Origin: Oxalicibacterium faecigallinarum
Lineage (GTDB): Bacteria > Pseudomonadota > Gammaproteobacteria > Burkholderiales > Burkholderiaceae_D
Direction: 5' to 3'
Length of the DNA: 64,000 nt
NCBI RefSeq assembly: GCF_014635705.1
Contig: NZ_BMDI01000001.1
Span: 1,008,008-1,072,007 of the forward strand
Under the pieces are notes generated by a model. It was not told the origin of the DNA and made no database searches. It saw only the letters and a list, made by a program, of their open reading frames with translations. This document shows, piece after piece, positions 1-64,000 of this stretch. A program made the translations under genes and the position numbers. Numbering within the stretch: the stretch's first letter is position 1; each line of letters begins with the position of its first letter.

Positions 1-61
1 AATGCAAATTTTGTCATGCTGTCTCTATTTCTGTTTTATGGGAAGGTGCCGTGAAGGCATG

Positions 62-1048
62 TCACATGCGAACGAGGACTGCGCCCCATGTAAAGCCACC
101 GCCAACGCCTTCCATCATGACGTTCTGGCCGGGCTTGATACGCCCATCGCGCACACCGACATCGAGCGCCAGCGGAATCGAAGCAGCAGATGTGTTGCCA
201 TGCTGATCCACCGTGACAATCATTTTATCCATGCCCAGCCCCAGCTTCTTCGCCGTGCCCTGCATGATGCGGATATTGGCCTGATGCGGCACGATCCAGT
301 CAACCTCGGACGATTGCATACCGGCCAGTTCCAGTGCTTCGTTTGCAACCTTGTCCAGCAGGCCGACCGCGAGCTTGAAGACGGCCTGACCATCCATGTA
401 CATGAACGCGCTACCCTCCAGTACACCATTACTAATGCGTCCGGGGCCACAAAGGATATCGCCGTAACTGCCATCGGCATGCAACTTGGTTGCCAGAATG
501 CCCGGCTCTTCCGATGCGGTCAGTACCGCAGCGCCAGCCCCGTCACCAAACAAGACACAAGTCGTGCGGTCACTGAAGTCGATAATGCGTGAAAACACTT
601 CCGCGCCGATCACCAGCACATTCTTGTGCGCACCGGATTTGATGAACTTGTCAGCAGTCGTCAATGCATAGACAAAACCGCTGCAGACTGCCTGCACGTC
701 CAATGCAGGACAACCATTATCGATGCCGAGTTTACGCTGCACAACGCAAGCCGTACTGGGGAAACCACCGAAAAAATCCGGGGTAGAGGTTGCCAGAATC
801 ACGAGATCGATATCATTGGCCGACAACTGCGCCATCTCCAGCGCCTTCTTGGCAGCTTCGACAGCCAGATCACTCGACTGTACGCCTTCGGCGGCATAGT
901 GACGCGCAGCGATGCCGCTACGAGAGACGATCCACTCGTCCGAAGTTTCAATACCTTTTGCAGCCAATTGGGCTGCCAGATCGTGATTGGTCACACGATT
1001 GGGCGGCAGATAACTGCCTGTCCCGACGATTTTGCTATGGAGAGTCAT
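62..1048 (-). CDS. fabH: 3-oxoacyl-[ACP] synthase III (KASIII)
   Basis: Condenses acetyl-CoA with malonyl-ACP to start type II fatty-acid synthesis in the cytoplasm. The 328-residue protein has the full family length. The catalytic triad is visible: Cys122 in AVCSGF, His255 in VPHQAN and Asn285 in HGNTSAAS. The C-terminal glycine-rich stretch ([10 protein letters not shown]) is also typical. Its start overlaps the stop of plsX by 4 bp, so the two genes are translationally coupled. The order yceD-rpmF-plsX-fabH on this strand is the standard proteobacterial cluster, and fabD would be expected just beyond the window edge. Confidence 0.97.
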
Positions 1049-2133
1049 GCGGTTTTATGTTCTATGTCTTCTGTTGCAATCATCCGATCTGCTTCGACAG
1101 CGATCAGAGGCTGCGGCATGAAATCGGTCATTTTGACCGAAATACGGGAAATCAGATCATTCTTGGCTGCATCGAATGCGCGACGGATTGCCCACTGATA
1201 GCCGTAAGCATCCGCACCACCATGGCTTTTAAATACCAGGCCGCGCAAACCAAGCAAACTGCCGCCATTGTAGCGGGACGGATTCAGTCGCTGCGAAATC
1301 TTCTTCAATGCGCCACGCGCAATGATCGCGCCGAGCATGTTCAACGGACCGCTCTTCAATTCGCTCGTCAGCACACTCTTGACGAAACGCCCCAGGCCCT
1401 CGGAAGCCTTCAACGTCACATTGCCGACAAAGCCATCGCAGACGACGATATCAGTCGTGCCTTTGAAAATGTCATCGCCTTCAACATTTCCGTAAAAATT
1501 CAGCGTGCCTTTCTCGTGATCGGCGCGCAGCAACAATGCAGTCTGCTTGACCAGATCATTGCCCTTGATGTCTTCTTCGCCAACATTCAACAGACCGACC
1601 GTCGGACGGCTTTTGCCCTCCATCGCGGAAACCAATGCAGAACCCATCAAGGCGAACTGATGGAGATGTTGCGGCTCGCAATCGACGTTGGCACCAAGGT
1701 CGAGCATGTAGGTAGGACGATCCTTCTGATTCGGCATCAGACTACAGATCGCAGGCCGATCGACACCAGGAATCGTTTTCAGAACGTAGCGGGAGATTGC
1801 CATCAAGGCGCCTGTATTCCCTGCGGAAACACAGGCATCGGCGCGTCCATCCTTGATCAGGCTGATTGCCACACGCATGGACGAATCACGCTTACGACGC
1901 AAAGCGACTTCAAGCGTATCCTCCATCGTCACCACTTCGGTGGCGTTGACGATACGCAAACGGGGATGATGAGACGCCTTGAGTTTTTCCAACTCCAGAG
2001 AAAGCACTGCTTCAGGGCCGACCAGAATAAGCTCGGCTTCCGGTTCGCTCTCGGCGAACGCAAGAGCGGCAGGAATAGTAACTGCCGGGCCGTGATCGCC
2101 ACCCATGCAGTCGATAGATATTTTAATTGTCAT
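1045..2133 (-). CDS. plsX: phosphate acyltransferase PlsX
   Basis: Makes acyl-phosphate from acyl-ACP, the first step of phospholipid synthesis by the PlsX/PlsY route, at the inner face of the membrane. The 362 residues match the family. The N terminus [13 protein letters not shown] is diagnostic, and the internal [12 protein letters not shown] and [13 protein letters not shown] motifs are intact. It overlaps fabH by 4 bp. About 147 bp separate it from rpmF upstream, probably as one transcript. Confidence 0.97.
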
Positions 2134-2280
2134 CGGTTTGATTCAGGGCGCAGTCCAGCCGCACAAAGGACCGGAAATTCGGCTTGATCAAATGACGTAA
2201 TGCGCTGGATCAGCATATGAAAAAACGGCGCCAAAGTCATGAACTCAACGCGCCGCTTTCTTCGCCTTAACGAGAATGGA

Positions 2281-2463
2281 TTATTCGTCGTTTTTGGTTT
2301 TCAGTACTTTACGGCCGCGATAGAAGCCGTTAGGGCTGATGTGGTGACGCATATGCGTTTCACCCGTGGTTTGTTCGGTGCTCAACTGTGGCGCGACCAG
2401 AAAGTCGTGCGAGCGATGCATGCCGCGTTTGGACGGGGTTTTCTTGTTTTGCTGAACAGCCAT
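2281..2463 (-). CDS. rpmF: 50S ribosomal protein bL32
   Basis: Structural protein of the large ribosomal subunit. The 60-residue sequence begins [20 protein letters not shown], which is the standard bL32 N terminus. The zinc-binding cysteines of some bL32 proteins are absent, as in other Burkholderiales. A good ribosome site (rich in GGAG on the minus strand) precedes the start. It sits between the DUF177 gene and plsX. Confidence 0.97.
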
Positions 2464-2579
2464 GATTACGACTCCTAAACCTTAAGTTCGAAAATTCTAA
2501 CATATTCGCTTTGCACAACTGCTGCAAATCGACAATTCTTGCTACCAAACCAACACCTGCACAGCGCAGGCATCGCGAA

Positions 2580-3083
2580 TTACTGCTTCAATCCTTTGAG
2601 AACATCAAAGGGAGAAGGCTTTTTCACTTCTTCCAGAAATGCGGTTGCATTCTGATCCGGACAAATCTCATGGCGCGGTGACGATGGCAGAGAAAGCAAC
2701 GCCTCATCCTCGATCAAGTCTGCAATTTTCATTGCCTTATCGCCGACGATTACATCGACAGACTCATCATCCAGCAATGCTTCAATTTCGTCCGCTTGCG
2801 CATCCGACTTTGCCAGCACCAGCATTTGCGCCGACTCGAACACATAGTCCAATGGCTTCATGCAACGCTGGCAAACCAAGGTCGTCTTGCCAGAAACCTG
2901 CATCGCAATCTGTGGATGCCCATACTGATTGACACCGCCCTGCAACGACCAGGAAACCGTCGGCACCTGATTTTTATCAGCAGACTCCTCCAGCAATCGA
3001 GGCAAATCCTGCCCGGACAGCACACCATCGCGCTGCTCCGCATGCCGACAAAACTCAAAAACGTCGATGACTGAAGCGCTCAT
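2580..3083 (-). CDS. yceD: DUF177/YceD family protein
   Basis: Conserved protein of the YceD family, which in plants and bacteria is linked to 23S rRNA accumulation. The exact role is not settled. The 167-residue sequence carries the family signature LVCQRCMKPL near residues 90-100 and an acidic C-terminal half. It is the first gene of the yceD-rpmF-plsX-fabH cluster. The 102-bp gap to maf on the other strand must hold divergent promoters. Confidence 0.9.
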   Translation of the reverse strand: MSASVIDVFEFCRHAEQRDGVLSGQDLPRLLEESADKNQVPTVSWSLQGGVNQYGHPQIAMQVSGKTTLVCQRCMKPLDYVFESAQMLVLAKSDAQADEIEALLDDESVDVIVGDKAMKIADLIEDEALLSLPSSPRHEICPDQNATAFLEEVKKPSPFDVLKGLKQ

Positions 3084-3185
3084 GACTGGCCGAACCCGGA
3101 AAACCTGCGATAATAACAGGCTTTTTCCTTATTCGTCAAAGCGTTAGCGTGCTTTTATTGAGCGGTCATTCAAATAAATCGAAAA

Positions 3186-3794
3186 ATGTCTTCTTCTGAC
3201 ACACAACCGCGCCTGATTCTTGGCTCAAGCTCCATTTACCGCAAGGAATTGCTGTCGCGCCTGCGTTTGCCTTTTGACACGATTTCACCAGATATCGACG
3301 AGGCGGCTCTGGCTGGAGAATCCCCGGAAGCGACCGCTTTACGCTTGGCGCAAGCAAAAGCTGCAGCAATTTCCGCTCATATTCCAAACGCCCTGATTAT
3401 CGGCTCGGATCAGGTCGCCACGCTGGATGGCAAGCAAATTGGCAAGCCCGGCAATCATGCGAATGCATTGCAACAACTGCAAATGATGCGGGGCCGCACT
3501 GTTATTTTTCATACCGCCTTATGTTTGGTCGACAATCGGTCAGACGCGCTCACTCCTGTTCAAGTCGACAACATTCAAACGCGCGTGACCTTCCGCAATC
3601 TCCCCGATCACGAACTGGATGCCTACTTGCGCGCAGAGCAACCCTATGATTGTGCCGGCAGTGCCAAGAACGAAGGCCTGGGTATCGCCATCCTGGAAAG
3701 CGTGGAAAGCAACGATCCGACCGCCCTCACCGGTCTGCCATTGATCGCATTGACAAGCATGTTACGTCGCGCCGGTATCGCGTTTTTTCACTGA
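3186..3794 (+). CDS. maf: Maf-family nucleotide pyrophosphatase (YceF type)
   Basis: Hydrolyses non-canonical nucleoside triphosphates. The YceF group prefers 7-methyl-GTP. The 202 residues show the Maf signature: LILGSSSIYRKELLSRL at the N terminus, IIGSDQVATLDG in the middle and the YDCAGSAKNEGLG loop. It is transcribed away from yceD, as often seen in Burkholderiales. The methylase gene follows 17 bp after its stop. Confidence 0.93.
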   Translation: MSSSDTQPRLILGSSSIYRKELLSRLRLPFDTISPDIDEAALAGESPEATALRLAQAKAAAISAHIPNALIIGSDQVATLDGKQIGKPGNHANALQQLQMMRGRTVIFHTALCLVDNRSDALTPVQVDNIQTRVTFRNLPDHELDAYLRAEQPYDCAGSAKNEGLGIAILESVESNDPTALTGLPLIALTSMLRRAGIAFFH

Positions 3795-3811
3795 GTGTTT
3801 TTACCCCATTT

Positions 3812-4558
3812 ATGCCTGGCATTCTTTATCTGATCCCCAATACACTTGGACTATCAAGTCACGAGCAACCATTGGCGCACATTATTCCCGCTGAGGTTCA
3901 GTCCATTACTGCGCGACTCGATTACTTCGTGGCCGAAAATGCCAAGACAACACGCGCATTTCTGAAGCTAATCAACGACCAGCATCCTTTAAGCAAACCA
4001 TTGCAGGAAATACGCATTGCCGAGCTTAATATCAATACGGATAAAAAGGCATTGCCACAATTACTGGAACCCATTCTTGCAGGTGCGGATGGCGGCTTGA
4101 TCTCGGAGGCGGGCGTACCTGCCGTCGCCGATCCCGGTGCCAATCTGGTGCGACTGGCGCATGCCCATGGCATCACCGTCAAACCGCTGGTTGGCCCCTC
4201 ATCGCTATTGCTCGCAGTGATGGCAAGCGGCTTGAGTGGACAAAATTTTGCCTTCAATGGGTATTTGCCGGTTGACGCTGCGGCGCGCATGAAACGCATC
4301 AGGCAGCTGGAAGAGCGCGCCCGCAACGAAAAGCAGACACAGTTTTTTATTGAAACGCCCTACAGAAATACGGCCATGCTCGAAACACTGGCCGCGACCT
4401 GCCAGGCCAACACACTGATCTGTGTCGCAACCGATTTGACGCTCGAAACCGAAGCGATCAAGACGCAAACTGCAGCAAGATGGAAAGCGGACTTGGCGGG
4501 CGGCAAAACGCCAGAATTCCATAAGCGGCCAACAGTATTTTTACTATTGGCTGATTGA
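3812..4558 (+). CDS. SAM-dependent methyltransferase, RsmI/tetrapyrrole methylase family
   Basis: A 248-residue member of the family that includes RsmI (16S rRNA C1402 2'-O-methylase). This shorter paralogue group has no firmly assigned substrate. The ATG at 3812 is chosen because it gives the family N terminus MPGILYLIPNTLG, and a longer reading would overlap maf by 145 bp. Visible motifs are GLISEAGVPAVADPGA (residues about 90-107) and the PLVGPSSLLLAVMASG turn. It probably shares a transcript with maf. Confidence 0.85.
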   Translation: MPGILYLIPNTLGLSSHEQPLAHIIPAEVQSITARLDYFVAENAKTTRAFLKLINDQHPLSKPLQEIRIAELNINTDKKALPQLLEPILAGADGGLISEAGVPAVADPGANLVRLAHAHGITVKPLVGPSSLLLAVMASGLSGQNFAFNGYLPVDAAARMKRIRQLEERARNEKQTQFFIETPYRNTAMLETLAATCQANTLICVATDLTLETEAIKTQTAARWKADLAGGKTPEFHKRPTVFLLLAD

Positions 4559-4579
4559 AATTTTCTGCAGATAAAATGC

Positions 4580-4606
4580 AAAGCGGCGATGTTTCATCGC
4601 CGCTTT
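4580..4606. terminator. hairpin, possible bidirectional terminator
   Basis: A perfect 12-bp inverted repeat with a 3-base loop (AAAGCGGCGATG / CATCGCCGCTTT) lies just after the methylase stop and before the convergent sppA. The T tract is weak, so termination is inferred. Confidence 0.5.
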
Positions 4607-4797
4607 GCCTGCCTTCCGAGAAGGCATCTGAATGGGTCATGGACCCGATGGTGTCACCTGACGTCAACCATTAATAACCCAGTGTTATCAATGCTGTTGT
4701 CCTTGCATCTTTGGATGATGGTGACGCCTTCAATATAGTCCAGTCGCATAAAAAATCAAGGGAACGTGAAAACAACTTTACACGCATTTCCTGTGCA

Positions 4798-5796
4798 TTA
4801 TTTCAAGGTCGGCGTCGTCATCTCTGGCAGCGCTGCCTTGATGGCAGCAGCACCAGCAGCAGCGCCGAATTTTCTCAGTACACGGTCAGACAATCCTTCG
4901 CGCTGCGTGTAGTCCACAATATTGTTGGACTTAAGCTGATCACGCGCCACGCTTTCTACCGTACCAAAGCCATCTGCCAAACCGAGCTCCACTGATTTCG
5001 CACCACTCCAGACCAGACCGGAAAAGGTATCCGGCGTCTCCTTCAGACGAGCGCCGCGTCCCTTGCGCACCACGTCGATAAACTGTTGATGAATTTCATT
5101 CAGCATGTCCTGCGCATAGATTTTTTGCGTATCGGACTGCGGACTGAAAGGATCCATGAAGGCCTTGTTGGAACCTGCCGTCAACAGACGACGCTCGACA
5201 CCAACCTTCTCCATCACCCCGGTGAAACCAAAACCATCCATCAATACACCGATCGAACCGACGATACTGGCTTTGTTGACGTAAATGCGATCGGCTGCCG
5301 CGGCAATGTAATAACCACCGGACGCGCAGACCTCACCCACCACAACGTACAGCGGCTTTTTCGGATTCTCGGCACGCAGACGTGTTATCTCGTCATTGAT
5401 GATGCCCGCCTGCACCGGACTACCACCCGGACTATTGATCTGCAAAATGATGCCAACCACACCGGGATCGGCATATGCCTTGGTCAAGGCCGAAATGACC
5501 GTTTCTGCATCGCCTGCACCTTTTGCTTCGATCGTGCCATCAATCTTGATCAGTGCCGTGTGCGGTCCGACGTTTTCCTTGCCGTCGCTGGCGCTGTTCA
5601 TGCCGGTCCAGATGGCGAAACAGATAAGCGTCAACGTTGCCAACTTGAAGAAAATGCCCCACCGACGACGCGCACGCTGCTCCTTGATTGTGGCGAATGC
5701 GAGTTTTTCCAGTACTTCGCGCTCCCAGCCATCCTTGCGCGGCGTAGCATTCGCACGTCCGTTTGCCAATCCATCCTGATCGAAATCGTTGCTCAT
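4798..5796 (-). CDS. sppA: signal peptide peptidase SppA, S49 family
   Basis: Membrane-bound serine protease that degrades cleaved signal peptides. The 332-residue form is the short, single-domain type. One membrane segment lies at about residues 45-66 with a basic cytoplasmic side. The nucleophile is Ser159 in GEVCASGGYYIA. Lys211 in GSNKAFMDPF sits 52 residues later, the spacing of the Ser/Lys dyad in bacillary SppA. The NSPGGSP loop is intact. It is followed on the same strand, 28 bp upstream of its start, by the Rieske gene. Confidence 0.94.
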   Translation of the reverse strand: MSNDFDQDGLANGRANATPRKDGWEREVLEKLAFATIKEQRARRRWGIFFKLATLTLICFAIWTGMNSASDGKENVGPHTALIKIDGTIEAKGAGDAETVISALTKAYADPGVVGIILQINSPGGSPVQAGIINDEITRLRAENPKKPLYVVVGEVCASGGYYIAAAADRIYVNKASIVGSIGVLMDGFGFTGVMEKVGVERRLLTAGSNKAFMDPFSPQSDTQKIYAQDMLNEIHQQFIDVVRKGRGARLKETPDTFSGLVWSGAKSVELGLADGFGTVESVARDQLKSNNIVDYTQREGLSDRVLRKFGAAAGAAAIKAALPEMTTPTLK

Positions 5797-5824
5797 AATT
5801 GCACTCTAAAGGTTCCCGCGCGGC

Positions 5825-6193
5825 TCATGCACGCGCAGGCGTTACGTAATCATCCGGTTGCCAGAATACCTGATGATCTTTCTCTATGACATGCAGCAGA
5901 CGCAGACGGCGACCGCGACATGGACCAAATTTGCACAGGCCCGTTTCCGGCTCATACATCGCACCGTGCGTGGCACAAATCAGATACAGGCCCGACGATT
6001 CAAAAAATTCACCCTTGTTCCAGTCAAGTTCGATCGGTACATGGGCACAACGATTCAGATAACCAAAGACCTTGCCACTGTAACGGACGACAAAACCGGT
6101 AGCATCTTCACCACCCGCCGTTACGGGAAAACGGATGCCCTTGCCACCTTCTGTAAGAGTTTCTGCATCACAAACGGGAATCGGAAGACTCAT
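5825..6193 (-). CDS. Rieske [2Fe-2S] domain protein
   Basis: A 122-residue single-domain Rieske protein. The cluster ligands are visible as C49-A-H51 (NRCAHVP) and C73-A-T-H76 (ICATHGAMY). Such small stand-alone Rieske proteins are usually ferredoxin-like electron carriers, and the partner is not known here. It lies 7 bp from the phosphatase gene and 28 bp from sppA, so these genes form a tight run. Confidence 0.9.
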   Translation of the reverse strand: MSLPIPVCDAETLTEGGKGIRFPVTAGGEDATGFVVRYSGKVFGYLNRCAHVPIELDWNKGEFFESSGLYLICATHGAMYEPETGLCKFGPCRGRRLRLLHVIEKDHQVFWQPDDYVTPARA

Positions 6194-6200
6194 CCTTGCC

Positions 6201-6860
6201 TCACGCGTGCTGATTCAACCATGTGTGCAATTCCGCCACGGAATTGGCAGCGAACAAGGGCTGCAACGCACAAAGGTCATCTGCCGTATGCGCGCCGTAA
6301 TGCACCGCGATACCGGCCGCACCGGCGTTTTTTGCCAGTAACAGATCATGCGTGGTATCGCCAATCATGACTGTGCGGTTCATCTCTTGCCCGAGCTCAT
6401 GCGTCAACTCTTGCAACATTGCCGGATGCGGTTTGGAAAATGTCTCGTCAGCACAGCGTGTCGCATCAAATAATGGCTTGAGTCCGGAGACAGCCAGTGC
6501 ACGATCCAGTCCTGCGCGACTTTTTCCCGTCGCGACTGCCAGAAAATAGCCCTGCCCCGCCAGATCTGTCAGCATCTCACGCACGCCGTCAAACAGGGTC
6601 AGCCCGTGATCCTGCGTCAGATAATGATAACGATAGCGCTCGATGATCTGCGGATAAAAGCTCGGATCAACATCTGGAATGGCCGCTTCCATCGCACTCT
6701 GCAAACTCAGGCCGATGACATGCGAGGCCTTGCGTTGATCGGGCACGGGCAAGCCCAGGTCCCGTGCGGCAGACTGAATGCACTGGACAATCGTTGCCGT
6801 GCTGTCCATCAGGGTTCCATCCCAGTCGAATACGATGAAATCAAATTGTTTCTTTGGCAT
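6201..6860 (-). CDS. HAD-superfamily hydrolase, Gph-like phosphatase
   Basis: A 219-residue HAD hydrolase of the phosphoglycolate-phosphatase type. The nucleophile motif FDWDGTLMDS is at residues 11-20, and the acidic metal motif is MIGDTTHDLLLAKNAG near residue 170. Between rluC and sppA this gene is annotated as gph-like in many Burkholderiales. The substrate cannot be read from sequence. Confidence 0.88.
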   Translation of the reverse strand: MPKKQFDFIVFDWDGTLMDSTATIVQCIQSAARDLGLPVPDQRKASHVIGLSLQSAMEAAIPDVDPSFYPQIIERYRYHYLTQDHGLTLFDGVREMLTDLAGQGYFLAVATGKSRAGLDRALAVSGLKPLFDATRCADETFSKPHPAMLQELTHELGQEMNRTVMIGDTTHDLLLAKNAGAAGIAVHYGAHTADDLCALQPLFAANSVAELHTWLNQHA

Positions 6861-6945
6861 GACAACGGTGACGGATGCTCACCTCTCCTTTGCGTTTTGC
6901 AGTCAAGTAAATAGAAAACGATACATAGTGCAGACTGCGTATCGC

Positions 6946-7962
6946 TTATTCGACTTTACTCAGGCTGCGAAGAAAGCGATCACATTCCGGCGGCAATGGC
7001 GCATTGAAGGTCATCTGTTTGCCGCTTTCCGGATGCACGAAGGTAATCTGATGTGCATGCAGAAACATGCGCTTGAGTGGCGCGCGATCTCCATCTGCCT
7101 TCTGCAGGGCACGATTCAAGGCAAAGTCACCATATTTGTCGTCACCCGCAATCGGAAAACCACTGGAAGCCAGATGGACGCGAATCTGGTGTGTGCGACC
7201 GGTTTTCAGCTCGGCCTCCAGTAAGGCGTAACCGTCATATTTCTGACGTAAGTTGAAGATAGTATGCGACGGCATGCCGTCTGCCTGCACCCGCACACGC
7301 CGCTCACCATCTGGCGTCGAATATTTATGTAATGGCAATTTGATGTGTTGGCGCGAGTTTTTCCACTCGCCTTGCACCAAAGCAAAATAGCGCTTGTCCG
7401 GCTCCCCATCACGGATTTGCTCATGCAAATTGGTCAGCGCAGAACGTTTCTTCGCGAGCAACAACACGCCGGACGTTTCACGATCCAGACGATGCACCAA
7501 TTCCAGAAACTTGGCGTCTGGTCGCGATGCACGCAACTGTTCGATCACACCATAACTGACGCCCGATCCGCCATGCACGGCAACACCGGCCGGCTTATCG
7601 ATAATGAGCAAATGGCTGTCTTCGAAAATGATCTTGAACTCTGCGCCCGGTGCAGTGTTGGCCGCCTTCTCCGCCACGCGAATTGGGGGGATGCGGACCA
7701 TATCACCCTCAGCCAGTCGATAGGTTTGATCTATCCGACCTTTGTTGACACGCACTTCGCCAGAGCGCAGCACTCTATATATATGACTCTTGGGAACGCC
7801 TTTACAGATACGTAACAGGAAATTATCGATACGCTGACCGGCTTCCTCATCGGAAATTGTAATGAGCTGAACTTGGGCTGCCGCAGGGTTTGGGACCTGT
7901 GCGGATTGGGACGGCAAAGGCTTCTTCACCTCTTTCCCTGAAAATCTCGCTAAGTCCTTCAT
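6946..7962 (-). CDS. rluC: 23S rRNA pseudouridine synthase RluC
   Basis: Makes pseudouridines at 23S positions 955, 2504 and 2580 in E. coli. The start at 7962 (MKDLARFSGKEV) gives 338 residues. A longer in-frame reading exists but its extra N terminus is not family-like. An S4 RNA-binding domain covers about residues 40-100 (RIDNFLLRICKGVPKSHIYR). The catalytic Asp lies in LVHRLDRETSGVLLLAKK, and the KTGRTHQIRVHL motif follows. It is divergent from rne, the same arrangement as in E. coli. Confidence 0.95.
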   Translation of the reverse strand: MKDLARFSGKEVKKPLPSQSAQVPNPAAAQVQLITISDEEAGQRIDNFLLRICKGVPKSHIYRVLRSGEVRVNKGRIDQTYRLAEGDMVRIPPIRVAEKAANTAPGAEFKIIFEDSHLLIIDKPAGVAVHGGSGVSYGVIEQLRASRPDAKFLELVHRLDRETSGVLLLAKKRSALTNLHEQIRDGEPDKRYFALVQGEWKNSRQHIKLPLHKYSTPDGERRVRVQADGMPSHTIFNLRQKYDGYALLEAELKTGRTHQIRVHLASSGFPIAGDDKYGDFALNRALQKADGDRAPLKRMFLHAHQITFVHPESGKQMTFNAPLPPECDRFLRSLSKVE

Positions 7963-8657
7963 TTTGAATATATAATCGATTCGCCTCGGCAAAGCGCCGG
8001 TGCAAGTGTAAGAATAAAAAGCACATTCTACACAGGGGCGTCTCCATCGGCCTCGCCATTTTCGCAAATTCGATGGAAAAGATGTGTATGCACCGCCCCT
8101 GTGCGAGTCAAGGTTGCACCGTTGTTGCAATCGGATAACGCACTTGGGTGTTGGTCAAGAATGTCTGGATTGTTAGGATAAAAGTCCGGCAAGCTCGTCG
8201 AATACGAACAGCTTGCTGGTTGATGTGGTTGAATTTGTTTTGCCGTTTGCCCCACTTTTCACGTGACACTGCGTCGCTGAATAGCGTTTGTGTCTAATTT
8301 GTCTGTTGTGCTCGTTCAAGCGAGGCGCACCGAGCCAATGCGTAAATCTGGGTTAATCACGGCATCCTTTCGATTGCATCCGCGCCCGTTGTGATGGCAG
8401 CGCTTTGCGCTGAGCCTCACACATTCAAGGCAATTTCATCCCCAGCCCTTCCTGCCTCGCGTACATCCCCTGTACCAAATGTTGTGTAACGACGTGTCAA
8501 AGCGTCAACGATGTGTGCTCGTCCGCTGCAGATTGCGCAAATTCCGATGGTGTTTTCATCGATGCATATGCGCCCGTCTGGCTGACTGCGAGCTCGTCAT
8601 ACTTGATGCAAACACGACGTCGACAACCTAATGACCTTAGGGTCGCGGAGCAATAAC
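7963..8657 (+). promoter_or_regulatory. long rluC-rne intergenic region, probable rne leader
   Basis: About 695 bp without a convincing gene separate the divergent starts of rluC and rne. It contains short inverted repeats, for example around 8186-8220 (CAAGC...GCTTG) and 8399-8413 (CAGCGC-TTT-GCGCTG). In enterobacteria the rne leader is long and mediates autoregulation by RNase E. A similar role here is inference, and no conserved motif was recognised. Confidence 0.45.
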
Positions 8658-11513
8658 ATGAAGCGCATGCTTTTTAATGCGACACAGCAGGAAGAACTGC
8701 GTGTTGCCATTGTCGATGGGCAAAAACTCATCGACATCGACATCGAAACCGCCGGACGCGAACAACGCAAGTCCAATATCTACAAGGGTGTCATCACCCG
8801 TATCGAACCTTCGCTCGAAGCCTGCTTCGTCAGCTACGGTGAAGATCGCCACGGCTTCCTCCCATTCAAGGAAGTCGCCCGCACTTACTTCAAGGAAGGC
8901 ATCGACGTCCGCAACGCATCGATTAAAGATGCCTTGCGTGAAGGCCAGGAACTCATGGTGCAGGTCGAAAAGGAAGAACGCGGTAACAAGGGCGCAGCCC
9001 TGACCTCGTTCATCTCGCTGGCCGGCCGCTATCTGGTCCTGATGCCAAACAATCCACGCGGTGGCGGTGTATCGCGCCGCGTCGAAGGCGAAGATCGTCA
9101 GGAACTGCGCGAAACGATGGACAAGCTCGATTTGCCGCAAGGCATGTCGGTAATTGCCCGTACTGCTGGTATCGGCCGTAACGTCGACGAATTGCAATGG
9201 GATCTGAATTACCTGATGCAACTCTGGCGTGCGATCGAAGGCGCAGGCAAGTCGGCACCGGGCGCCTTCCTGATTTATCAGGAATCGTCGCTGGTCATCC
9301 GTGCGATCCGTGATTATTTCCAGCCAGACATCGGCGAAATCCTGATCGACACCGACGACATCTACGAACAGGCGCAGCAGTTCATGAGCCACGTGATGCC
9401 GGACATGGTGCATCGCGTGAAGCGTTACCGCGACGACGTGCCGCTGTTCTCGCGCTTCCAGATCGAACATCAGATCGAAACCGCGTATGCGCGTACCGTA
9501 CCGCTGCCATCGGGCGGCGCTATTGTTATCGACCACACCGAAGCACTGGTATCGGTAGACGTCAACTCGGCACGTGCAACCCGCGGTAGCGATATCGAAA
9601 CCACCGCTTTCCACACCAACTGCGAAGCCGCTGATGAAGTCGCGCGTCAGTTGCGTCTGCGCGATCTGGGTGGCCTGATCGTCATCGACTTCATTGACAT
9701 GGAAAATGCCAAGAATCAGCGCGAAGTCGAATCGCGTCTGAAAGAGGCATTGCACCATGATCGCGCCCGTGTACAGATGGGCAAGATTTCACGCTTTGGT
9801 CTGATGGAACTGTCCCGTCAGCGTCTGCGTCCATCGCTGTCCGAAGGCAGCCACGTGACCTGCCCGCGTTGCAACGGCACCGGCCACATCCGTGATACCG
9901 AATCTTCCGCACTGCAAGTCCTGCGTATCATTCAGGAAGAAGCCATGAAGGAAAACTCGGCTTCGATCCACGTGCAAACGCCAGTCGATGTTGCGGCTTT
10001 CCTCCTGAACGAAAAACGTGGCGAGATCCTGAAACTGGAAACACGTCATCGCGTTTCCGTCATCTTGATTCCGAACAAGCATCTGGAAACGCCGCATTAC
10101 AAGCTCGAACGCATCAAGCACGACGATCCGCGTCTGGAAGATGCGAAAGCCAGCTACATGATGAGCGAACAGGTCGACACCGACATCAGCTACGGCAAGC
10201 GCAACAAGGACGAAGTTGCCAAACCGCGTCAGGAAGCTGTCGTTAAAGGCATTACACCCGATCAACCTGCACCGATCTTTGAACGTAAGCCGGAAGAAGT
10301 GGCTGCACCCGTTGCAAAACCACAAGGTTTCTTCCAGAAACTGATCGCATTCTTCAGTGGCGCGCCTGCTGTGCCGGTAGCACCGGCACCTGCCGCGGCC
10401 GAAGAGAAGAATGCACGAGCCACACGTGAGCGTGGCGAACGCAGTGGCAACAATCGCAACCAGCGCGGACGCAATCGTGGCCGTGGTGGCCGTGATCGTG
10501 AGGAGCGTGAAGAAGGCGCGACCAAAGCTGCGCCGGCAGCACCAGCCGCTGAAGCCCAGACACAACAGCGCCCACCACGGCCGCCGCGTGAACCGCGCGA
10601 GGCACGTGAACCGCGCGAAGGTGGCGAAGGCCGCCGTGAACGCACGCCACGTCCACCACGTGAAGAACGCAACAAGGATGCAACCAAGGAGCAAGGCGAA
10701 CAAGTGATCGCCGCCGTAGCACCGACATCCGCACCAGTTGCGCCGGTTTCAGAAGCGACTGAAGCCGTGATTCTGGATGTGAATGGTCAACCGATCGAAG
10801 CAGCAACTGCTGAGGATCAGCCACGTCGTCGTCGTCGTCGTGGCGGCCGCAACCGTAATCGCCGTGATCGTGACAATACCGAAACCGCAACGGAAAACGA
10901 AACTGGCGAATCTGGTGACACAGAGATCGCGACCGACAACACAGCGGCAATTGCTGCCGTTGCTGTCGCTGCTGTCACCGTTGCCGAAGCAGCTGTTCAA
11001 CCTGCCAAAGCTGAAGAACCAACGGAGGCAGTCGAAGCGCCGGTCAGCGTGCTGGATAGTCTGATTGCTGCACCGGTAGCACCACAGGAAGTTGCGCCAG
11101 TACAGGAAGAAGTCGTAGCTTCTGCAGAAACCGTCACTGATGTAGCCGTGGAAGCAGCACCTGTCGCAGCAGAACCTGTCGCCGCCGCAGAGCCCGTCGT
11201 GGCACCTGTCAGCGATATCGTTGTTGAAGCGGTTGCGCCAGCAATTGTGCCAACCCCTGCGCCCGTCATCGAAGAAGCGCCAACAGCAGCAGCACGTCCC
11301 GTCGTCAATGGTCATGCCAATGGCAGCGCTGTTGACCTGGATGCTGTATTGCGTGCAGCTGGTCTGGAACTGGCTTCAACCGATCCGGAAAAGTTGCGTT
11401 TGGCGCAGCAAGAAGCGGCGAAAATTGTCGTGCCGGCACGCGTACCACGTGAACGTAAACCATTGCCGCCGCTGTCGACCGAACCGTTGATTCAAGTCGA
11501 AACACAACGCTAA
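8658..11513 (+). CDS. rne: ribonuclease E
   Basis: Essential endoribonuclease for mRNA decay and rRNA/tRNA processing, and scaffold of the RNA degradosome at the inner membrane. The ATG at 8658 gives the canonical MKRMLFNATQ start, with GGAG seven bases before it. The protein is 951 residues. The S1 domain spans about residues 35-120, the catalytic DNase-I-like part includes VSVDVNSARATRG and IVIDFIDM, and the zinc link is TCPRCNGTGH. The C-terminal half is disordered: Arg/Pro-rich blocks (REPREAREPRE; RRRRRRGGRNRNRRD) followed by Ala/Val/Pro/Glu repeats. This low-complexity half yields long meaningless reading frames on the other strand. Confidence 0.97.
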   Translation: MKRMLFNATQQEELRVAIVDGQKLIDIDIETAGREQRKSNIYKGVITRIEPSLEACFVSYGEDRHGFLPFKEVARTYFKEGIDVRNASIKDALREGQELMVQVEKEERGNKGAALTSFISLAGRYLVLMPNNPRGGGVSRRVEGEDRQELRETMDKLDLPQGMSVIARTAGIGRNVDELQWDLNYLMQLWRAIEGAGKSAPGAFLIYQESSLVIRAIRDYFQPDIGEILIDTDDIYEQAQQFMSHVMPDMVHRVKRYRDDVPLFSRFQIEHQIETAYARTVPLPSGGAIVIDHTEALVSVDVNSARATRGSDIETTAFHTNCEAADEVARQLRLRDLGGLIVIDFIDMENAKNQREVESRLKEALHHDRARVQMGKISRFGLMELSRQRLRPSLSEGSHVTCPRCNGTGHIRDTESSALQVLRIIQEEAMKENSASIHVQTPVDVAAFLLNEKRGEILKLETRHRVSVILIPNKHLETPHYKLERIKHDDPRLEDAKASYMMSEQVDTDISYGKRNKDEVAKPRQEAVVKGITPDQPAPIFERKPEEVAAPVAKPQGFFQKLIAFFSGAPAVPVAPAPAAAEEKNARATRERGERSGNNRNQRGRNRGRGGRDREEREEGATKAAPAAPAAEAQTQQRPPRPPREPREAREPREGGEGRRERTPRPPREERNKDATKEQGEQVIAAVAPTSAPVAPVSEATEAVILDVNGQPIEAATAEDQPRRRRRRGGRNRNRRDRDNTETATENETGESGDTEIATDNTAAIAAVAVAAVTVAEAAVQPAKAEEPTEAVEAPVSVLDSLIAAPVAPQEVAPVQEEVVASAETVTDVAVEAAPVAAEPVAAAEPVVAPVSDIVVEAVAPAIVPTPAPVIEEAPTAAARPVVNGHANGSAVDLDAVLRAAGLELASTDPEKLRLAQQEAAKIVVPARVPRERKPLPPLSTEPLIQVETQR

Positions 11514-11540
11514 TCCGAAGACGTCAATCACCTGCCATAC

Positions 11541-11572
11541 AAAAAGGGGAGCCAAATGGCTCCCCTTTTTTT
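11541..11572 (+). terminator. rho-independent terminator of rne
   Basis: GGGGAGCC-AAAT-GGCTCCCC stem flanked by A and T tracts, 27 bp after the rne stop. Because of the A tract it can also stop transcription of the convergent lumazine synthase gene. Confidence 0.9.
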
Positions 11573-11589
11573 GTGCCCCGACTCCCGAA

Positions 11590-12087
11590 TTATGCGGCGA
11601 TACGATTTTGCAAAAGCAGATCAATCTGCTGAAGGCGTTGAATCGTATCAGCGCAAGCATGCGCCGCTTCTTTTCCTTTGGTCAGGAAGTGCTGATGGAA
11701 ATACTGTTGATGCTCTTCGCCATGGAAATGATGTGGCGTCAGCACTGCGGACAATACCGGCACTTCGGTTTCCAGTTGTACCTGCATCAAACCGCTGATG
11801 ACCGCTTGCGCGACGAATTCGTGGCGATAGATTCCACCGTCGACAACCAGACCGCTGGCCACAACTGCAGCGTAACGACCGCTCTTGGCCAGCACCTTTG
11901 CATGCAAAGGAATCTCGAAGGCGCCAGCGACTTCAAAGAAGTCGATCGCGTCTTCGGCATAACCGCGGTTTTTCATTTCTTCAACGAAAGCGAGACGGCA
12001 CTGATCGACGATGTCCTTGTGCCAGGTGGATTGCACGAAGGCGACGCGACGTGCGGATTTCGATTTGATATCGATAGCTTGCTGCAT
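11590..12087 (-). CDS. ribH: 6,7-dimethyl-8-ribityllumazine synthase (RibH2-like)
   Basis: Joins the ribityl-aminopyrimidine and dihydroxybutanone phosphate in riboflavin synthesis. The start at 12087 (MQQAIDIKSKSARR) has AGGAG seven bases upstream, giving 165 residues. A 13-residue longer form from 12126 is less likely. Family motifs seen are FVQSTWHKDIVDQ, VAGAFEIPLHAKVLAK, SGLVVDGGIYRHEFVA and the active-site-like TPHHFHGEEH. It is more divergent than a housekeeping RibH and resembles the decameric RibH2 group. An FMN riboswitch precedes it, which fits riboflavin control. No other rib genes adjoin it. Confidence 0.9.
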   Translation of the reverse strand: MQQAIDIKSKSARRVAFVQSTWHKDIVDQCRLAFVEEMKNRGYAEDAIDFFEVAGAFEIPLHAKVLAKSGRYAAVVASGLVVDGGIYRHEFVAQAVISGLMQVQLETEVPVLSAVLTPHHFHGEEHQQYFHQHFLTKGKEAAHACADTIQRLQQIDLLLQNRIAA

Positions 12088-12191
12088 GTTCAGGCTCCTG
12101 TTTGCCGATTCAAGTAACAGGGGCATTTTTTGAAGTCAAAGCGGGAAAACGGATGCATCACGCCAACGCGCACGCAACGAAAGTCCTCCCG

Positions 12192-12356
12192 TTCTCTATC
12201 ATCCGGACTATACCGTCGGCCCCGGAATCACACCGAGTCTGCTGACCCTGCCGGTGATTCCGCAGAACAGCGGAAGGACATCCGGTCAGGCGCTCGCGGG
12301 CTAGCTGAACATCCAGCATTACCGCCGGTGGGGAATCGCACCCCGCCCCGAGAACG
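12192..12356 (-). promoter_or_regulatory. FMN riboswitch (RFN element)
   Basis: Read on the minus strand, the conserved RFN core is present in order: GGGGCGGGGTGCGATTCCCC, ACCGGCGGTAAT, AGCCCGCGAGCG, TGACCGGATG, the GGAATCACCGGC block, GGTCAGCAGACTCGGTG, and the closing CCGACGGTATAGTCCGGATG with GAGAAC. It lies about 105-270 bp upstream of the lumazine synthase start and is expected to lower expression when FMN is abundant. No clear terminator was seen after it, so control may act on translation (inference). Confidence 0.95.
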
Positions 12357-12445
12357 CTCCGATCAAGATGAGATTTGTCGTTTCTCAATCGGAAGCGAGA
12401 CTGTAGCACGCCGGAAAAATTGCTGCAGGGCGTGCCCTGATTTTT

Positions 12446-13912
12446 TCATTCGTTGTCGTCAGTCAGATCACCAAGCAGATCGGCACCCAGCAATTGCTGC
12501 GCGGTTTCGGTCGGCAATGCTTCAACCGATTTGAGCTTGCGTGACATCTGGCGCGTACGCGTTTCTGCCTGCTCGATATTGCGTGCTGCGCGTTCCAGTG
12601 TCGCCTTGGTCGTCGCCAGCACTTCGCCAAATTTACCAAATTCGGTCTTGACCGCCCCCAATACCTGCCACACTTCAGACGAGCGCTTTTCCAGAGCCAA
12701 AGTACGGAAACCCATCTGCAAGCTGTTCAGCAAAGCCGACAAGGTCGAAGGACCTGCGATGCTGACACGACACGTGCGTTGCAACTCGTCGGCCAGACCG
12801 GGGCGCCGCATGACTTCGGCATACAAGCCTTCGGTTGGCAGAAACAGAATGGCGAAATCAGTCGTCAGAGGTGGCGAGAGATATTTTTCGGCGATCTTGC
12901 GTGCTTCGCCGCGAATGGCCACTTCCAGCTCACGACCTGCAGCGGCCACGCCATCCGCATCGGCACGTTCGGCGGCGTCGGCCAGGCGCTCGTACTGTTC
13001 TTTCGGAAACTTGGCATCGATCGGCATCCAGACCGGTTCGTTACTATCGTCCTTGCCCGGCAATTTGACGGCAAATTCGACACGCGCGCCGCTACGCGGA
13101 ATCGTTTCCACGTTCTTGGCGTACTGGTCCGGCGTCAGCAATTGTTCCAGCAGCATCTCCAGTTGTACTTCACCCCAGGTACCACGGGTCTTGACGTTGG
13201 TGAGTACCCGTTTGAGATCACCGACGCCAATCGCCAGTTGCTGCATCTCGCCCAACCCCTGATGCACTTTTTCCAGTCGATCCGAAACCAGTTTGAAGGA
13301 TTCGCCCAGACGCTGTTCGAGCGTGGCGTGCAGTTTCTCATCGACCGTCTTGCGCATTTCTTCGAGACGCGCACCATTGTCGGTCTGCAGATCACGAATC
13401 TTGTTTTCCAGCGTGGCGCGCACTTCCGCCATGCGTTGCGCATTCGATTCGGTCAGTGCCGTCAACGTCTGATTCAGTGTTTCGCCGAAACGCTGCAATG
13501 CAATTGCCTGTTCTTCCCTGCCGGCTTGTGCCTGCAAGGTAATCGACTGACGCATTGCTTCCAGTTGCTGCGCGTTGGCTTCGTTCAGTTTGGCTAGTTG
13601 CTGGGCAAATCCATCGATCTGGTTATTCTGCACCGTCGCCACACTGGTCAACTGGGCAGCCAGCGCCTGTTGAAACTGTGTGAAGTTCGTGCCAAGCTCT
13701 TGTCGCGTTGCCTGCGCGGTCGACTGCACCTGCTCGCGTAAAACGCGCTCGCTGCGTTCGGCATGTTGTTGCTGGCTATTTTGCAGAGCGTTCTGCAATT
13801 CCATCAGCTTGGCGGTGCCCTCCCCTGACTTGCCGCGCAACAGCACGACGATTTGCAGGGCGACACCGATGCCCATGATCGCCAACAGGATGAAAAATTG
13901 AGATTCAGTCAT
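12446..13912 (-). CDS. rmuC: DNA recombination protein RmuC homologue
   Basis: The RmuC family limits certain genome rearrangements and has a nuclease-like fold. The biochemistry is poorly known. The 488-residue protein has one N-terminal membrane helix (about residues 6-24), a long Gln-rich coiled coil to about residue 220, then the conserved core with RGTWGEVQLEMLLEQLL, PIDAKFPKEQYERL and FLPTEGLYAEV. Length and layout are as in the family. Confidence 0.94.
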   Translation of the reverse strand: MTESQFFILLAIMGIGVALQIVVLLRGKSGEGTAKLMELQNALQNSQQQHAERSERVLREQVQSTAQATRQELGTNFTQFQQALAAQLTSVATVQNNQIDGFAQQLAKLNEANAQQLEAMRQSITLQAQAGREEQAIALQRFGETLNQTLTALTESNAQRMAEVRATLENKIRDLQTDNGARLEEMRKTVDEKLHATLEQRLGESFKLVSDRLEKVHQGLGEMQQLAIGVGDLKRVLTNVKTRGTWGEVQLEMLLEQLLTPDQYAKNVETIPRSGARVEFAVKLPGKDDSNEPVWMPIDAKFPKEQYERLADAAERADADGVAAAGRELEVAIRGEARKIAEKYLSPPLTTDFAILFLPTEGLYAEVMRRPGLADELQRTCRVSIAGPSTLSALLNSLQMGFRTLALEKRSSEVWQVLGAVKTEFGKFGEVLATTKATLERAARNIEQAETRTRQMSRKLKSVEALPTETAQQLLGADLLGDLTDDNE

Positions 13913-13972
13913 GAGAGGGAAAGATAAAAATCAACACATGCCATCAGGATGGATGTCGTACCAACACGCGGG

Positions 13973-14386
13973 TCAGCCGTGTGTATTGCGCATCCAGTCG
14001 GCGGTTTCCGCAAAGGCTTTCCGCAATGGTTCCTGCAACGATGGCACGATGCCCTCTTCCGCCAGCGCCATATCCATGCATTGCAACCACTGATCGCGTT
14101 CACTGATGCCAATCGCAAACGGCAAATGACGCGCACGCAAACGTGGATGACCAAAACGTTCGACAAACAGGTTAGGGCCACCGGTCCAGCCGGACAGAAA
14201 CCAAAACAGCTTATCGCGTGAACCGTCGAGTGACGGAGGGTGCATGGCACGGATACCGGCAAACGCCGGCTCCAGATCCATCAGATCATAAAAACGGTCA
14301 ACCAGCGCGCGTACGCCGGTCTCGCCATCCAGCAAATCGTAAAGCGTGCGCTGGACTGCTTGTTCGGTAGATTGTTCAGTACTCAT
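13973..14386 (-). CDS. group II truncated haemoglobin
   Basis: A 137-residue 2/2 globin (TrHbO type) that binds haem and oxygen. The family signatures are LVDRFYDLMDLEP, FLSGWTGGPNLF and the proximal-His segment GHPRLRARHLPF with RDQWLQCM after it. The conserved Trp of group II is present in that last motif. It lies 60 bp downstream of rmuC's start on the same strand. Confidence 0.92.
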   Translation of the reverse strand: MSTEQSTEQAVQRTLYDLLDGETGVRALVDRFYDLMDLEPAFAGIRAMHPPSLDGSRDKLFWFLSGWTGGPNLFVERFGHPRLRARHLPFAIGISERDQWLQCMDMALAEEGIVPSLQEPLRKAFAETADWMRNTHG

Positions 14387-14449
14387 AGCTCGCTATGATA
14401 CCGCATCACGTCGCGATGAAGCCGGCAAACAGCGTATGCAAACGCATCG

Positions 14450-16951
14450 TCAGGCTTCGCGCAATGTCTGCAACGGCGGTTGTTTCAAGACATGCCGCAA
14501 ACCGACCCAGCCACCGATGAATGCACACGCCGCACCTGCCGAAATGCCGGCGATCCACACCACCGGACTGAAGACCCACGCAAAGTCGAAGACAAAACGC
14601 GCCAGACTCCAGCCAACTGCCGTCGCGCCTGCGGCTGCCAGCAGGCCCGCAAGGCCGCCAACCAGTACAAACTCGATCCATTGTGATCGCGATAGCTGCG
14701 TGCGCGTTGCGCCCAGTGCCCGCAACAGACCTGCTTCGCGCTTGCGCTCATCCTGCGAACTGACCAGAGCGGCGTACAGCACTAACATCCCTGATGCCAG
14801 GGTGAACAGGAACAGGAATTCCACGGCTGTCACCACCTGATCAACCACATCCTGAATCTGCTTGACCACGCTACCAATATCAACCACCGTCAAATTGGGA
14901 AAGTCACGCGTCAACTGATTATCCAATGCCATCTGCGTTGGCGACAGATTGAACGCCGTGATCCATGTCTGCGGCATATCCTGCATTGCCGACGGATTAA
15001 TGATCACAAAGAAATTGACGCGCATTGATCCCCACTCAAGATCACGCAAACTGGTGATCGTGACATCCACTTTTTCTCCGGCTATATCAAACTGCAGCTT
15101 GTCGCCCAGCTTGAGGTTCAGGGTTTTCGCCAGTCCCGATTCGACCGATGCTTCCGGCTTGCTGTTGTCATACCAATGCCCGCTCTTGATCGCATTCCCC
15201 TCCGGGATCGTCATCATGGTCGACAGATTAAATTCACGATCGACCAGGCGCTTGGCGCGATCTTCGATGAAGGACTCGCCATTGACCGTCGTGTCATTGA
15301 TCGCAAGCAAACGGCCGCGAATCATCGGGAACAGCTCCGCCTTCTGCACACCAGCTTGCTGCAGCCGGGCTTCGATCTGTGCTTTCTGTTCCGGCTGGAT
15401 ATTGATGACGAAACGATTAGGCGCATCCGGCGGCGTGGCCTGACGCCAAGCGTCTACCAGATCACCACGAATCACGGTGAGCAGCAGCAAGGCCATTAAA
15501 CCCAGCGCAAGCGCCACGATCTGAACTACAGTTGCGCCAGGACGTCGCTGCAATGAGGTAAGTGCAAAACGCCAGTTAGGATGCTTGGTTGCCGCGCGCA
15601 ACGACTGCAAAAATTTCAGTGCGCCCCAACTGATCGCGGCAAAAGCTCCCAATCCTCCAAGAAAACCAGCCGCCGTCATCAACCCAAGACGCACATTACC
15701 CGCTTGCCATAACAGCAGTCCGACGAATGCCAGCAAACCCAGTGCATAGGTCGTGACGGTCATCGCCTGGGGCAATGCCTGCTCCTGCCGGATCACGCGG
15801 TTATGCGGCACATTGCGTAATTGCAGGATCGGCGGAATGGCAAACCCGACCAGCAGGATCAGTCCCGTCATCACAGCCTGCAGCGCCGGGATGATCGATG
15901 CCGAAGGTAACTCACTGCTGACCAGGCGCCCGAGCCATTCAATCAAAACAAAATGCGCACCAAAACCCACCAGTGCACCCAGCACACTGCCAGCCAATCC
16001 GACCAGCAAAAACTCAAGCAGAAATAAACCCGTCACCTGATTTTGCGTCATCCCCAAACAACGCAACATCGCGCAAGCATTCACATGACGCAACATGAAG
16101 CGGCGTGCTGCCATGGCTACCGCCACCGCCGCCAGCATGGCCGACAGCAAGCCGACGAGAGAAAGAAATTGCTCTGCACGCTGCAGGGTCGCACGCATCT
16201 CGGGACGACCGGATTCCAGTGACTCCAGCCTTACGCCACGCAACTTTTGTAGATCGATCTGCTCTTCAACAAATTTGCTGAAATCCGTCACTGCCGCAGA
16301 AGGTCCGGCAATCAGCAATCGATAACTCACACGCGAACCGAACTGGATCAGATTGGTTGCCGCCAGATCGCTTTTTGACAGCATCACGCGCGGTGCGAAA
16401 TTCATGAAGCCCGCACCGCGGTCCGGTTCAAGCGTAATGATTTTTTCAATACGGAATGTCTTGTCACCCAGCCTTAGGGCATCACCAAGGCGGGCATTCA
16501 ATGCCGTCAGTAAGGCCGCATCCACCCAGACTGTGCCGGCGGCGGGAATCTGCGCGGCCACACGTCCCTCCCCTCCCGGCGCATCGGCAATCCTGATCGC
16601 ACCACGTAAAGGATAGAGAGCGCTAACGGCTTTGATGGATGCGAGCTTGGATGCACTGTCATCACCCTCACCAACTGTTGCCATGCTGGGAAAGACCGTC
16701 GTATCAGCAAGTTGCAAACCTCGCTTTTCCGCCTCTGCACGAAAGCTTTCTGCAACAGGCTCATCGGTACGGATCACCAGATCCGCTGCCAGCAGTTGAT
16801 TGGCATCGCGCTCAAGCTGGCTACGCATGCGATCAACAAAGAAACCAACTGAAGACAAGGCGGCGACCGCCACGATCAATGCCACCAGCAGAAAACGCAA
16901 CTCGCCAGCACGCCAGTCGCGCCTTGTCATACGTAAAGATTGCAATAGCAT
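14450..16951 (-). CDS. ABC transporter permease, FtsX/MacB type (YbbP-like)
   Basis: An 833-residue inner-membrane permease with the YbbP architecture. There is an N-terminal membrane helix (about residues 20-40), a large periplasmic part, and three helices around 270-380 that include the FtsX motif. More helices lie near 395-490. A second periplasmic part is followed by three helices at the C terminus with REAGLLRALGATRTQL. In E. coli the matching ATPase YbbA is encoded next to it. Here no ATPase gene is adjacent on either side. The substrate is unknown. Confidence 0.88.
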   Translation of the reverse strand: MLLQSLRMTRRDWRAGELRFLLVALIVAVAALSSVGFFVDRMRSQLERDANQLLAADLVIRTDEPVAESFRAEAEKRGLQLADTTVFPSMATVGEGDDSASKLASIKAVSALYPLRGAIRIADAPGGEGRVAAQIPAAGTVWVDAALLTALNARLGDALRLGDKTFRIEKIITLEPDRGAGFMNFAPRVMLSKSDLAATNLIQFGSRVSYRLLIAGPSAAVTDFSKFVEEQIDLQKLRGVRLESLESGRPEMRATLQRAEQFLSLVGLLSAMLAAVAVAMAARRFMLRHVNACAMLRCLGMTQNQVTGLFLLEFLLVGLAGSVLGALVGFGAHFVLIEWLGRLVSSELPSASIIPALQAVMTGLILLVGFAIPPILQLRNVPHNRVIRQEQALPQAMTVTTYALGLLAFVGLLLWQAGNVRLGLMTAAGFLGGLGAFAAISWGALKFLQSLRAATKHPNWRFALTSLQRRPGATVVQIVALALGLMALLLLTVIRGDLVDAWRQATPPDAPNRFVINIQPEQKAQIEARLQQAGVQKAELFPMIRGRLLAINDTTVNGESFIEDRAKRLVDREFNLSTMMTIPEGNAIKSGHWYDNSKPEASVESGLAKTLNLKLGDKLQFDIAGEKVDVTITSLRDLEWGSMRVNFFVIINPSAMQDMPQTWITAFNLSPTQMALDNQLTRDFPNLTVVDIGSVVKQIQDVVDQVVTAVEFLFLFTLASGMLVLYAALVSSQDERKREAGLLRALGATRTQLSRSQWIEFVLVGGLAGLLAAAGATAVGWSLARFVFDFAWVFSPVVWIAGISAGAACAFIGGWVGLRHVLKQPPLQTLREA

Positions 16952-17265
16952 TCGTGTCCGTTTCTAATAACTGGTCACAGGCGACCAAATACCTGGGGGT
17001 GTCTTGCCGTACCAATCAGTACAACAACAAGATGCTAGCCTAGCGCAAAAGCAGCATGGCCGCCGAAAAGGACGGACATACGCTGCCGCCCTGCCCAAAA
17101 TCCACCTTGCCTGTGCAAGCGCGGAATTTTTGTGCCGACCTGCAGTCAAGAGATAGCGAGGCAGGGAATTTATCCAATCACGCCCATGCTTGTCGGCAGC
17201 AGACATCTGTAAAACAGTCAAAAACATTTGTCACCTGTGCTCGCCACCAATGAGGAGAGAACATC
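16952..17265. other. intergenic region, no gene seen
   Basis: About 314 bp between the divergent permease gene and the small conserved gene at 17266. It should contain both promoters. A GAGGAGAGAACATC ribosome site is next to the right-hand gene. No repeat or RNA was recognised. Confidence 0.6.
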
Positions 17266-17559
17266 ATGGAGATCGGTGTCAATCAATTCGGCATTCCACA
17301 GTATCCGCACGACGATGCAAGGCGACTGTTTGTTCTGGCATGTGCCATCGATCTGCTGGAGCGTCCTACCCCTACCGCTCTGGATGATCTGACCGGCATC
17401 GACAAAACGCTGATTGATGCCGGCGTTGAAAAACTGTGCGAACAGTACGGCATGGTGATTCACAAATTTGGCGATATCTACCGCATCGAATCCTGGGGCA
17501 GCGTCCTTAATAAGGAAAGCGTGCAAAAAGTCATGAAGCCCGACGCGCAAGATGAGTGA
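17266..17559 (+). CDS. small conserved hypothetical protein
   Basis: A 97-residue protein with an excellent ribosome site (GAGGAG) and codon use like the host. The sequence (MEIGVNQFGIPQYPHDDARR at the start) is largely helical, with a middle part (DDLTGIDKTLIDAGVEKLCEQYG) that could form a winged-helix. I do not recognise a named family, and a DNA-binding role is only a suggestion. Confidence 0.65.
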   Translation: MEIGVNQFGIPQYPHDDARRLFVLACAIDLLERPTPTALDDLTGIDKTLIDAGVEKLCEQYGMVIHKFGDIYRIESWGSVLNKESVQKVMKPDAQDE

Positions 17560-17777
17560 GCATCGAAAGCATAGGGCACTCCGGCCCATACTCCCGATGC
17601 AGCGTGTTTTGCCTCTGAAAATTTGCCTCGCTCGCAAGCAGCGAACGTACAAAATGATCGGAAAAGATCGATCAGACGTTTCAGAATCACGCGCATCTAT
17701 GCGCGAATGGATTAAATTTCAATCGAAGAATGGATTGAACTTTGATCGCCTCTATGCGCGTATGTATAGTCGGCCGC

Positions 17778-18188
17778 ATGAATATAGGAAATCGCCTCGA
17801 TCAGGCAATGAAAGCTGCACGAATCAAGTCTCAAAGCGAGCTTTCGCGCTTGTCCGGCGTTCCGCAAGCAACAATTAGTCGCATTCTCAAAGATATTGGC
17901 GTCAAAGGACCGGAAACCGAAACGATCAAGAAGCTTGCGAAGGCTTGCAAGGTATCCTTCATCTGGCTGAACGAAGGCGAAGGTCCTCAGTATTTGTCCC
18001 ACACTGAAGCGCAGATTCCGCCCGCAGTAGACGCGCGCATCGCGGATGCACTTAAGATCATGCAAAACCTGCCCGACTACAAACTCGATCAGATCATCAA
18101 AATCATTGATGTGATTGCCGATCCGTTCTCTGTACAGCAGGCCGACGCAGATACCAAGCCTTCCGGGACCAACCGAAGAGCCAAATAA
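17778..18188 (+). CDS. XRE/Cro-type helix-turn-helix regulator
   Basis: A 136-residue transcription factor starting MNIGNRLDQAMKAARIKSQS. The HTH spans about residues 15-60 (QSELSRLSGVPQATISRILK, then PETETIKKLAKACKVSFIWL). The ATG at 17778 is preferred to an upstream in-frame ATG because the HTH fold begins there. The C-terminal part (about 75-136) is a short helical tail without a peptidase motif. The layout resembles small phage-type repressors. The target is unknown. Confidence 0.82.
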   Translation: MNIGNRLDQAMKAARIKSQSELSRLSGVPQATISRILKDIGVKGPETETIKKLAKACKVSFIWLNEGEGPQYLSHTEAQIPPAVDARIADALKIMQNLPDYKLDQIIKIIDVIADPFSVQQADADTKPSGTNRRAK

Positions 18189-18441
18189 GGTTATCAATCG
18201 CTGGTGTGACGGCACCTCCACGAATTGCTGAAAAAGTGTTTCATGCTTGCGTTGACGATTGATATCGTTGCCGCATACGATCGTTCATGGCGGATTCGGA
18301 ATTTTCAACATTAACAATTGATAACTATTCACGAATTGACAAAGCCACTCATTCGCGCATAATCTGTACTGCAAATTTCCTTGATGCAATTTATTTATTG
18401 TATGCCCGCCACTTACGTCGTCCTGGGGCATAAGACTAAAG

Positions 18442-18954
18442 ATGGCAAAACTGGATCTCTCTTATCGACCCCGGGCAGGCACTAAAGTCGCAGTCGCACT
18501 TGATCTGATCAAACAGCAACCGCGCACGACACGGGAGTTGTGCACACTTCTCTCCTGCACCTGCAATGCCGTTCGCAGCATGTTGATCAGGCCACTATCA
18601 CACGGCGCAATTATCAAGATAACTGATGCAGAAGGCCGCGTCTACTTCAACAATCCGCATACCGAGCCTGCCGATTCAGTAAAAGATGCGTGTGTAGTGC
18701 GACAACGTCGTGCAAAGAATATCCATCTCGTCGCAAAGCCCCCCTTGCACAAAACCACCCCCATCAAGAATAAATCCGCGCCATGCCGGAAAGAAAGGCG
18801 TGCATCGAAAGAGCATGCACATTCGGCTGAGATCGCATCAGGCTTGATTGATGGGGGGTTGACCATTGCGGCAAACGGCAAAAGCATCAATCTAGATGCA
18901 AAACAACGCCAGCAGCTCTATTCCTATCTCCAGAAAATTCAGGGAATACAGTAA
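18442..18954 (+). CDS. hypothetical protein with predicted winged-helix N terminus
   Basis: A 170-residue protein. Residues 1-70 (MAKLDLSYRPRAGTKVAVAL, then TRELCTLLSC) look like a winged-helix module of the kind found in phage and plasmid proteins. A basic, low-complexity linker follows, and the end LDAKQRQQLYSYLQKIQGIQ is a short helix. The 250 bp before it are AT-rich and contain nothing I recognise. Function unknown. Confidence 0.6.
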   Translation: MAKLDLSYRPRAGTKVAVALDLIKQQPRTTRELCTLLSCTCNAVRSMLIRPLSHGAIIKITDAEGRVYFNNPHTEPADSVKDACVVRQRRAKNIHLVAKPPLHKTTPIKNKSAPCRKERRASKEHAHSAEIASGLIDGGLTIAANGKSINLDAKQRQQLYSYLQKIQGIQ

Positions 18955-19064
18955 AACTTTCGCCCCCTGCAAATTTCACTTCCCTGCACGATCGCTGAAA
19001 ATCCCACACAATGGCGTCATTGCTGCTCTCTGCCTCAAAGAGACAGATCTGATTATTCCAGCCC

Positions 19065-19649
19065 ATGACGCCCGATAGTACGCTGCCTCTTTCACTGCAA
19101 CTCAAACAGCAAACGGCCCACAAGCACGAACAAATGCATCGGTTGATGGAGCGTGCCGAGCCGTTTTCCAGCCGCGCGCAGTATGCGCGCTTTGTCGCCG
19201 CACAGTATGTATTTCAACGCGATGTGGAAGCGTTGTTTGCTTTGCGTGAAATTCAGACGGCGATACCCGATTTGGAAACACGTGGACGCGTATCTGCAGC
19301 CCGCAATGACTTGCGTGACCTGGATTTCGTGATACCCGAGATGCCGCTGGCTGAACATATCACGATGCCTGCTGCACTTGGCTGGCTCTATGTGTCGGAA
19401 GGCTCGACACTGGGTGCCGCTTTCTTGTTGAAAGAAGTCAAGAAAAAACTCGCCTTGTCAGAATCCTTTGGCGCAAGAAATCTGGCCGCCTATCCGGAAG
19501 GTCGTGCGATCGTCTGGCAGCGCTTTACACGTTATCTTGATGAAGCCAGGCTGGACGAACAAGGCAAAGCCGCCGAAGTCATTGCTGGCGCCCATGCAGC
19601 CTTTAACCGGTTTGATAATCTGCTGCGTCATTTCTTTCAGCTAGCCTGA
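19065..19649 (+). CDS. haem oxygenase
   Basis: Opens haem to biliverdin, CO and iron. The 194-residue protein matches bacterial HO (PigA/BphO type): an N-terminal LKQQTAHKHEQ motif with the likely proximal His21, and the distal-helix motif GWLYVSEGSTLGAAFLLKEV near residues 103-122. No phytochrome gene is adjacent, so iron acquisition or haem turnover is as likely as light sensing. Its last 13 bases overlap the convergent small gene. Confidence 0.9.
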   Translation: MTPDSTLPLSLQLKQQTAHKHEQMHRLMERAEPFSSRAQYARFVAAQYVFQRDVEALFALREIQTAIPDLETRGRVSAARNDLRDLDFVIPEMPLAEHITMPAALGWLYVSEGSTLGAAFLLKEVKKKLALSESFGARNLAAYPEGRAIVWQRFTRYLDEARLDEQGKAAEVIAGAHAAFNRFDNLLRHFFQLA

Positions 19650-19864
19650 ACCAGTTCCGACTCGATGTACTGTTTGCCACGATACAGCGCATGCGAAGCT
19701 GCCTCCTCTGCTGTGGCAAAGGCATCCTGAATCACACTGATGCTAATAGTCGGCGTCCCATTTTTGACGATATGAAAGCTGCCGATCCATCTGCCGGTGT
19801 CATGCTTCTCACTGGTGCCATGGACCGTATAGCCATGATGCTCTTCGGTGTTGGTATGACTCAT
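19637..19864 (-). CDS. small conserved hypothetical protein
   Basis: A 75-residue protein starting MSHTNTEEHHGYTVHG. The start at 19864 has GGAGG at a good distance, whereas the ATG six codons earlier overlaps that ribosome site. The rest (GSFHIVKNGTPTISISVIQD, then AEEAASHALYRGKQYI) looks like a small alpha/beta fold. I do not know a function. It converges on haem oxygenase. Confidence 0.68.
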   Translation of the reverse strand: MSHTNTEEHHGYTVHGTSEKHDTGRWIGSFHIVKNGTPTISISVIQDAFATAEEAASHALYRGKQYIESELVQAS

Positions 19865-20106
19865 GATTTTTATTTCCTCCATTGTTAATCGATATTCTTT
19901 TGCGTAAGAGACGTTGTTTAATCAAGCAGTTCCGCAGCCTTCATTTCATGCCGAAAAGCATGTTTTCATCTGATGCAGAATTTTCCATCAAGACGTCATT
20001 CACTAATCGCTCCGCTATGTACGCTATCGCACCCGACAGGACGAACTTCGCTCGCATCGTTCAGTCACACAGGCACGCACAAGCGTTTAACGAAAAGGAG
20101 ATTCTG

Positions 20107-20460
20107 ATGAAAAAAACTGCTCAAGCTGCTGCTCTTGTTTCCGCATTATTCTTTTCCGCCGGCGTCATGGCACAAAGCAGTAATGATGTCGTGACCAAAC
20201 CAGCACCAAGCACGGAATCCAAACCACCTGTTGCTCATCCAGAGAAAACACGTGGCGAGGTTAAGCACGAAGCGCAAGGTGGATCGGTTGGTACCTTGAA
20301 ACCCAACTCGGATGAATCCAAACCTCCTGCCAGCGCTGGCATGAAAACCAAATCTGAGGCACGCCATGATGACGCCAAGGCAACGAAAAAAGGTACAACG
20401 CCGGACGGCATCAACGAGCCAGACAATGCCTATCCAAATAAAACCACAAAGAACAAATAA
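20107..20460 (+). CDS. small secreted Lys/Pro-rich protein
   Basis: A 117-residue protein. The ATG at 20107 has AAGGAG upstream and opens a clear signal peptide (MKKTAQAAALVSALFFSAGV, cleavage expected after VMA). The mature part is hydrophilic and rich in Lys, Pro and Ser (SESKPPVAHPEKTRGEVKH-like blocks), with no cysteine, and is probably disordered. No enzyme motif. A strong terminator follows at once. A stress or cell-envelope role is possible but unsupported. Confidence 0.75.
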   Translation: MKKTAQAAALVSALFFSAGVMAQSSNDVVTKPAPSTESKPPVAHPEKTRGEVKHEAQGGSVGTLKPNSDESKPPASAGMKTKSEARHDDAKATKKGTTPDGINEPDNAYPNKTTKNK

Positions 20461-20468
20461 TCATCCCC

Positions 20469-20500
20469 AAAAAATCCCGTGTTTTACACGGGATTTTTTT
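20469..20500. terminator. rho-independent terminator, probably bidirectional
   Basis: Stem AAAATCCCGTG-TTTT-CACGGGATTTT with A and T tracts, between the convergent secreted-protein gene and the GH15 gene, whose stop codon touches it. Confidence 0.88.
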
Positions 20501-22433
20501 ATGCCTGCCACTCCCCCTTTCGCTGACCAGAGAGTTGCCGGTCCAGATAATAGGCGGCACTGATCAACGCAAGATGGGTGAATGCCTGCGGAAAATTGCC
20601 AACAAGTCGGCCGTGCGTATCAAACTCCTCTGAATACAAATGCAGGTGATTTGCATAGTGCAGCACTTTCTCAAAGATAAGACGAGCCTCATCAACGCGA
20701 CCTGCTCGGGCAAGACATTCGACATACCAGAACGAGCACGCGGCGAAAGCCCCTTCTTCTCCCTCCAAGCCATCTTCGGTTTTATAACGATAGACAAGCC
20801 CATCGTCACATAGCTGCTCACCAATCGCATCTAGCGTTGCCAACCACTTCGGGTCCGTTGCACTGACAAAACGTACCAATGGCATCAGCAATAACGCCGC
20901 ATCCAGTTCCGTACTCCCTTTACTCTGGACAAAATGGCCGACGTCCTCATTCCAGAAATTACGCCAGATGTCATCGTGAATTGCGTTGCGTACCTTGATC
21001 CAGGTGGTGAATGGTGCAGCCAGTGAGCGTTTGGATGCCAGACGAATTGCCCGATCCACTGCCACCCAGCACATCAGCCTTGAATGCAGATGATGACGTG
21101 GCTTGCTGCGGATTTCCCAGATTCCCGCGTCAGGCTTGTTCCAGTCACGACAGACATGATCAACCACGCGACAAACGCCGGCCCAGTCCTCGTGAGAAAT
21201 CGCCTCACCATATTTGTTGCTGAGGTAGATCGAGTCAAGCAACTCGCCGTAGATATCGAGCTGAATCTGATCGATCGCGTCATTTCCGATGCGCACCGGC
21301 ACAGCACCGCCATAACCATCGAAATGCTCCAGGACGGTTTCCTTCTTGGGAAGGCTGCCATCCAGCGCGTACATCACGCGTAGCGCACCACGCTTTCCCG
21401 ATTTGGCGGCGCGCTCGCTTAGCCAACGATAGAATGCCGATGCTTCGGTGTGATAGCCAAGTCGCATCAACGCATACACCGTGAATGAAGCATCACGTAT
21501 CCAGATTGCGCGATAGTCCCAGTTGCGCTCGCCGCCTTCCGCTTCCGGCAAGCCATACGTTGCAGCAGCAACCATCGAACCATGTCGAATCGAGGTCAGC
21601 AACTTGAGCACCAGCGCCGAGCGGGTCACGGCATCACGCCAATGTCCCTTGTAGGTTGAACGTGACACCCAATCCTGCCAGTACCGAATCGTGTAACGAG
21701 CGAGCTCGTGCAATTCATGACTGGACAGCATCGGCACGTCATTTTCTTCCAGTACGAAATCCGCGGTCTCGCCATGACGTAGGATCAGTGCCGCCGTGAC
21801 ATCCCGCTGATCACGTGTGAATTTGACCGGCCCGCTCAGACGCAAGCTCGGATGTCCCTTGCTGGAAAAAATGGCGCAATCGTCTTTTAGCGTCACGCTC
21901 ATCGGGGCTCGTCCATAATCAAAACGAGGCGCACATCGCAGCAGAATACGTGCCTCGCCTCGCGTCGCGCGGACCTGTCGCACAATGCGGGTCGGGCACG
22001 CGCCATCGCTTTGCGGCATCGGCATCATGTCGACAATTTCAACGCTGGCATCCTTGCCCAGCCACCGCGTCAGTAACACATTGGTATCGGGTAGATACAT
22101 CTGGATGCGTCGAGCCTCCGGCAGATCCGGAGCCAGTTCAAAAGCTCCACCCTTTTCCGGATCAAGCAAAGCCGAAAAAATTCCGGGACTGTCGAAACAG
22201 GGCCAGCATAAAAAATCAATTGTGCCGTCGGTCGCAACCAGAGCCGTGGTCGACAGATTGCCAATCGCACCGTGATCGGCAATCGGTCTCGGAATCGGCT
22301 TGCTTACCGGCAGCGCCACTTGCTTTCGCACCGATGGTTTTGCGGCAGCAGTCCGCGCTGTCGAAGGTTTTTTCGTTGCAGCCTTGGTCGGCCGCCGTGT
22401 TTGTTTGCGTGTTGTGTCAGAAGTCGTCATCAA
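20499..22433 (-). CDS. glycoside hydrolase family 15 protein (glucoamylase/trehalase type)
   Basis: A 644-residue GH15 enzyme that releases glucose from alpha-glucans or trehalose. An N-terminal Lys/Thr/Ala-rich tail of about 50 residues precedes the domain, which opens with IADHGAIGNLSTTALVATDG. The catalytic region is seen as GIWEIRSKPRHHLHSRLMCW (first acid), and the second acid lies in LEGEEGAFAACSFWYVECLA. The first bases overlap the stop of the dehydrogenase gene (ATGA). The two genes therefore form one unit, and glucose from this enzyme could feed the dehydrogenase (inference). Confidence 0.9.
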   Translation of the reverse strand: MMTTSDTTRKQTRRPTKAATKKPSTARTAAAKPSVRKQVALPVSKPIPRPIADHGAIGNLSTTALVATDGTIDFLCWPCFDSPGIFSALLDPEKGGAFELAPDLPEARRIQMYLPDTNVLLTRWLGKDASVEIVDMMPMPQSDGACPTRIVRQVRATRGEARILLRCAPRFDYGRAPMSVTLKDDCAIFSSKGHPSLRLSGPVKFTRDQRDVTAALILRHGETADFVLEENDVPMLSSHELHELARYTIRYWQDWVSRSTYKGHWRDAVTRSALVLKLLTSIRHGSMVAAATYGLPEAEGGERNWDYRAIWIRDASFTVYALMRLGYHTEASAFYRWLSERAAKSGKRGALRVMYALDGSLPKKETVLEHFDGYGGAVPVRIGNDAIDQIQLDIYGELLDSIYLSNKYGEAISHEDWAGVCRVVDHVCRDWNKPDAGIWEIRSKPRHHLHSRLMCWVAVDRAIRLASKRSLAAPFTTWIKVRNAIHDDIWRNFWNEDVGHFVQSKGSTELDAALLLMPLVRFVSATDPKWLATLDAIGEQLCDDGLVYRYKTEDGLEGEEGAFAACSFWYVECLARAGRVDEARLIFEKVLHYANHLHLYSEEFDTHGRLVGNFPQAFTHLALISAAYYLDRQLSGQRKGEWQA

Positions 22434-23227
22434 CCATTGTCCTCAAAACCCGGATACAACGTCATACCGCCATCGACAAACAATGTTGTCCCCACGATGT
22501 AATCAGCCAGATCCGAGACGAGAAACAACGCTGCATTTGCCACATCCTCCGGCTCACCGATGCGACCATAGGGGATCAGTTCCAGCAATTTTTCCGCACC
22601 ATCGCCTTGCGTCACCGCTTCATTGATTGGCGTGCGTATCGCCCCTGGGGCGATGGCATTGACCCGAATGCGTTCAGCGGCAACCTCCTGAGCCAGAGAA
22701 GACATCAACAAGGCCACGCCGCCCTTTGATGCGGCGTAATTCACGTGCCCCGCCCACGGAATGGTCTGATGGACGGAACTCATGCAGAGAATCTTTCCTA
22801 TCGAACGTGATACACCACGATCCCCCTGCAAACGAAACGCCTTGACGGCTGATCTCGCACATAAAAATTGCCCGGTCAGATTGGTCTTGATCACGGCATC
22901 CCAGTCCTCAATGGACATTTCGGCAAACCTGGCATCCTTTTGCATGCCAGAATTGGCCACCAGAATATCGACTGCACCGAAGCGCTCGATCGTCTGCCCA
23001 AACAGGCGCGCCACATCAGACTCTTGACCAACGTCTGCTTGCACTGCCATTGCATTACCTCCCACCTGCGAAATCAGCTTGACTACGTCATCCGCAGCAT
23101 CCGCATCGTGATGGAAGTTGACGACCACGGTCGCCCCTGCACGGGCATATGCCAGACAAATCTCACGCCCCAAACCAGAGCTGCCTCCCGTCACAATGGC
23201 AATCTGTCCTTGCAAAGAAATCTGCAT
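22430..23227 (-). CDS. short-chain dehydrogenase, glucose 1-dehydrogenase type
   Basis: NAD(P)-dependent classical SDR of about 265 residues. The cofactor loop is TGGSSGLG near the N terminus, NSGM replaces the usual NNAG, and the catalytic set is Ser (MSSVHQ), Tyr and Lys (NYAASKGG). The C-terminal PEDVANAALFLVSDLADYIVG is typical of glucose dehydrogenases. The start is taken at 23227 (MQISLQGQ) after GAGGAG. An in-frame GTG five codons earlier is possible. It is coupled to the GH15 gene. Confidence 0.88.
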   Translation of the reverse strand: MQISLQGQIAIVTGGSSGLGREICLAYARAGATVVVNFHHDADAADDVVKLISQVGGNAMAVQADVGQESDVARLFGQTIERFGAVDILVANSGMQKDARFAEMSIEDWDAVIKTNLTGQFLCARSAVKAFRLQGDRGVSRSIGKILCMSSVHQTIPWAGHVNYAASKGGVALLMSSLAQEVAAERIRVNAIAPGAIRTPINEAVTQGDGAEKLLELIPYGRIGEPEDVANAALFLVSDLADYIVGTTLFVDGGMTLYPGFEDNG

Positions 23228-23513
23228 GCGCTCCTCTCTCACCTGGTTCCGATCAGAATGTTTATTAAAAAACAGAATTGGCTAATCACCATGTAGGATT
23301 CCCTCGCCAATCTCAGTAGGATCAGAGGAAAAAGCAGAAGTGGGTTGTCAGCGATTGGTCCTCGAAAAACTGGGGTGAAAACCGCGCCTCCGGCATATTT
23401 ATTGCCTCTGAAAAACAAGACTATTTTGTGTATCCAGTACACCAACTACCGCACATCTGCGTTAAAACAACCTCTATCTCGGCTGAACTTTCCTCTTAGT
23501 GCTTGCGCCTGCC

Positions 23514-25153
23514 ATGTCACAATTACCTGTCTCAGCTCCGTTCTCCTCCATGGATAAGCTGTTTGAATCCGCTTTTAACTATTCATCCATCGGTATGGCG
23601 CTGGTTGGTCTGAACGGGCGCTGGCTCAAGGTCAATCCCTCGCTATGCCGACTGCTGGGATATACGGAAAGCGAGCTATTGCATATCGATTTTCAAACCC
23701 TGACGTATCCGGAAGATCTGGATACGGATATGACGCATGTCGGTAATTTGCTCAAGGGCGAGATTGACAGCTATGAAATGGAGAAGCGCTACATCCACAA
23801 AAGCGGCACGCTGATCTGGGCGCTGCTGTCGGTCAGTCTGGTACGTGACGAAAACGGAATGCCGAGTTTTTTTATTTCGCAGATTCAGGACATCACGGCA
23901 CGCAAGGAAGCAGTCCTGCAACGCGATACTTTTTTAATTTGTCACACGACATGTTGGCCACCAGCAGCGCACAAGGCTATCTGCGGCAAGTCAATCCTGC
24001 ATGGACGGCTGTGCTGGGCTGGTCTGCCGATGAGCTGACAGGACGTCCTTTTCTCAATTTCGTCCATCCCGATGACATTGCGATCACGGTGCGCGAAACC
24101 GATTTGAGCACCAGTGGGCAGTCCACCGACGGCTTCTGCAATCGGTATCGCGCAAAGGATGGCACATATCGCTGGATCGAATGGAGCAGTTCATCCATCC
24201 ACAACGGCGTGATGTATTGCTCCGGGCGTGACGTTACACAACGAAAAATGGAGCAGGAACTCCTGGTCGCGGAACAGGAACGCTTGCATGTGACACTGCA
24301 ATCGATTGGCGATGGCGTCATCACCACCGACATCGACGGCATCATCACTTCCATCAATCCCATGGGCGAATCCATCATGGGCTGGTCGGCAACCGAAGCG
24401 ATTGGCAAGCCGATTGATCAGATCATGCATCTGGTAGATGAAAAAGCGCGGGGAACCGTTGCCAATCCGCTGATTGAAGCACTCAGGCAACGCAGCACCA
24501 TCAAACGCGATCTCGCCCTGCTTGTACGTCGAAATGGCCGCGACTGCGCCATTACCGAATCGGCCTCACCCATCCAACGCGCAGATGGCAAATTGCTTGG
24601 CGGGGTGCTGGTTTTTCAGGATGTCACGGAAAAACGGAAATCGGAAGCCCACATCAAGTATCAGGCAACGCACGACCAACTGACGTTGCTACTGAATCGT
24701 GCCGAGTTCGAACGTGTGGCATTGCAACTGTTTCAGGACGCCCGAACCAACAACAACCAGCATTGCATCCTCTTGCTTGATCTGGATGCCTTCAAAGCAG
24801 TCAATGATCAGGGAGGGCACATGGCAGGTGACGAGATGCTCAAACGGATTTCCTCGCTGATCAGCACCAAACTGCGTGTCGCCGACAGCGTGGCGCGACT
24901 GGGTGGCGATGAATTTGGTGTGTTATTACAGAACTGCCCCCTGCATATTGCCGAGAGAATTGCCGGGCAACTGATCGAAGCCATCAGCGCATACCGGCTG
25001 GAATGGGAAGGTCATACCTTCAAGGTCGGTGCGTGTATCGGCCTGACAAGAATCTTCAATGAGTCCGGCAGCATGAAGGAAATTATCGCCATCGCAGATG
25101 CGGCTTGTTATCGCGCCAAAGCTGCCGGAAAAAACCAGTTCAAGATCGGTTAA
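23514..25153 (+). pseudogene. PAS-PAS-PAS-GGDEF diguanylate cyclase gene, broken by a frameshift
   Basis: The gene encodes a c-di-GMP synthase-type sensor in two frames. Frame one (from 23514) gives a PAS domain with PAC motif ending ITARKEAVLQRDTF. It leaves frame at a run of six T at about 23929-23935. One extra T would restore RDTFFNLSHDMLATSS and continue through two more PAS domains to the GGDEF domain with intact RLGGDEFGVL near the end. No EAL domain. Either the strain carries a real or reversible mutation, or the sequence has an error. The downstream part could be translated separately from about 23939. Confidence 0.85.
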
Positions 25154-25205
25154 AATCACGCAATGGAAAATAGCTGAGAGTGCCATTGCCACAGCTGAAA
25201 ACACA

Positions 25206-25403
25206 CTATTCCACTGCAATCAGCAAATCGCCATTGCGATCCTTGAATGAAGAGGTATTGGCCACCGGCTCAACATATTCAAGCCCATCTGTCATGAAAA
25301 AAACCATGCCCTCCAAGGGCGTGGTCGAGACAAATTTCATGATTGTGCAAACCGTGTTGCCACCTTCATAGGCAAATACGCCCACTACGCTTGCATCGGT
25401 CAT
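25206..25403 (-). CDS. small hypothetical protein
   Basis: A 65-residue protein starting MTDASVVGVFAYEGGNTVCT with a strong AGGAGG ribosome site. It looks like a compact beta-rich fold (MKFVSTTPLEGMVFFMTDGL). No family recognised. It is the last chromosomal gene before the transposon end. Confidence 0.65.
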   Translation of the reverse strand: MTDASVVGVFAYEGGNTVCTIMKFVSTTPLEGMVFFMTDGLEYVEPVANTSSFKDRNGDLLIAVE

Positions 25404-25572
25404 AACGCCTCCTTCGTGAATACGCCTGACGGAGAAAATTACATACGATGCGCAATCGCATATCAATCCCATGATTATGGGGCGCACGTTGCAAATTTAA
25501 ACATCGACATTGCGTACTGCATGCAACGCGCAGACAGTCATGCGCCGCAGACCTATTTACTTGAAGAAAAAC

Positions 25573-25577
25573 CGTGC
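25573..25577. repeat. left target-site duplication CGTGC
   Basis: The five bases CGTGC directly before the left end of the transposon are repeated directly after the right end at 51105-51109. A 5-bp duplication is the hallmark of Tn7-type insertion. Confidence 0.9.
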
Positions 25578-25601
25578 TGTGCCGTTAGCTAATACATGGC
25601 C
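25578..25601 (+). repeat. left terminal inverted repeat
   Basis: Begins TGTGCCGTTA and ends TGGCC. It matches the right terminus at 17 of 24 positions when the latter is reverse-complemented. Confidence 0.88.
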
Positions 25602-25710
25602 GAAAAATAAAGCATAAGCTGACCTCCTCGGCTACAGAGCTCAAACACCCGTCAATACCGATATCAAGCATTAAGTGACCATACGCCACGAAATAAAGCA
25701 TATCGCGTCC
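25601..25710 (+). repeat. left-end array of three TnsB-site-like repeats
   Basis: Three related 22-24-bp repeats lie at 25601-25624, 25659-25680 and 25689-25710. They share the pattern CGA-AATAAAGCATAA-GTGNCC (for example CGAAATAAAGCATATCGCG followed by TCC). Multiple transposase sites at each end are the rule in Tn7-like elements. Binding by this TnsAB is inferred. Confidence 0.72.
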
Positions 25711-25820
25711 AAAATAAATTCACTCTGTTCTGGCATGGAGTTTTCTCACTTTGCTGCCGCATTAGCTGTATTTGCTCGCTTCACTTTCACCGAATGACAC
25801 GTGATTTTGCTGGTAACAAT

Positions 25821-26348
25821 CTAATTGTTCTCTAACTGAGCCAGCAGCAGTTGCCGCGCTTCCTTCAACCGGTCAGCAACAAAACACCTGTCAATGTCGC
25901 AAATCACAACTTTTCCTTGCTGATAAAGCGTTGATTCAAGCAACGTCCAGCCACTGTGATGGTCATCCAAAATCAGCAGGGCTTCACCTTTGCTGTTCTT
26001 ACCAAGCCAAGCTTCAATTTCGGAAATACGGCTGGAATCCTTGCTCTTCGGAGTCGTCCACTCTTCGTGAAGATTGCATGCCACAAACTCAAGACCAGTT
26101 CGCTCGAACACCAATATCATTTGCTCTCGTCCCAGCTGAGTCGTCCAACTTGAGGATATAACATACAAGGGAGAGAACTCTGCGTGTAGAAGCTTCAGAT
26201 TTTCTTTCGCATCTATATGCATCAAACCTTGCCAAAGCTCGGGCCACTCCTCTGTGCCGTGTTCGAACAACTGTATGACTTGATAAGAGTTGTAGATGCC
26301 TCGGCCAACTAGCACGTCATCTAGGTCAAGAAAAACTGTTGGGCGCAT
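25821..26348 (-). CDS. HAD-fold protein, SAK-type (RNA-repair-associated) family
   Basis: A 175-residue HAD-like protein. The nucleophile motif is FLDLDDVLV (Asp8, Asp10), the conserved ISSSWTTQLG is motif II-like, and LLILDDHHSG is the acidic motif. This resembles the HAD domain found in large RNA-repair proteins and as stand-alone genes on mobile elements. The phosphatase or phosphotransferase substrate is unknown. It is divergent from a second HAD gene of the same type, and the two share a 168-bp region containing a LexA-like box. Confidence 0.75.
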   Translation of the reverse strand: MRPTVFLDLDDVLVGRGIYNSYQVIQLFEHGTEEWPELWQGLMHIDAKENLKLLHAEFSPLYVISSSWTTQLGREQMILVFERTGLEFVACNLHEEWTTPKSKDSSRISEIEAWLGKNSKGEALLILDDHHSGWTLLESTLYQQGKVVICDIDRCFVADRLKEARQLLLAQLENN

Positions 26349-26413
26349 AAGCTGTCTCGTCTCGGTTTTGAAGCACTATTCATCAGAACTATTTGCTGAA
26401 AATCGGAGTAATA

Positions 26414-26433
26414 TACTGTTTAAATATACAGTA
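26414..26433. promoter_or_regulatory. LexA-like (SOS) box
   Basis: The 20-bp stretch TACTGT-TTAAATAT-ACAGTA is a near-perfect palindrome with the CTG-N10-CAG pattern and TA flanks of the classical LexA operator. It lies 66 bp before the start of the minus-strand HAD gene and 84 bp before the plus-strand one, where it could control both. SOS control is inference from the match. Confidence 0.75.
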
Positions 26434-26516
26434 TATTCTGAGTTTGTTGACAACTCTTGTAACAACAAAAAGCGCGAAGTCGTTACGACGAGTTTTACCA
26501 ATTACGAGATGGAAAT

Positions 26517-26966
26517 ATGCGAGTGATTCTGGCTCTTGATTTCGATGGCGTGCTACACAGCATCCACGGTGCTGCTTTCGAGCACCTTCGTAGATTCGAA
26601 TCCATCTTGAGACAATTTCCGGAAGTCGATGTCGTTGTGTCGAGTTCTTGGCGCGAGACATATGCGTGGGAAGATATTCTTAGCTACTTTAGCAAGGACC
26701 TACATCCAAGGTTCATCGGCCCAACGCCAGTGCTCTCGGTGGATTCGCAGCAATATCCGGCGCATGTCCGTTATCTAGAAATCAGAAAATTCCTTGCGGA
26801 CTCTGGACGAGACCCTCACCGCTGGATTGCGCTCGATGACGATGTATCGCTGTTCCCGCCGATGTGCGGAGAACTTGTGCTTTGTGATGCAAAAAAGGGA
26901 CTGGATGCTGCGACCGCAAGACTGCTTCGGAAAAGACTGTGGCAGTTACAAAAAATTGGGACTTAA
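26517..26966 (+). CDS. HAD-fold protein, SAK-type (RNA-repair-associated) family
   Basis: A 149-residue relative of the divergent HAD gene. It shows LALDFDGVLH (Asp8, Asp10), VVVSSSWRETY as motif II-like and WIALDDDVSLFP as the acidic motif. Such proteins (Pfam HAD_SAK-type) are common hypotheticals on genomic islands. Catalysis on nucleic-acid ends has been proposed for the family but not shown here. The shared LexA-like box suggests expression during DNA damage. Confidence 0.78.
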   Translation: MRVILALDFDGVLHSIHGAAFEHLRRFESILRQFPEVDVVVSSSWRETYAWEDILSYFSKDLHPRFIGPTPVLSVDSQQYPAHVRYLEIRKFLADSGRDPHRWIALDDDVSLFPPMCGELVLCDAKKGLDAATARLLRKRLWQLQKIGT

Positions 26967-27646
26967 GCAGAGAATACGGTCAGATGCCTTAGCTTGAGGG
27001 GCTTGTAGTAGCAAACGAATTAGTAAATCCTTTACTAATCGCTACTAATCGCAATTCATCACAAGTCAAACGATGGCGAAGACTCTTCTCATTTATGAAA
27101 GCGCTACTGAATCCCGGAAGAGGTTCGTATAAGTAAGAAAAGGCAGTACCTGTCCGCTTTTCATCAAAGTCAAACTCATCGTTTCTCAATACACAGGAAA
27201 ACGATTGAATTCATTTTAACTCGTTGATTATTAATACTTTTCAAAGTAAATCAATGAAATCGACTTTTACATTGAAACTCATTGATTTTTAAGGCTTTTC
27301 AATGTGATTCGACGGACTTCAGTTTTATATTGAAACTGGCAAATTACCTTTCCATGCAATCATGCAAGAATCGCTTCGTACTACCAACTCTCCTCAAGAG
27401 ATGACGTGTGCACAATTGGAAAGTCAATCAATAGCCCATTACGTCCGTCAGCTTTCACCGATGGCGGACATTACCAAGTCGCATTAGTTGGAAATTTTCG
27501 ATGCGATTTGGTGGCAATTTTGATGCGAATACGCACTCTCCTTTCAATACAGAATATGAAATTTCAAGTCGGAACAGTTTTTTCAGGTCAGGTCAAGACT
27601 CCTGAGTGCCTAGAAAGTTAAGGCGTTTCATTCTATTAATTTATGG
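26967..27646. other. 680-bp AT-rich region without a convincing gene
   Basis: Contains a 9-bp perfect inverted repeat ATTAGTAAA-TCC-TTTACTAAT at 27019-27039, the related CTACTAATCG next to it, and two imperfect direct repeats at 27218-27338. Short open frames here (for example 71 codons from 27406) have no ribosome site or protein-like composition. It may be decayed coding DNA or a regulatory/replication remnant. Confidence 0.55.
27218..27338. repeat. two-copy imperfect tandem repeat, period about 58 bp
   Basis: Copy 1 runs from AACTCGTTGATTATTAA to ACATTGAAAC, copy 2 from AACTCATTGATTTTTAA to TATTGAAACT. The copies share TTGATT, CTTTTCAA and TTTTA-ATTGAAACT at equal spacing. No function assigned. 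Confidence 0.6.
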
Positions 27647-28219
27647 TCAACTGCCAGGAAAGCTAAGACTAACTTCAGTGTGCCGAATTACTTGATTGGG
27701 CGGCTCCCCCACTGAGATTTGCACCCCCATACTTTGAAGTTGTGACACAACAGAGAGAAGGGCCGCAGTTGTGTAGCTAGGTTGATTAAGGAAGCCTCCC
27801 ATGCTTACCGCTAATGCGGACGCCGTCGGAATCGTACTCTGCTTTTCAAGAGCTTTTACAGCCAAGAAAAAAGCTGACTGCTCAGGTGAAAGGTTAACTG
27901 TACAGGCTCCGAGCAATGCCACCAGTAGGCCAAGAAAAGATGGCAATGTTGGCTGAGCAGATGTCGCTGACAGCACAACGGCAGCGAGCGCGAAAACGTT
28001 AACGTGATTTCCGGATGTCCGAATACCTTGGTTGGATGAGCCACCAAGAATGACCATCTCCAAATAGCCAGCATCTGCTTTAGGAGGTGCGACGTTATCC
28101 AATTTAATAGCACCACTTTGCAATACTCGAAGCGGCAAATTTGGAAAGTCACTTGGATTTAGTCCAGCGTTACGCAATGCAACATTTATGGCAGTACGAA
28201 GAGTTTGTTTTGTTATCAC
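27647..28219 (-). CDS. hypothetical protein
   Basis: A 190-residue protein starting MITKQTLRTAINVALRNAGL. The middle (residues about 70-110) is hydrophobic and rich in Ala, Leu and Val (FALAAVVLSATSAQPTLPSF, then LGLLVALLGACTVN) and could include membrane-associated helices. No family recognised. It follows the DUF4238 gene on the same strand by 108 bp and may be its partner. Confidence 0.6.
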   Translation of the reverse strand: MITKQTLRTAINVALRNAGLNPSDFPNLPLRVLQSGAIKLDNVAPPKADAGYLEMVILGGSSNQGIRTSGNHVNVFALAAVVLSATSAQPTLPSFLGLLVALLGACTVNLSPEQSAFFLAVKALEKQSTIPTASALAVSMGGFLNQPSYTTAALLSVVSQLQSMGVQISVGEPPNQVIRHTEVSLSFPGS

Positions 28220-28327
28220 GATGGAATATGACGCAGAAGAAAAATGAGGTTACCTGAGCCTACGTAGTTCACAGCGAGGCTACAGCACATATACCGATGC
28301 TCTTTTTACAATTTAAGGTGTTAGGGT

Positions 28328-29473
28328 CTAAATTCTTAATAGACTCATCTTTTCATCTTGATTAGCTGCCGCAAACTTATCCCTAAAATTTTTATCCTTG
28401 AAACGGTCCAGTCTCTTTATGTTTCTTTCCTTATATTTTTTTAATGCTTTTGGACGCACAGGTATATAGCGAAGTGCTTTAGTAAAATTAAAAAATGGTA
28501 TATCAGGGAAACCACGTGCCTCAGGCAATACTCCATGGAACATCAACTTAAAATCTGTTTCGGTATCTTTTACCGTATCAATGGCGCATTCAAACGCCTC
28601 ACTGTTATCGCCCCTATCTAGAGTCTCAAATTTAAGTAAAGCTGCTGCATCGGCTGAATAAATACAACTAGCGGCATTTATAAACTGCAAAGTATTGATT
28701 GTTAAAACATCACCCTCTGAGATTGTGAGCACTGAATTTTTTCGGTCGAACATTTTCCCGTATGAAGATTTCAATTTATAAATACTGCTGTCGTAATAAA
28801 TGAAACACAAGTCAGGCGATATTGGAAAAACGACAATCAAGCCCGCAGATAATGCCCCTGTTGTAGGGTGTTTTGGAAAATCGCGCATACATGGATTAAT
28901 GAACACCGCTGGGGCATCGGAAAAAACGAAAGGCAACTGGCTCGAATTACGTAGAAGAATACACTCCAAGTCCTCCATAGCCCATCCGGATTCGAACGCA
29001 AGTACCATCGAATGCCATTGCCATCGTTTATCATCTGCATCGAAATTTTCCAGCGAGTTTTCTTTTTTCCAGTTTTTTGCCTCTTCAATATTTTTGACTT
29101 TTTCAGAAATATCGAAATACGCCTCGAGAGTTTTCCAAACCGTCTGAGTTTGATTTCTCTTTTTTGACGTTCTCGCATCCTGATATTGAATACATTGTAT
29201 AACTCCGCGCTCGACCTTCTTGTCTACCCGTCGCAATTCAAGTGCGTAATCTATATTTTTTTTCAGAACATTTTCAACTTCGCAGACCTCATCTTCAACT
29301 TCCCCATCGCCGTAAAAATAGCTTTTGGAAGCTTGGTCAGCAATAGAGCAATTTTCGATAATTCTTTTTTTTGAAATAAGATAAGAGCAAATATGTTTTT
29401 TCTTCTCGTTAAAATATCTAAAATAAAATTGAGGAACGAAATGCTGATTTTTCTTTTTCGGTGTGGTGTTCAT
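28328..29473 (-). CDS. DUF4238 family protein
   Basis: A 381-residue protein with the DUF4238 signature near the N terminus (KNQHFVPQFYFRYFNEKK), where the family has an HxVPxFY-type motif. The rest is charged and helical. The function of the family is unknown. Members occur often on genomic islands and beside defence genes, which fits this place. The gene is strongly AT-rich compared with the host, a sign of transfer. Confidence 0.82.
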   Translation of the reverse strand: MNTTPKKKNQHFVPQFYFRYFNEKKKHICSYLISKKRIIENCSIADQASKSYFYGDGEVEDEVCEVENVLKKNIDYALELRRVDKKVERGVIQCIQYQDARTSKKRNQTQTVWKTLEAYFDISEKVKNIEEAKNWKKENSLENFDADDKRWQWHSMVLAFESGWAMEDLECILLRNSSQLPFVFSDAPAVFINPCMRDFPKHPTTGALSAGLIVVFPISPDLCFIYYDSSIYKLKSSYGKMFDRKNSVLTISEGDVLTINTLQFINAASCIYSADAAALLKFETLDRGDNSEAFECAIDTVKDTETDFKLMFHGVLPEARGFPDIPFFNFTKALRYIPVRPKALKKYKERNIKRLDRFKDKNFRDKFAAANQDEKMSLLRI

Positions 29474-29714
29474 TAAGATTATTTGGAAAAGATAAGAGTC
29501 AGGTTACCGCAGTACTAGCGTTACGACGTTAGCGTCACAAAGCGCGCGACGCGCTTGCAATGCTTGTACATCATCTGTGTAGAGAAGAATCTGCCTCATT
29601 CGTACACAGACGGTGTGTATGTCTGGCTCGACGTTAAAACCATTCGGAGCGATTGGAGTAGTTGGAAAGATTAAGGGATAAGTTTGCGGGAAGCCTACCT
29701 AAAGTCACTATGTT

Positions 29715-29999
29715 TCAGCTAATCGTATCTACATAAGCCGCATACAATTCAGACACTCTTTCAGCAACATCGCCCGGCATTTCACGAAGGGATTTCACAT
29801 GAAAGGTGCCCATGTGGATGCCGCGATACCTTATCTCCACCAACTTCCCATCCTCGGGTATGCAGTCAACTGCGCTCGCTAGACAGCCTGTAATGCTGCT
29901 ATCTCCTGCTTCGGCATCAACGACCTCACTGCCATACAAAAGATGCCACTCATACAAAGCTGCTTCCAAACGGGAAATTGAAATGAGAGGTAAGTTCAT
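29715..29999 (-). CDS. small protein downstream of the short Argonaute gene
   Basis: A 94-residue protein starting MNLPLISISRLEAALYEWHL, 13 bp after the Argonaute stop and on the same strand, so most likely in its operon. The start at 29999 has GAGG about eight bases upstream. A longer reading would overlap the Argonaute gene by more than 100 bp. The sequence suggests a small alpha/beta fold (KLVEIRYRGIHMGTFHVKSL). I recognise no family. It could be a system accessory or unrelated cargo. Confidence 0.62.
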   Translation of the reverse strand: MNLPLISISRLEAALYEWHLLYGSEVVDAEAGDSSITGCLASAVDCIPEDGKLVEIRYRGIHMGTFHVKSLREMPGDVAERVSELYAAYVDTIS

Positions 30000-30012
30000 G
30001 TGTGATACCTCG

Positions 30013-31566
30013 CTAAATGTAAAACTTGAAGGGAAGCATTGGCTCTCCTTCCAACGGAGCAGCAACCAAAATATCGCCGATAGCATCAGCAAATCGAATC
30101 GTGACAGGCTCCCTGTCATTGAACAGGCACGTATTGAAGTTAATTTTCGTCAGAGCCAGCACATCGCGCATCACAGTACGTAACTCAGCTTCACCTCGGC
30201 GGACGCTGATTTGTAGTGGATTTGGAGTATCAGGTCCCATGTATGTACTAAGTCGAGGAACGAATCCTGACGTCCACAAGTATCCGGTACGCGAGTCAGT
30301 AATCAACGCTGTCCCACGAATGACAGGGTATGCACCTGACCTAAACAATTTCAGCTGGTCCCACGCATCTGCAATTTGGACACCGACGATATTCGTCGAA
30401 GTCCCATGACAAGCCTCAACAAAGCCATCCCATTCGTCATCACTGAATGAGGCTTTAGCGTGAATAAATAGCTCCAGCGGTTCTTTTCCGTGCAAACGTT
30501 TGTACTCTGCAAGCACAGTGGTGACTAATCTGGTTGCTGCCGCTCTATCCAGGTGGAATTGTTTCGTGTCAGGGTGAAACCAAGGCCCTAGCGCTCCCCT
30601 GAAAACTACCCCCTCACCATCAGACAAAAACATTTGAGCGGCGCAGACTGAGTGTTTTGAAGTGTCTGCAATCTCTTGGCGCTTGTACACCAAACCTACA
30701 TAACAGACACCAGGACGCATATCGGCGATTTGCCAAGGGCGACCGCCGCTCTTGTAGTAAGAGCCAGAGCATAATTTCCAAGCGACCGTTGCCATATCTT
30801 CGATTCGACGCTTGGGCTCGCCCGCAGCGTTCAAGAAATCGTAGGGAGCCAACGTACTTTCACGAACCAGCTGAGTGACAATTTTTTGGTGGAGTAATCG
30901 AGCCTTCAACTGTCGACGGAAGTTTTTCTCATACTTATAGACTTCCGCTTGTTCCTCAATTTCAGCATCTCCAAACAAGCTAGGTTGTTCATTTAACTTT
31001 AAAGCAGCCTTTGCGCTAATTGCTACCTTCCCAGGCACTCTGTCTTTCTTCGCAACGAGGGACATTGGCCGGCCGAGTTCATAAATAAACTCAGGCAAAC
31101 CGACGTACCAAAAGCTAGGCGGGTCTTCGTCTCGTTTTGTTTGGGCAATAAGTCGTTCTACGTAAACATCGACCACCGATTTGATTGCCTCATGGCGATT
31201 CTCAATGTAAATCAATCTCTTCAGCTCATCCTCAGAGATATCGTCAATCACACGGTGCGGAGTAGCAGACCAAATAGCGTTAAAGGCCTCAGCGACACCT
31301 GGAAATGGAACATGATGTGGCGCCATCTCTTTAGCGCCTTTACGGGGAGCTGGGACATCAATGAAGGATGAAACAGCTTCTGCCCAACGCTTAAAGCGGT
31401 CAAGTCCATCTTTGGTGCCAATAAATCCATAACGTATTGGTCTACGCGATTCAGATGAATCCACGGGACCATACAGATAAAGACCATCTCGAGCATACTC
31501 AAGCTTTTGACCATAGCGGAACTCCAGAGTCGGTTCTGGGATATAGACAATCTCAGGTCTTTTCAT
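30013..31566 (-). CDS. short prokaryotic Argonaute (MID-PIWI), SPARTA subunit
   Basis: A 517-residue short pAgo, which uses a guide RNA to detect invader DNA. It lacks N and PAZ domains, as expected. The PIWI half includes DRAAATRLVTTVLAEYKRL, LELFIHAKASFSDDEWDGF and the hydrophobic C terminus MLPFKFYI that closes pAgo proteins. The catalytic DEDX set of long Argonautes is not apparent, consistent with an inactive sensor. It overlaps the TIR-APAZ gene by 14 bp. Together they match SPARTA systems, in which guided target binding triggers NAD depletion. Confidence 0.88.
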   Translation of the reverse strand: MKRPEIVYIPEPTLEFRYGQKLEYARDGLYLYGPVDSSESRRPIRYGFIGTKDGLDRFKRWAEAVSSFIDVPAPRKGAKEMAPHHVPFPGVAEAFNAIWSATPHRVIDDISEDELKRLIYIENRHEAIKSVVDVYVERLIAQTKRDEDPPSFWYVGLPEFIYELGRPMSLVAKKDRVPGKVAISAKAALKLNEQPSLFGDAEIEEQAEVYKYEKNFRRQLKARLLHQKIVTQLVRESTLAPYDFLNAAGEPKRRIEDMATVAWKLCSGSYYKSGGRPWQIADMRPGVCYVGLVYKRQEIADTSKHSVCAAQMFLSDGEGVVFRGALGPWFHPDTKQFHLDRAAATRLVTTVLAEYKRLHGKEPLELFIHAKASFSDDEWDGFVEACHGTSTNIVGVQIADAWDQLKLFRSGAYPVIRGTALITDSRTGYLWTSGFVPRLSTYMGPDTPNPLQISVRRGEAELRTVMRDVLALTKINFNTCLFNDREPVTIRFADAIGDILVAAPLEGEPMLPFKFYI

Positions 31567-32920
31567 CTGCTACCTCCTCTGATACATCTTCGAAGGGCTC
31601 ATCAGGAACATCCGGGTCTTCCTCATCCTCCTCAATATCTCCTTCCAACACAGTTACCGGACAACTGAATTGCATTGGAGGGAGGTTGGCAATTAAAAAC
31701 TCATCGTCAGAAACACCTATCTTCAGCGAATTTTTTCCATCGGTCAGCCACCAAAGGTAAGCACACATCATGTCTCTCCATCGTGCATTGCGCCAACCTT
31801 TGGCGAAAGAACGGCGAAGACTATGAGACTTTTTGACGTTATCTATGGCATCCAGCCCATTACTGGAGAAGACTAAACGAGCAGACAGTCGGTAATGAAG
31901 CAATGGAAAGGTACGTAACTGGGCGCTCATTGCGTAATGCCAATGAATGTTTCGTTTCGGTGAGTGCCCCATAATCTGTCTAGAGCCACGCCTAAAATTC
32001 CAATCGAATTTCACTTTGGTCAGTGGCCCCTTCTTGATGTTCGGCCACCAACTGAGTCGCTTACCACTGCCCATATATCCATCAAGGCCTTTTTTAGCGC
32101 AAAACTTCTCGAAAGCTTGTCCACCAATATCGACATAAATGCGACGAGCTTCGAATGCCGTTACGCCCAGACTAGACCATCCATTTCCTAGAAACTCACT
32201 GGTAGGAAGGGATGCCACCAATTTTCCTGGTAGTGCTTCTGCAATGAGGCCGTTCTTATCAGGACTAGAGAACGTAATAATTCCGGTGTGATATGGGACG
32301 GCAGGCCACTTGTGAAGCTGGCGCCTCTGAAATTTTTCTATTTCAAAACCAGTAGGAGGTTCGCAGTAATGGATACTCGCTGGCTGACCTGTTACCTCCA
32401 GCCAGTTAGAGACTAACGGTTCACTGTTCTGTAATAGCGGTGAAGCCCCTTCGGATTGCGAGGTTATCCATGCATTGAGAGAACCTCGAGCCTGTCGTTG
32501 CAAAGGATAAGTTCCTAGCAACTCCTGTAACTCCGCCAAACCTCCAGCCCAACTCTTTTCGAAATCTACGTACTGAAGATGGGTAATTAGAAAAGGCGCA
32601 TCGAACTTTGTCATCCGAAGTGGAATAATAAAGTTAGGGTCGCCGATTTTCTTTGAGATATCAGAGCTGATTTGAATCTCGTTTCGGACGCCTTGTTTCT
32701 CCAGACCGCCAGGGGTGCAAACCAATAAGACCTTCGCTGCTCGATTACGTAATGCATCTTCGAGCTTCCTGGCCCAGTCATCGCCGCCCTTAAGTCGCAT
32801 CACATCGGCCCAAACCTCATAACCCATGGCTGATAGCTTCGCTCCGAGCCATAAGACGAAGGCATTGTCTTCTGGAGTAGCGTGCGAGATGAAAATTGAA
32901 TTGCGATTCTGATTATCCAT
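31553..32920 (-). CDS. TIR-APAZ protein, SPARTA effector
   Basis: A 455-residue partner of the short Argonaute. The TIR domain covers about residues 5-140 (SIFISHATPEDNAFVLWLGA, then KLSAMGYEVWAD). The NAD-cleaving glutamate is probably Glu54 in WARKLEDAL. The APAZ-like region, which binds pAgo and the nucleic-acid duplex, fills about residues 170-455. The C terminus is very acidic (EGDIEEDEEDPDVPDEPFED). In known SPARTA systems the complex assembles on invading plasmid or phage DNA and depletes NAD(P)+. The nuclease-like gene lies 18 bp upstream. Confidence 0.9.
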   Translation of the reverse strand: MDNQNRNSIFISHATPEDNAFVLWLGAKLSAMGYEVWADVMRLKGGDDWARKLEDALRNRAAKVLLVCTPGGLEKQGVRNEIQISSDISKKIGDPNFIIPLRMTKFDAPFLITHLQYVDFEKSWAGGLAELQELLGTYPLQRQARGSLNAWITSQSEGASPLLQNSEPLVSNWLEVTGQPASIHYCEPPTGFEIEKFQRRQLHKWPAVPYHTGIITFSSPDKNGLIAEALPGKLVASLPTSEFLGNGWSSLGVTAFEARRIYVDIGGQAFEKFCAKKGLDGYMGSGKRLSWWPNIKKGPLTKVKFDWNFRRGSRQIMGHSPKRNIHWHYAMSAQLRTFPLLHYRLSARLVFSSNGLDAIDNVKKSHSLRRSFAKGWRNARWRDMMCAYLWWLTDGKNSLKIGVSDDEFLIANLPPMQFSCPVTVLEGDIEEDEEDPDVPDEPFEDVSEEVADEKT

Positions 32921-32938
32921 GTCGAAAATCCGAGAATG

Positions 32939-34201
32939 CTAATTAAAGAGATGACTGTAAGCGGCAGACCAGAAAGGACTTCGTTCATTCCTAAAGCTAT
33001 ATACAGCTCCGCTCTGTTGCACCGCTAATGCATCTACAGAGTTTAAAGTCCCACTAGTAATGAAGTTCACACCGACGAGATGCTGGCGATTGTCTGCGAT
33101 TAGAAAACGACTTGTGAAAACCCTGAGGGCTGTAGGTGCATTCAGACCATTATTGTCATGCTCAACTAAATTGGCGAGCTGCTCTTTAGAAAGGTCAGTA
33201 AGTTCGGCAATTAGCAAACCAGCACGCGATTTTGTCAGCTGTCGGCCGGCAGCATCAGAGAGGGTATCAAAGATAGAATCCAAGAAATTGTCGTCATTTT
33301 GACTTTGAATAGTGAGCGCTACTATTCCCCCATTCTTAGCTCCAAAAATTAAAGCTGCTCTATTGGAGGTGCCACTAATTTCATCAACTATTTTTCGAGC
33401 AAACGCAGAATCTTGAAATGGCGGTAAACCAAGCGTTTTGGTGTCGAACTGGAACAGCTCAACTGTTGCGCCCGACGTCAATGTTCCTGACGTTGTCGAC
33501 TCAATCGCTGCCCACAACTCTGATGCCAGAGCTTTCCTATCTCTGTAATCGTTCGGAAGTTTATTCGGAAGAGTCAGCACCACACTAAGGCCAAAAGCTT
33601 GAGAAGCATTCAATCCCATGATTTGCTTTCTCAGCAGTGATGCGAAATCCAGTATTTCCCTAGTTTTGATGACCCTTCCCTTGTTTGTACCAATCGACTT
33701 ACATTCAACCTCTAAAGGTGGATGCGATGAATCTTCAACAAGCAAGTCGAAAGTACCTATCTTTGTAATCTCCGGCCAACTTATCTTTTTACCCTCCCCC
33801 ACGAAGTGCGTAGCCACTGCCAGCTCTAGCTGCAGGCCTCTCATGTCGTCTGGATTTTTGAGGGCTCCCCGCACGCGACCGAACAACTTACTAGCTTCTG
33901 ATGCAGGAGAATTTCTGGTCAGTGAGAGAACTTGCGCAATAAATGCCATTGCCGGATATAACGAGCGCGAGTTCACCAATTGGAGAGGGATTTCTCCAAA
34001 CTTCTTATGCATATTTGTCAAAGTATCGAGCTGATACGCTATTTCATTCTCTGCTCGTAGATGGCTACTGAGAAGTGGATTACCTCGAATTTCGTCATTA
34101 CATTTTCTGACCCGATTCGTCCAATTTGCTTGCCCGATTTCATTTACAAACTGGTTATATAAGTGCGGAATGTTTCCGGTGTAAAGCTCTGTGTCAATCA
34201 C
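32939..34201 (-). CDS. predicted PD-(D/E)xK-type nuclease, first gene of the SPARTA operon
   Basis: A 420-residue protein starting at GTG, 18 bp upstream of the TIR-APAZ gene on the same strand. Residues 120-175 have a restriction-endonuclease-like pattern: Glu126 (LQLELAVATHF), Asp152 (GTFDLLVED) and Glu166-x-Lys168 (LEVECKS). The N-terminal 110 residues are helical. The C-terminal part (about 220-420) includes a beta-rich segment and no motif I know. It contains no APAZ domain, so it differs from the nuclease-APAZ fusions of other short Argonaute systems. The nuclease activity is predicted. Confidence 0.7.
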   Translation of the reverse strand: MIDTELYTGNIPHLYNQFVNEIGQANWTNRVRKCNDEIRGNPLLSSHLRAENEIAYQLDTLTNMHKKFGEIPLQLVNSRSLYPAMAFIAQVLSLTRNSPASEASKLFGRVRGALKNPDDMRGLQLELAVATHFVGEGKKISWPEITKIGTFDLLVEDSSHPPLEVECKSIGTNKGRVIKTREILDFASLLRKQIMGLNASQAFGLSVVLTLPNKLPNDYRDRKALASELWAAIESTTSGTLTSGATVELFQFDTKTLGLPPFQDSAFARKIVDEISGTSNRAALIFGAKNGGIVALTIQSQNDDNFLDSIFDTLSDAAGRQLTKSRAGLLIAELTDLSKEQLANLVEHDNNGLNAPTALRVFTSRFLIADNRQHLVGVNFITSGTLNSVDALAVQQSGAVYSFRNERSPFWSAAYSHLFN

Positions 34202-34620
34202 TATGCGTTCTCTTATTTCATTTCTCTAACGCCGCCTCATTGCCCAATCTTCCCTAGCCACCAATAAGCAAACTACCGTAGTCAGTTCTCCTATAGTGGT
34301 CCTGATGGCTAGCGCTTTAATGTAGCCCTCTGAATGCAATGACTTCACGGATAGGCGTGTGCAACGCATCGGACCAACACGCATCATTGCTGGTTATTAC
34401 ATTAGCATTGCTTATCAGCTATTGGTTACCCAAAAGCATTGTTTTCAGATGAAAAACATCTTATTAAGCCCGAACAGTTGGACTTTCGACATCCTATAAA
34501 TATGGGATGCCGTGTTTAGAAATACTTCAATTCGACAACAAAACCATTGTTATGCTGACCGGATACAAATAGTGACGAAATCATTTAATAGAACGATATA
34601 AATATTCGTTGCAAACTTCA
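34202..34620. other. intergenic region between SPARTA operon and recombinase
   Basis: About 420 bp. It must hold the promoter of the Argonaute operon. Small hairpins are present (AGATG-AAAAA-CATCT at 34447-34461; CATCC...GGATG near 34490-34510), the latter possibly a terminator relic or an attachment-related sequence. No gene seen. Confidence 0.5.
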
Positions 34621-35691
34621 TCAACCCAAGCGTGCTAAAAAGTCAGCTACTTTCAGATGCGTATATCGCTTGAGCATATTCAGAGTTTTATGGCCGGTAA
34701 TTGCCGCGACCTCCATTTCCTTAAAGCCTTTTTCGAATAGTCGTGTCGTGGCCTCATGCCTTAAATCGTGAAATCGAAAATTCTCAATGCCGCAAGCTTT
34801 GCATGCGGCCTTAAAATCTGTCGTCACCACATCTGCATTTCTATCGACAATTTTTGTCTTTGATGTCCGTGGTATGGATTCAAGAGCCGCAACCGCACGC
34901 GTAGAGAGCGGCACCTCGCGCGGCTCACCATTTTTGGTGTCACGCAAATATACAATTCTTGCGTTGATGTCCACATCGCCATGAGTCAATCTCATTATTT
35001 CACCGCGACGCATGGCTGTTTCCGTAGCAAGGATGATGATGTTTTTCAAACGTGCATCGCCCACACTTTCGCAGTAGGAGAGAAGACGAGACTCTTCGTC
35101 GCCGCGAAATCTACGGTCGCGGCCTCTTGCAATCTTAGGTTTTCGAAACATGCTTGTCGGGCTGACCAAATCCTCATATCCCCAATCCGTTCGGGCGACT
35201 TTAAATACGTGGGAGATAAGTGCAAATTCCTTTTGGAGTGTGCTTCCGCTAATGCCGTCACGCAGCCGGTTATCCCTATGAAGTGCCAGATGATGTCCAC
35301 GTATTGCTAGAAGAGGAAAAGCCGCTAGCGGATGTCTTTGCCAACGCCGGATGTAACTGCGCTCACTTACCGCGCCTTTTTTATGAGGCGTCACCTCTGA
35401 TAGGTATCGACCGAGTGCTTCATGCAAGGTGGGCGTTTCGTAAGCCAGGTCAGTTAAGTACGGAACCTTGAAATCGGCGCTTGTAGTAACAGCCGGTGCG
35501 CATTTTGCCAACTCAGCTAGGCGTAGCTTTCTCTCAATCGCCTTTTGAATTTTTATGATGAGATTTTCTTGGTATGAAGCCCAGTCTTCAGCTTCTTTCC
35601 TCGATGAGAAAGTCTTAGTTAAACGAGGTAGGTCAGGAAGCGAGATACGTACACGGAATTTTCCGGGATAACGACTATCGATGGATGCCAT
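34621..35691 (-). CDS. tyrosine recombinase/integrase
   Basis: A 356-residue phage-type integrase. The catalytic set is visible: Arg in ATETAMRRGEIMRL, His-x-x-Arg in RFHDLRHEATT, His in ITGHKTLNM and the nucleophile Tyr in LKRYTHLKVADF. The N-terminal SAM-like domain covers about residues 85-180. The start MASIDSRYPGKFRVR at 35691 follows AAGGAAAAGAC, and a start 12 codons upstream is possible. It lies inside the cargo, so it belongs to an older integrated element or to a cargo-exchange module. No matching attachment sites were found. Confidence 0.88.
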   Translation of the reverse strand: MASIDSRYPGKFRVRISLPDLPRLTKTFSSRKEAEDWASYQENLIIKIQKAIERKLRLAELAKCAPAVTTSADFKVPYLTDLAYETPTLHEALGRYLSEVTPHKKGAVSERSYIRRWQRHPLAAFPLLAIRGHHLALHRDNRLRDGISGSTLQKEFALISHVFKVARTDWGYEDLVSPTSMFRKPKIARGRDRRFRGDEESRLLSYCESVGDARLKNIIILATETAMRRGEIMRLTHGDVDINARIVYLRDTKNGEPREVPLSTRAVAALESIPRTSKTKIVDRNADVVTTDFKAACKACGIENFRFHDLRHEATTRLFEKGFKEMEVAAITGHKTLNMLKRYTHLKVADFLARLG

Positions 35692-35894
35692 GTCTTTTCC
35701 TTTATCACTTTGAATTGCGCGACTCACGTTGCAATCTTTTGATTGCCGTGACCTTGGGCGGTTGAAACGCTAGTGATTACAGGATAGACGGGCTAGGAGA
35801 TAGTCTTAAAAGGCTGAGATGAAGAAATTAGCATTCCTATGACCTGCATCTCTTCCAAGTACAAGAAAGCCTCAGAAGAGATGCAGAGCTTCTA

Positions 35895-36920
35895 CTATTT
35901 AAATGAGGCTACCGTTGCTCTTGCCTCTCTGGCGATTTTTTCGGCCGAATTTTTTATTATCCCTATTGGGTAAGTACCTACAGTGATTCCTTCGTACCCG
36001 ATTTCATATCCATCTATCCCGGTGATGTCTGAAACCTCGATAATCGCTTCGCTAATTGAGCGACACCCAACTTCGCGACACATTTCTTGACCGCCGTAAT
36101 GCACGACGTATTCATAGAAACCTGATTCAATCTTTGATATATCAAGACGAGGAATAAACGGCTGCATTCCTGCAGCAGGAGCTTCCCACCCAGTGGGACT
36201 CGTTCCTCCGTCTTGGTACCCAGGCGATTGATAGCTAACAATACCCTCGCCATCAGACGAGTACAGAACCTCTCCATCAAGTCGGATTTCATGCGCATCT
36301 TCCATGTTTATGAATTTTCCTTGAAGCCAAATATAGGTTGGAGGATGTGGAAAATCTTTAAAAATCCGTATGTATGCTTCTTCCACGGTTGCTGGAATTG
36401 AGTCAGCAACGTAAACAAAGAACTTGAAGTTCACGAGCACATCAAAAGCTCTGCTAATCAACTCTTGTTCCGCGTTACTTTGATTCGCATCTTCTTTAGC
36501 AAGCTCATCATCAGCACTAAAAACAGTTTTCCAAATATCAGCAGCCGTCAGCAACCAGATAGACTCGTTTTCGAGGATGTCTGAAGGAATAACGGTACGC
36601 TCCGTATCCTTGATATCTAATGCGAACACCATTCCAGATAACATTGCTGCTATTGACTCTTTAGCGGGAGGTGTTTGTTGCCTTTGCTTTTGCAAGAACT
36701 CAGCTAATGCTTTAGGTAGCGCCTTTTCAATCGGCTTGGACCTTGTTTGCTCAAGACAGACCGTGACATGCTTCCAGTTGTCATAGCCAGCTGATTTAGC
36801 TACTGAATCTAATGCAATAGCTAGTGACGTACGTGTTTCTTTGCGCAGGTTCTTCGCACTACGGTTGAGTTTTTGAACCGCAGTTGCGGTTGTAGAGATG
36901 TGCTTCAAGATACGCTCCAA
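35895..36920 (-). CDS. hypothetical protein
   Basis: A 341-residue protein. The N-terminal 55 residues (MERILKHISTTATAVQKLNR, then SLAIALDSVAKSAGYDNWKHV) form a helical module seen at the front of many plasmid and island proteins. The C-terminal part is acidic and ends in a small domain (YVVHYGGQEMCREVG). No enzyme motif is recognised. It has its own promoter region upstream and is not coupled to neighbours. Confidence 0.65.
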   Translation of the reverse strand: MERILKHISTTATAVQKLNRSAKNLRKETRTSLAIALDSVAKSAGYDNWKHVTVCLEQTRSKPIEKALPKALAEFLQKQRQQTPPAKESIAAMLSGMVFALDIKDTERTVIPSDILENESIWLLTAADIWKTVFSADDELAKEDANQSNAEQELISRAFDVLVNFKFFVYVADSIPATVEEAYIRIFKDFPHPPTYIWLQGKFINMEDAHEIRLDGEVLYSSDGEGIVSYQSPGYQDGGTSPTGWEAPAAGMQPFIPRLDISKIESGFYEYVVHYGGQEMCREVGCRSISEAIIEVSDITGIDGYEIGYEGITVGTYPIGIIKNSAEKIAREARATVASFK

Positions 36921-37182
36921 ACGTTGAAGCGGAATTCAAACAGTGCCCACTGCTGCATTCCGCAACGTTAGAGGTAAATGCGGTGATTGGTACTACTGTC
37001 TTCTCGGCGAACCAAGTGGGCCTGGGTGGGCAGCGTGCGTCGACTACGCCCTACGATTCTATTTCAGAATCTATTACCGAATCAATGCTTTTAGAATTAC
37101 ACGAAGCATCTAGAGCTTGCTAACCATTTTTTGCATCTGGTATCAACGCAGGAATATAATCAGCTGATTCCACGAGGCTTGG

Positions 37183-37734
37183 ATGATGTATTCGCGACCG
37201 GTGACTATACGTGCAACAAACTACCGAAATATTCGCATGCATACCATCGAGAACGATTTTCAATCGGTGCTTCTGACACCTGAAAACTTCCCTTTTACCC
37301 TAGAAGACGCGTTGTCCCTACTTTCCATCACGCCTGATTTTCTTCCTGGTCAGTCAAGACGTATCGCACTGATGTATGAACTATCCTGCGTGATTGATGA
37401 CGTGCACTGTGTAGCAACGGTTAATCTATGCTCTTGGAAATTTTTGCAGGTTGACGGTGAACTACTCCTCGAAGAGGCCGCCGGAATCGACGAACATAAA
37501 CCTCGAGTTAAACCCACCACATCGCTTTCCCACCTTAAAAAGTTGGCGCAATATTACAAATCTCGTGGGGTGACGAGGGCATTTTTACATAGTGCTGAAG
37601 ACAGCAATGATTTCATTCAATCAGTATGTATGCCATTCAGGAGCCTGAATCATTTGCAGGTCTGGTATCCCAAGCAGATATTAGTAGCCGTGCGAGACGA
37701 ATTGTGCGTTCAAGGTTTTTTGGTTGAAACGTAG
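37183..37734 (+). CDS. hypothetical protein
   Basis: A 183-residue protein, one of few plus-strand genes in the cargo. GAGG lies five bases before the ATG at 37183, and a second start at 37237 (MHTIENDF) is possible. The fold looks alpha/beta with no known motif (PFTLEDALSLLSITPDFLPG; VAVRDELCVQGFLVET at the end). The last 25 bases overlap the convergent gene at 37710. Confidence 0.6.
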   Translation: MMYSRPVTIRATNYRNIRMHTIENDFQSVLLTPENFPFTLEDALSLLSITPDFLPGQSRRIALMYELSCVIDDVHCVATVNLCSWKFLQVDGELLLEEAAGIDEHKPRVKPTTSLSHLKKLAQYYKSRGVTRAFLHSAEDSNDFIQSVCMPFRSLNHLQVWYPKQILVAVRDELCVQGFLVET

Positions 37735-38666
37735 ATGTGTTCAGGTAGTTCAACCCGAAGTTCATATCCATCTCGCGCTTCATTTAAGACGAGAGCTCCG
37801 TAGGCAAACCAGTACACCTTCGCATCGGTTGCAATACATTCCAACAAGCACTCATTTGTTTTCCTTTCCATGAGGTTCACGGGATGAGAGATGTCACACT
37901 TGACGTGAACCGAAACGGGCATTCGTATTGTTAACGGAGGTTCGTTTGGCGGGCCATTTTCGGCAGTCAACGTGAAACCAGTTGGGGATTGTGAGGCTTT
38001 GGCATCTCCAAAATATATAAACCTCCCATTCCAAGGCTTTTTCCCAATTCCATGAAATGCGTTTTTATAATTTGTTTTTTCCTCGTAAAGTTTCAACGGT
38101 GCTTTTGCCAGCTCTCCAAAAACGAAATTGTTCAACGCTTTGGCATCATCAGCGAGCTTTTTTGCTTCAGGCAATTTATAAAGTTGTGAAAGCGCAGTCC
38201 GCCGCGCCGCAGCCAAAGTGCGGAGCAAGGAAGTGGTGTACTGGTTGGCTATTTCAAGATTACCCGCTGAATCTTTTACTCTGGTCTTGATTTCATCATC
38301 GGAAGGGTAGTTAGGAGAAGGCTTTATTGCCTTTGGCGTTGTTCCTGCTCGCGCGGCCCGAATCGGAACCAACCTCTCCGGCAAGTCCACTTCAAATTTG
38401 TAGGTAGCGCTAGTTGATTTTCGGTTGATTCCATAAGCAACAAGCCCAGCCTTTCCGTACGGGCAAAGGTCTGCGTGGTCGCTTTTTAATTTAGCAAAAT
38501 GTGGGGCTTTAACAAATTCGTCGCCATAACAGGCAACCGGGGAAACGGGAATATCACAAAATGCACAATAAAACGATTCAAATCTCGTTCCGTGCTGCAA
38601 AAAAGCATCTTTAACTTCAATAGCAGCCCACTTTTCTCCAAATTCATTCTTCGCCAACTCACTCAT
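37710..38666 (-). CDS. hypothetical protein with zinc-ribbon-like N terminus
   Basis: A 318-residue protein if it starts at MSELAKNEFGEKW. An in-frame ATG 17 codons upstream is possible. The N terminus has FYCAFCDIPVSPVACYG, APHFAK and HADLCPYG, a CxxC...H...C pattern like the metal-binding front of CoiA-type competence proteins. The rest has an OB-like or beta-rich end (IRMPVSVHVKCDISHPVNL). Function unknown, with nucleic-acid binding a possibility. Confidence 0.62.
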   Translation of the reverse strand: MSELAKNEFGEKWAAIEVKDAFLQHGTRFESFYCAFCDIPVSPVACYGDEFVKAPHFAKLKSDHADLCPYGKAGLVAYGINRKSTSATYKFEVDLPERLVPIRAARAGTTPKAIKPSPNYPSDDEIKTRVKDSAGNLEIANQYTTSLLRTLAAARRTALSQLYKLPEAKKLADDAKALNNFVFGELAKAPLKLYEEKTNYKNAFHGIGKKPWNGRFIYFGDAKASQSPTGFTLTAENGPPNEPPLTIRMPVSVHVKCDISHPVNLMERKTNECLLECIATDAKVYWFAYGALVLNEARDGYELRVELPEHIYVSTKKP

Positions 38667-39201
38667 CTTATACGCGCCATAGTTATGTCGATAACGACAT
38701 AATAATCTGCCGCCCATAAATTTTCCATGCGGAAACTTTTATATTAATTTTTTGCATGATTTGGTCATAACTTTCGGCTAAGCACCTGACTCTACTGACG
38801 CTGTTGAGGTGGTCAATGTCTTCGTTGGCGTAAGCGTATATATTAAGTTGCCCTGCCTTTTATTCCACAGTTCCTCCCTCAGCCGTCTCGCTGCATCATC
38901 AAATAGCTAACCGTGCGGTGACCTTCAAACATTCGTTTGAAAGAAGCATAAGCAGGGTTTTCCTCACTCATGATTGCCGACTCAGCAGATACATATGTCT
39001 TAAGTTCGTCGACTACACTCTGGACAACCTGAAGCCGGTTAGTGACCTTCAGATGGAGATTGCCGGAAGGTTACGTGTGGACCTTGGTATAGAGACAGAT
39101 ATTGCAAGAATGAAGGTACCCGTAGAAAAGGCGAGGGATGAAATGCATGCCGAATCAAATCGTTTGGTAGATGCAATCTGCGCAAACAACAACGATTAAC
39201 T
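38667..39201. other. intergenic region, possible gene remnant
   Basis: About 535 bp between the zinc-ribbon gene and the exonuclease. A 93-codon open frame on the plus strand (38918-39199) ends in a plausible helix (VEKARDEMHAESNRLVDAIC) but lacks a ribosome site and a sensible N terminus. It may be a decayed gene tail. Confidence 0.45.
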
Positions 39202-39753
39202 TCATTTTTTAAAGCCAAGCTCTCGGGTAAGGCGGAACAGTTCTGCTTGGTACACGGCATCCTGGACTGCATCATGCGTGCCCTTGAGATTCGGACTCAA
39301 CCGCTTGGACATCGCGCTGGAACGTGTGTCACGCCATGAGGAGCCCGTCGCCCCCATGTAATACGCCTTGATGTCTAACGCAGTGAATCCGAATGGATTG
39401 CTTCCGTGAAAGAGGTGGAAATAGTAGTTGATGAAGGACCAGTCAAATGGCGCATTGAGGCCGACAAAGACAGGAACTCCTTTTTCGCCGCAAACCGCCT
39501 TAACCCATTGAGCGAACTCTGCCATCGCTTGTTGAGGTGCTGTGCCAGTCTTCTCTAAGTCTTCGAACGTGAACCCGATTACCGCCATCGCTTCTGGGTC
39601 AGCGTTCCGATTTAACGGCTTTACGGTGAGACCGAACGTGGTTTCTGGCTCATCGACTAGGCAGGCGCCGAAAGAAAGCATGCTGTATTCACCTGGCACT
39701 GGGCCAGCTGTCTCGATGTCCACCGATACGAAGACTTCTCTTACATCACCCAT
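39202..39753 (-). CDS. DEDDh 3'-5' exonuclease, CBASS-linked
   Basis: A 183-residue exonuclease of the DnaQ/RNase T superfamily. Exo I is FVSVDIETAG (Asp-x-Glu), the middle carries NAPFDWSFINYYF (exo II Asp), and exo III is GTHDAVQDAVYQAELF with His and Asp. The ATG at 39753 has GGAG five bases upstream. It lies 29 bp after the Cap3 stop on the same strand, so it is probably the last gene of the CBASS operon. Whether it degrades phage nucleic acid, RNA or cyclic oligonucleotide products is not known. Confidence 0.8.
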   Translation of the reverse strand: MGDVREVFVSVDIETAGPVPGEYSMLSFGACLVDEPETTFGLTVKPLNRNADPEAMAVIGFTFEDLEKTGTAPQQAMAEFAQWVKAVCGEKGVPVFVGLNAPFDWSFINYYFHLFHGSNPFGFTALDIKAYYMGATGSSWRDTRSSAMSKRLSPNLKGTHDAVQDAVYQAELFRLTRELGFKK

Positions 39754-39782
39754 TCGACTCTCCAACTTACTCTACTGTGATG

Positions 39783-40289
39783 TTACGGAATCTGGTCCTG
39801 CACTTGGCCGTGGAATTCATTCCAAGAAAGCCAGTCTCCATTTTTTTCTGCAGACCAGACAGCAATCTCTAGCAAATCACCACGATTGCCGATGATGATG
39901 CTTAAGTACCGGTCGCGGTCGTTACCAAATGCTCGTAGATACTCTTCCGTCGTTTTCTTGTCTTGTCCAGATGGTCGAGGGCTTCTTTCAGGATGGGTGT
40001 GCCATAAGCCAATTGCATGTCTTCCCCTTGCGTACATCTCAAGACGTGCGTTGTCTGTCGACTTTAAATTCGGATTGTACGAGTGCCGTGTTCGATAGTC
40101 TTCCTGATGGGGGCCTGCTACAGCATCAACAACAATACGCAAGGAATGAGGTGTCGACGAGTATAGTTCACCGCCCGCTTCCTTTTGCATCCATCTCCTT
40201 TGAGCATGAGTGTACATATAGCAAAGTGCACTCTCGGTGAACAACACGTACATAGTCATATCAGGTGAGAAGAACGTCCGACACTTCAC
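39783..40289 (-). CDS. cap3: CBASS Cap3, JAB/JAMM isopeptidase
   Basis: A 168-residue JAB-domain protease that reverses Cap2-mediated conjugation of the CD-NTase. The JAMM metal motif is complete: Glu in GGELYSS, then H-T-H-x7-S-x2-D in GLWHTHPERSPRPSGQD. A GTG start at 40289 overlaps the Cap2 stop by 4 bp (GTGA), which argues for coupling. The ATG ten codons later is an alternative. Small size fits Cap3. Confidence 0.88.
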   Translation of the reverse strand: MKCRTFFSPDMTMYVLFTESALCYMYTHAQRRWMQKEAGGELYSSTPHSLRIVVDAVAGPHQEDYRTRHSYNPNLKSTDNARLEMYARGRHAIGLWHTHPERSPRPSGQDKKTTEEYLRAFGNDRDRYLSIIIGNRGDLLEIAVWSAEKNGDWLSWNEFHGQVQDQIP

Positions 40290-41971
40290 ACGAAACTCCG
40301 TTCTATCGTGACGCCAACATGCGGTGACGCTTGTTCTGCCCATTCCCGATATGTCAGATTGGACCACTGTTTATCTAAGAATTGTCGTCCACGAACCCAA
40401 CTCAGCATCTGAGAGGTTTCAAGCTCTTCATCTATCAAGCGAAGCGCGTTCTCTGATATCAAGGCAACTGCATAAGCAGCGTTCGCTGCAGTGTATGCCT
40501 GAAATCGGCTGCTGCATCCGGGAACCTTTTTAATTACTTCTGCTGGCCAATTGATTGCTTCAAGCTCATTAAGCCGGTCATGGATGCTGGCTCCTGGAAA
40601 CCACAACGTTTGCGGAGTCAACATGCAGACGTGCGCTCCAGCCACGAAAGGCTCCATCCAACCGACAACCAGTTGGCAAGGATGCTGCTTCCGAGCCTCG
40701 TTCAATTGCCATCGAACCTCGGGCTCTCCTGTCAAATCCAAGGTAGTGTCGTAGTTTGCCAGCGTGTTAGACCGCAACCAATTCTCAGCCGTACCAGCGT
40801 GATGTGTGATTGCACAAGACGGAAAGCGCAGTCCAACTTCCTTTGCGATAGATGACGCTTTTCCATAGTTGATGTGTGGTACGCCAAGCAGATGACGCCC
40901 CACGTTCGCCGATTCCATAGCATCCGAATCGACGACTGTAATTCTGCCAATGCCCGCTTTTGCTAGCTGTTCTACTACAGGACTACCGAGTGCACCGGCA
41001 CCAAACACAACTATGTTTTTCTCCTGTCTAGTTGTGACCTGTGGAATTTGGTCGCGTCCCACGGTCCAAGCAGGGTCAACACGGTCTACCAGTAGTGGCT
41101 GAATGCCGGTGTGCGGTTGTCGTGCACGCTTGCGAATGCCCTCTTGATGGACAACAGGAGGGCCGCCGGGAAGCACATACGCGAATCCACCTTCTTGATT
41201 TCGAAACAAGACAATCCGATGCTCACGCGTACGTCGTGAACGAATTTTCTGCTCGAAGAAGCGCCGTTGGTCGGACAGCTTCAATCTGGCACGGACTACG
41301 CGAAGTAAGGAGTCGACATCTTTCGGCCAGGTAGATGGCACAAAGGACTTTGAAATTGGAATGTCAGCGATGATGACCCGGATACATTGCGTCGACCGGT
41401 GCCCAAGGGACTCAACTATGCGTTGTACAAAAGGATTATCTGCATCACCAGCAATGATGAACTTTGAAGGTTGCAGAAGCAACCCTCCGCGAACTTGAGG
41501 TTTCGGCGGGGCATCGTCTACGGTAAGAACACGAATAGCCGTGTCGCTGTTCGTCCTCTTTCTTAAAACGTTCACCGTCCAATAGTTCTGGGGCTCCTTC
41601 CCAAAATCGTAATCGAGTTGGCCATCTCGCCAAGGATCAAAAAATTTGTCGAAGAATGCTTTTACGAGTGCTTCGATACGCTCGGTGGCATCAAGACCAC
41701 GTCCAGGCCCCGGGTCACCATCTAGACAAAGCAGACCGCCACGCTCCACATGAGGAATGCGCAGTTCTGCGTCTGACGGTAACTGGATGCGTGCGATTCC
41801 CTGCTCTGGAAAGCCTTTCGGCAGTATCACTTCTGCGAACGATATCTCCCGGCCGTGCTGAAGCTGTTCAAGCTTCATCCGGTACACAGTTGCCCCGCTC
41901 CCTCCGCGAGTAGCTGGTTCAACCAGATACCTCGTTAGAGTAGCGGACAATGGTGCAAGGTCAAAGGTCAT
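40286..41971 (-). CDS. cap2: CBASS Cap2, E1-E2 fusion protein
   Basis: A ubiquitin-transfer-like enzyme that attaches the C terminus of the CD-NTase to targets and primes it. The start at MTFDLAPLSATL lies 10 bp after the CD-NTase stop, giving 561 residues. The N-terminal E2-like part has its Cys at about residue 82 (RGGLLCLDGDPG). The E1/ThiF adenylation domain begins near residue 320 (VVFGAGALGSPVVEQL, TVVDSD). The E1 cysteine is probably in VPGCSSRFQAY near residue 484. The upstream in-frame extension would overlap the CD-NTase. Confidence 0.9.
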   Translation of the reverse strand: MTFDLAPLSATLTRYLVEPATRGGSGATVYRMKLEQLQHGREISFAEVILPKGFPEQGIARIQLPSDAELRIPHVERGGLLCLDGDPGPGRGLDATERIEALVKAFFDKFFDPWRDGQLDYDFGKEPQNYWTVNVLRKRTNSDTAIRVLTVDDAPPKPQVRGGLLLQPSKFIIAGDADNPFVQRIVESLGHRSTQCIRVIIADIPISKSFVPSTWPKDVDSLLRVVRARLKLSDQRRFFEQKIRSRRTREHRIVLFRNQEGGFAYVLPGGPPVVHQEGIRKRARQPHTGIQPLLVDRVDPAWTVGRDQIPQVTTRQEKNIVVFGAGALGSPVVEQLAKAGIGRITVVDSDAMESANVGRHLLGVPHINYGKASSIAKEVGLRFPSCAITHHAGTAENWLRSNTLANYDTTLDLTGEPEVRWQLNEARKQHPCQLVVGWMEPFVAGAHVCMLTPQTLWFPGASIHDRLNELEAINWPAEVIKKVPGCSSRFQAYTAANAAYAVALISENALRLIDEELETSQMLSWVRGRQFLDKQWSNLTYREWAEQASPHVGVTIERSFV

Positions 41972-41981
41972 GCAGTGTGCG

Positions 41982-43304
41982 CTATGCAAGTCCCGGTGTA
42001 CGTGGAGCAGGCTTCGGTGGGGAATCAATGATGCGTGGGCCTGAGCCTCCGCTGCCGCCATTGGAGCCACCCGAGAATGGGCAACCAAATACTTCCAAGG
42101 TCTTATGCATAATCTGTTTCGGGTCGTTCAATGCCGCGATAGCTTGCAGGTCCGCACGCAATAATCCACACCACGTACGGAATGCTTCAGCGCGTTCGCC
42201 GTCGTCCGTGTTCCAACGTTCAGCGAAGTTTTCATCAATGACAGTTGGATTAGGCAAGTAGTAGCCATAATCTGGATTCTTCGGAATCATCTCAGGCAAA
42301 AGGTCTGCAATCGCAATAAGCGCATCCACCACATGGACAAATGGTTTGCGGGAGCCGTCGGCCATCAAATCTGCCAGACCCTCGTAACACGTGGTGAGCA
42401 GCGTCACTAAGATAATGGAGATAGGCTGCGTCTCGGAGTCAAGAAGTCCGCGATATACGCACATATCACGATGACGCTTGAAGAGGCGAATTGCCACTCG
42501 AAGAGTTTCTTCGACTTCCACACTTTGGGTACCAACTGGTTCTACGCTCGCACGAATACTGTCCAAAGCCTCTGTGGCAAGCGACCAGACAATCGTCCTG
42601 TTTGAAGCACGCTCAACCCAGTCTTGGATACCCTTGGGGTTCGATGTCTTCCAGTTTTTGGAGGGCGTGTCGACCACGGCTAAGGCAGTGGCCAGAAACT
42701 CCGGTTCAGCTTGCTTCAGACCGCGCCGTTGACGCTCCGTAAGCGGCACCGTTTCCAAAGGAACTGACGGAGTAAATTCCAGATAAAAGCGTTTGTCTGG
42801 ATAAGTGATGGTCCAGCACCGCCGCTTTGCCGTAGCTTCCAGTCCTTCAAGCGCTGTACCAACCGCGGCAAAGAAAGCCATTGGGTCTTTTGCCTGAATC
42901 TTTGTAATGTCTACTTCGCAAACCGCATCAATGTCGAACTTACCGTTTCGAAGTGTACTAATAAGCGTTTTGGTGCTTGCAGAGCCTTGCGGAAAGACAG
43001 TGATTGCACCACGTGGCCAGTTCAGTTTCGAAACCAGTCGGTTGGCGATGTTTTCATATTCGGCCGCAGCCTCATCAATCAACTCCTTTTTGACTGTGAT
43101 GTGGTCATTGACTGCACTCAGCGCGTGCGTATATGGCTCGCGGTCATGTTTGATTCTCGCTTGCTTTACAGACTCATGAAGGTCTTCAAGTGCAGCTGTG
43201 CCAACACCATCAAAAACGGGACCGAATGATTTAGCCATAACGGCTAGACCACCGCGGCGTTGAATAGCTTCCTCTACCAACATTGCTTTACGTGTCTTTG
43301 CCAC
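41982..43304 (-). CDS. CBASS CD-NTase (cyclic oligonucleotide synthase)
   Basis: A 440-residue CD-NTase that makes a cyclic nucleotide signal on phage attack. The nucleotidyltransferase motif is intact: Gly107-Ser108 (FPQGSASTKTL), Asp124-x-Asp126 (KFDIDAV) and the third acid probably Glu176 (FYLEFTP). GTG start with AAGGAAACAACT before it. The C terminus PAPRTPGLA is exposed and flexible, as needed for Cap2 conjugation. The clade and the cyclic product cannot be read safely, but the SAVED effector nearby implies a cyclic di- or trinucleotide. Confidence 0.92.
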   Translation of the reverse strand: MAKTRKAMLVEEAIQRRGGLAVMAKSFGPVFDGVGTAALEDLHESVKQARIKHDREPYTHALSAVNDHITVKKELIDEAAAEYENIANRLVSKLNWPRGAITVFPQGSASTKTLISTLRNGKFDIDAVCEVDITKIQAKDPMAFFAAVGTALEGLEATAKRRCWTITYPDKRFYLEFTPSVPLETVPLTERQRRGLKQAEPEFLATALAVVDTPSKNWKTSNPKGIQDWVERASNRTIVWSLATEALDSIRASVEPVGTQSVEVEETLRVAIRLFKRHRDMCVYRGLLDSETQPISIILVTLLTTCYEGLADLMADGSRKPFVHVVDALIAIADLLPEMIPKNPDYGYYLPNPTVIDENFAERWNTDDGERAEAFRTWCGLLRADLQAIAALNDPKQIMHKTLEVFGCPFSGGSNGGSGGSGPRIIDSPPKPAPRTPGLA

Positions 43305-43318
43305 AGTTGTTTCCTTTA

Positions 43319-43541
43319 TTAAATCTCAATAGGCACTTGTTTCGAACCAGCGGGGGGAACGACACTCAAGCCGTTGATAGTGAAAGCTTCTCTGAAAGGT
43401 TGCTGCCAATTTGGTCGGTCATACAGAACATATTCGGAACGATAACCAAACCGCATCACTTTTCCAATGCTGAATACCATCGCCTGATGGACTCATAACA
43501 ACAAGGTTTAGACTGTTCGTAATTCCTGCTGGAATAGACAT
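43319..43541 (-). pseudogene. small frame-broken gene between the CBASS effector and the CD-NTase
   Basis: Two short frames overlap here. The first (43419-43541, 40 codons) starts MSIPAGITNSLNLVVMSPSG, 13 bp after the effector stop, and fails after SDAVWLSFRICSV. The second (43319-43480, 53 codons) reads RFGYRSEYVLYDRPNWQQPF and ends VVPPAGSKQVPIEI, 14 bp before the CD-NTase start. Dropping one A from the AAAA run at about 43460 joins them into a protein-like 73-residue product (HWKVMRFGYR at the joint). Either a small gene has mutated or the frameshift is used. No family recognised. Confidence 0.55.
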
Positions 43542-43554
43542 TGGCTTAGCCCTT

Positions 43555-44637
43555 TTAAAAGTCTTGAGTTGCGACGCGTTGGGCTGGCTTACTCGCGGTA
43601 GCCATCTGAATACTCCAAGGATATGAAGGATTGGACTCTTTCTCGTATTGGTAGCATCGCAACAGCGGCATATTGCGAAGGTCATAAGCTCTACCAAACC
43701 GAATAGCCAGACTAGCCGGTGCCGCAAGCACCAGATGAATAATTGATACTCGCTTATTACCTAATCTCGCTACAGTCTGCAAAAATTGCTGCGTCAGTGC
43801 GTTTTGCCATTGCACACCCCATATGGTGTTAGGCAAAGGATTCTGCAACCGCAAGTGAACGAGCGGTTTATCAGCAAATGTCCGTTTAATACCATCTATA
43901 TCTACCAAATAAGAAGCGGAGACAGCTAGTACCACTTCATTAGCCAGATTGAACTCGTCTTCTTCGAGAACAAAAGCTTCTTTATTCTCTTCCACCATTA
44001 ACTCATTCCATCGGCCTTCCGTTCTGTTCCAATCAAACAGTACGACATTCCCCTCATCGTCTATCAAAGTGCCGACATGGAATAAAAGAGGCACTTGCAA
44101 CACTCCGCCGACAATTACTGTTACGTGCTCTCGTGAAACGTCGCCCCGGGCAACCTGCAAATCCCTTCTAAGGTAATCAAGCTCAATTAAAGCAGCTCCC
44201 AAATGGGCACTGTCACCAGTCAAGAATTTTCTAACGTCTTTCACCAAGTCAATACGCTGGCCTACGAATTTAGCTGGAATGGCTGAAATCAAGGGCCGGT
44301 CTGACGTATCCACAAGACCGCGAAGCTCTACCACAATGACCCTGCCAATTTCACTTAATTTATGCTCTTGTCCATGAACTCTCGTAACAATAATGAGCCC
44401 GATAATAAAACCAACTGCGCCCAAAACGATGACCACAGTTGCAAGCAAGAGATTTGGCTCATCCGTTAATCCCCACTTGAAGCGATTCCCTTCATACTCG
44501 ATTTCGAAGAACACTCCACCTGCACCAAACAAAAGCAAAGAAGCACTCAGTGCGCAAAGTTTGAGTCCGAGATTACGTTGTCGCGTCAGAAAATCGATTA
44601 CTTTTGTCGCATTTCGCTTGAACCAATCAGCCCACAT
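43555..44637 (-). CDS. cap14: CBASS effector: two-helix membrane protein with SAVED domain (Cap14-like)
   Basis: A 360-residue effector. Two membrane helices lie at about residues 24-48 and 64-88, followed by a cytoplasmic part. The C-terminal half resembles SAVED: VHLRLQNPLPNTIWGVQWQN, RVSIIHLVLAAPASLAIRFG and the end YEKESNPSYPWSIQMATA. SAVED binds the cyclic nucleotide made by the neighbouring CD-NTase, and the membrane part is then thought to disrupt the inner membrane, killing the infected cell. First gene of the operon. Confidence 0.85.
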   Translation of the reverse strand: MWADWFKRNATKVIDFLTRQRNLGLKLCALSASLLLFGAGGVFFEIEYEGNRFKWGLTDEPNLLLATVVIVLGAVGFIIGLIIVTRVHGQEHKLSEIGRVIVVELRGLVDTSDRPLISAIPAKFVGQRIDLVKDVRKFLTGDSAHLGAALIELDYLRRDLQVARGDVSREHVTVIVGGVLQVPLLFHVGTLIDDEGNVVLFDWNRTEGRWNELMVEENKEAFVLEEDEFNLANEVVLAVSASYLVDIDGIKRTFADKPLVHLRLQNPLPNTIWGVQWQNALTQQFLQTVARLGNKRVSIIHLVLAAPASLAIRFGRAYDLRNMPLLRCYQYEKESNPSYPWSIQMATASKPAQRVATQDF

Positions 44638-44680
44638 ATCATCCCCAAAGACACTAAATGTAGATATTATTTTTTTTAAA

Positions 44681-44696
44681 ACACTATATACAGTGT
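44681..44696. promoter_or_regulatory. interrupted palindrome upstream of the CBASS operon
   Basis: ACACT-ATATAC-AGTGT lies 44 bp before the effector start. Read on the minus strand it overlaps a TATAGT -10-like sequence, so it may be an operator on the operon promoter. No regulator gene is adjacent. Inference only. Confidence 0.4.
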
Positions 44697-44945
44697 AATT
44701 TAGCTAGACAACATTGCCAACAAAAAAGTATCAACAAAGCAATATTAGGATGAAATACCCTATATGGAATAACGTAAGGATTGTAATTGGCTATGAAGCT
44801 ACGACTTGAAGAACGTGCATTTCTGACGCGTGAGTGTTCGCAGGATTGCCGCCTATTCGCATGTAAATGCTGCAGTCCATTTGCGTTGATTCTTGCCAGG
44901 TTCGCGGGACTTGTATAAATGCCTGCTTTCGCCCCCCTCTAATTG

Positions 44946-44974
44946 ATTAATTAGCAAACCGACTGCTAATTAAT
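44946..44974. repeat. perfect 11-bp inverted repeat, possible operator
   Basis: ATTAATTAGCA and TGCTAATTAAT separated by AACCGAC. Such dyads are typical regulator sites. It is 777 bp before tnsAB and 309 bp before the CBASS effector start, with no known binder. Confidence 0.6.
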
Positions 44975-45750
44975 GCTATTAGCAAGTTAAAGCGACTACA
45001 AAATCGCGCGAAATCAAGCTATTAAGAGATGACCTACCAGTTCGAGGAGCATCGAAGAAAACCGATGAGCATCAAGGAAAGCCGTCAATAGCTGTTATTT
45101 AGGTTGGCGAGGGACGTCTGAATATTCGGGTAATCTTTTTCCTGATTGCAGAATTGGAGAAAAATAGATAATCTACTTTTCAGGTCTATGACCAAACACT
45201 AGAAAACTAGCTAGTTTTACCGCTTTGCTGACACCATCAGCAAGTCGATTCGCTATTTGTGAGAGGGTTCGCAATGGAGAATCGATGGATAAGCGCTTTA
45301 TAAGCTGCCCTAAACAGGCTGCATTATTTAAAGAAATATCAGGCAGATACAGTAGCGGTGTCTTTAAGTTAGCTTTGTCGTTTTCAGCTAACTACGCTCA
45401 AGTTCAAAGCCGATACTTCCATTACTTGGCAGCGCGCCAGGAAAAACGCTGCAGCAATTCATCGACTATCCCTCTTTCGATTAAGCCGCGCTGGCATTTC
45501 TTAAATTCCCCACTCTTTAATTCCACTCAGCAGTTCTTTTACACCGGCTTTGCTCGGCGTCCTTTCATCTACCAACGACTCCCTGCAATGTGGTTCGCCC
45601 TCGAACCTAGAATCCGATTGCTATGGTCGCACCATACCTTTCAAATTCGACACCACCGTGTCTTAAAATCTAAAATCAGTCGGCAGCTCCTAAAATTTTT
45701 TACAGCGTCGACTACGTTTCTATATATCAGCAGGAACCACTCCACTGGGG

Positions 45751-48453
45751 ATGCTGATGCTAGATAAAACACAACTTGTCGATATGTTCGACCGCCTTGG
45801 AACGCCACGACAAGGCCGCGAGCTGATTATGAAAGCACGGTCGCATGCTCCCGTACGCGACGTCAAATCGCGCGGTGGCAACGTCATTACGCTGATGGCA
45901 AGTCAAAAAATGGGATGCGAAATCCGCACCGAAAGTCGTCACATCGAATTTGCCGCCGCTGTCGAGCGAGAATATGACGCGCAAGTGCTCGAGTACTACG
46001 CGCAGCCAACTGAATTGAAGCTGGACCTCATTGACCCTGCAACGGGCGAAATTCGCCGAATTACTCACTTCCCTGATTTCCTCGTCATACGCCAAGATGG
46101 TTTCACGCTGGAAGAGTGGAAATCTGAAAGTAAGCTTGAACGTCTTGCAGAAAAATACCCTTACCGCTTCAAAAAGGGGAGCGACGGCAGATGGTATTCG
46201 CCTCAAATCGAAAAGCAATTAGCCGAGCTTGGCATTGGCTATCGCATTTTCAGTGACTTGGACCTACCTCGACGTCGCGTAGACAATCTATTGCATCTGG
46301 CGGATTACTTTCATCCCGCAGCTCCCCCATGTGAGCAGGAAGAACTCGTCCGGCTCAACGCAGTACTGGCTCAGCAAGGTTGCTTGCATATTGCAGAGCT
46401 GATGGCCCAACCATTTAAGTTCAGCGCGGATACCTTGCTCAAGGCAATCGCCGATAACGTGGCCGTTGCTGACTTGGACCATGAGCTGCTGTCAGAACCG
46501 CGCCGCTCTCGACTTTATCGCGATACAACCTTGCGCGACTTCGTACGGGCCGAACAACAAGCAAACGTGGCGATTGCACAGGAGCGGTTTGTTTTCGAAA
46601 TCGCTGAAGGAGTCCGTTTTCTCTATGAAACACAGCAAATGGTTATTTCGCTGGTCGGTGAGAAAGACGTCGTCTGCCGCAAAGCAGATGGAGCAACACT
46701 TAGCCTCACCCGCACTTGGCTAACCCATGCTTTTGAATCAGGCCAAATCATCATGCAGAACCCAGCAACACATGCTGGTCTGGATTTGGTACGTCACTCC
46801 CAAGAAGCACTCAATTCTGCCCTACACAGACAAGCCATCTTAAATGATGCTGAGCAGAAGCATGTCAGCGAACGCACCATGCGTCGCTGGCTTGCACGTC
46901 AACGTGCAGCAACCGCGAACGGTGCCAACGACGTCTTAGCACTTGTCCCTCGTACCACAGCAAGGGGCAATCGAAGTGAGCGATTAAGTGCCGAACAGGT
47001 CGACATGATGCATAAAATTTATGAAACCAAATGGCGCACTACAGAGGCAAAAAACTACAAGAACTGTCACAGGGAACTACAGGTTGCATGCGATGCCATT
47101 GGCATTCAAGCACCGTCATATCCGACATTGATTAACTACATCAAGACGCTGCAGAGCGAAAGTGACGTGCGAACTCGCCATGGAAAACGCATGGCCTACC
47201 AGAACAGCGAATGGACTAACTTTCTACACTACGACACACCAATGCATGGCAGTCGTCCCTTTCAATACATACACGTCGACCACACACAACTCGATATCGA
47301 GTTGATTTCAAGTCGCTCCGACAAACCGCTCGGGCGGCCGTGGCTCTCCCTGGCCGTCGATTCATTTACAAGGCGCATCGTTGCGCTCTATCTAACTTAC
47401 GACCCACCTTCATACCGGTCAGTAATGATGGTCATGCGGGACCTTGTGAATCGCCATGAGCGACTACCTGAATTCGTTGTAGTGGATAACGGTCGCGATT
47501 TCATGTCCGAAGCATTTGAATCATTTTTACAGGTAATGGGGGTACATCTACGATTTCGTCCTGCTGGCCAGCCCCGTCATGGCGCAGTGCTTGAGCGGAT
47601 GTTCGGACGTGCGCACTCCGAATATGTACACAACCTCGCCGGCAATACTAAAGGGACCAAAAACGTCAGGTCACTTTCTGGTTCGCACCTTCCGGAAAAA
47701 TTTGCGGAATGGACATTGGAATCGATGTATTGCGGACTGCAAGCCTGGGCGTTCGACTACTACAACCAGCAACGTCATCCCGCTTTGGACTGTAGCCCAA
47801 TTGAATTGCATGCCAAAGGCATTAGGGACAGCGGTGCACGTCCGCAACGTCAGATACTTTTTAACCAAGACTTCCTGATTGCGACTTGCCCTTCTGCTGA
47901 CCGTGGTGGTGTTCGCAAAGTGCACCGGCAGCATGGCATCAAAGTCAACGACATGTTTTATTGGAATGCTGAATTCAGAGACCACCGTGTATCAGGTCAA
48001 AACTTACAAGTGAGGTATGACCCGTGGGATGCCTCATCGGCATACGTGCGCTTAAAAAACCAATGGGTTCACGCCCGATGCCGAGCCATGGTGCAACTGG
48101 GTCAATTAACTGAGACAGAACGGAAAGCCCTTACCGAGGAATACCGCAAACACAGCAAAGAGCATCACGACGACGAGAAGGCTATGCAGCGACTTCGTGA
48201 ATTCATGCAGGTCTTTAAACCTGAAGGGGCTATGCAAATCGCTATGGAGCGTCAACAAGAAAACAAGTCGCTTTACAACCAGCTAAAGCTGAGCAGCATC
48301 AACCCTGTTACTCAGCCTATGAAGACTTTTCTGGAAGACGACACATCAGCACACGTCATTGCTTCGGACATCAGCACTATCGAGCCAAGCTTTACAGCCA
48401 TATCGTCCGCGACAACAGAGCCAGAACCCTTACCTAAATTTGAAGAATTCTAA
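45751..48453 (+). CDS. tnsAB: TnsA-TnsB fusion transposase
   Basis: A 900-residue fusion of both Tn7 transposase subunits. Residues 1-185 form a TnsA-like nuclease: Glu66 (RHIEFAAAVE), Asp109 (HFPDFLVI) and Glu122-x-Lys124 (LEEWKSE). The rest is TnsB-like: an HTH near 385-395, then a DDE integrase core with Asp510 (HVDHTQLDIE), Asp579 (VVVDNGRDF) and Glu615 (VLERMFGR), 35 residues apart, then the Mu-type C-terminal domain. TnsA cleaves 5' ends and TnsB the 3' ends, so this fusion should give cut-and-paste movement. The start may be the second ATG at 45757, which suits the GGGG ribosome site. Confidence 0.92.
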   Translation: MLMLDKTQLVDMFDRLGTPRQGRELIMKARSHAPVRDVKSRGGNVITLMASQKMGCEIRTESRHIEFAAAVEREYDAQVLEYYAQPTELKLDLIDPATGEIRRITHFPDFLVIRQDGFTLEEWKSESKLERLAEKYPYRFKKGSDGRWYSPQIEKQLAELGIGYRIFSDLDLPRRRVDNLLHLADYFHPAAPPCEQEELVRLNAVLAQQGCLHIAELMAQPFKFSADTLLKAIADNVAVADLDHELLSEPRRSRLYRDTTLRDFVRAEQQANVAIAQERFVFEIAEGVRFLYETQQMVISLVGEKDVVCRKADGATLSLTRTWLTHAFESGQIIMQNPATHAGLDLVRHSQEALNSALHRQAILNDAEQKHVSERTMRRWLARQRAATANGANDVLALVPRTTARGNRSERLSAEQVDMMHKIYETKWRTTEAKNYKNCHRELQVACDAIGIQAPSYPTLINYIKTLQSESDVRTRHGKRMAYQNSEWTNFLHYDTPMHGSRPFQYIHVDHTQLDIELISSRSDKPLGRPWLSLAVDSFTRRIVALYLTYDPPSYRSVMMVMRDLVNRHERLPEFVVVDNGRDFMSEAFESFLQVMGVHLRFRPAGQPRHGAVLERMFGRAHSEYVHNLAGNTKGTKNVRSLSGSHLPEKFAEWTLESMYCGLQAWAFDYYNQQRHPALDCSPIELHAKGIRDSGARPQRQILFNQDFLIATCPSADRGGVRKVHRQHGIKVNDMFYWNAEFRDHRVSGQNLQVRYDPWDASSAYVRLKNQWVHARCRAMVQLGQLTETERKALTEEYRKHSKEHHDDEKAMQRLREFMQVFKPEGAMQIAMERQQENKSLYNQLKLSSINPVTQPMKTFLEDDTSAHVIASDISTIEPSFTAISSATTEPEPLPKFEEF

Positions 48454-48461
48454 AAACAATC

Positions 48462-49505
48462 ATGATTAAAAATACTCAGCCTAAGTTGCTCGCGGAAATT
48501 CCGGGCTCCCCTGAAAAAATTGCAAACAAGCGAATTATGCATACACGCATCGCAAACATGATGCGCGAATTAAATACGCTTATCTATGCTGGAAGTCAGG
48601 ATAGTATTTTGCTGGTGTGCGGGCCAACTGGCGTCGGAAAAAGTACTCTTTCCACATACATGGTCGAGGATGCCCTTAAAAAGGATTCTGCCAAAATGAA
48701 TAGTGATGCAGGACTGATATCAGCGATATACGTCCAGGCCCCATCGTCTGGTGAAAATGAATTTTCCTGGCGCTTACTCTACCAACGCATTCTGCAGCAA
48801 TTAGAGAGCGGCTTGGAAATGCCAAAAGTAGCGTACGGTATTGATGCAATCACGGGACGGATGGTGCGTCCCCGTGGTGCCACTGGTAACAGCCTAGCAG
48901 GACTCCGCACAGCCGTAGAGCAAGGATTACGAGCACGGCAAACTCGCTTTCTGGTTATTGATGAAGCTGCGCACATCATTCGTCAAACCAGTAACAATCG
49001 GCTTGGCATTCAACTCGATACATTGAAATCGTTGGCAAATGAATGCGGTACTCAAATCGTGCTTGTTGGCTCTTATGACCTTTACCAGTTGGTGTCACTA
49101 TCGGCTCAAATTGCGAGACGAACTCACGTACTTCATTTCGAACGATATCGTCAGGACCATGATTCGGATGTGCGGGCATTTCAAGCATGCGTTCAAAATT
49201 TCCAGAACACTTTGCCGGAGTTATGGGGAGAGGAACTCATGCAATACGTCAAAGCACTGCATGAGAATACACTGGGCTGCATTGGCACATTGAACACCGT
49301 TCTGACCCGTGCCGCAAAACTGGCACAAGAAAATGGGAAGTGGTCAGTCGATGCATTACGTCGAGCATTGCTGACAGAAAAACAGCGCGAAGCAATTCTG
49401 GAGGAAATCCTTGATGGTGAAGCGGCTATCAATCCCGCACTGACACGCACAATGCCCACATCGGGAACTCGTACCCGTCGCCATTCGGAGCGAAACGTAG
49501 CATGA
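48462..49505 (+). CDS. tnsC: TnsC-type AAA+ ATPase, transposition regulator
   Basis: A 347-residue ATPase that links target recognition to the transposase. Walker A is GPTGVGKST at residues 54-62 and Walker B is FLVIDEAAHI near 165-174. The C-terminal tail after residue 300 is basic and may contact the transposase. It follows tnsAB by 8 bp and overlaps tniQ by 4 bp (ATGA), so the three genes form one operon. Confidence 0.92.
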   Translation: MIKNTQPKLLAEIPGSPEKIANKRIMHTRIANMMRELNTLIYAGSQDSILLVCGPTGVGKSTLSTYMVEDALKKDSAKMNSDAGLISAIYVQAPSSGENEFSWRLLYQRILQQLESGLEMPKVAYGIDAITGRMVRPRGATGNSLAGLRTAVEQGLRARQTRFLVIDEAAHIIRQTSNNRLGIQLDTLKSLANECGTQIVLVGSYDLYQLVSLSAQIARRTHVLHFERYRQDHDSDVRAFQACVQNFQNTLPELWGEELMQYVKALHENTLGCIGTLNTVLTRAAKLAQENGKWSVDALRRALLTEKQREAILEEILDGEAAINPALTRTMPTSGTRTRRHSERNVA

Positions 49506-50851
49506 GCCGATTGACGATGAATCCACGGTCAGCTTTACATGCATTAAAACCTTATGGCCAAGGTACAGTTGAAGTCGAAAGTTTGTTGAGCTACTTCTGC
49601 AGATTAGCGGTGTCACACAGTGTTTCGACACTCACCTTGTCCCGCTCTATTGCCCAACGTTTTAGTCGCGAAATTTCTCCCGATTACGATTGGCATGAAC
49701 GGAAAATTTCCGGTTGTGGGGACTCGGCATTGACATGGTCAGCGGCCTTATCGGCACTGACGTCTGTTGAAGGACTTGACCGTCTGACTTTTTTGCCTTG
49801 GAGTGAGGCTATTGCGCAAAACGGATTATCACTTGTAAGCAAAGGACAATTTTGTCCTGACTGCTTAGCAGACGATGTTACTCACGGTCGCACCCCATAT
49901 TTTAGATTGGCATGGGAATCAGCCGAAGTAAGCGTATGTACAAAACATGGGAATCGTCTTTCACAGCGGTGTTCTTGCTGCCAAAGGGAGAATATTCGGC
50001 ACTCTGCTGCCTACGTCGTGCCGGGCTGGTGCACACATTGCGGTGAATTTCTTGGACAAAAACCAGAGCTCGTAACCACGGAAGCCATAGATGCTGCAGC
50101 CTTGTGGAAAGCTAGACAGGTCGGAGAACTATTGGCATTTCAATTTACATTGAACGATGTACCAAGGCGGAGCGACATGCTCCTCTGCATTAAGGAGCTC
50201 ATCACTGAAATGGACGGCGGGCAAAGCTCCGCTTTTGCTCGTCGCATCGGGATTGCGAAAAGCACTATCCATCATTGGTTTAAAGATAATGGAACGCCAA
50301 CACTTTCGGTGACTTTGAAGATTGCAGCCCACTGCGGTGTTGGTCTTACAGACTTATTGACGGGCAATCTGAATAAATGGACAGCGCCGACAATAGAGCG
50401 CCAACAAGTGTTATTGCTGCAACACCCAACAGCGGCTTGGCATCCAACACCACGCACAATTGATTGGAATGAGATTGAAAAACAACTTCAAACCTTCCTA
50501 TTATTACCGACGCCCATTAGTGTTTTAGAGGCAGCACGCCGTTTAAATCTGGAAGCGCGACAACTCTATTTACGAGCAAATCGTACAACACGCCAGTTGG
50601 GAGAGCGTTGGAAGACCTATTTAAGTCGGCGCTATGCAGCGACTGTAGTTCGAGCTTGGCCGTATTTGGAAAGCGCTTGCCGGGAAATATGGTCAGAAGG
50701 CAAAACCGTAACGCGTCGGGAAATTGTGGCACGCGTACCCGCTGATATTCTTTCACCGGTTGCACATCTGCTTGATGTACTGAAAGAGGTGCAAACACAT
50801 TTACATAATGTCGGATGTATAGAAACTGCAATACCGGCTACCAGTGCTTAA
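49502..50851 (+). CDS. tniQ: TniQ/TnsD-type target-selection protein
   Basis: A 449-residue TniQ-domain protein. The N-terminal part (GTVEVESLLSYFCRLAVSHS) is the TniQ front. Zinc-binding cysteines follow: FCPDCLADD near residue 120, then CTKHGN, CSCC and CTHCGE near 180. An XRE-like helix-turn-helix sits at about 243-275 (FARRIGIAKSTIHHWFKDNG). This length is between short CAST-type TniQ and TnsD, and the added HTH suggests sequence-specific DNA binding. The right-end insertion next to tRNA-Ser makes that gene the likely attachment target. Confidence 0.88.
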   Translation: MSRLTMNPRSALHALKPYGQGTVEVESLLSYFCRLAVSHSVSTLTLSRSIAQRFSREISPDYDWHERKISGCGDSALTWSAALSALTSVEGLDRLTFLPWSEAIAQNGLSLVSKGQFCPDCLADDVTHGRTPYFRLAWESAEVSVCTKHGNRLSQRCSCCQRENIRHSAAYVVPGWCTHCGEFLGQKPELVTTEAIDAAALWKARQVGELLAFQFTLNDVPRRSDMLLCIKELITEMDGGQSSAFARRIGIAKSTIHHWFKDNGTPTLSVTLKIAAHCGVGLTDLLTGNLNKWTAPTIERQQVLLLQHPTAAWHPTPRTIDWNEIEKQLQTFLLLPTPISVLEAARRLNLEARQLYLRANRTTRQLGERWKTYLSRRYAATVVRAWPYLESACREIWSEGKTVTRREIVARVPADILSPVAHLLDVLKEVQTHLHNVGCIETAIPATSA

Positions 50852-50947
50852 TCTCGACGTCTTATTCAGAGCACATTACTCTACTTCTGCAATATAAAAT
50901 CAAATTACCTACTCCTGATTTTTAAGTCGAGGAAACGCTCTCGCTTT

Positions 50948-50978
50948 AAAAAACCGGCCCTTAGCGGCCGGTTTTTTT
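50948..50978 (+). terminator. rho-independent terminator after tniQ
   Basis: Stem AACCGGCC-...-GGCCGGTT with flanking A tract and seven T, about 100 bp after the tniQ stop and inside the transposon's right end. It should stop transcripts before the tRNA gene. Confidence 0.88.
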
Positions 50979-51027
50979 ATATCTGCTCACTTATGTGCTG
51001 ACAAATCGAGACGGCTTATCACAGATT

Positions 51028-51076
51028 CGCAATAAAGCAAAATGTGGCCCATCGAGAAATAAAGCATAAAGTGTCC
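51028..51076 (+). repeat. right-end TnsB-site-like repeats
   Basis: Two repeats at 51028-51049 (CGCAATAAAGCAAAATGTGGCC-type) and 51053-51076 (GAAATAAAGCATAAAGTGTCC-type) match the left-end array consensus. They read in the same direction as the left-end copies on the plus strand, that is, not mirrored as usual for Tn7-like ends. Confidence 0.68.
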
Positions 51077-51080
51077 AAGT

Positions 51081-51104
51081 GGCCAAGTTATGCTTAACGG
51101 GACA
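51081..51104 (-). repeat. right terminal inverted repeat
   Basis: Read on the minus strand it starts TGTCCCGTTA and ends TTGGCC, matching the left terminus at 17 of 24 positions. The internal AAGCATAA also matches the core of the transposase-site repeats. Confidence 0.88.
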
Positions 51105-51109
51105 CGTGC
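51105..51109. repeat. right target-site duplication CGTGC
   Basis: Identical to 25573-25577 and directly after the right end. Confidence 0.9.
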
Positions 51110-51132
51110 AGAACTCAGAACTGACAAGAAGA

Positions 51133-51223
51133 TGGCGGAAGCGGTGAGATTCGAACTCACGGACGGGTATTAGCCGTCGACGGTTTTCAAGACCGCTGCC
51201 TTAAACCACTCAGCCACACTTCC
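51133..51223 (-). tRNA. tRNA-Ser (anticodon UGA)
   Basis: A 91-nt class II tRNA including an encoded CCA. The acceptor stem pairs GGAAGTG with CGCTTCC-type bases, the anticodon loop CTTGAAA gives UGA (reads UCA), a long variable arm is present, and the T arm is GTTCGAATC. Its 3' end at 51133 lies 23 bp from the target duplication of the transposon, so the element is inserted downstream without touching the tRNA. Confidence 0.96.
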
Positions 51224-51357
51224 TTCTGGAATATTGAATGGGACAACAAGATGCCGGTGAAGCTGCTTGCGGGAGATTGCAAGCACCAGCGTATCGCCAT
51301 ATTCCGAAGACGCGAATTATACCGAACTCGGCCACAATTGCCGAGTCCTTCTTGTAA

Positions 51358-52614
51358 TTAAGCGACAGGTAAAAACATCTGCTGCAAATCGTTAAGGAAA
51401 CGCTGTCCCAGCGCCGTTGGCTTCAAGGTCTTGTGATCGCGGTACAACAATCCTTTGGATTCAGCATTGTTCAGCGATCGCTCAATGGTATTGAGCGCCA
51501 GACCAGTCCGCTCGGCAAAGAGGTTGACGTCAATACCATCTGTCAATCGCATCGCATTGAGCATGAACTCGAATGCCAGCTCATCGCGCTCAACCTCGAT
51601 TTCTTCCTGCACCGGATTACCACGTTGCATGTGTTCCAGATAAGACTTGGGCTGCTTGTAGCGCGCCTGACGAATGACGCGATGCGGAAACGACAGCTTG
51701 GAATGCGCACCAGCGCCAATACCCAGATAATCGCCGAACTGCCAGTAGTTGAGATTGTGCTTGGCCTGACGGGTTGGCTGCGCATACGCCGAAACTTCGT
51801 AGTGACCATAGCCGGCCGTCAGCGTTTCCTGCGCGATCATGTCCTGCATGTCCGCACTCGCGTCGTCATCCGGCACCGCCGGAGGATATTTGGCAAAGAC
51901 GGTATTCGGCTCCATCGTCAGGTGATACAGGGACAAATGTGGCGGCGCACATTCGATAGCTGTGCGGATATCTTGATGGGCCTGTTCCAGCGTTTGCGAC
52001 GGCAAGGCGTACATCAGATCAAGATTGAAGTTATCAAAGTTCCGGTGCGCAATCTCTACCGCTCGTCGCGCCTCATCACCATCATGGATGCGACCCAAGG
52101 CATGCAAATGCGAGGTGTTGAAACTCTGAATGCCAATTGAAAGACGATTAACACCACTGCCGCGATACGACTTGAATTTCTCCGCTTCGAACGTTCCCGG
52201 ATTCGCTTCCATCGTCACTTCGATACTCGGATCGAATGGCATCAGCGTACGGATATCGGATAGCAGGCGATCCAGTCCGGCAGCGGACAACAAGCTCGGT
52301 GTACCGCCACCGATGAAGATCGTGTGCAGCTTACGGCCCCAGATCAGCGGCAATGCCGTTTCCAGATCGGTACGCAATGCCGCGAGGTAGATATCCTCTG
52401 GGATATCGCCATTGGCCTCATGCGAATTGAAATCGCAGTACGGGCATTTTTTGACGCACCAGGGAATGTGCACGTAAAGCGAAAGTGGTGGCAAGGCGGA
52501 CAGATTCAGCGCGCCCGATTTCAGATATGCGGTGGCAACGCGAGCAGGCTCGGCGTAATCAATCCGCCCTGAAAAATCGGAACGATCTGCAGCAACCGGT
52601 TTGATCGGGATCAT
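51358..52614 (-). CDS. hemW: radical SAM protein HemW
   Basis: Haem chaperone related to oxygen-independent coproporphyrinogen oxidase. It is not itself an HemN in most bacteria. The 418-residue protein has the radical SAM cluster motif CVKKCPYCDFNSHE (CxxxCxxC) and the GGGTPSLL loop. It overlaps rdgB by 4 bp. Confidence 0.92.
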   Translation of the reverse strand: MIPIKPVAADRSDFSGRIDYAEPARVATAYLKSGALNLSALPPLSLYVHIPWCVKKCPYCDFNSHEANGDIPEDIYLAALRTDLETALPLIWGRKLHTIFIGGGTPSLLSAAGLDRLLSDIRTLMPFDPSIEVTMEANPGTFEAEKFKSYRGSGVNRLSIGIQSFNTSHLHALGRIHDGDEARRAVEIAHRNFDNFNLDLMYALPSQTLEQAHQDIRTAIECAPPHLSLYHLTMEPNTVFAKYPPAVPDDDASADMQDMIAQETLTAGYGHYEVSAYAQPTRQAKHNLNYWQFGDYLGIGAGAHSKLSFPHRVIRQARYKQPKSYLEHMQRGNPVQEEIEVERDELAFEFMLNAMRLTDGIDVNLFAERTGLALNTIERSLNNAESKGLLYRDHKTLKPTALGQRFLNDLQQMFLPVA

Positions 52615-53195
52615 CGTAATTTCTCGATCAGAGTTCGCAATGCCTGACCACGATGCGACAGACGATTTTTTTCTTCTGCCGTCAGTTCCGCTGCGGTCTT
52701 TTGCAACGCGGGGATCCAGAAATGCGGATCGTAGCCAAAGCCACCTTCACCACGCGCTTGTTCGATCATTTCACCATCCCAACGGCCGTCGGCAATCACT
52801 GGCTGCGGATCATCCGCATGCCGCACGAATACCAGCACGCAATAGTAGTACGCCGACCTGTCTGCATGGGCCGCCAGATCAGCCAGCATCTTCTGATTGT
52901 TGCGCTGATCCGATTTTGGCTCGCCGGCGTAGCGAGCGGAATAGACGCCTGGCGCACCACCCAGCGCATTGACACAGACACCGGAGTCATCTGCCAGAGC
53001 CGGCAAGCCGGTCAGACGCGATGCGTGCCGAGCCTTGGCGATCGCGTTTTCGACAAACGTGGCAAAAGGCTCTTCCGCCTCCGGCACGCCGAATTCGCCT
53101 TGTGTATGCACCTGATAATCGAGCTGCGCCAGCAAGGCACCAAATTCCTTGAGTTTGCCAGCGTTATTCGATGCGAGAACGAGAGATTGGGGCAT
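52611..53195 (-). CDS. rdgB: non-canonical purine NTP pyrophosphatase RdgB/HAM1
   Basis: Removes dITP and XTP from the nucleotide pool. The 194-residue sequence begins MPQSLVLASNNAGKLKEF, and the substrate loops LADDSGVCVNALGGAPGVYS and GFGYDPHFW are intact. It is coupled to hemW by a 4-bp overlap, a common order in betaproteobacteria. Confidence 0.95.
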   Translation of the reverse strand: MPQSLVLASNNAGKLKEFGALLAQLDYQVHTQGEFGVPEAEEPFATFVENAIAKARHASRLTGLPALADDSGVCVNALGGAPGVYSARYAGEPKSDQRNNQKMLADLAAHADRSAYYYCVLVFVRHADDPQPVIADGRWDGEMIEQARGEGGFGYDPHFWIPALQKTAAELTAEEKNRLSHRGQALRTLIEKLR

Positions 53196-53245
53196 GACGA
53201 TCTGAAATAAATATCATGGGCTGCGCTGCGGCATAAAAAGAAAAC

Positions 53246-53279
53246 TGCCGACAGACATCATCAGGATGCATGTCGGCAA
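53246..53279 (-). terminator. terminator after rph
   Basis: On the minus strand TGCCGACA...TGTCGGCA forms a stem, followed by GTTTTCTTTTT. It lies about 50 bp after the rph stop, before rdgB. Confidence 0.75.
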
Positions 53280-53328
53280 GCAGACCGCTCGTATCAGCCA
53301 ACGTTGAAACGTGATTGAAAACGCTATT

Positions 53329-54063
53329 TTACGCAGCAATCGCCAATGCCTGTTTTTGCATCACGATCAGATCGCGGATGCCGTTTTGTGCCAGATCCAG
53401 CAATTGATTCATGGTGTTGCGATCAAAGGCTGCCCCTTCAGCCGTACCCTGCACTTCAATAAAGTGGCCTGCATCGGTCATGACGATATTCATGTCGGTA
53501 TCGCAATCCGAATCTTCTGCGTAATCCAGATCCAGCACCGGCTGACCGTGATATACGCCGACAGAAATCGCCGCGACAAAATGCTTGAGCGGCACAGCAG
53601 GAATCACGCCTTGTGCCACCAGTTTGCTAAATGCATCATAGGCGGCAACCATGGTGCCGGTAATCGCTGCAGTACGCGTACCGCCATCTGCCTGAATCAC
53701 GTCGCAATCCAGATGCAGCGTACGTTCGCCAAAGGCTTCCAGATCGAAGGCAGCGCGCAGCGAACGGCCAATCAGGCGTTGAATTTCCTGCGTGCGCCCG
53801 GACTGCTTGCCACGTGCGGCTTCACGATCCATGCGCGTATGCGTCGAACGGGGCAGCATGCCGTATTCCGCGGTCAGCCAGCCTTGACCTTTACCCTTGA
53901 GGAAGCCCGGCACACGATCTTCAATGCTGGCGGTGCAAATGACTTTGGTATCACCGCATTCGATCAATACCGAGCCTTCGGCGTGCTTGGTGTAATTGCG
54001 AGTAAGTTTGATGGCGCGCAGCGCATCAGCGGCGCGACCGCTTGGACGATTTTCAAACGACAT
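53329..54063 (-). CDS. rph: ribonuclease PH
   Basis: Phosphorolytic 3' trimming of tRNA precursors. The 244-residue protein starts [18 protein letters not shown]. The [16 protein letters not shown] phosphate-binding segment and [13 protein letters not shown] are typical. It sits 6 bp from the PP2C gene. Confidence 0.95.
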
Positions 54064-54069
54064 GAAGAG

Positions 54070-54999
54070 TTATTTCCCGGAAGTGATTTTTGAAGACTTG
54101 TCGATGGCATTGCGAATTTCTTCGATTGCCTTTTCGATCTCGGCATCATTGTACGTGTCTGTCGGCTCGGAATCGACATGACGTGGTGCCTGAATGGTGG
54201 TTGTCACGCTGCCGACCGGCAATGTATTGGTCGTAATCGTGCTATTGCCCTCCAATGCATCGGTGCTTTCCCACATCATGGCCAGTGCCGTGACGTTGTC
54301 GCTATGCTTGCCGGCGATATTCACCGCCGTCGAGAGCAACTCCGGGACAGCACGCACGATCGTCGTATTTTGCAGACGGTGCGCCAGTTCATGATCCGGC
54401 AACATCGACCACAATCCATCGGAGCACAGCAGCATCAGATCGCCCGCCTGCAAACTCACGCGACGAGAGAGCTCGACAATCGGCATGTTGGGCGCACCCA
54501 GACAGTTGAAAAGCTTGTTGCGATCCGGATGCGTATCGCGTTCGGAAGGATCGACCTTGCCTTGAGCAATCAGCGTTTCAATACGGGAATGATCGCGCGT
54601 ACGCGCCAGAATCTGGCCATTACGCATCCAGTAAAGACGCGAATCGCCACAGTGCGCCCAGATCGCACTATTGTGTTGAATCAGGGCTGCGACGATCGTG
54701 GTGCGTGGTGTCTCCGGCAGATTATTGATGGCGCGATAACGATGAATTTCGCGATGCGCGGCAAGAAAACTGTCTTCCAGAAAGCGTTCCGGCTTCTTGA
54801 CGTACGGCTTGGCATTTTCCTGAAACAGCGACGCTATTGTCTGCATCGCAATCTGCGCTGCCATCTCGCCCATCAGATGCCCACCCATGCCATCGGCAAC
54901 CAGCAGCAACAGCGCATCGCGCGTGAAGCTGTAGCCCATGCGATCCTGATTGATCTTGCGACCGCCGATCTGGCTTTCTTGATAAACGGAGAAACGCAT
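54070..54999 (-). CDS. PP2C-type serine/threonine phosphatase
   Basis: A 309-residue PPM phosphatase that would oppose the adjacent kinase. Metal motifs are INQDRMGYS, LLLVADGMGGH, WAHCGDSRLYW and LMLLCSDGLW. The C-terminal 70 residues are low-complexity. It lies 48 bp downstream of the kinase gene on the same strand. Confidence 0.92.
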   Translation of the reverse strand: MRFSVYQESQIGGRKINQDRMGYSFTRDALLLLVADGMGGHLMGEMAAQIAMQTIASLFQENAKPYVKKPERFLEDSFLAAHREIHRYRAINNLPETPRTTIVAALIQHNSAIWAHCGDSRLYWMRNGQILARTRDHSRIETLIAQGKVDPSERDTHPDRNKLFNCLGAPNMPIVELSRRVSLQAGDLMLLCSDGLWSMLPDHELAHRLQNTTIVRAVPELLSTAVNIAGKHSDNVTALAMMWESTDALEGNSTITTNTLPVGSVTTTIQAPRHVDSEPTDTYNDAEIEKAIEEIRNAIDKSSKITSGK

Positions 55000-55047
55000 A
55001 GGCTGGTTAGATGGCTATCTGACTTAATGAATCAACGATGATGAAAA

Positions 55048-56058
55048 CTAGCGTGTATTTTCCTGAATTGTCGTATCGCTATTGTAGGAACGCTTGCCGA
55101 ATCCGCCGAACAGACCTTTGAGCTTGCTGGTCACTTGCTGCAATCCCTGCGGCTGCGGCTTGACCTCCGACACGGGCTCGCGCAAAGCCTTCTGCAAGGC
55201 AAACACACTTTGCGGACGCTTCAACGGATCAACCATCAACGCCCAGCGAATCACGTTGATCAGATCAGTGGAATACACCCCCTCCAGTCGATTGAAGTGA
55301 CCATCCATCTTGTCATTCAAACGACGTTGATCTGCCGGCTGCGGCGGCGCACCGACCATGCATGCAAACATCGAAGCGCCAATACTGTATATGTCGGTCC
55401 ACGGTCCCAGATTGCCATTCTTCACATACAGTTCCGGTGCAGCAAAACCCGGTGTGTACATCGGATACAGCTTCGGCATGTCTGCCGTCAGTGTCTGACG
55501 AGCCGCACCGAAATCCAGCAGGATCGGCGTCCCGTCCACGCGCAAGTAAATGTTGGCCGGCTTGAGATCCAGATGCAGCAATTTGTTGGTATGCACCTCG
55601 CGCAAACCGTTCATGACATGACTGAACATCTTGCGGATAAAGCGTTCGGATACCAGCGGCTTGTCGCCCTTTTCGCGACGACGCAGGATGTGATCCTGCA
55701 ACGAGCGTCCCGACTCGTATCCCATGACCATGTAGACGGTTTCATTGGCACGAAAAAAATTCGTGACGCTCACGACATTGGGATGGGCGATACGCGCCAA
55801 TGCCCTGCCTTCTTCAAAAAAGCATTTGAGGCCGATGCGAAAAACAGGAAGATTTTCAGGCGAAATGGCCGGTACCAGTTCGCCCGGCTGACGCAAGGCC
55901 AGAGAACTGGGCAGATACTCCTTGATAGCGACCGCATTGCCATCTTCGTCGTACGCCAGATACACGATACTGAACCCGCCAGAAGCAATCTTCTTTACAA
56001 TGCGATATCCAGCGATTTCCAGTCCATCCGGCAAAGGAGCATTGTTTTGCGCAGCCAT
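55048..56058 (-). CDS. serine/threonine protein kinase
   Basis: A 336-residue Hanks-type kinase. ATP loop IASGGFSIVYLA with Lys in VAIKEYLP, catalytic loop HLDLKPANIYL and the metal-binding DFGAAR. No transmembrane segment is evident, so it is probably cytoplasmic. A kinase-phosphatase pair beside rph and yicC occurs in related Burkholderiales. Substrates unknown. Confidence 0.93.
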   Translation of the reverse strand: MAAQNNAPLPDGLEIAGYRIVKKIASGGFSIVYLAYDEDGNAVAIKEYLPSSLALRQPGELVPAISPENLPVFRIGLKCFFEEGRALARIAHPNVVSVTNFFRANETVYMVMGYESGRSLQDHILRRREKGDKPLVSERFIRKMFSHVMNGLREVHTNKLLHLDLKPANIYLRVDGTPILLDFGAARQTLTADMPKLYPMYTPGFAAPELYVKNGNLGPWTDIYSIGASMFACMVGAPPQPADQRRLNDKMDGHFNRLEGVYSTDLINVIRWALMVDPLKRPQSVFALQKALREPVSEVKPQPQGLQQVTSKLKGLFGGFGKRSYNSDTTIQENTR

Positions 56059-56213
56059 GTCGTTCTAACGTTGTCGGTACTGAGGTTGGCGCGAAGCGCG
56101 GCGTATTGTGATGGGATGACCAATCGGTATGCCGTCAACGCCTGCGCAACGACATACGTTGAAGATTGTGTGGACAAATCGCCGCTTTGTAAAGAAAAAC
56201 AAAGGACATCATT

Positions 56214-57128
56214 TTGACAATCAGCAGTATGACCGGCTATGCCGTCACCACGCACGAAACCAGCAACGGCACCCTGACCATCGAGCTGAAAAGCGTCAAT
56301 TCCCGCTTTCTCGACCTGCAATTCCGCATTAATGACGATCTGCGCGCGCTGGAACCTGCGTTGCGCGAAGCCATCATGGCCCGCATCACCCGAGGCAAAG
56401 TCGAATGCCGAGTCAGTTTTGGTCGCAAAGTTGTGGCATCTGCAACACAAGCGCTAAACACCACCGTTCTCAATTCATTATCAACTCTGCAAGCTGGCGT
56501 ACTCCAAGTCTTCAGCAATGCGCAACCGTTATCGGTCAACGAACTGCTGCGCTGGCCGGGCGTCATTGAAGAATCGGAAATCAGTCAGGACACGTTGCAG
56601 GCTGAAGTTGCCACTGCCATGCAAACTACGATGCAAGCCTTTGTAGAAAGCCGCGCACGCGAAGGCAATGCCCTGCAAACCATGCTGCTGTCGCGCGTGG
56701 ACGACATGGAAGCGATCGTGACGCGTATTACACCGCTGATCCCGCAAGTCGTCGCACAATTTCAGCAAAAAGCGACCGAACGCATGCAGGAGGCGCTTGG
56801 ACTGGCACAGAAATCTGCGGAAGGCGGCACAAGTGTGGTGAGTCGCGACGAAGCACTGGATCGCATACGTCAGGAAGTCACGCTGTACGGTATTCGCATC
56901 GATGTTGCCGAAGAGCTTTCACGTCTGGGCGCACATCTGGCCGAAACGCGCGCCATTCTCAAAAAAGGTGGGCAGGTCGGCAAGCGCCTGGATTTCATGA
57001 TGCAGGAACTCAATCGTGAAGCCAACACGGTTGGCTCCAAGGCGGCAGTCAAGGAGCTGTCGGATGCCTCGATGGCGATGAAACTACTGATCGAACAAAT
57101 GCGCGAACAAGTGCAAAATCTGGAATAA
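56214..57128 (+). CDS. yicC: YicC family endoribonuclease-like protein
   Basis: A 304-residue YicC protein, an RNase-type stress protein in E. coli. A TTG start gives the canonical [10 protein letters not shown], preceded by AAGGACATC. The alternative ATG begins at MTGYA. The C terminus [13 protein letters not shown] matches the family. First gene of the yicC-gmk-rpoZ-spoT run. Confidence 0.92.
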
Positions 57129-57177
57129 GCGCTCACCGCTTCAGACGATAAACTTACTCACACCCTTCTCTATCCGT

Positions 57178-57828
57178 ATGCAGACGTTTGACCATACTCC
57201 CTCCTCCGGCAGCCTGTTTCTGGTTGTCGCACCATCCGGCGCCGGCAAATCCAGTCTGGTCAATGCCTTGCTGCAACAGCAACCAGCCATCAAGCTGTCG
57301 ATTTCGTACACGACGCGTCAGCCTCGCCCCGGCGAAGAAAACGGTCGCGAATACTTTTTCACCGATGTGGAAGATTTTTTAACGCGTCGCGATGCAGGTG
57401 AGTTTCTCGAATGGGCCGAAGTTTTTGGCAATTACTACGGTACGTCACGCATCCAGATTGCCGATCAGATGGCTGCCGGCACGGATGTTTTGCTCGAAAT
57501 CGACTGGCAAGGCGCGCAACAGATCAAGAAACAGTTTCCGCATGCCGTCGGCATTTTCATCCTGCCGCCTTCCATCGATGTATTAGAAGAACGTTTGAAG
57601 AAACGCGGGCAGGATGAACCGCATGTGATCACGCGCCGTTTGCTTGCTGCAGGGGGTGAAATCGCCCACGCTTCAGAGTTCGAATATGTTATTATCAATC
57701 AAGAGTTTACAGTCGCATTATCCGAGTTGAGCGCGATCGTAAAAGCCACCCGTTGCCGGTTCGCGCAACAATCAACACGAAACGCTTCGCTGTTTGCCCA
57801 ACTAGGCATTCACGCCAATTTAAGCTGA
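57178..57828 (+). CDS. gmk: guanylate kinase
   Basis: Converts GMP to GDP. The 216-residue sequence has the P-loop [10 protein letters not shown] at about residues 18-27 and the GMP-binding [19 protein letters not shown]. Its stop is 20 bp from rpoZ. Together with rpoZ and spoT it links GTP supply to (p)ppGpp control. Confidence 0.96.
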
Positions 57829-57848
57829 CGCATTTTTAGGAGTTCATC

Positions 57849-58052
57849 ATGGCCCGTATCACTATTGAAGATTGCCTGAAGCAAGTACCAAACCGCTTTC
57901 AACTGACGCTCGCTGCGACCTATCGCGCACGTCAGCTGCTGCAAGGACACACCCCAAAAGTCGATGCAAAGGACAAGCCAACCGTTTTGGCCCTGCGCGA
58001 GATCGCTGCTGGTCAAGTCGGCATTGAAATGCTGAAAAAAGTCCCTAGCTGA
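57849..58052 (+). CDS. rpoZ: RNA polymerase omega subunit
   Basis: A 67-residue omega subunit starting [25 protein letters not shown] lies eight bases upstream. It stabilises beta' and forms part of the ppGpp-binding site. Confidence 0.96.
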
Positions 58053-58093
58053 TTGGTAAACCAAACTCCAATCCAAGGCGTTAAGCGATCGGT

Positions 58094-60355
58094 ATGAGCC
58101 TGACACAAACAGATTCGACACTTCCTATCGCACCCAGCAACCGGGCGGCGTCAGATCGCTCGGGTTCGCAAAACGCCACGACCACGCCAGTGGTACCCGG
58201 TGTTGCCTCCGTGACGCACCTGACCAACCGGCTGGCTGAGTATCTGACACCGTCAGAGCTCAAGAAAATCAAGGAAGCCTATCGCTTTTCAGATGAAGCG
58301 CATCTGGGTCAGATGCGCATGTCTGGCGAGCCTTATATTTCGCATCCGATTGCAGTCGCCGAAATCTGCGCCGACTGGAAGCTCGATGCACAGGCAATCA
58401 TGGCCGCCCTGCTGCATGACGTCATGGAAGATCAGGATGTCCGCAAGGATGAACTGATCGAACGCTTTGGCGCGCCGGTTGCCAATATCGTGGATGGCCT
58501 CTCCAAGCTGGAGAAACTGGAATTCCAGAGCCAGGTAGAAGCGCAGGCCGAAAACTTCCGCAAGATGCTGCTGGCCATGGCGCGCGATGTGCGCGTCATC
58601 CTGATCAAGCTGGCCGACCGCCTGCACAATATGCGCACGCTTGGTTCGATGGCTCCCGCCAAGAAACGCCGCATTGCGCGCGAGACGATGGAAGTCTATG
58701 TGCCGATTGCGCATCGCCTCGGCCTCAATAACATCTATCGCGAACTGCAGGATCTGGCGTTCTCGCACTTGTATCCGATGCGCTATCGCGTGCTCGGCAA
58801 GGCGGTCAAAGCTGCGCGTGGTAATCGCCGTGAAGTGGTCAGCAAGATTCTGGAATCGGTCAGTTCGACACTTGAAGCGACCGGCATTCCGGTGCAGGTG
58901 TATGGTCGTGAAAAAACGCTGTATGGCATTTACACCAAGATGGCCAGCAAGCATCTGTCGTTCTCGCAGGTTCTGGATGTCTACGGCTTTCGTATCGTCG
59001 TCGACAGCTTTGCCAATTGCTACGTTGCGCTTGGCACTTTGCATGCCTTGTTCAAACCCATGCCGGGCAAGTTCAAGGACTATATTGCGATTCCCAAGCT
59101 GAACGGCTATCAGTCGCTGCACACCACGCTGATCGGTCCCTACGGAACCCCGGTAGAGTTCCAGATCCGTACACAGGAAATGCATCGTGTCGCCGAATCC
59201 GGCGTAGCCGCTCACTGGCTGTACAAGGAAGACGACGAAAACAATCTGTCGGATCTGCAGCAACGTACGCATGCATGGTTGCAATCTCTGCTCGATATTC
59301 AAAAGCAAACTGGTGACTCGGCGGAGTTTCTGGAGCACGTCAAGGTCGACCTGTTTCCGGATTCGGTTTATGTCTTCACACCAAAGTCAAAGATCATCGC
59401 GTTGCCCCGCGGCGCAACGGCTCTCGACTTTGCCTACACAATTCACACCGACGTTGGTGATCAGACTATTGCGGTCAAGATCAATCTCGAACAGGTTCCG
59501 CTGCGCACCGAATTGCGTAACGGCGATATCGTCGAAATCATCACGGCACCGACGTCACGGCCTAACCCGAACTGGCTCAGCTTTGTGCGCACGGGTAAGG
59601 CACGTTCCGCAATTCGTCATCACTTGCGCACGATCAATCTGACCGAGTCCATCGAACTTGGTCGTCGTCTGCTGGCCCAAGCTTTGACGACCTTGAACTT
59701 GCCGCCCGATGTCGAGCCAGCCTTGGCAGAACGTTTGCTCAATGAGTCCAGTGCCAAGTCGCTGGAAGATCTGTACGCTGACATCGGCGTGGGCAAACGC
59801 ATGGCAGCGCTGGTCGCGCGCCATATCCTGAGTCTGGTCGAACACGATACGCCTGTCATGCATCCTGATGTGGACAGCCATGGCGAACTGGTACCGAAGA
59901 AGATCGATCCGGTCATCATCTACGGCAGCGAAGGCATTTCGGTACAACTCGCTTCGTGCTGTACACCGATCCCCGGTGACGACATCATTGCGCAAATGAA
60001 ACGCGATCAGGGTCTTGTGGTACATGCGCTTGACTGCAACGTCGCCCGTCGTCAGCGCAGCAAGGAACCTGATCGCTGGATTGATGTGGTGTGGGGTGCA
60101 GATATCGAACGCCGCTTCGATTGCCGCATCACCCTGCTTGCGCGTAACGAAAAAGGCATTCTGGCACGCGTCGCGGCAGAGATCGGTGAATCCGATGCCA
60201 ATATCACGCATGTTGGCATGGATGAAGATAAGGACAATCTGATGACCCAACTGCATTTTACGGTGCAGGTAGAAGATCGCGTGCATCTGGCGCGACTGAT
60301 GCGAAACTTACGCGGCATCAGTGGCGTCACCCGACTCCTCAGAGAAAAAGGCTGA
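58094..60355 (+). CDS. spoT: bifunctional (p)ppGpp synthetase/hydrolase
   Basis: A 753-residue RelA/SpoT homologue. The HD hydrolase domain is intact (YISHPIAVAEICADWK; LLHDVMED), followed by the synthetase domain with YGREKTLYGIYTKM and YQSLHTTLIG. The TGS domain starts near residue 420 (DSVYVFTPKSKIIALPRGAT), and an ACT domain closes the C terminus. Both catalytic centres look functional, so it is SpoT-like rather than RelA-like. It ends within a terminator. Confidence 0.95.
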   Translation: MSLTQTDSTLPIAPSNRAASDRSGSQNATTTPVVPGVASVTHLTNRLAEYLTPSELKKIKEAYRFSDEAHLGQMRMSGEPYISHPIAVAEICADWKLDAQAIMAALLHDVMEDQDVRKDELIERFGAPVANIVDGLSKLEKLEFQSQVEAQAENFRKMLLAMARDVRVILIKLADRLHNMRTLGSMAPAKKRRIARETMEVYVPIAHRLGLNNIYRELQDLAFSHLYPMRYRVLGKAVKAARGNRREVVSKILESVSSTLEATGIPVQVYGREKTLYGIYTKMASKHLSFSQVLDVYGFRIVVDSFANCYVALGTLHALFKPMPGKFKDYIAIPKLNGYQSLHTTLIGPYGTPVEFQIRTQEMHRVAESGVAAHWLYKEDDENNLSDLQQRTHAWLQSLLDIQKQTGDSAEFLEHVKVDLFPDSVYVFTPKSKIIALPRGATALDFAYTIHTDVGDQTIAVKINLEQVPLRTELRNGDIVEIITAPTSRPNPNWLSFVRTGKARSAIRHHLRTINLTESIELGRRLLAQALTTLNLPPDVEPALAERLLNESSAKSLEDLYADIGVGKRMAALVARHILSLVEHDTPVMHPDVDSHGELVPKKIDPVIIYGSEGISVQLASCCTPIPGDDIIAQMKRDQGLVVHALDCNVARRQRSKEPDRWIDVVWGADIERRFDCRITLLARNEKGILARVAAEIGESDANITHVGMDEDKDNLMTQLHFTVQVEDRVHLARLMRNLRGISGVTRLLREKG

Positions 60356-60376
60356 TCAACCGATCAGCCTTTTTTC
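60345..60376. terminator. bidirectional terminator between spoT and greB
   Basis: AAAAAGGCTGATC-AAC-GATCAGCCTTTTTT. The spoT stop codon lies inside the stem, and greB converges from the other side. Confidence 0.9.
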
Positions 60377-60393
60377 TTTCCAGTTACATTCTC

Positions 60394-60948
60394 TCAATTC
60401 GGTTCCGGATAACGGACTTCCAGAACAATCAGTTCTTCCAGCCCGCCAGGTGTGCGTAGCATGACGGCGTCCCCCTCACGCGCCTTGGTCAGTGCGCGCG
60501 CCACCGGCGATACCCAGCTAATCTTGCCGTTCAACGGATCGAGCTCATCAATGCCGAGGATGGTCACTGTATGCTCTTCTCCAGACTGCGTTTCATAACG
60601 CACAGTAGCACCAAAAAAAATCTGGTCGCTACCATGATGAATGGAAGGATCGACCACTTCGGCCAGATCAAGGCGCTTGGTCAGAAAACGGATACGACTG
60701 TCAATTTGGCGCAAGCGTCGCTTGCCATAAAGATAGTCACCATTCTCGGAACGATCACCGTTAGATGCCGCCCATGACACGACCTGCACGACTTCCGGCC
60801 GCTCGACATCAATCAGATTGAGCAACTCGGCTTTCATGCGCAAGTGCCCTTCCGGCGTCATGTAATTTTTTGATCCTGGAGGAATGGGTGGTGCGCCGAA
60901 ATTCTCTTCGTCGTCGGCGTCTTGGGGATTGTTGGCAGTCTGATTCAT
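60394..60948 (-). CDS. greB: transcription elongation factor GreB
   Basis: Rescues backtracked RNA polymerase by stimulating transcript cleavage. The 184 residues have the coiled-coil tip with acidic residues (SNGDRSENGDYLYGKRRLR) and the C-terminal domain ending ALTKAREGDAVMLRTPGGLE. A short acidic N-terminal tail precedes the usual start region. Confidence 0.94.
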   Translation of the reverse strand: MNQTANNPQDADDEENFGAPPIPPGSKNYMTPEGHLRMKAELLNLIDVERPEVVQVVSWAASNGDRSENGDYLYGKRRLRQIDSRIRFLTKRLDLAEVVDPSIHHGSDQIFFGATVRYETQSGEEHTVTILGIDELDPLNGKISWVSPVARALTKAREGDAVMLRTPGGLEELIVLEVRYPEPN

Positions 60949-60985
60949 GCGCGTATTGTAGCGCGCATGAATCTTTCAGACTGTC

Positions 60986-62260
60986 TCAGATCCCGCGTGA
61001 AATGCTATTGCTCCAGTCGAAGGCACGCAATTGCAACGCATACAGATCCTCGATGGATAAATCGAGTTTGTTCATCGTTGGCAGCAACATGGCACCGGTT
61101 TGTTCAAGGCGCTCGATGTACTCTACCAGTTTCAGTAAATCACCATAGAACCCTTTGCGATGCAGCAGCGCATCACGCACCTCATCGACGACGGGCACTT
61201 GCACCAGAATCTGCTCCATCGACTGGCCAAGCAAGGTATCCATCAGCGACATCACACCCACCGTGAATGCCTTGTCGGCCATACAACGCTCGCCCGGATG
61301 CAGTTGCTCGGCAATCAGTTCAAGCAATTTGCCACGCGTCGTGGCGAGCTGGAGCAGCGGTGACGAAAAATGCCCGCCCTTGCCATGTTCGGCGTACATC
61401 AGAATCTGCAGCCAGCGCTTCAACTGTCGACGTCCCAGCACGGCAAGCGCTTGTCCCAGCGATTCGATACGCGTAGTCACACCAAGACCCGGAGTATTTG
61501 CCAGACGAAGCAGATTCATCGACAGAGACGCTTCCTTTTTGACGGTTTGCTCGATATCAAAAGTATCGGCGTCACTATCAATCAGGGCCATCAAACTCAA
61601 GATGACGAGTTGGGATGGCGCAAGCTTTTTGCCGGACAACACGACTGGCCGCGCAAAATAATAGCCCTGGAAGTAATCGAAACCGATCTCCAGACAAGCA
61701 TGAAACTGCTCGACCGTCTCCACCTTTTCTGCCAACAGGAGTTTTTTGCGTACCTTGAAATAAGATGCCAGGCTGCTGAGTGCAGTCTTGTCCATACCCG
61801 TGATGTCGATCTTGACGATTTTCACGAAGGGCAGCAAAGGCTGCAAAGCCGCATCCTGGCAAACGACATCATCCAGAGCAAATACAAAACCCTGCTCCGA
61901 TAGCTCTGCGACACGCGCCACCAGAGCGGGTGTAACCTTTACCGTTTCAAGGATTTCCAGAACGACTTTATCGCTCGGCAGAAAATTGACGAAATCGCAG
62001 TCAAGTACCGCCGCGTCAACATTAAAGAAGCCGAGTGATCCGCCGATCACATTGCCGATGCCCAGTTCGGAGGCATGCGCAATCACGGAAGCGGTGGCCG
62101 ACAGATCATCCACGACATCCGCAGGCCCGGTACGGGCGCGTCGGAACAGTAATTCGTAGGCAATCACGTCTTCGTGATGATTCAGGATAGGTTGTCGGGC
62201 AAGGAAGAACTCCTTGACCCGCGGATAATCATCCGGTTGTTCGACGAGATCGGTGATCAT
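60986..62260 (-). CDS. EAL/HDOD-domain signalling protein (YuxH-like)
   Basis: A 424-residue protein. The N-terminal EAL-like domain (about 15-210) has AYELLFR in place of the catalytic EAL and lacks key acids, so it probably does not break down c-di-GMP. The C-terminal HDOD domain (about 220-400) has ASLSMNLLRLANTPGLG. The role is regulatory, partner unknown. About 257 bp without a gene follow its start. Confidence 0.88.
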   Translation of the reverse strand: MITDLVEQPDDYPRVKEFFLARQPILNHHEDVIAYELLFRRARTGPADVVDDLSATASVIAHASELGIGNVIGGSLGFFNVDAAVLDCDFVNFLPSDKVVLEILETVKVTPALVARVAELSEQGFVFALDDVVCQDAALQPLLPFVKIVKIDITGMDKTALSSLASYFKVRKKLLLAEKVETVEQFHACLEIGFDYFQGYYFARPVVLSGKKLAPSQLVILSLMALIDSDADTFDIEQTVKKEASLSMNLLRLANTPGLGVTTRIESLGQALAVLGRRQLKRWLQILMYAEHGKGGHFSSPLLQLATTRGKLLELIAEQLHPGERCMADKAFTVGVMSLMDTLLGQSMEQILVQVPVVDEVRDALLHRKGFYGDLLKLVEYIERLEQTGAMLLPTMNKLDLSIEDLYALQLRAFDWSNSISRGI

Positions 62261-62517
62261 GAGATGAGACTCTTTCTTTACAGTAGCAAAACGCGGCGAT
62301 CAGCCAATCCTGACTTCCTTTTCAACTACATACCGTCAACCTACTCATATCACGGTCCCTACATGAAGGAATTTTTACCTGACTGTCGAGAGCCAGCCAT
62401 CCCATAAACAGGGTATGGATAAACCTTCTTCATTATTCTGCTGGCATTCCTTAAAGGCAAGTGTAAATTTTGGTTAAATTACCAAGATTTGTGCGCTACC
62501 CGACGCAACAAGACAAC

Positions 62518-63441
62518 TTAATGCGTCTTGCGTTTTTGCTTACCGGCCACGCCATCCGCTTTTCCTGTTTCGATCACGAATGTGGCCCCGCTATCCTGCC
62601 CCAGCACCGATACCAGATAAGGCATCACTTCGCGCAGCACCGGCTCCAATGTCCAAGGCGGGTTGTGAATGAACATACCACTGCTATGCAGGCCAAAACC
62701 ATCCGGTGAAGGTGTGGATACCGTCAACGTCACGTTCAGCCAGCCATTGGATGGAATCTTCTTCAGCTTGTCCGGCATCTGGCGTGACTCCATGCGGTTA
62801 AGTGCGGGATACCAGACCGCATAAACGCCACTTGCAAATCGTTGCAGCCCATCCGTTACTGTATCGACTACGCTGCGGTAATCGCTTTTATCCTCATAGG
62901 GTGGATCAATCAGCACAATGCCGCGCCGGGATGGCGGTGGCAGCAAGGCCTTCAATCCCTGAAATCCATTGGCGCGCTCAATCATCACACGTTTACCACG
63001 CGTAGCCGGACGCTTGCCCTGCTCCGCTGCATGTGCTTCCAGCTTGCGGAAATTATCAGCCAGCAGTTTGCTGTCTGCGGGATGCAGCTCAAAAAAACGC
63101 AGGCGATCCTGCTCACGCAGAATATGTTCGGCACAGTACGGCGATCCCGGGTAGTAGCGCATTTTCCCGCTTGGATTGAGCGACTTGATCAGATCCACAT
63201 AATCGGCAACAGCCGACGGCAAATCGGTACGCTCCCACAAGCGGGCAATCCCGGATTCATACTCGGCGTTCTTGCTCGCGTAATTACTGTCCAACGCATA
63301 TACGCCCGCACCCGAATGCGTGTCAATGTACATGTACGCCGTATCTTTTTGATTGAGATAGTTCAGCAACTGGATCTGAACGAGATGCTTGAGCACATCG
63401 GCATGATTACCCGCATGAAAAGCGTGGCGATAACTCAGCAT
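62518..63441 (-). CDS. rlmJ: 23S rRNA (adenine2030-N6)-methyltransferase RlmJ
   Basis: Methylates A2030 of 23S rRNA. The start at 63441 gives MLSYRHAFHAGNHADVLKH, the standard N terminus, and a 307-residue protein. The catalytic loop is IVLIDPPYEDKSDY (DPPY-type). A longer reading frame upstream is not family-like. C-terminal tail basic. Confidence 0.94.
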   Translation of the reverse strand: MLSYRHAFHAGNHADVLKHLVQIQLLNYLNQKDTAYMYIDTHSGAGVYALDSNYASKNAEYESGIARLWERTDLPSAVADYVDLIKSLNPSGKMRYYPGSPYCAEHILREQDRLRFFELHPADSKLLADNFRKLEAHAAEQGKRPATRGKRVMIERANGFQGLKALLPPPSRRGIVLIDPPYEDKSDYRSVVDTVTDGLQRFASGVYAVWYPALNRMESRQMPDKLKKIPSNGWLNVTLTVSTPSPDGFGLHSSGMFIHNPPWTLEPVLREVMPYLVSVLGQDSGATFVIETGKADGVAGKQKRKTH

Positions 63442-63670
63442 AGGAATAGGTCTTTGTGAAGAAAAATAAGAATCCTGCCTTACCGGCAGAAGAATAACCA
63501 GCATTCTATCAAGAGCCTCTGACAAAACAGCGCTCGTCAAGAAAGTTGTACGGATGCGTGATCCAGAAATGCGCACGAAAGGTGATCTTCTTAAAAACAA
63601 GGTGAGTTAGCGCACCGAATGCAACCTTCCCTTCGCGCATGATCAACACAACAATAACAGGAGACACATC

Positions 63671-63997
63671 ATGCTGCCCCGATTACCACTTAGCCTTCTG
63701 ACGATCACCGGTGCGCTGACCATCTTGCCAGCACTGGCGCAGGCCGATGTGGTCAAATGCAGTGCACCGGACGGCTCGTTGACCTATACCGACGGTCGTT
63801 GTTCCGGCGCCTTGATGGTGGGACGCATGCCCAGCAATCGCTCAAGCTTTGCACCACCGCCTGTCCACAGCACGCAGTGGGCAGAAAAGATCGCCCCGCG
63901 CCAAGTGCGCACCGATGTCGAATCGGTCAAATCTGCCTACGATGCCATCAAGATGCGCGAAAACGGAGCAAGAATGGCTGAATTTACAACGGACTAA
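63671..63997 (+). CDS. small secreted DUF4124-like protein
   Basis: A 108-residue protein with AGGAGACACATC before the ATG. A signal peptide covers about residues 1-24 (cleavage expected near ALAQA). The mature part has VVKCSAPDGSLTYTDGRC, a Cys-to-Cys motif like DUF4124 periplasmic proteins. Function unknown. It ends three bases before the window edge. Confidence 0.75.
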   Translation: MLPRLPLSLLTITGALTILPALAQADVVKCSAPDGSLTYTDGRCSGALMVGRMPSNRSSFAPPPVHSTQWAEKIAPRQVRTDVESVKSAYDAIKMRENGARMAEFTTD

Positions 63998-64000
63998 TGT

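Follow-up and report, generated by a model that had tools for sequence, protein, structure and literature searches.

A Tn7-like transposon with a TnsA-TnsB fusion and anti-phage cargo beside a tRNA-Ser gene of Herminiimonas

Features and cargo of the locus

The Tn7-like element spans positions 25578-51104 (25,527 bp) of a 64,000-nucleotide stretch of DNA, here called the window, and is located in a Herminiimonas chromosome beside a tRNA-Ser gene. The coordinates given in the preliminary description, 25573-51109, count both copies of the CGTGC duplication, which the element proper excludes. The features are listed by coordinates, strand, identity and basis.

25573-25577, unstranded: target-site duplication CGTGC, left copy (read in sequence)
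25578-25601, +: left terminus TGTGCCGTTA...GGCC, a terminal inverted repeat containing a degenerate TnsB site recognized by eye (sequence and start of homology to genome G114)
25606-25710, +: three TnsB-like sites (25606, 25662, 25692), all pointing inward (sequence scan)
25821-26348, -: HAD_SAK_2 protein (Pfam)
28328-29473, -: DUF4238 protein (Pfam)
30013-31566, -: short prokaryotic Argonaute (pAgo) of predicted SPARTA type (PADLOC and further search)
31553-32920, -: Argonaute-associated TIR protein, TIR-APAZ (Pfam, PADLOC)
32939-34201, -: 420-aa protein without family match, a possible nuclease (E-x-K-like stretch by eye)
34621-35727, -: tyrosine recombinase, part of the cargo (Pfam and homology search)
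35895-36920, -: cargo ORF (one weak match below the cut-off)
37183-37734, +: cargo ORF (no match in Pfam, PADLOC or homology searches)
37710-38717, -: cargo ORF (no match in the same searches)
39202-44637, -: CBASS with E1-E2 and JAB genes (Pfam, PADLOC)
39202-39765, -: CBASS DEDDh exonuclease (Pfam, PADLOC)
39783-40367, -: CBASS JAB gene (Pfam, PADLOC)
40286-42088, -: CBASS E1-E2 gene (Pfam, PADLOC)
41982-43304, -: CBASS cyclase (Pfam, PADLOC)
43555-44637, -: CBASS 2TM-SAVED effector (Pfam, PADLOC)
45405-45620, -: broken DUF6471 gene with two in-frame stops (comparison with close loci)
45751-48453, +: TnsA-TnsB fusion, 900 aa (domains, best solved match, alignment)
48462-49505, +: TnsC, an AAA+ ATPase of the TniB family (domain and solved match)
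49502-50851, +: TnsD-like target selector TniQ, with TniQ domain, HTH and C-terminal region (domain and solved match)
51031-51076, +: two inner TnsB-like sites of the right end (51031, 51058), oriented like those of the left end (sequence scan)
51081-51104, -: right terminus, composed of the outermost TnsB-like site (51081-51099) and TAACGGGACA (sequence, blastn edge, site scan)
51105-51109, unstranded: target-site duplication CGTGC, right copy (read in sequence)
51133-51223, -: tRNA-Ser(TGA), the target gene (3' end 28 bp from the right terminus)

The cargo contains two recognizable defence systems. The cyclase, effector, E1-E2 and JAB genes of the CBASS lie together, and the system is presumably of type II. 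The short pAgo gene adjoins that of the TIR-APAZ protein, and the pair is a SPARTA system by gene content. The preliminary description called the cargo mostly anti-phage defence. CBASS and short pAgo/TIR are indeed included, but of the 20.2 kb to the left of tnsAB the genes recognized as defensive occupy about 8.3 kb, or about 41%, so "mostly" is unsupported.

Homologs of the 420-aa protein are found on plasmids (13 plasmid records), and a search of the class detected the gene in 2 of 369 genomes, the host included. It was rejected as a fixed partner of SPARTA: none of three plasmid records has an annotated pAgo in its 6-kb flanks, and a protein search of an unannotated Caballeronia stretch with a homolog gave no pAgo match. 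A homolog of the HAD_SAK_2 protein, 50% identical, is located about 2 kb inside the left-end-like sequence of a tRNA-Ala element in genome G100. One inverted repeat pair surrounds the DUF4238 gene.

Ends and transposition genes

The element has TGT...ACA ends with arrays of predicted TnsB sites. The two 24-base ends agree at 17 of 24 positions and CGTGC is present on both sides, just as the preliminary description had them. When 1 kb around one end was compared with 1 kb around the other, a match of at least 17/24 together with a 5-bp duplication occurred in one place, and in none of 10 shuffles. The blastn homology to the Herminiimonas fonticola (G114) element starts at 25578, with an unrelated flank outside, and that to the tRNA-Ala element at the second locus of G100 ends at 51104. 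These limits agree with the edges first proposed for the transposon, and sequence comparison fixes the boundaries on both sides.

The window holds seven TnsB-like sites with at most three mismatches, six of them at the two ends, where 0.54 would be expected by chance; seven sites were reached in 0 of 100 shuffles, and ten Markov resamples gave 0-2. At the target-proximal end, the two inner sites oppose the outermost one. Both inner sites are present in nine of ten compared right ends, and the remaining right end has one of them; two distant relatives show a mixed arrangement.

The transposase is a single 900-aa open frame with TnsA-like_N, rve and Mu-transpos_C domains (Pfam; rve slightly below the cut-off). 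Its best solved match is 9bw1 (E 1e-136). That of TnsC is 8fcu (E 4e-36), whose sequence recurs in the entries 8v32 and 9bw1, and TniQ best matches TnsD in 8v32 (E 2e-25) over residues 7-333 only, its C-terminal part lying outside the match. These matches are all transpososome proteins, and 9bw1 and 8v32 belong to the type I-B CRISPR transposon of the Peltigera cyanobiont. The structure of TniQ predicted from a two-sequence alignment has a mean pLDDT of 35.7 and was set aside. An earlier gene reading is corrected here, as TnsA and TnsB form one fused protein.

The Tn7 motifs place the catalytic residues of TnsAB at E66, D109 and E122/K124 in the TnsA-like part and at D510, D579 and E615 in the TnsB-like part. 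These putative residues are invariant across six aligned proteins, and Walker A and B stretches are readable in TnsC. Of 410 differences between tnsAB and its G114 counterpart, 289 fall at third codon positions, which indicates selection for the protein. Only one copy of the element was found in the host genome.

The earlier claim that all transposition genes are intact holds for TnsAB, TnsC and TniQ, which are open, full length and equipped with catalytic motifs. Next to tnsAB, 6 of 10 close loci keep an open DUF6471 gene, which is broken in the present element. The DUF6471 relic accounts for most of the stretch upstream of tnsAB. A plus-strand ORF (45225-45767) runs over the relic and is probably spurious. 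As a transposition gene or guide RNA it was rejected: it lies opposite the broken gene, and its substitutions relative to G114 are weakly uneven over codon positions (29/23/41). It may still be a real gene, since it is open at equal length in G114 (72% identical, gap-free).

Target site and related elements

Ten right ends, the present one included, are located 26-31 bp beyond RNA genes: six at tRNA-Ser, two at tRNA-Ala, one at tRNA-Met and one at tmRNA. Because all ten fall in this range, the best mechanism is recognition of the TnsD type, with the insertion placed a fixed distance away, and the position of these ends indicates that the tRNA gene probably serves as a TnsD/TniQ attachment site. 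Duplications are readable in three elements and all differ: CGTGC in the present element, TGCTT in G114 and CTTAT in the outer unit of G161.

The tRNA-Ser is matched in 12 of 13 genomes of the genus, eight of which have no element end beside it, and six of these eight retain the flank genes of the window on both sides. No exact empty site was found among the 13 genomes: the left flank (23300-25577) matches the other genomes only in short stretches, so that no exact empty junction is readable, and the few bases at the junction are not conserved between species.

A close relative, in H. fonticola, has an 88% identical transposase and the same tRNA-Ser target, with different defence cargo. Its identified systems are Wadjet, a ThsB-like TIR and a HORMA-type CBASS, compared with CBASS and SPARTA here, and none of the cargo proteins of the window has a match in it. 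The G114 element lies inside what looks like the right end of an older element and nevertheless keeps a distance of 30 bp to the tRNA. The older remnant would end at 16 bp, which does not fit the 26-31 range unless some bases have been deleted at that place.

Some relatives hold stranded remnants. A remnant in G161 consists of two end-bearing units with only the tail of TniQ, one in G118 retains the TniQ tail and the right end, both lack a transposase, and tnsAB is truncated in G183. For the tRNA-Ala element of G100 and the inner unit of G161, the left boundary is unsure because no duplication flanks the left-end-like sequence. None of the stretches examined matched the cargo set, so that no relative was seen to keep the whole 25.5 kb without the transposition genes, the case that the preliminary description named as refuting; the transposase-free remnants with ends (G161, G118) hold other contents. 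No end could be fixed in more distant relatives (G239, G268, G668 and others), and cyanobacterial plasmid loci, used as outgroups for end design, gave partial site repeats only, with no boundaries established.

Interpretation and relation to known systems

We propose that the element is an autonomous Tn7-like transposon homing beside a tRNA gene (probability about 0.93). The observations behind this reading are the ends, the duplication, the gene content, the catalytic motifs, the narrow distance range at several RNA genes and a close relative that inserted separately and carries other cargo; we infer how each protein binds and that the element is active today. The TnsD-like TniQ would bind the 3' half of the tRNA-Ser gene, and TnsC would assemble on the bent DNA and fix the distance. 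The fused TnsA-TnsB, held on the site arrays at both ends, would cut the element out and join it about 28 bp past the tRNA 3' end, with the right end toward the tRNA and a 5-bp duplication made. The element would bear exchangeable anti-phage genes, and as the tRNA gene stays whole, the host may pay little.

It is unlikely, though worth weighing, that a formerly mobile element is now stranded, its core genes open and its transposition blocked by lost regulation or fine damage. The broken DUF6471 gene may have impaired regulation or some other function, and stranded remnants occur in G161, G118 and G183. However, TnsAB, TnsC and TniQ retain their full length and their conserved motifs, tnsAB appears to be under selection for its protein, and DUF6471 is also broken in G114, which is nevertheless a separate insertion.

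The cargo tyrosine recombinase (34621-35727) and the adjacent tRNA gene would suit a genomic island inserted by that recombinase, a frequent event at tRNA genes. Islands of this type usually cut inside the tRNA gene, so that part of it is repeated, whereas 21 bases from the tRNA 3' end match only themselves in the window at up to three mismatches. When 24 stretches were searched with the 20 proteins of the window, the recombinase was matched in none (E 1e-4; 16 stretches have tns genes or remnants, and many do not cover a whole element). We consider this origin very improbable.

An RNA-guided element (CAST) with its guide RNA in unassigned DNA is suggested by the nearest solved relatives, which come from a type I-B CAST, yet is the least credible reading: no Cas effector gene was recognized in 20 ORFs (Pfam on all, PADLOC on 18), where among the best 25 families per protein the only Cas-related labels are TniQ models of the CAST-associated kind, on TniQ itself, and a Cas-associated DEDDh model, on the CBASS exonuclease, the element has no RNA family match, 25578-45200 contains no direct repeats of at least 20 bases, and the stretch upstream of tnsAB is mostly relic.

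The autonomous, tRNA-homing transposon that we favor has described kin. A review (PMC11406308) presents a TnsAB-fusion, tRNA-homing subfamily as the source of the I-B2 and I-D CASTs, and by its TnsAB fusion, tRNA position and best solved match the present element probably belongs to it. The preliminary description could match the combination to no named element; this stands for the exact cargo set, but the kind of element corresponds to that subfamily as the review outlines it. The Peltigera cyanobiont type I-B CRISPR transposon likewise has a fused TnsAB, the trait of the subfamily in that review, related TnsC and TnsD, and a tRNA-gene attachment site; the present element differs in its tRNA-Ser target and betaproteobacterial host, and no Cas system or second TniQ is recognized in it. 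CyCAST (type I-D, Cyanothece sp. PCC 7425) is described as using TnsAB and TnsD to insert 30-33 nt beyond a tRNA-Leu gene (PMC10293859); it carries CRISPR-Cas, and the present element lies 28 bp beyond tRNA-Ser. Tn7, according to the same review of the subfamily, shares the TnsA/B/C/D logic, the 5-bp duplication and a target-proximal right end with closely packed sites, but has separate TnsA and TnsB, a glmS target and TnsE (PMC11406308). The main text of Benler et al. 2021 (PMC8649781) covers Tn7-like elements with defence cargo including CBASS and mentions safe sites downstream of tRNA genes; it lists PIWI REase and has no word beginning with "Argonaute", and the present cargo set was not traced there.

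We tentatively suggest, as a possibility short of even odds, that the element stands for a separate Burkholderiales branch of TnsAB-fusion transposons that lack CRISPR and have their own end design, a divergent DUF6471 partner upstream of tnsAB, a TniQ switching among tRNA-Ser, tRNA-Ala, tRNA-Met and tmRNA, and an insertion distance constant within a few bases. The element is related to the I-B2 and I-D CAST machinery, but is free of CRISPR and has clean boundaries. Its natural relatives occur beside different RNA genes, and this set could reveal the part of TniQ that reads the target and the end features that set orientation. The present element and that of H. fonticola, which differ in their defence sets while sharing the tRNA-Ser target and a transposase 88% identical, clearly illustrate how a transposon carries defence genes.

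Ends and boundaries of the transposon

The Tn7-like transposon in the window is a real and well-bounded element. Its left terminus, TGTGCCGTTA, starts at position 25578, and its right terminus, TAACGGGACA, finishes at 51104. The preliminary description reported a flanking duplication of CGTGC and termini sharing 17 of 24 positions. Both observations hold, as CGTGC occupies 25573-25577 and again 51105-51109, and a re-count of the 24-base termini gave 17 identical positions. The consensus AATAAAGCATAANNTGNCC, with up to three mismatches, matches the window seven times against 0.54 expected, and six of the seven matches are located at the element ends; none of 100 shuffles reached seven. The blastn alignment to the locus of Herminiimonas fonticola (G114) starts on the left at 25578, with unrelated flanking DNA outside, and that to the second locus of genome G100, at tRNA-Ala, has its right limit at 51104. 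Beyond the island, the window is colinear with the H. fonticola chromosome on both sides. The element is probably mobile. An FMN riboswitch (Rfam RF00050) lies external to the element at 12187-12359.

Every TnsB-like site of the left end reads inward. The right end combines an outermost site that also reads inward with two inner sites that read outward. The consensus scan recovered the inner pair in nine of ten right ends (window, G114, both of G100, G151, G183, G161, G118, and Caballeronia) and a single inner site in G456. It recovered the outermost site in 9/10, that of Caballeronia being read by eye. Since an excerpt of the preprint PMC13370975 describes that transposons with asymmetric ends may vary in site number, orientation, and spacing, we do not claim the right-end design as new.

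Target RNA genes and loci without the element

The gene of tRNA-Ser(TGA) lies at 51133-51223 on the minus strand, and 28 bp separate its 3' end from the right terminus. In all ten right ends compared, the RNA gene is located 26-31 bp from the terminus.

Gaps between right terminus and RNA gene in the window and related genomes (G-numbers)
tRNA-Ser: window 28 bp, G114 30 bp, G100 29 bp, G183 31 bp, G161 31 bp, G118 30 bp
tRNA-Ala: G100 second locus 28 bp, G151 26 bp
tmRNA: G456 (stretch L099) 29 bp; right end at 15964, tmRNA from 15994
tRNA-Met: Caballeronia plasmid 28 bp

As the G456 element is positioned at this distance from tmRNA, this gene apparently belongs to the target range. The count excludes G239, G268, G440, G475, G476, G507, G627, G668, the inner unit of G161, and the inner Caballeronia module, because the end or the target gene could not be fixed; G353 and G434 are also excluded. 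G440 and G476 each carry a plausible end about as far from a tRNA-Ser gene, without an independent boundary. According to an excerpt of PMC10293859, CyCAST inserts 30-33 nt beyond tRNA-Leu.

A search for the same ends elsewhere, as envisaged in the preliminary description, found the right end in 7 of 294 family genomes. TnsAB has matches at E 0.001 in 79 of the 294, and most of the protein is covered at only seven places (G000, G114, two in G100, G151, G268, and G239). A TnsAB profile at E 1e-120 detected 10/399 order genomes, the source genome among them.

A tRNA-Ser match is present in 12 of 13 genus genomes. In four of the 12 (window, G114, G161, and G183), element ends adjoin it; in the other eight, none do. 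In six of these eight (G172, G080, G127, G140, G150, and G194), the site is still surrounded by genes known from the left and right flanks of the window. Other DNA separates the left block from the tRNA in all six, over about 15 kb in G140 and 1.3-6.9 kb in the remaining five. For G057 and G099, the fetched stretches show just one conserved side, left and right, respectively. Because flank genes surround end-free tRNA-Ser sites, the locus occurs without the element. The exact empty junction was not readable across species.

Related elements, an apparent nested insertion, and remnants

The H. fonticola element, an independent insertion, encodes a TnsAB 88% identical to that of the window, uses the same tRNA-Ser, and is flanked by a TGCTT duplication. 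Its right outside bases lead into a second AACGGCACA, and its left outside bases resemble a right-end site (stretches L031 and L032). As the flanking bases on both sides look end-like, the element appears to be inserted in the right end of an older one. Despite this, its distance to the tRNA is 30 bp. For the older end, the distance would be only 16 bp, short of the 26-31 range, which we cannot explain other than by base loss. The listed results of a literature search on Herminiimonas and Tn7 show no element like that of the window.

G161 contains two adjacent end-bearing units, each followed by CTTAT. The outer unit, 8.6 kb long, also has CTTAT in front and retains only the TniQ tail of the tns genes. 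The inner unit of 690 bp (L092, 5159-5848) has both ends, no transposase, and a non-CTTAT sequence in front; it is possibly a minimal non-autonomous element. In the tRNA-Ala element of G100, a left-end-like sequence lacks a matching duplication, G118 retains a right end and a TniQ tail, and tnsAB of G183 is truncated. In plasmid NZ_CP071130 of Caballeronia sp. M1242 (L106), a tandem pair of TnsAB-TnsC-TniQ modules adjoins tRNA-Met, and the fetched DNA also contains a homologue of the 420-aa cargo gene of the window.

Cargo and transposition genes

Cargo of the window element, and a broken gene beside tnsAB
CBASS: cyclase, 2TM-SAVED effector, E1-E2, JAB, and DEDDh exonuclease
SPARTA: short pAgo and Argonaute-associated TIR protein
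Other: tyrosine recombinase, DUF4238, HAD_SAK_2, and several unassigned ORFs
45405-45620, minus strand: broken DUF6471 gene with one TGA and one TAA

Of the 20.2 kb left of tnsAB, about 8.3 kb belong to CBASS and SPARTA together. The H. fonticola cargo, scanned in 12 of 17 ORFs of at least 120 aa, includes Wadjet JetABCD, a ThsB-like TIR protein, and a CBASS with HORMA, AAA, and a SAVED-PDDEXK effector. At E 1e-4, and except for ORF 45225-45767, the window proteins encoded left of tnsAB have no match in the G114 stretch. An inverted repeat of 24 nt (88%) flanks the DUF4238 gene (28369-28392 and 29666-29689).

In relatives, a small DUF6471 protein is encoded directly upstream of tnsAB on the opposite strand. 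The gene is open in six of ten close loci (both of G100, G151, G456, G627, and Caballeronia module 1), is broken in the window, and has a stop close to its start in G114; searches of G183 and Caballeronia module 2 did not detect it. The distant G668 also carries it; the searched stretches of G161, G239, G268, G440, G475, and G476 gave no match. DUF6471 scores above the family cut-off in 16/300 order genomes, counted mostly without regard to neighbouring genes, and the term was not found in the papers searched. From its position beside tnsAB, we would guess that DUF6471 regulates transposition.

A single 900-aa protein, TnsAB, holds TnsA-like, rve, and Mu-transpos_C domains. TnsC and TniQ follow downstream in the same direction, with one short gap and one overlap. 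The best solved match of TnsAB is chain M of 9bw1 (E 1e-136, or E 1e-243 from a six-member profile), that of TnsC is 8fcu (E 4e-36), whose sequence is also listed under 8v32 and 9bw1, and that of TniQ is TnsD in 8v32 (E 2e-25, residues 7-333). We take these three entries to be the Peltigera cyanobiont transpososome. An excerpt of PMC12585508 agrees with this assignment. Eight Cys/His positions of TniQ are invariant across ten aligned sequences and are probably zinc-binding. The element shares features with the TnsAB-fusion, tRNA-homing subfamily as outlined in part of PMC11406308, although a Cas system was not recognised in it. The window element is a further member of an already described kind of transposon.
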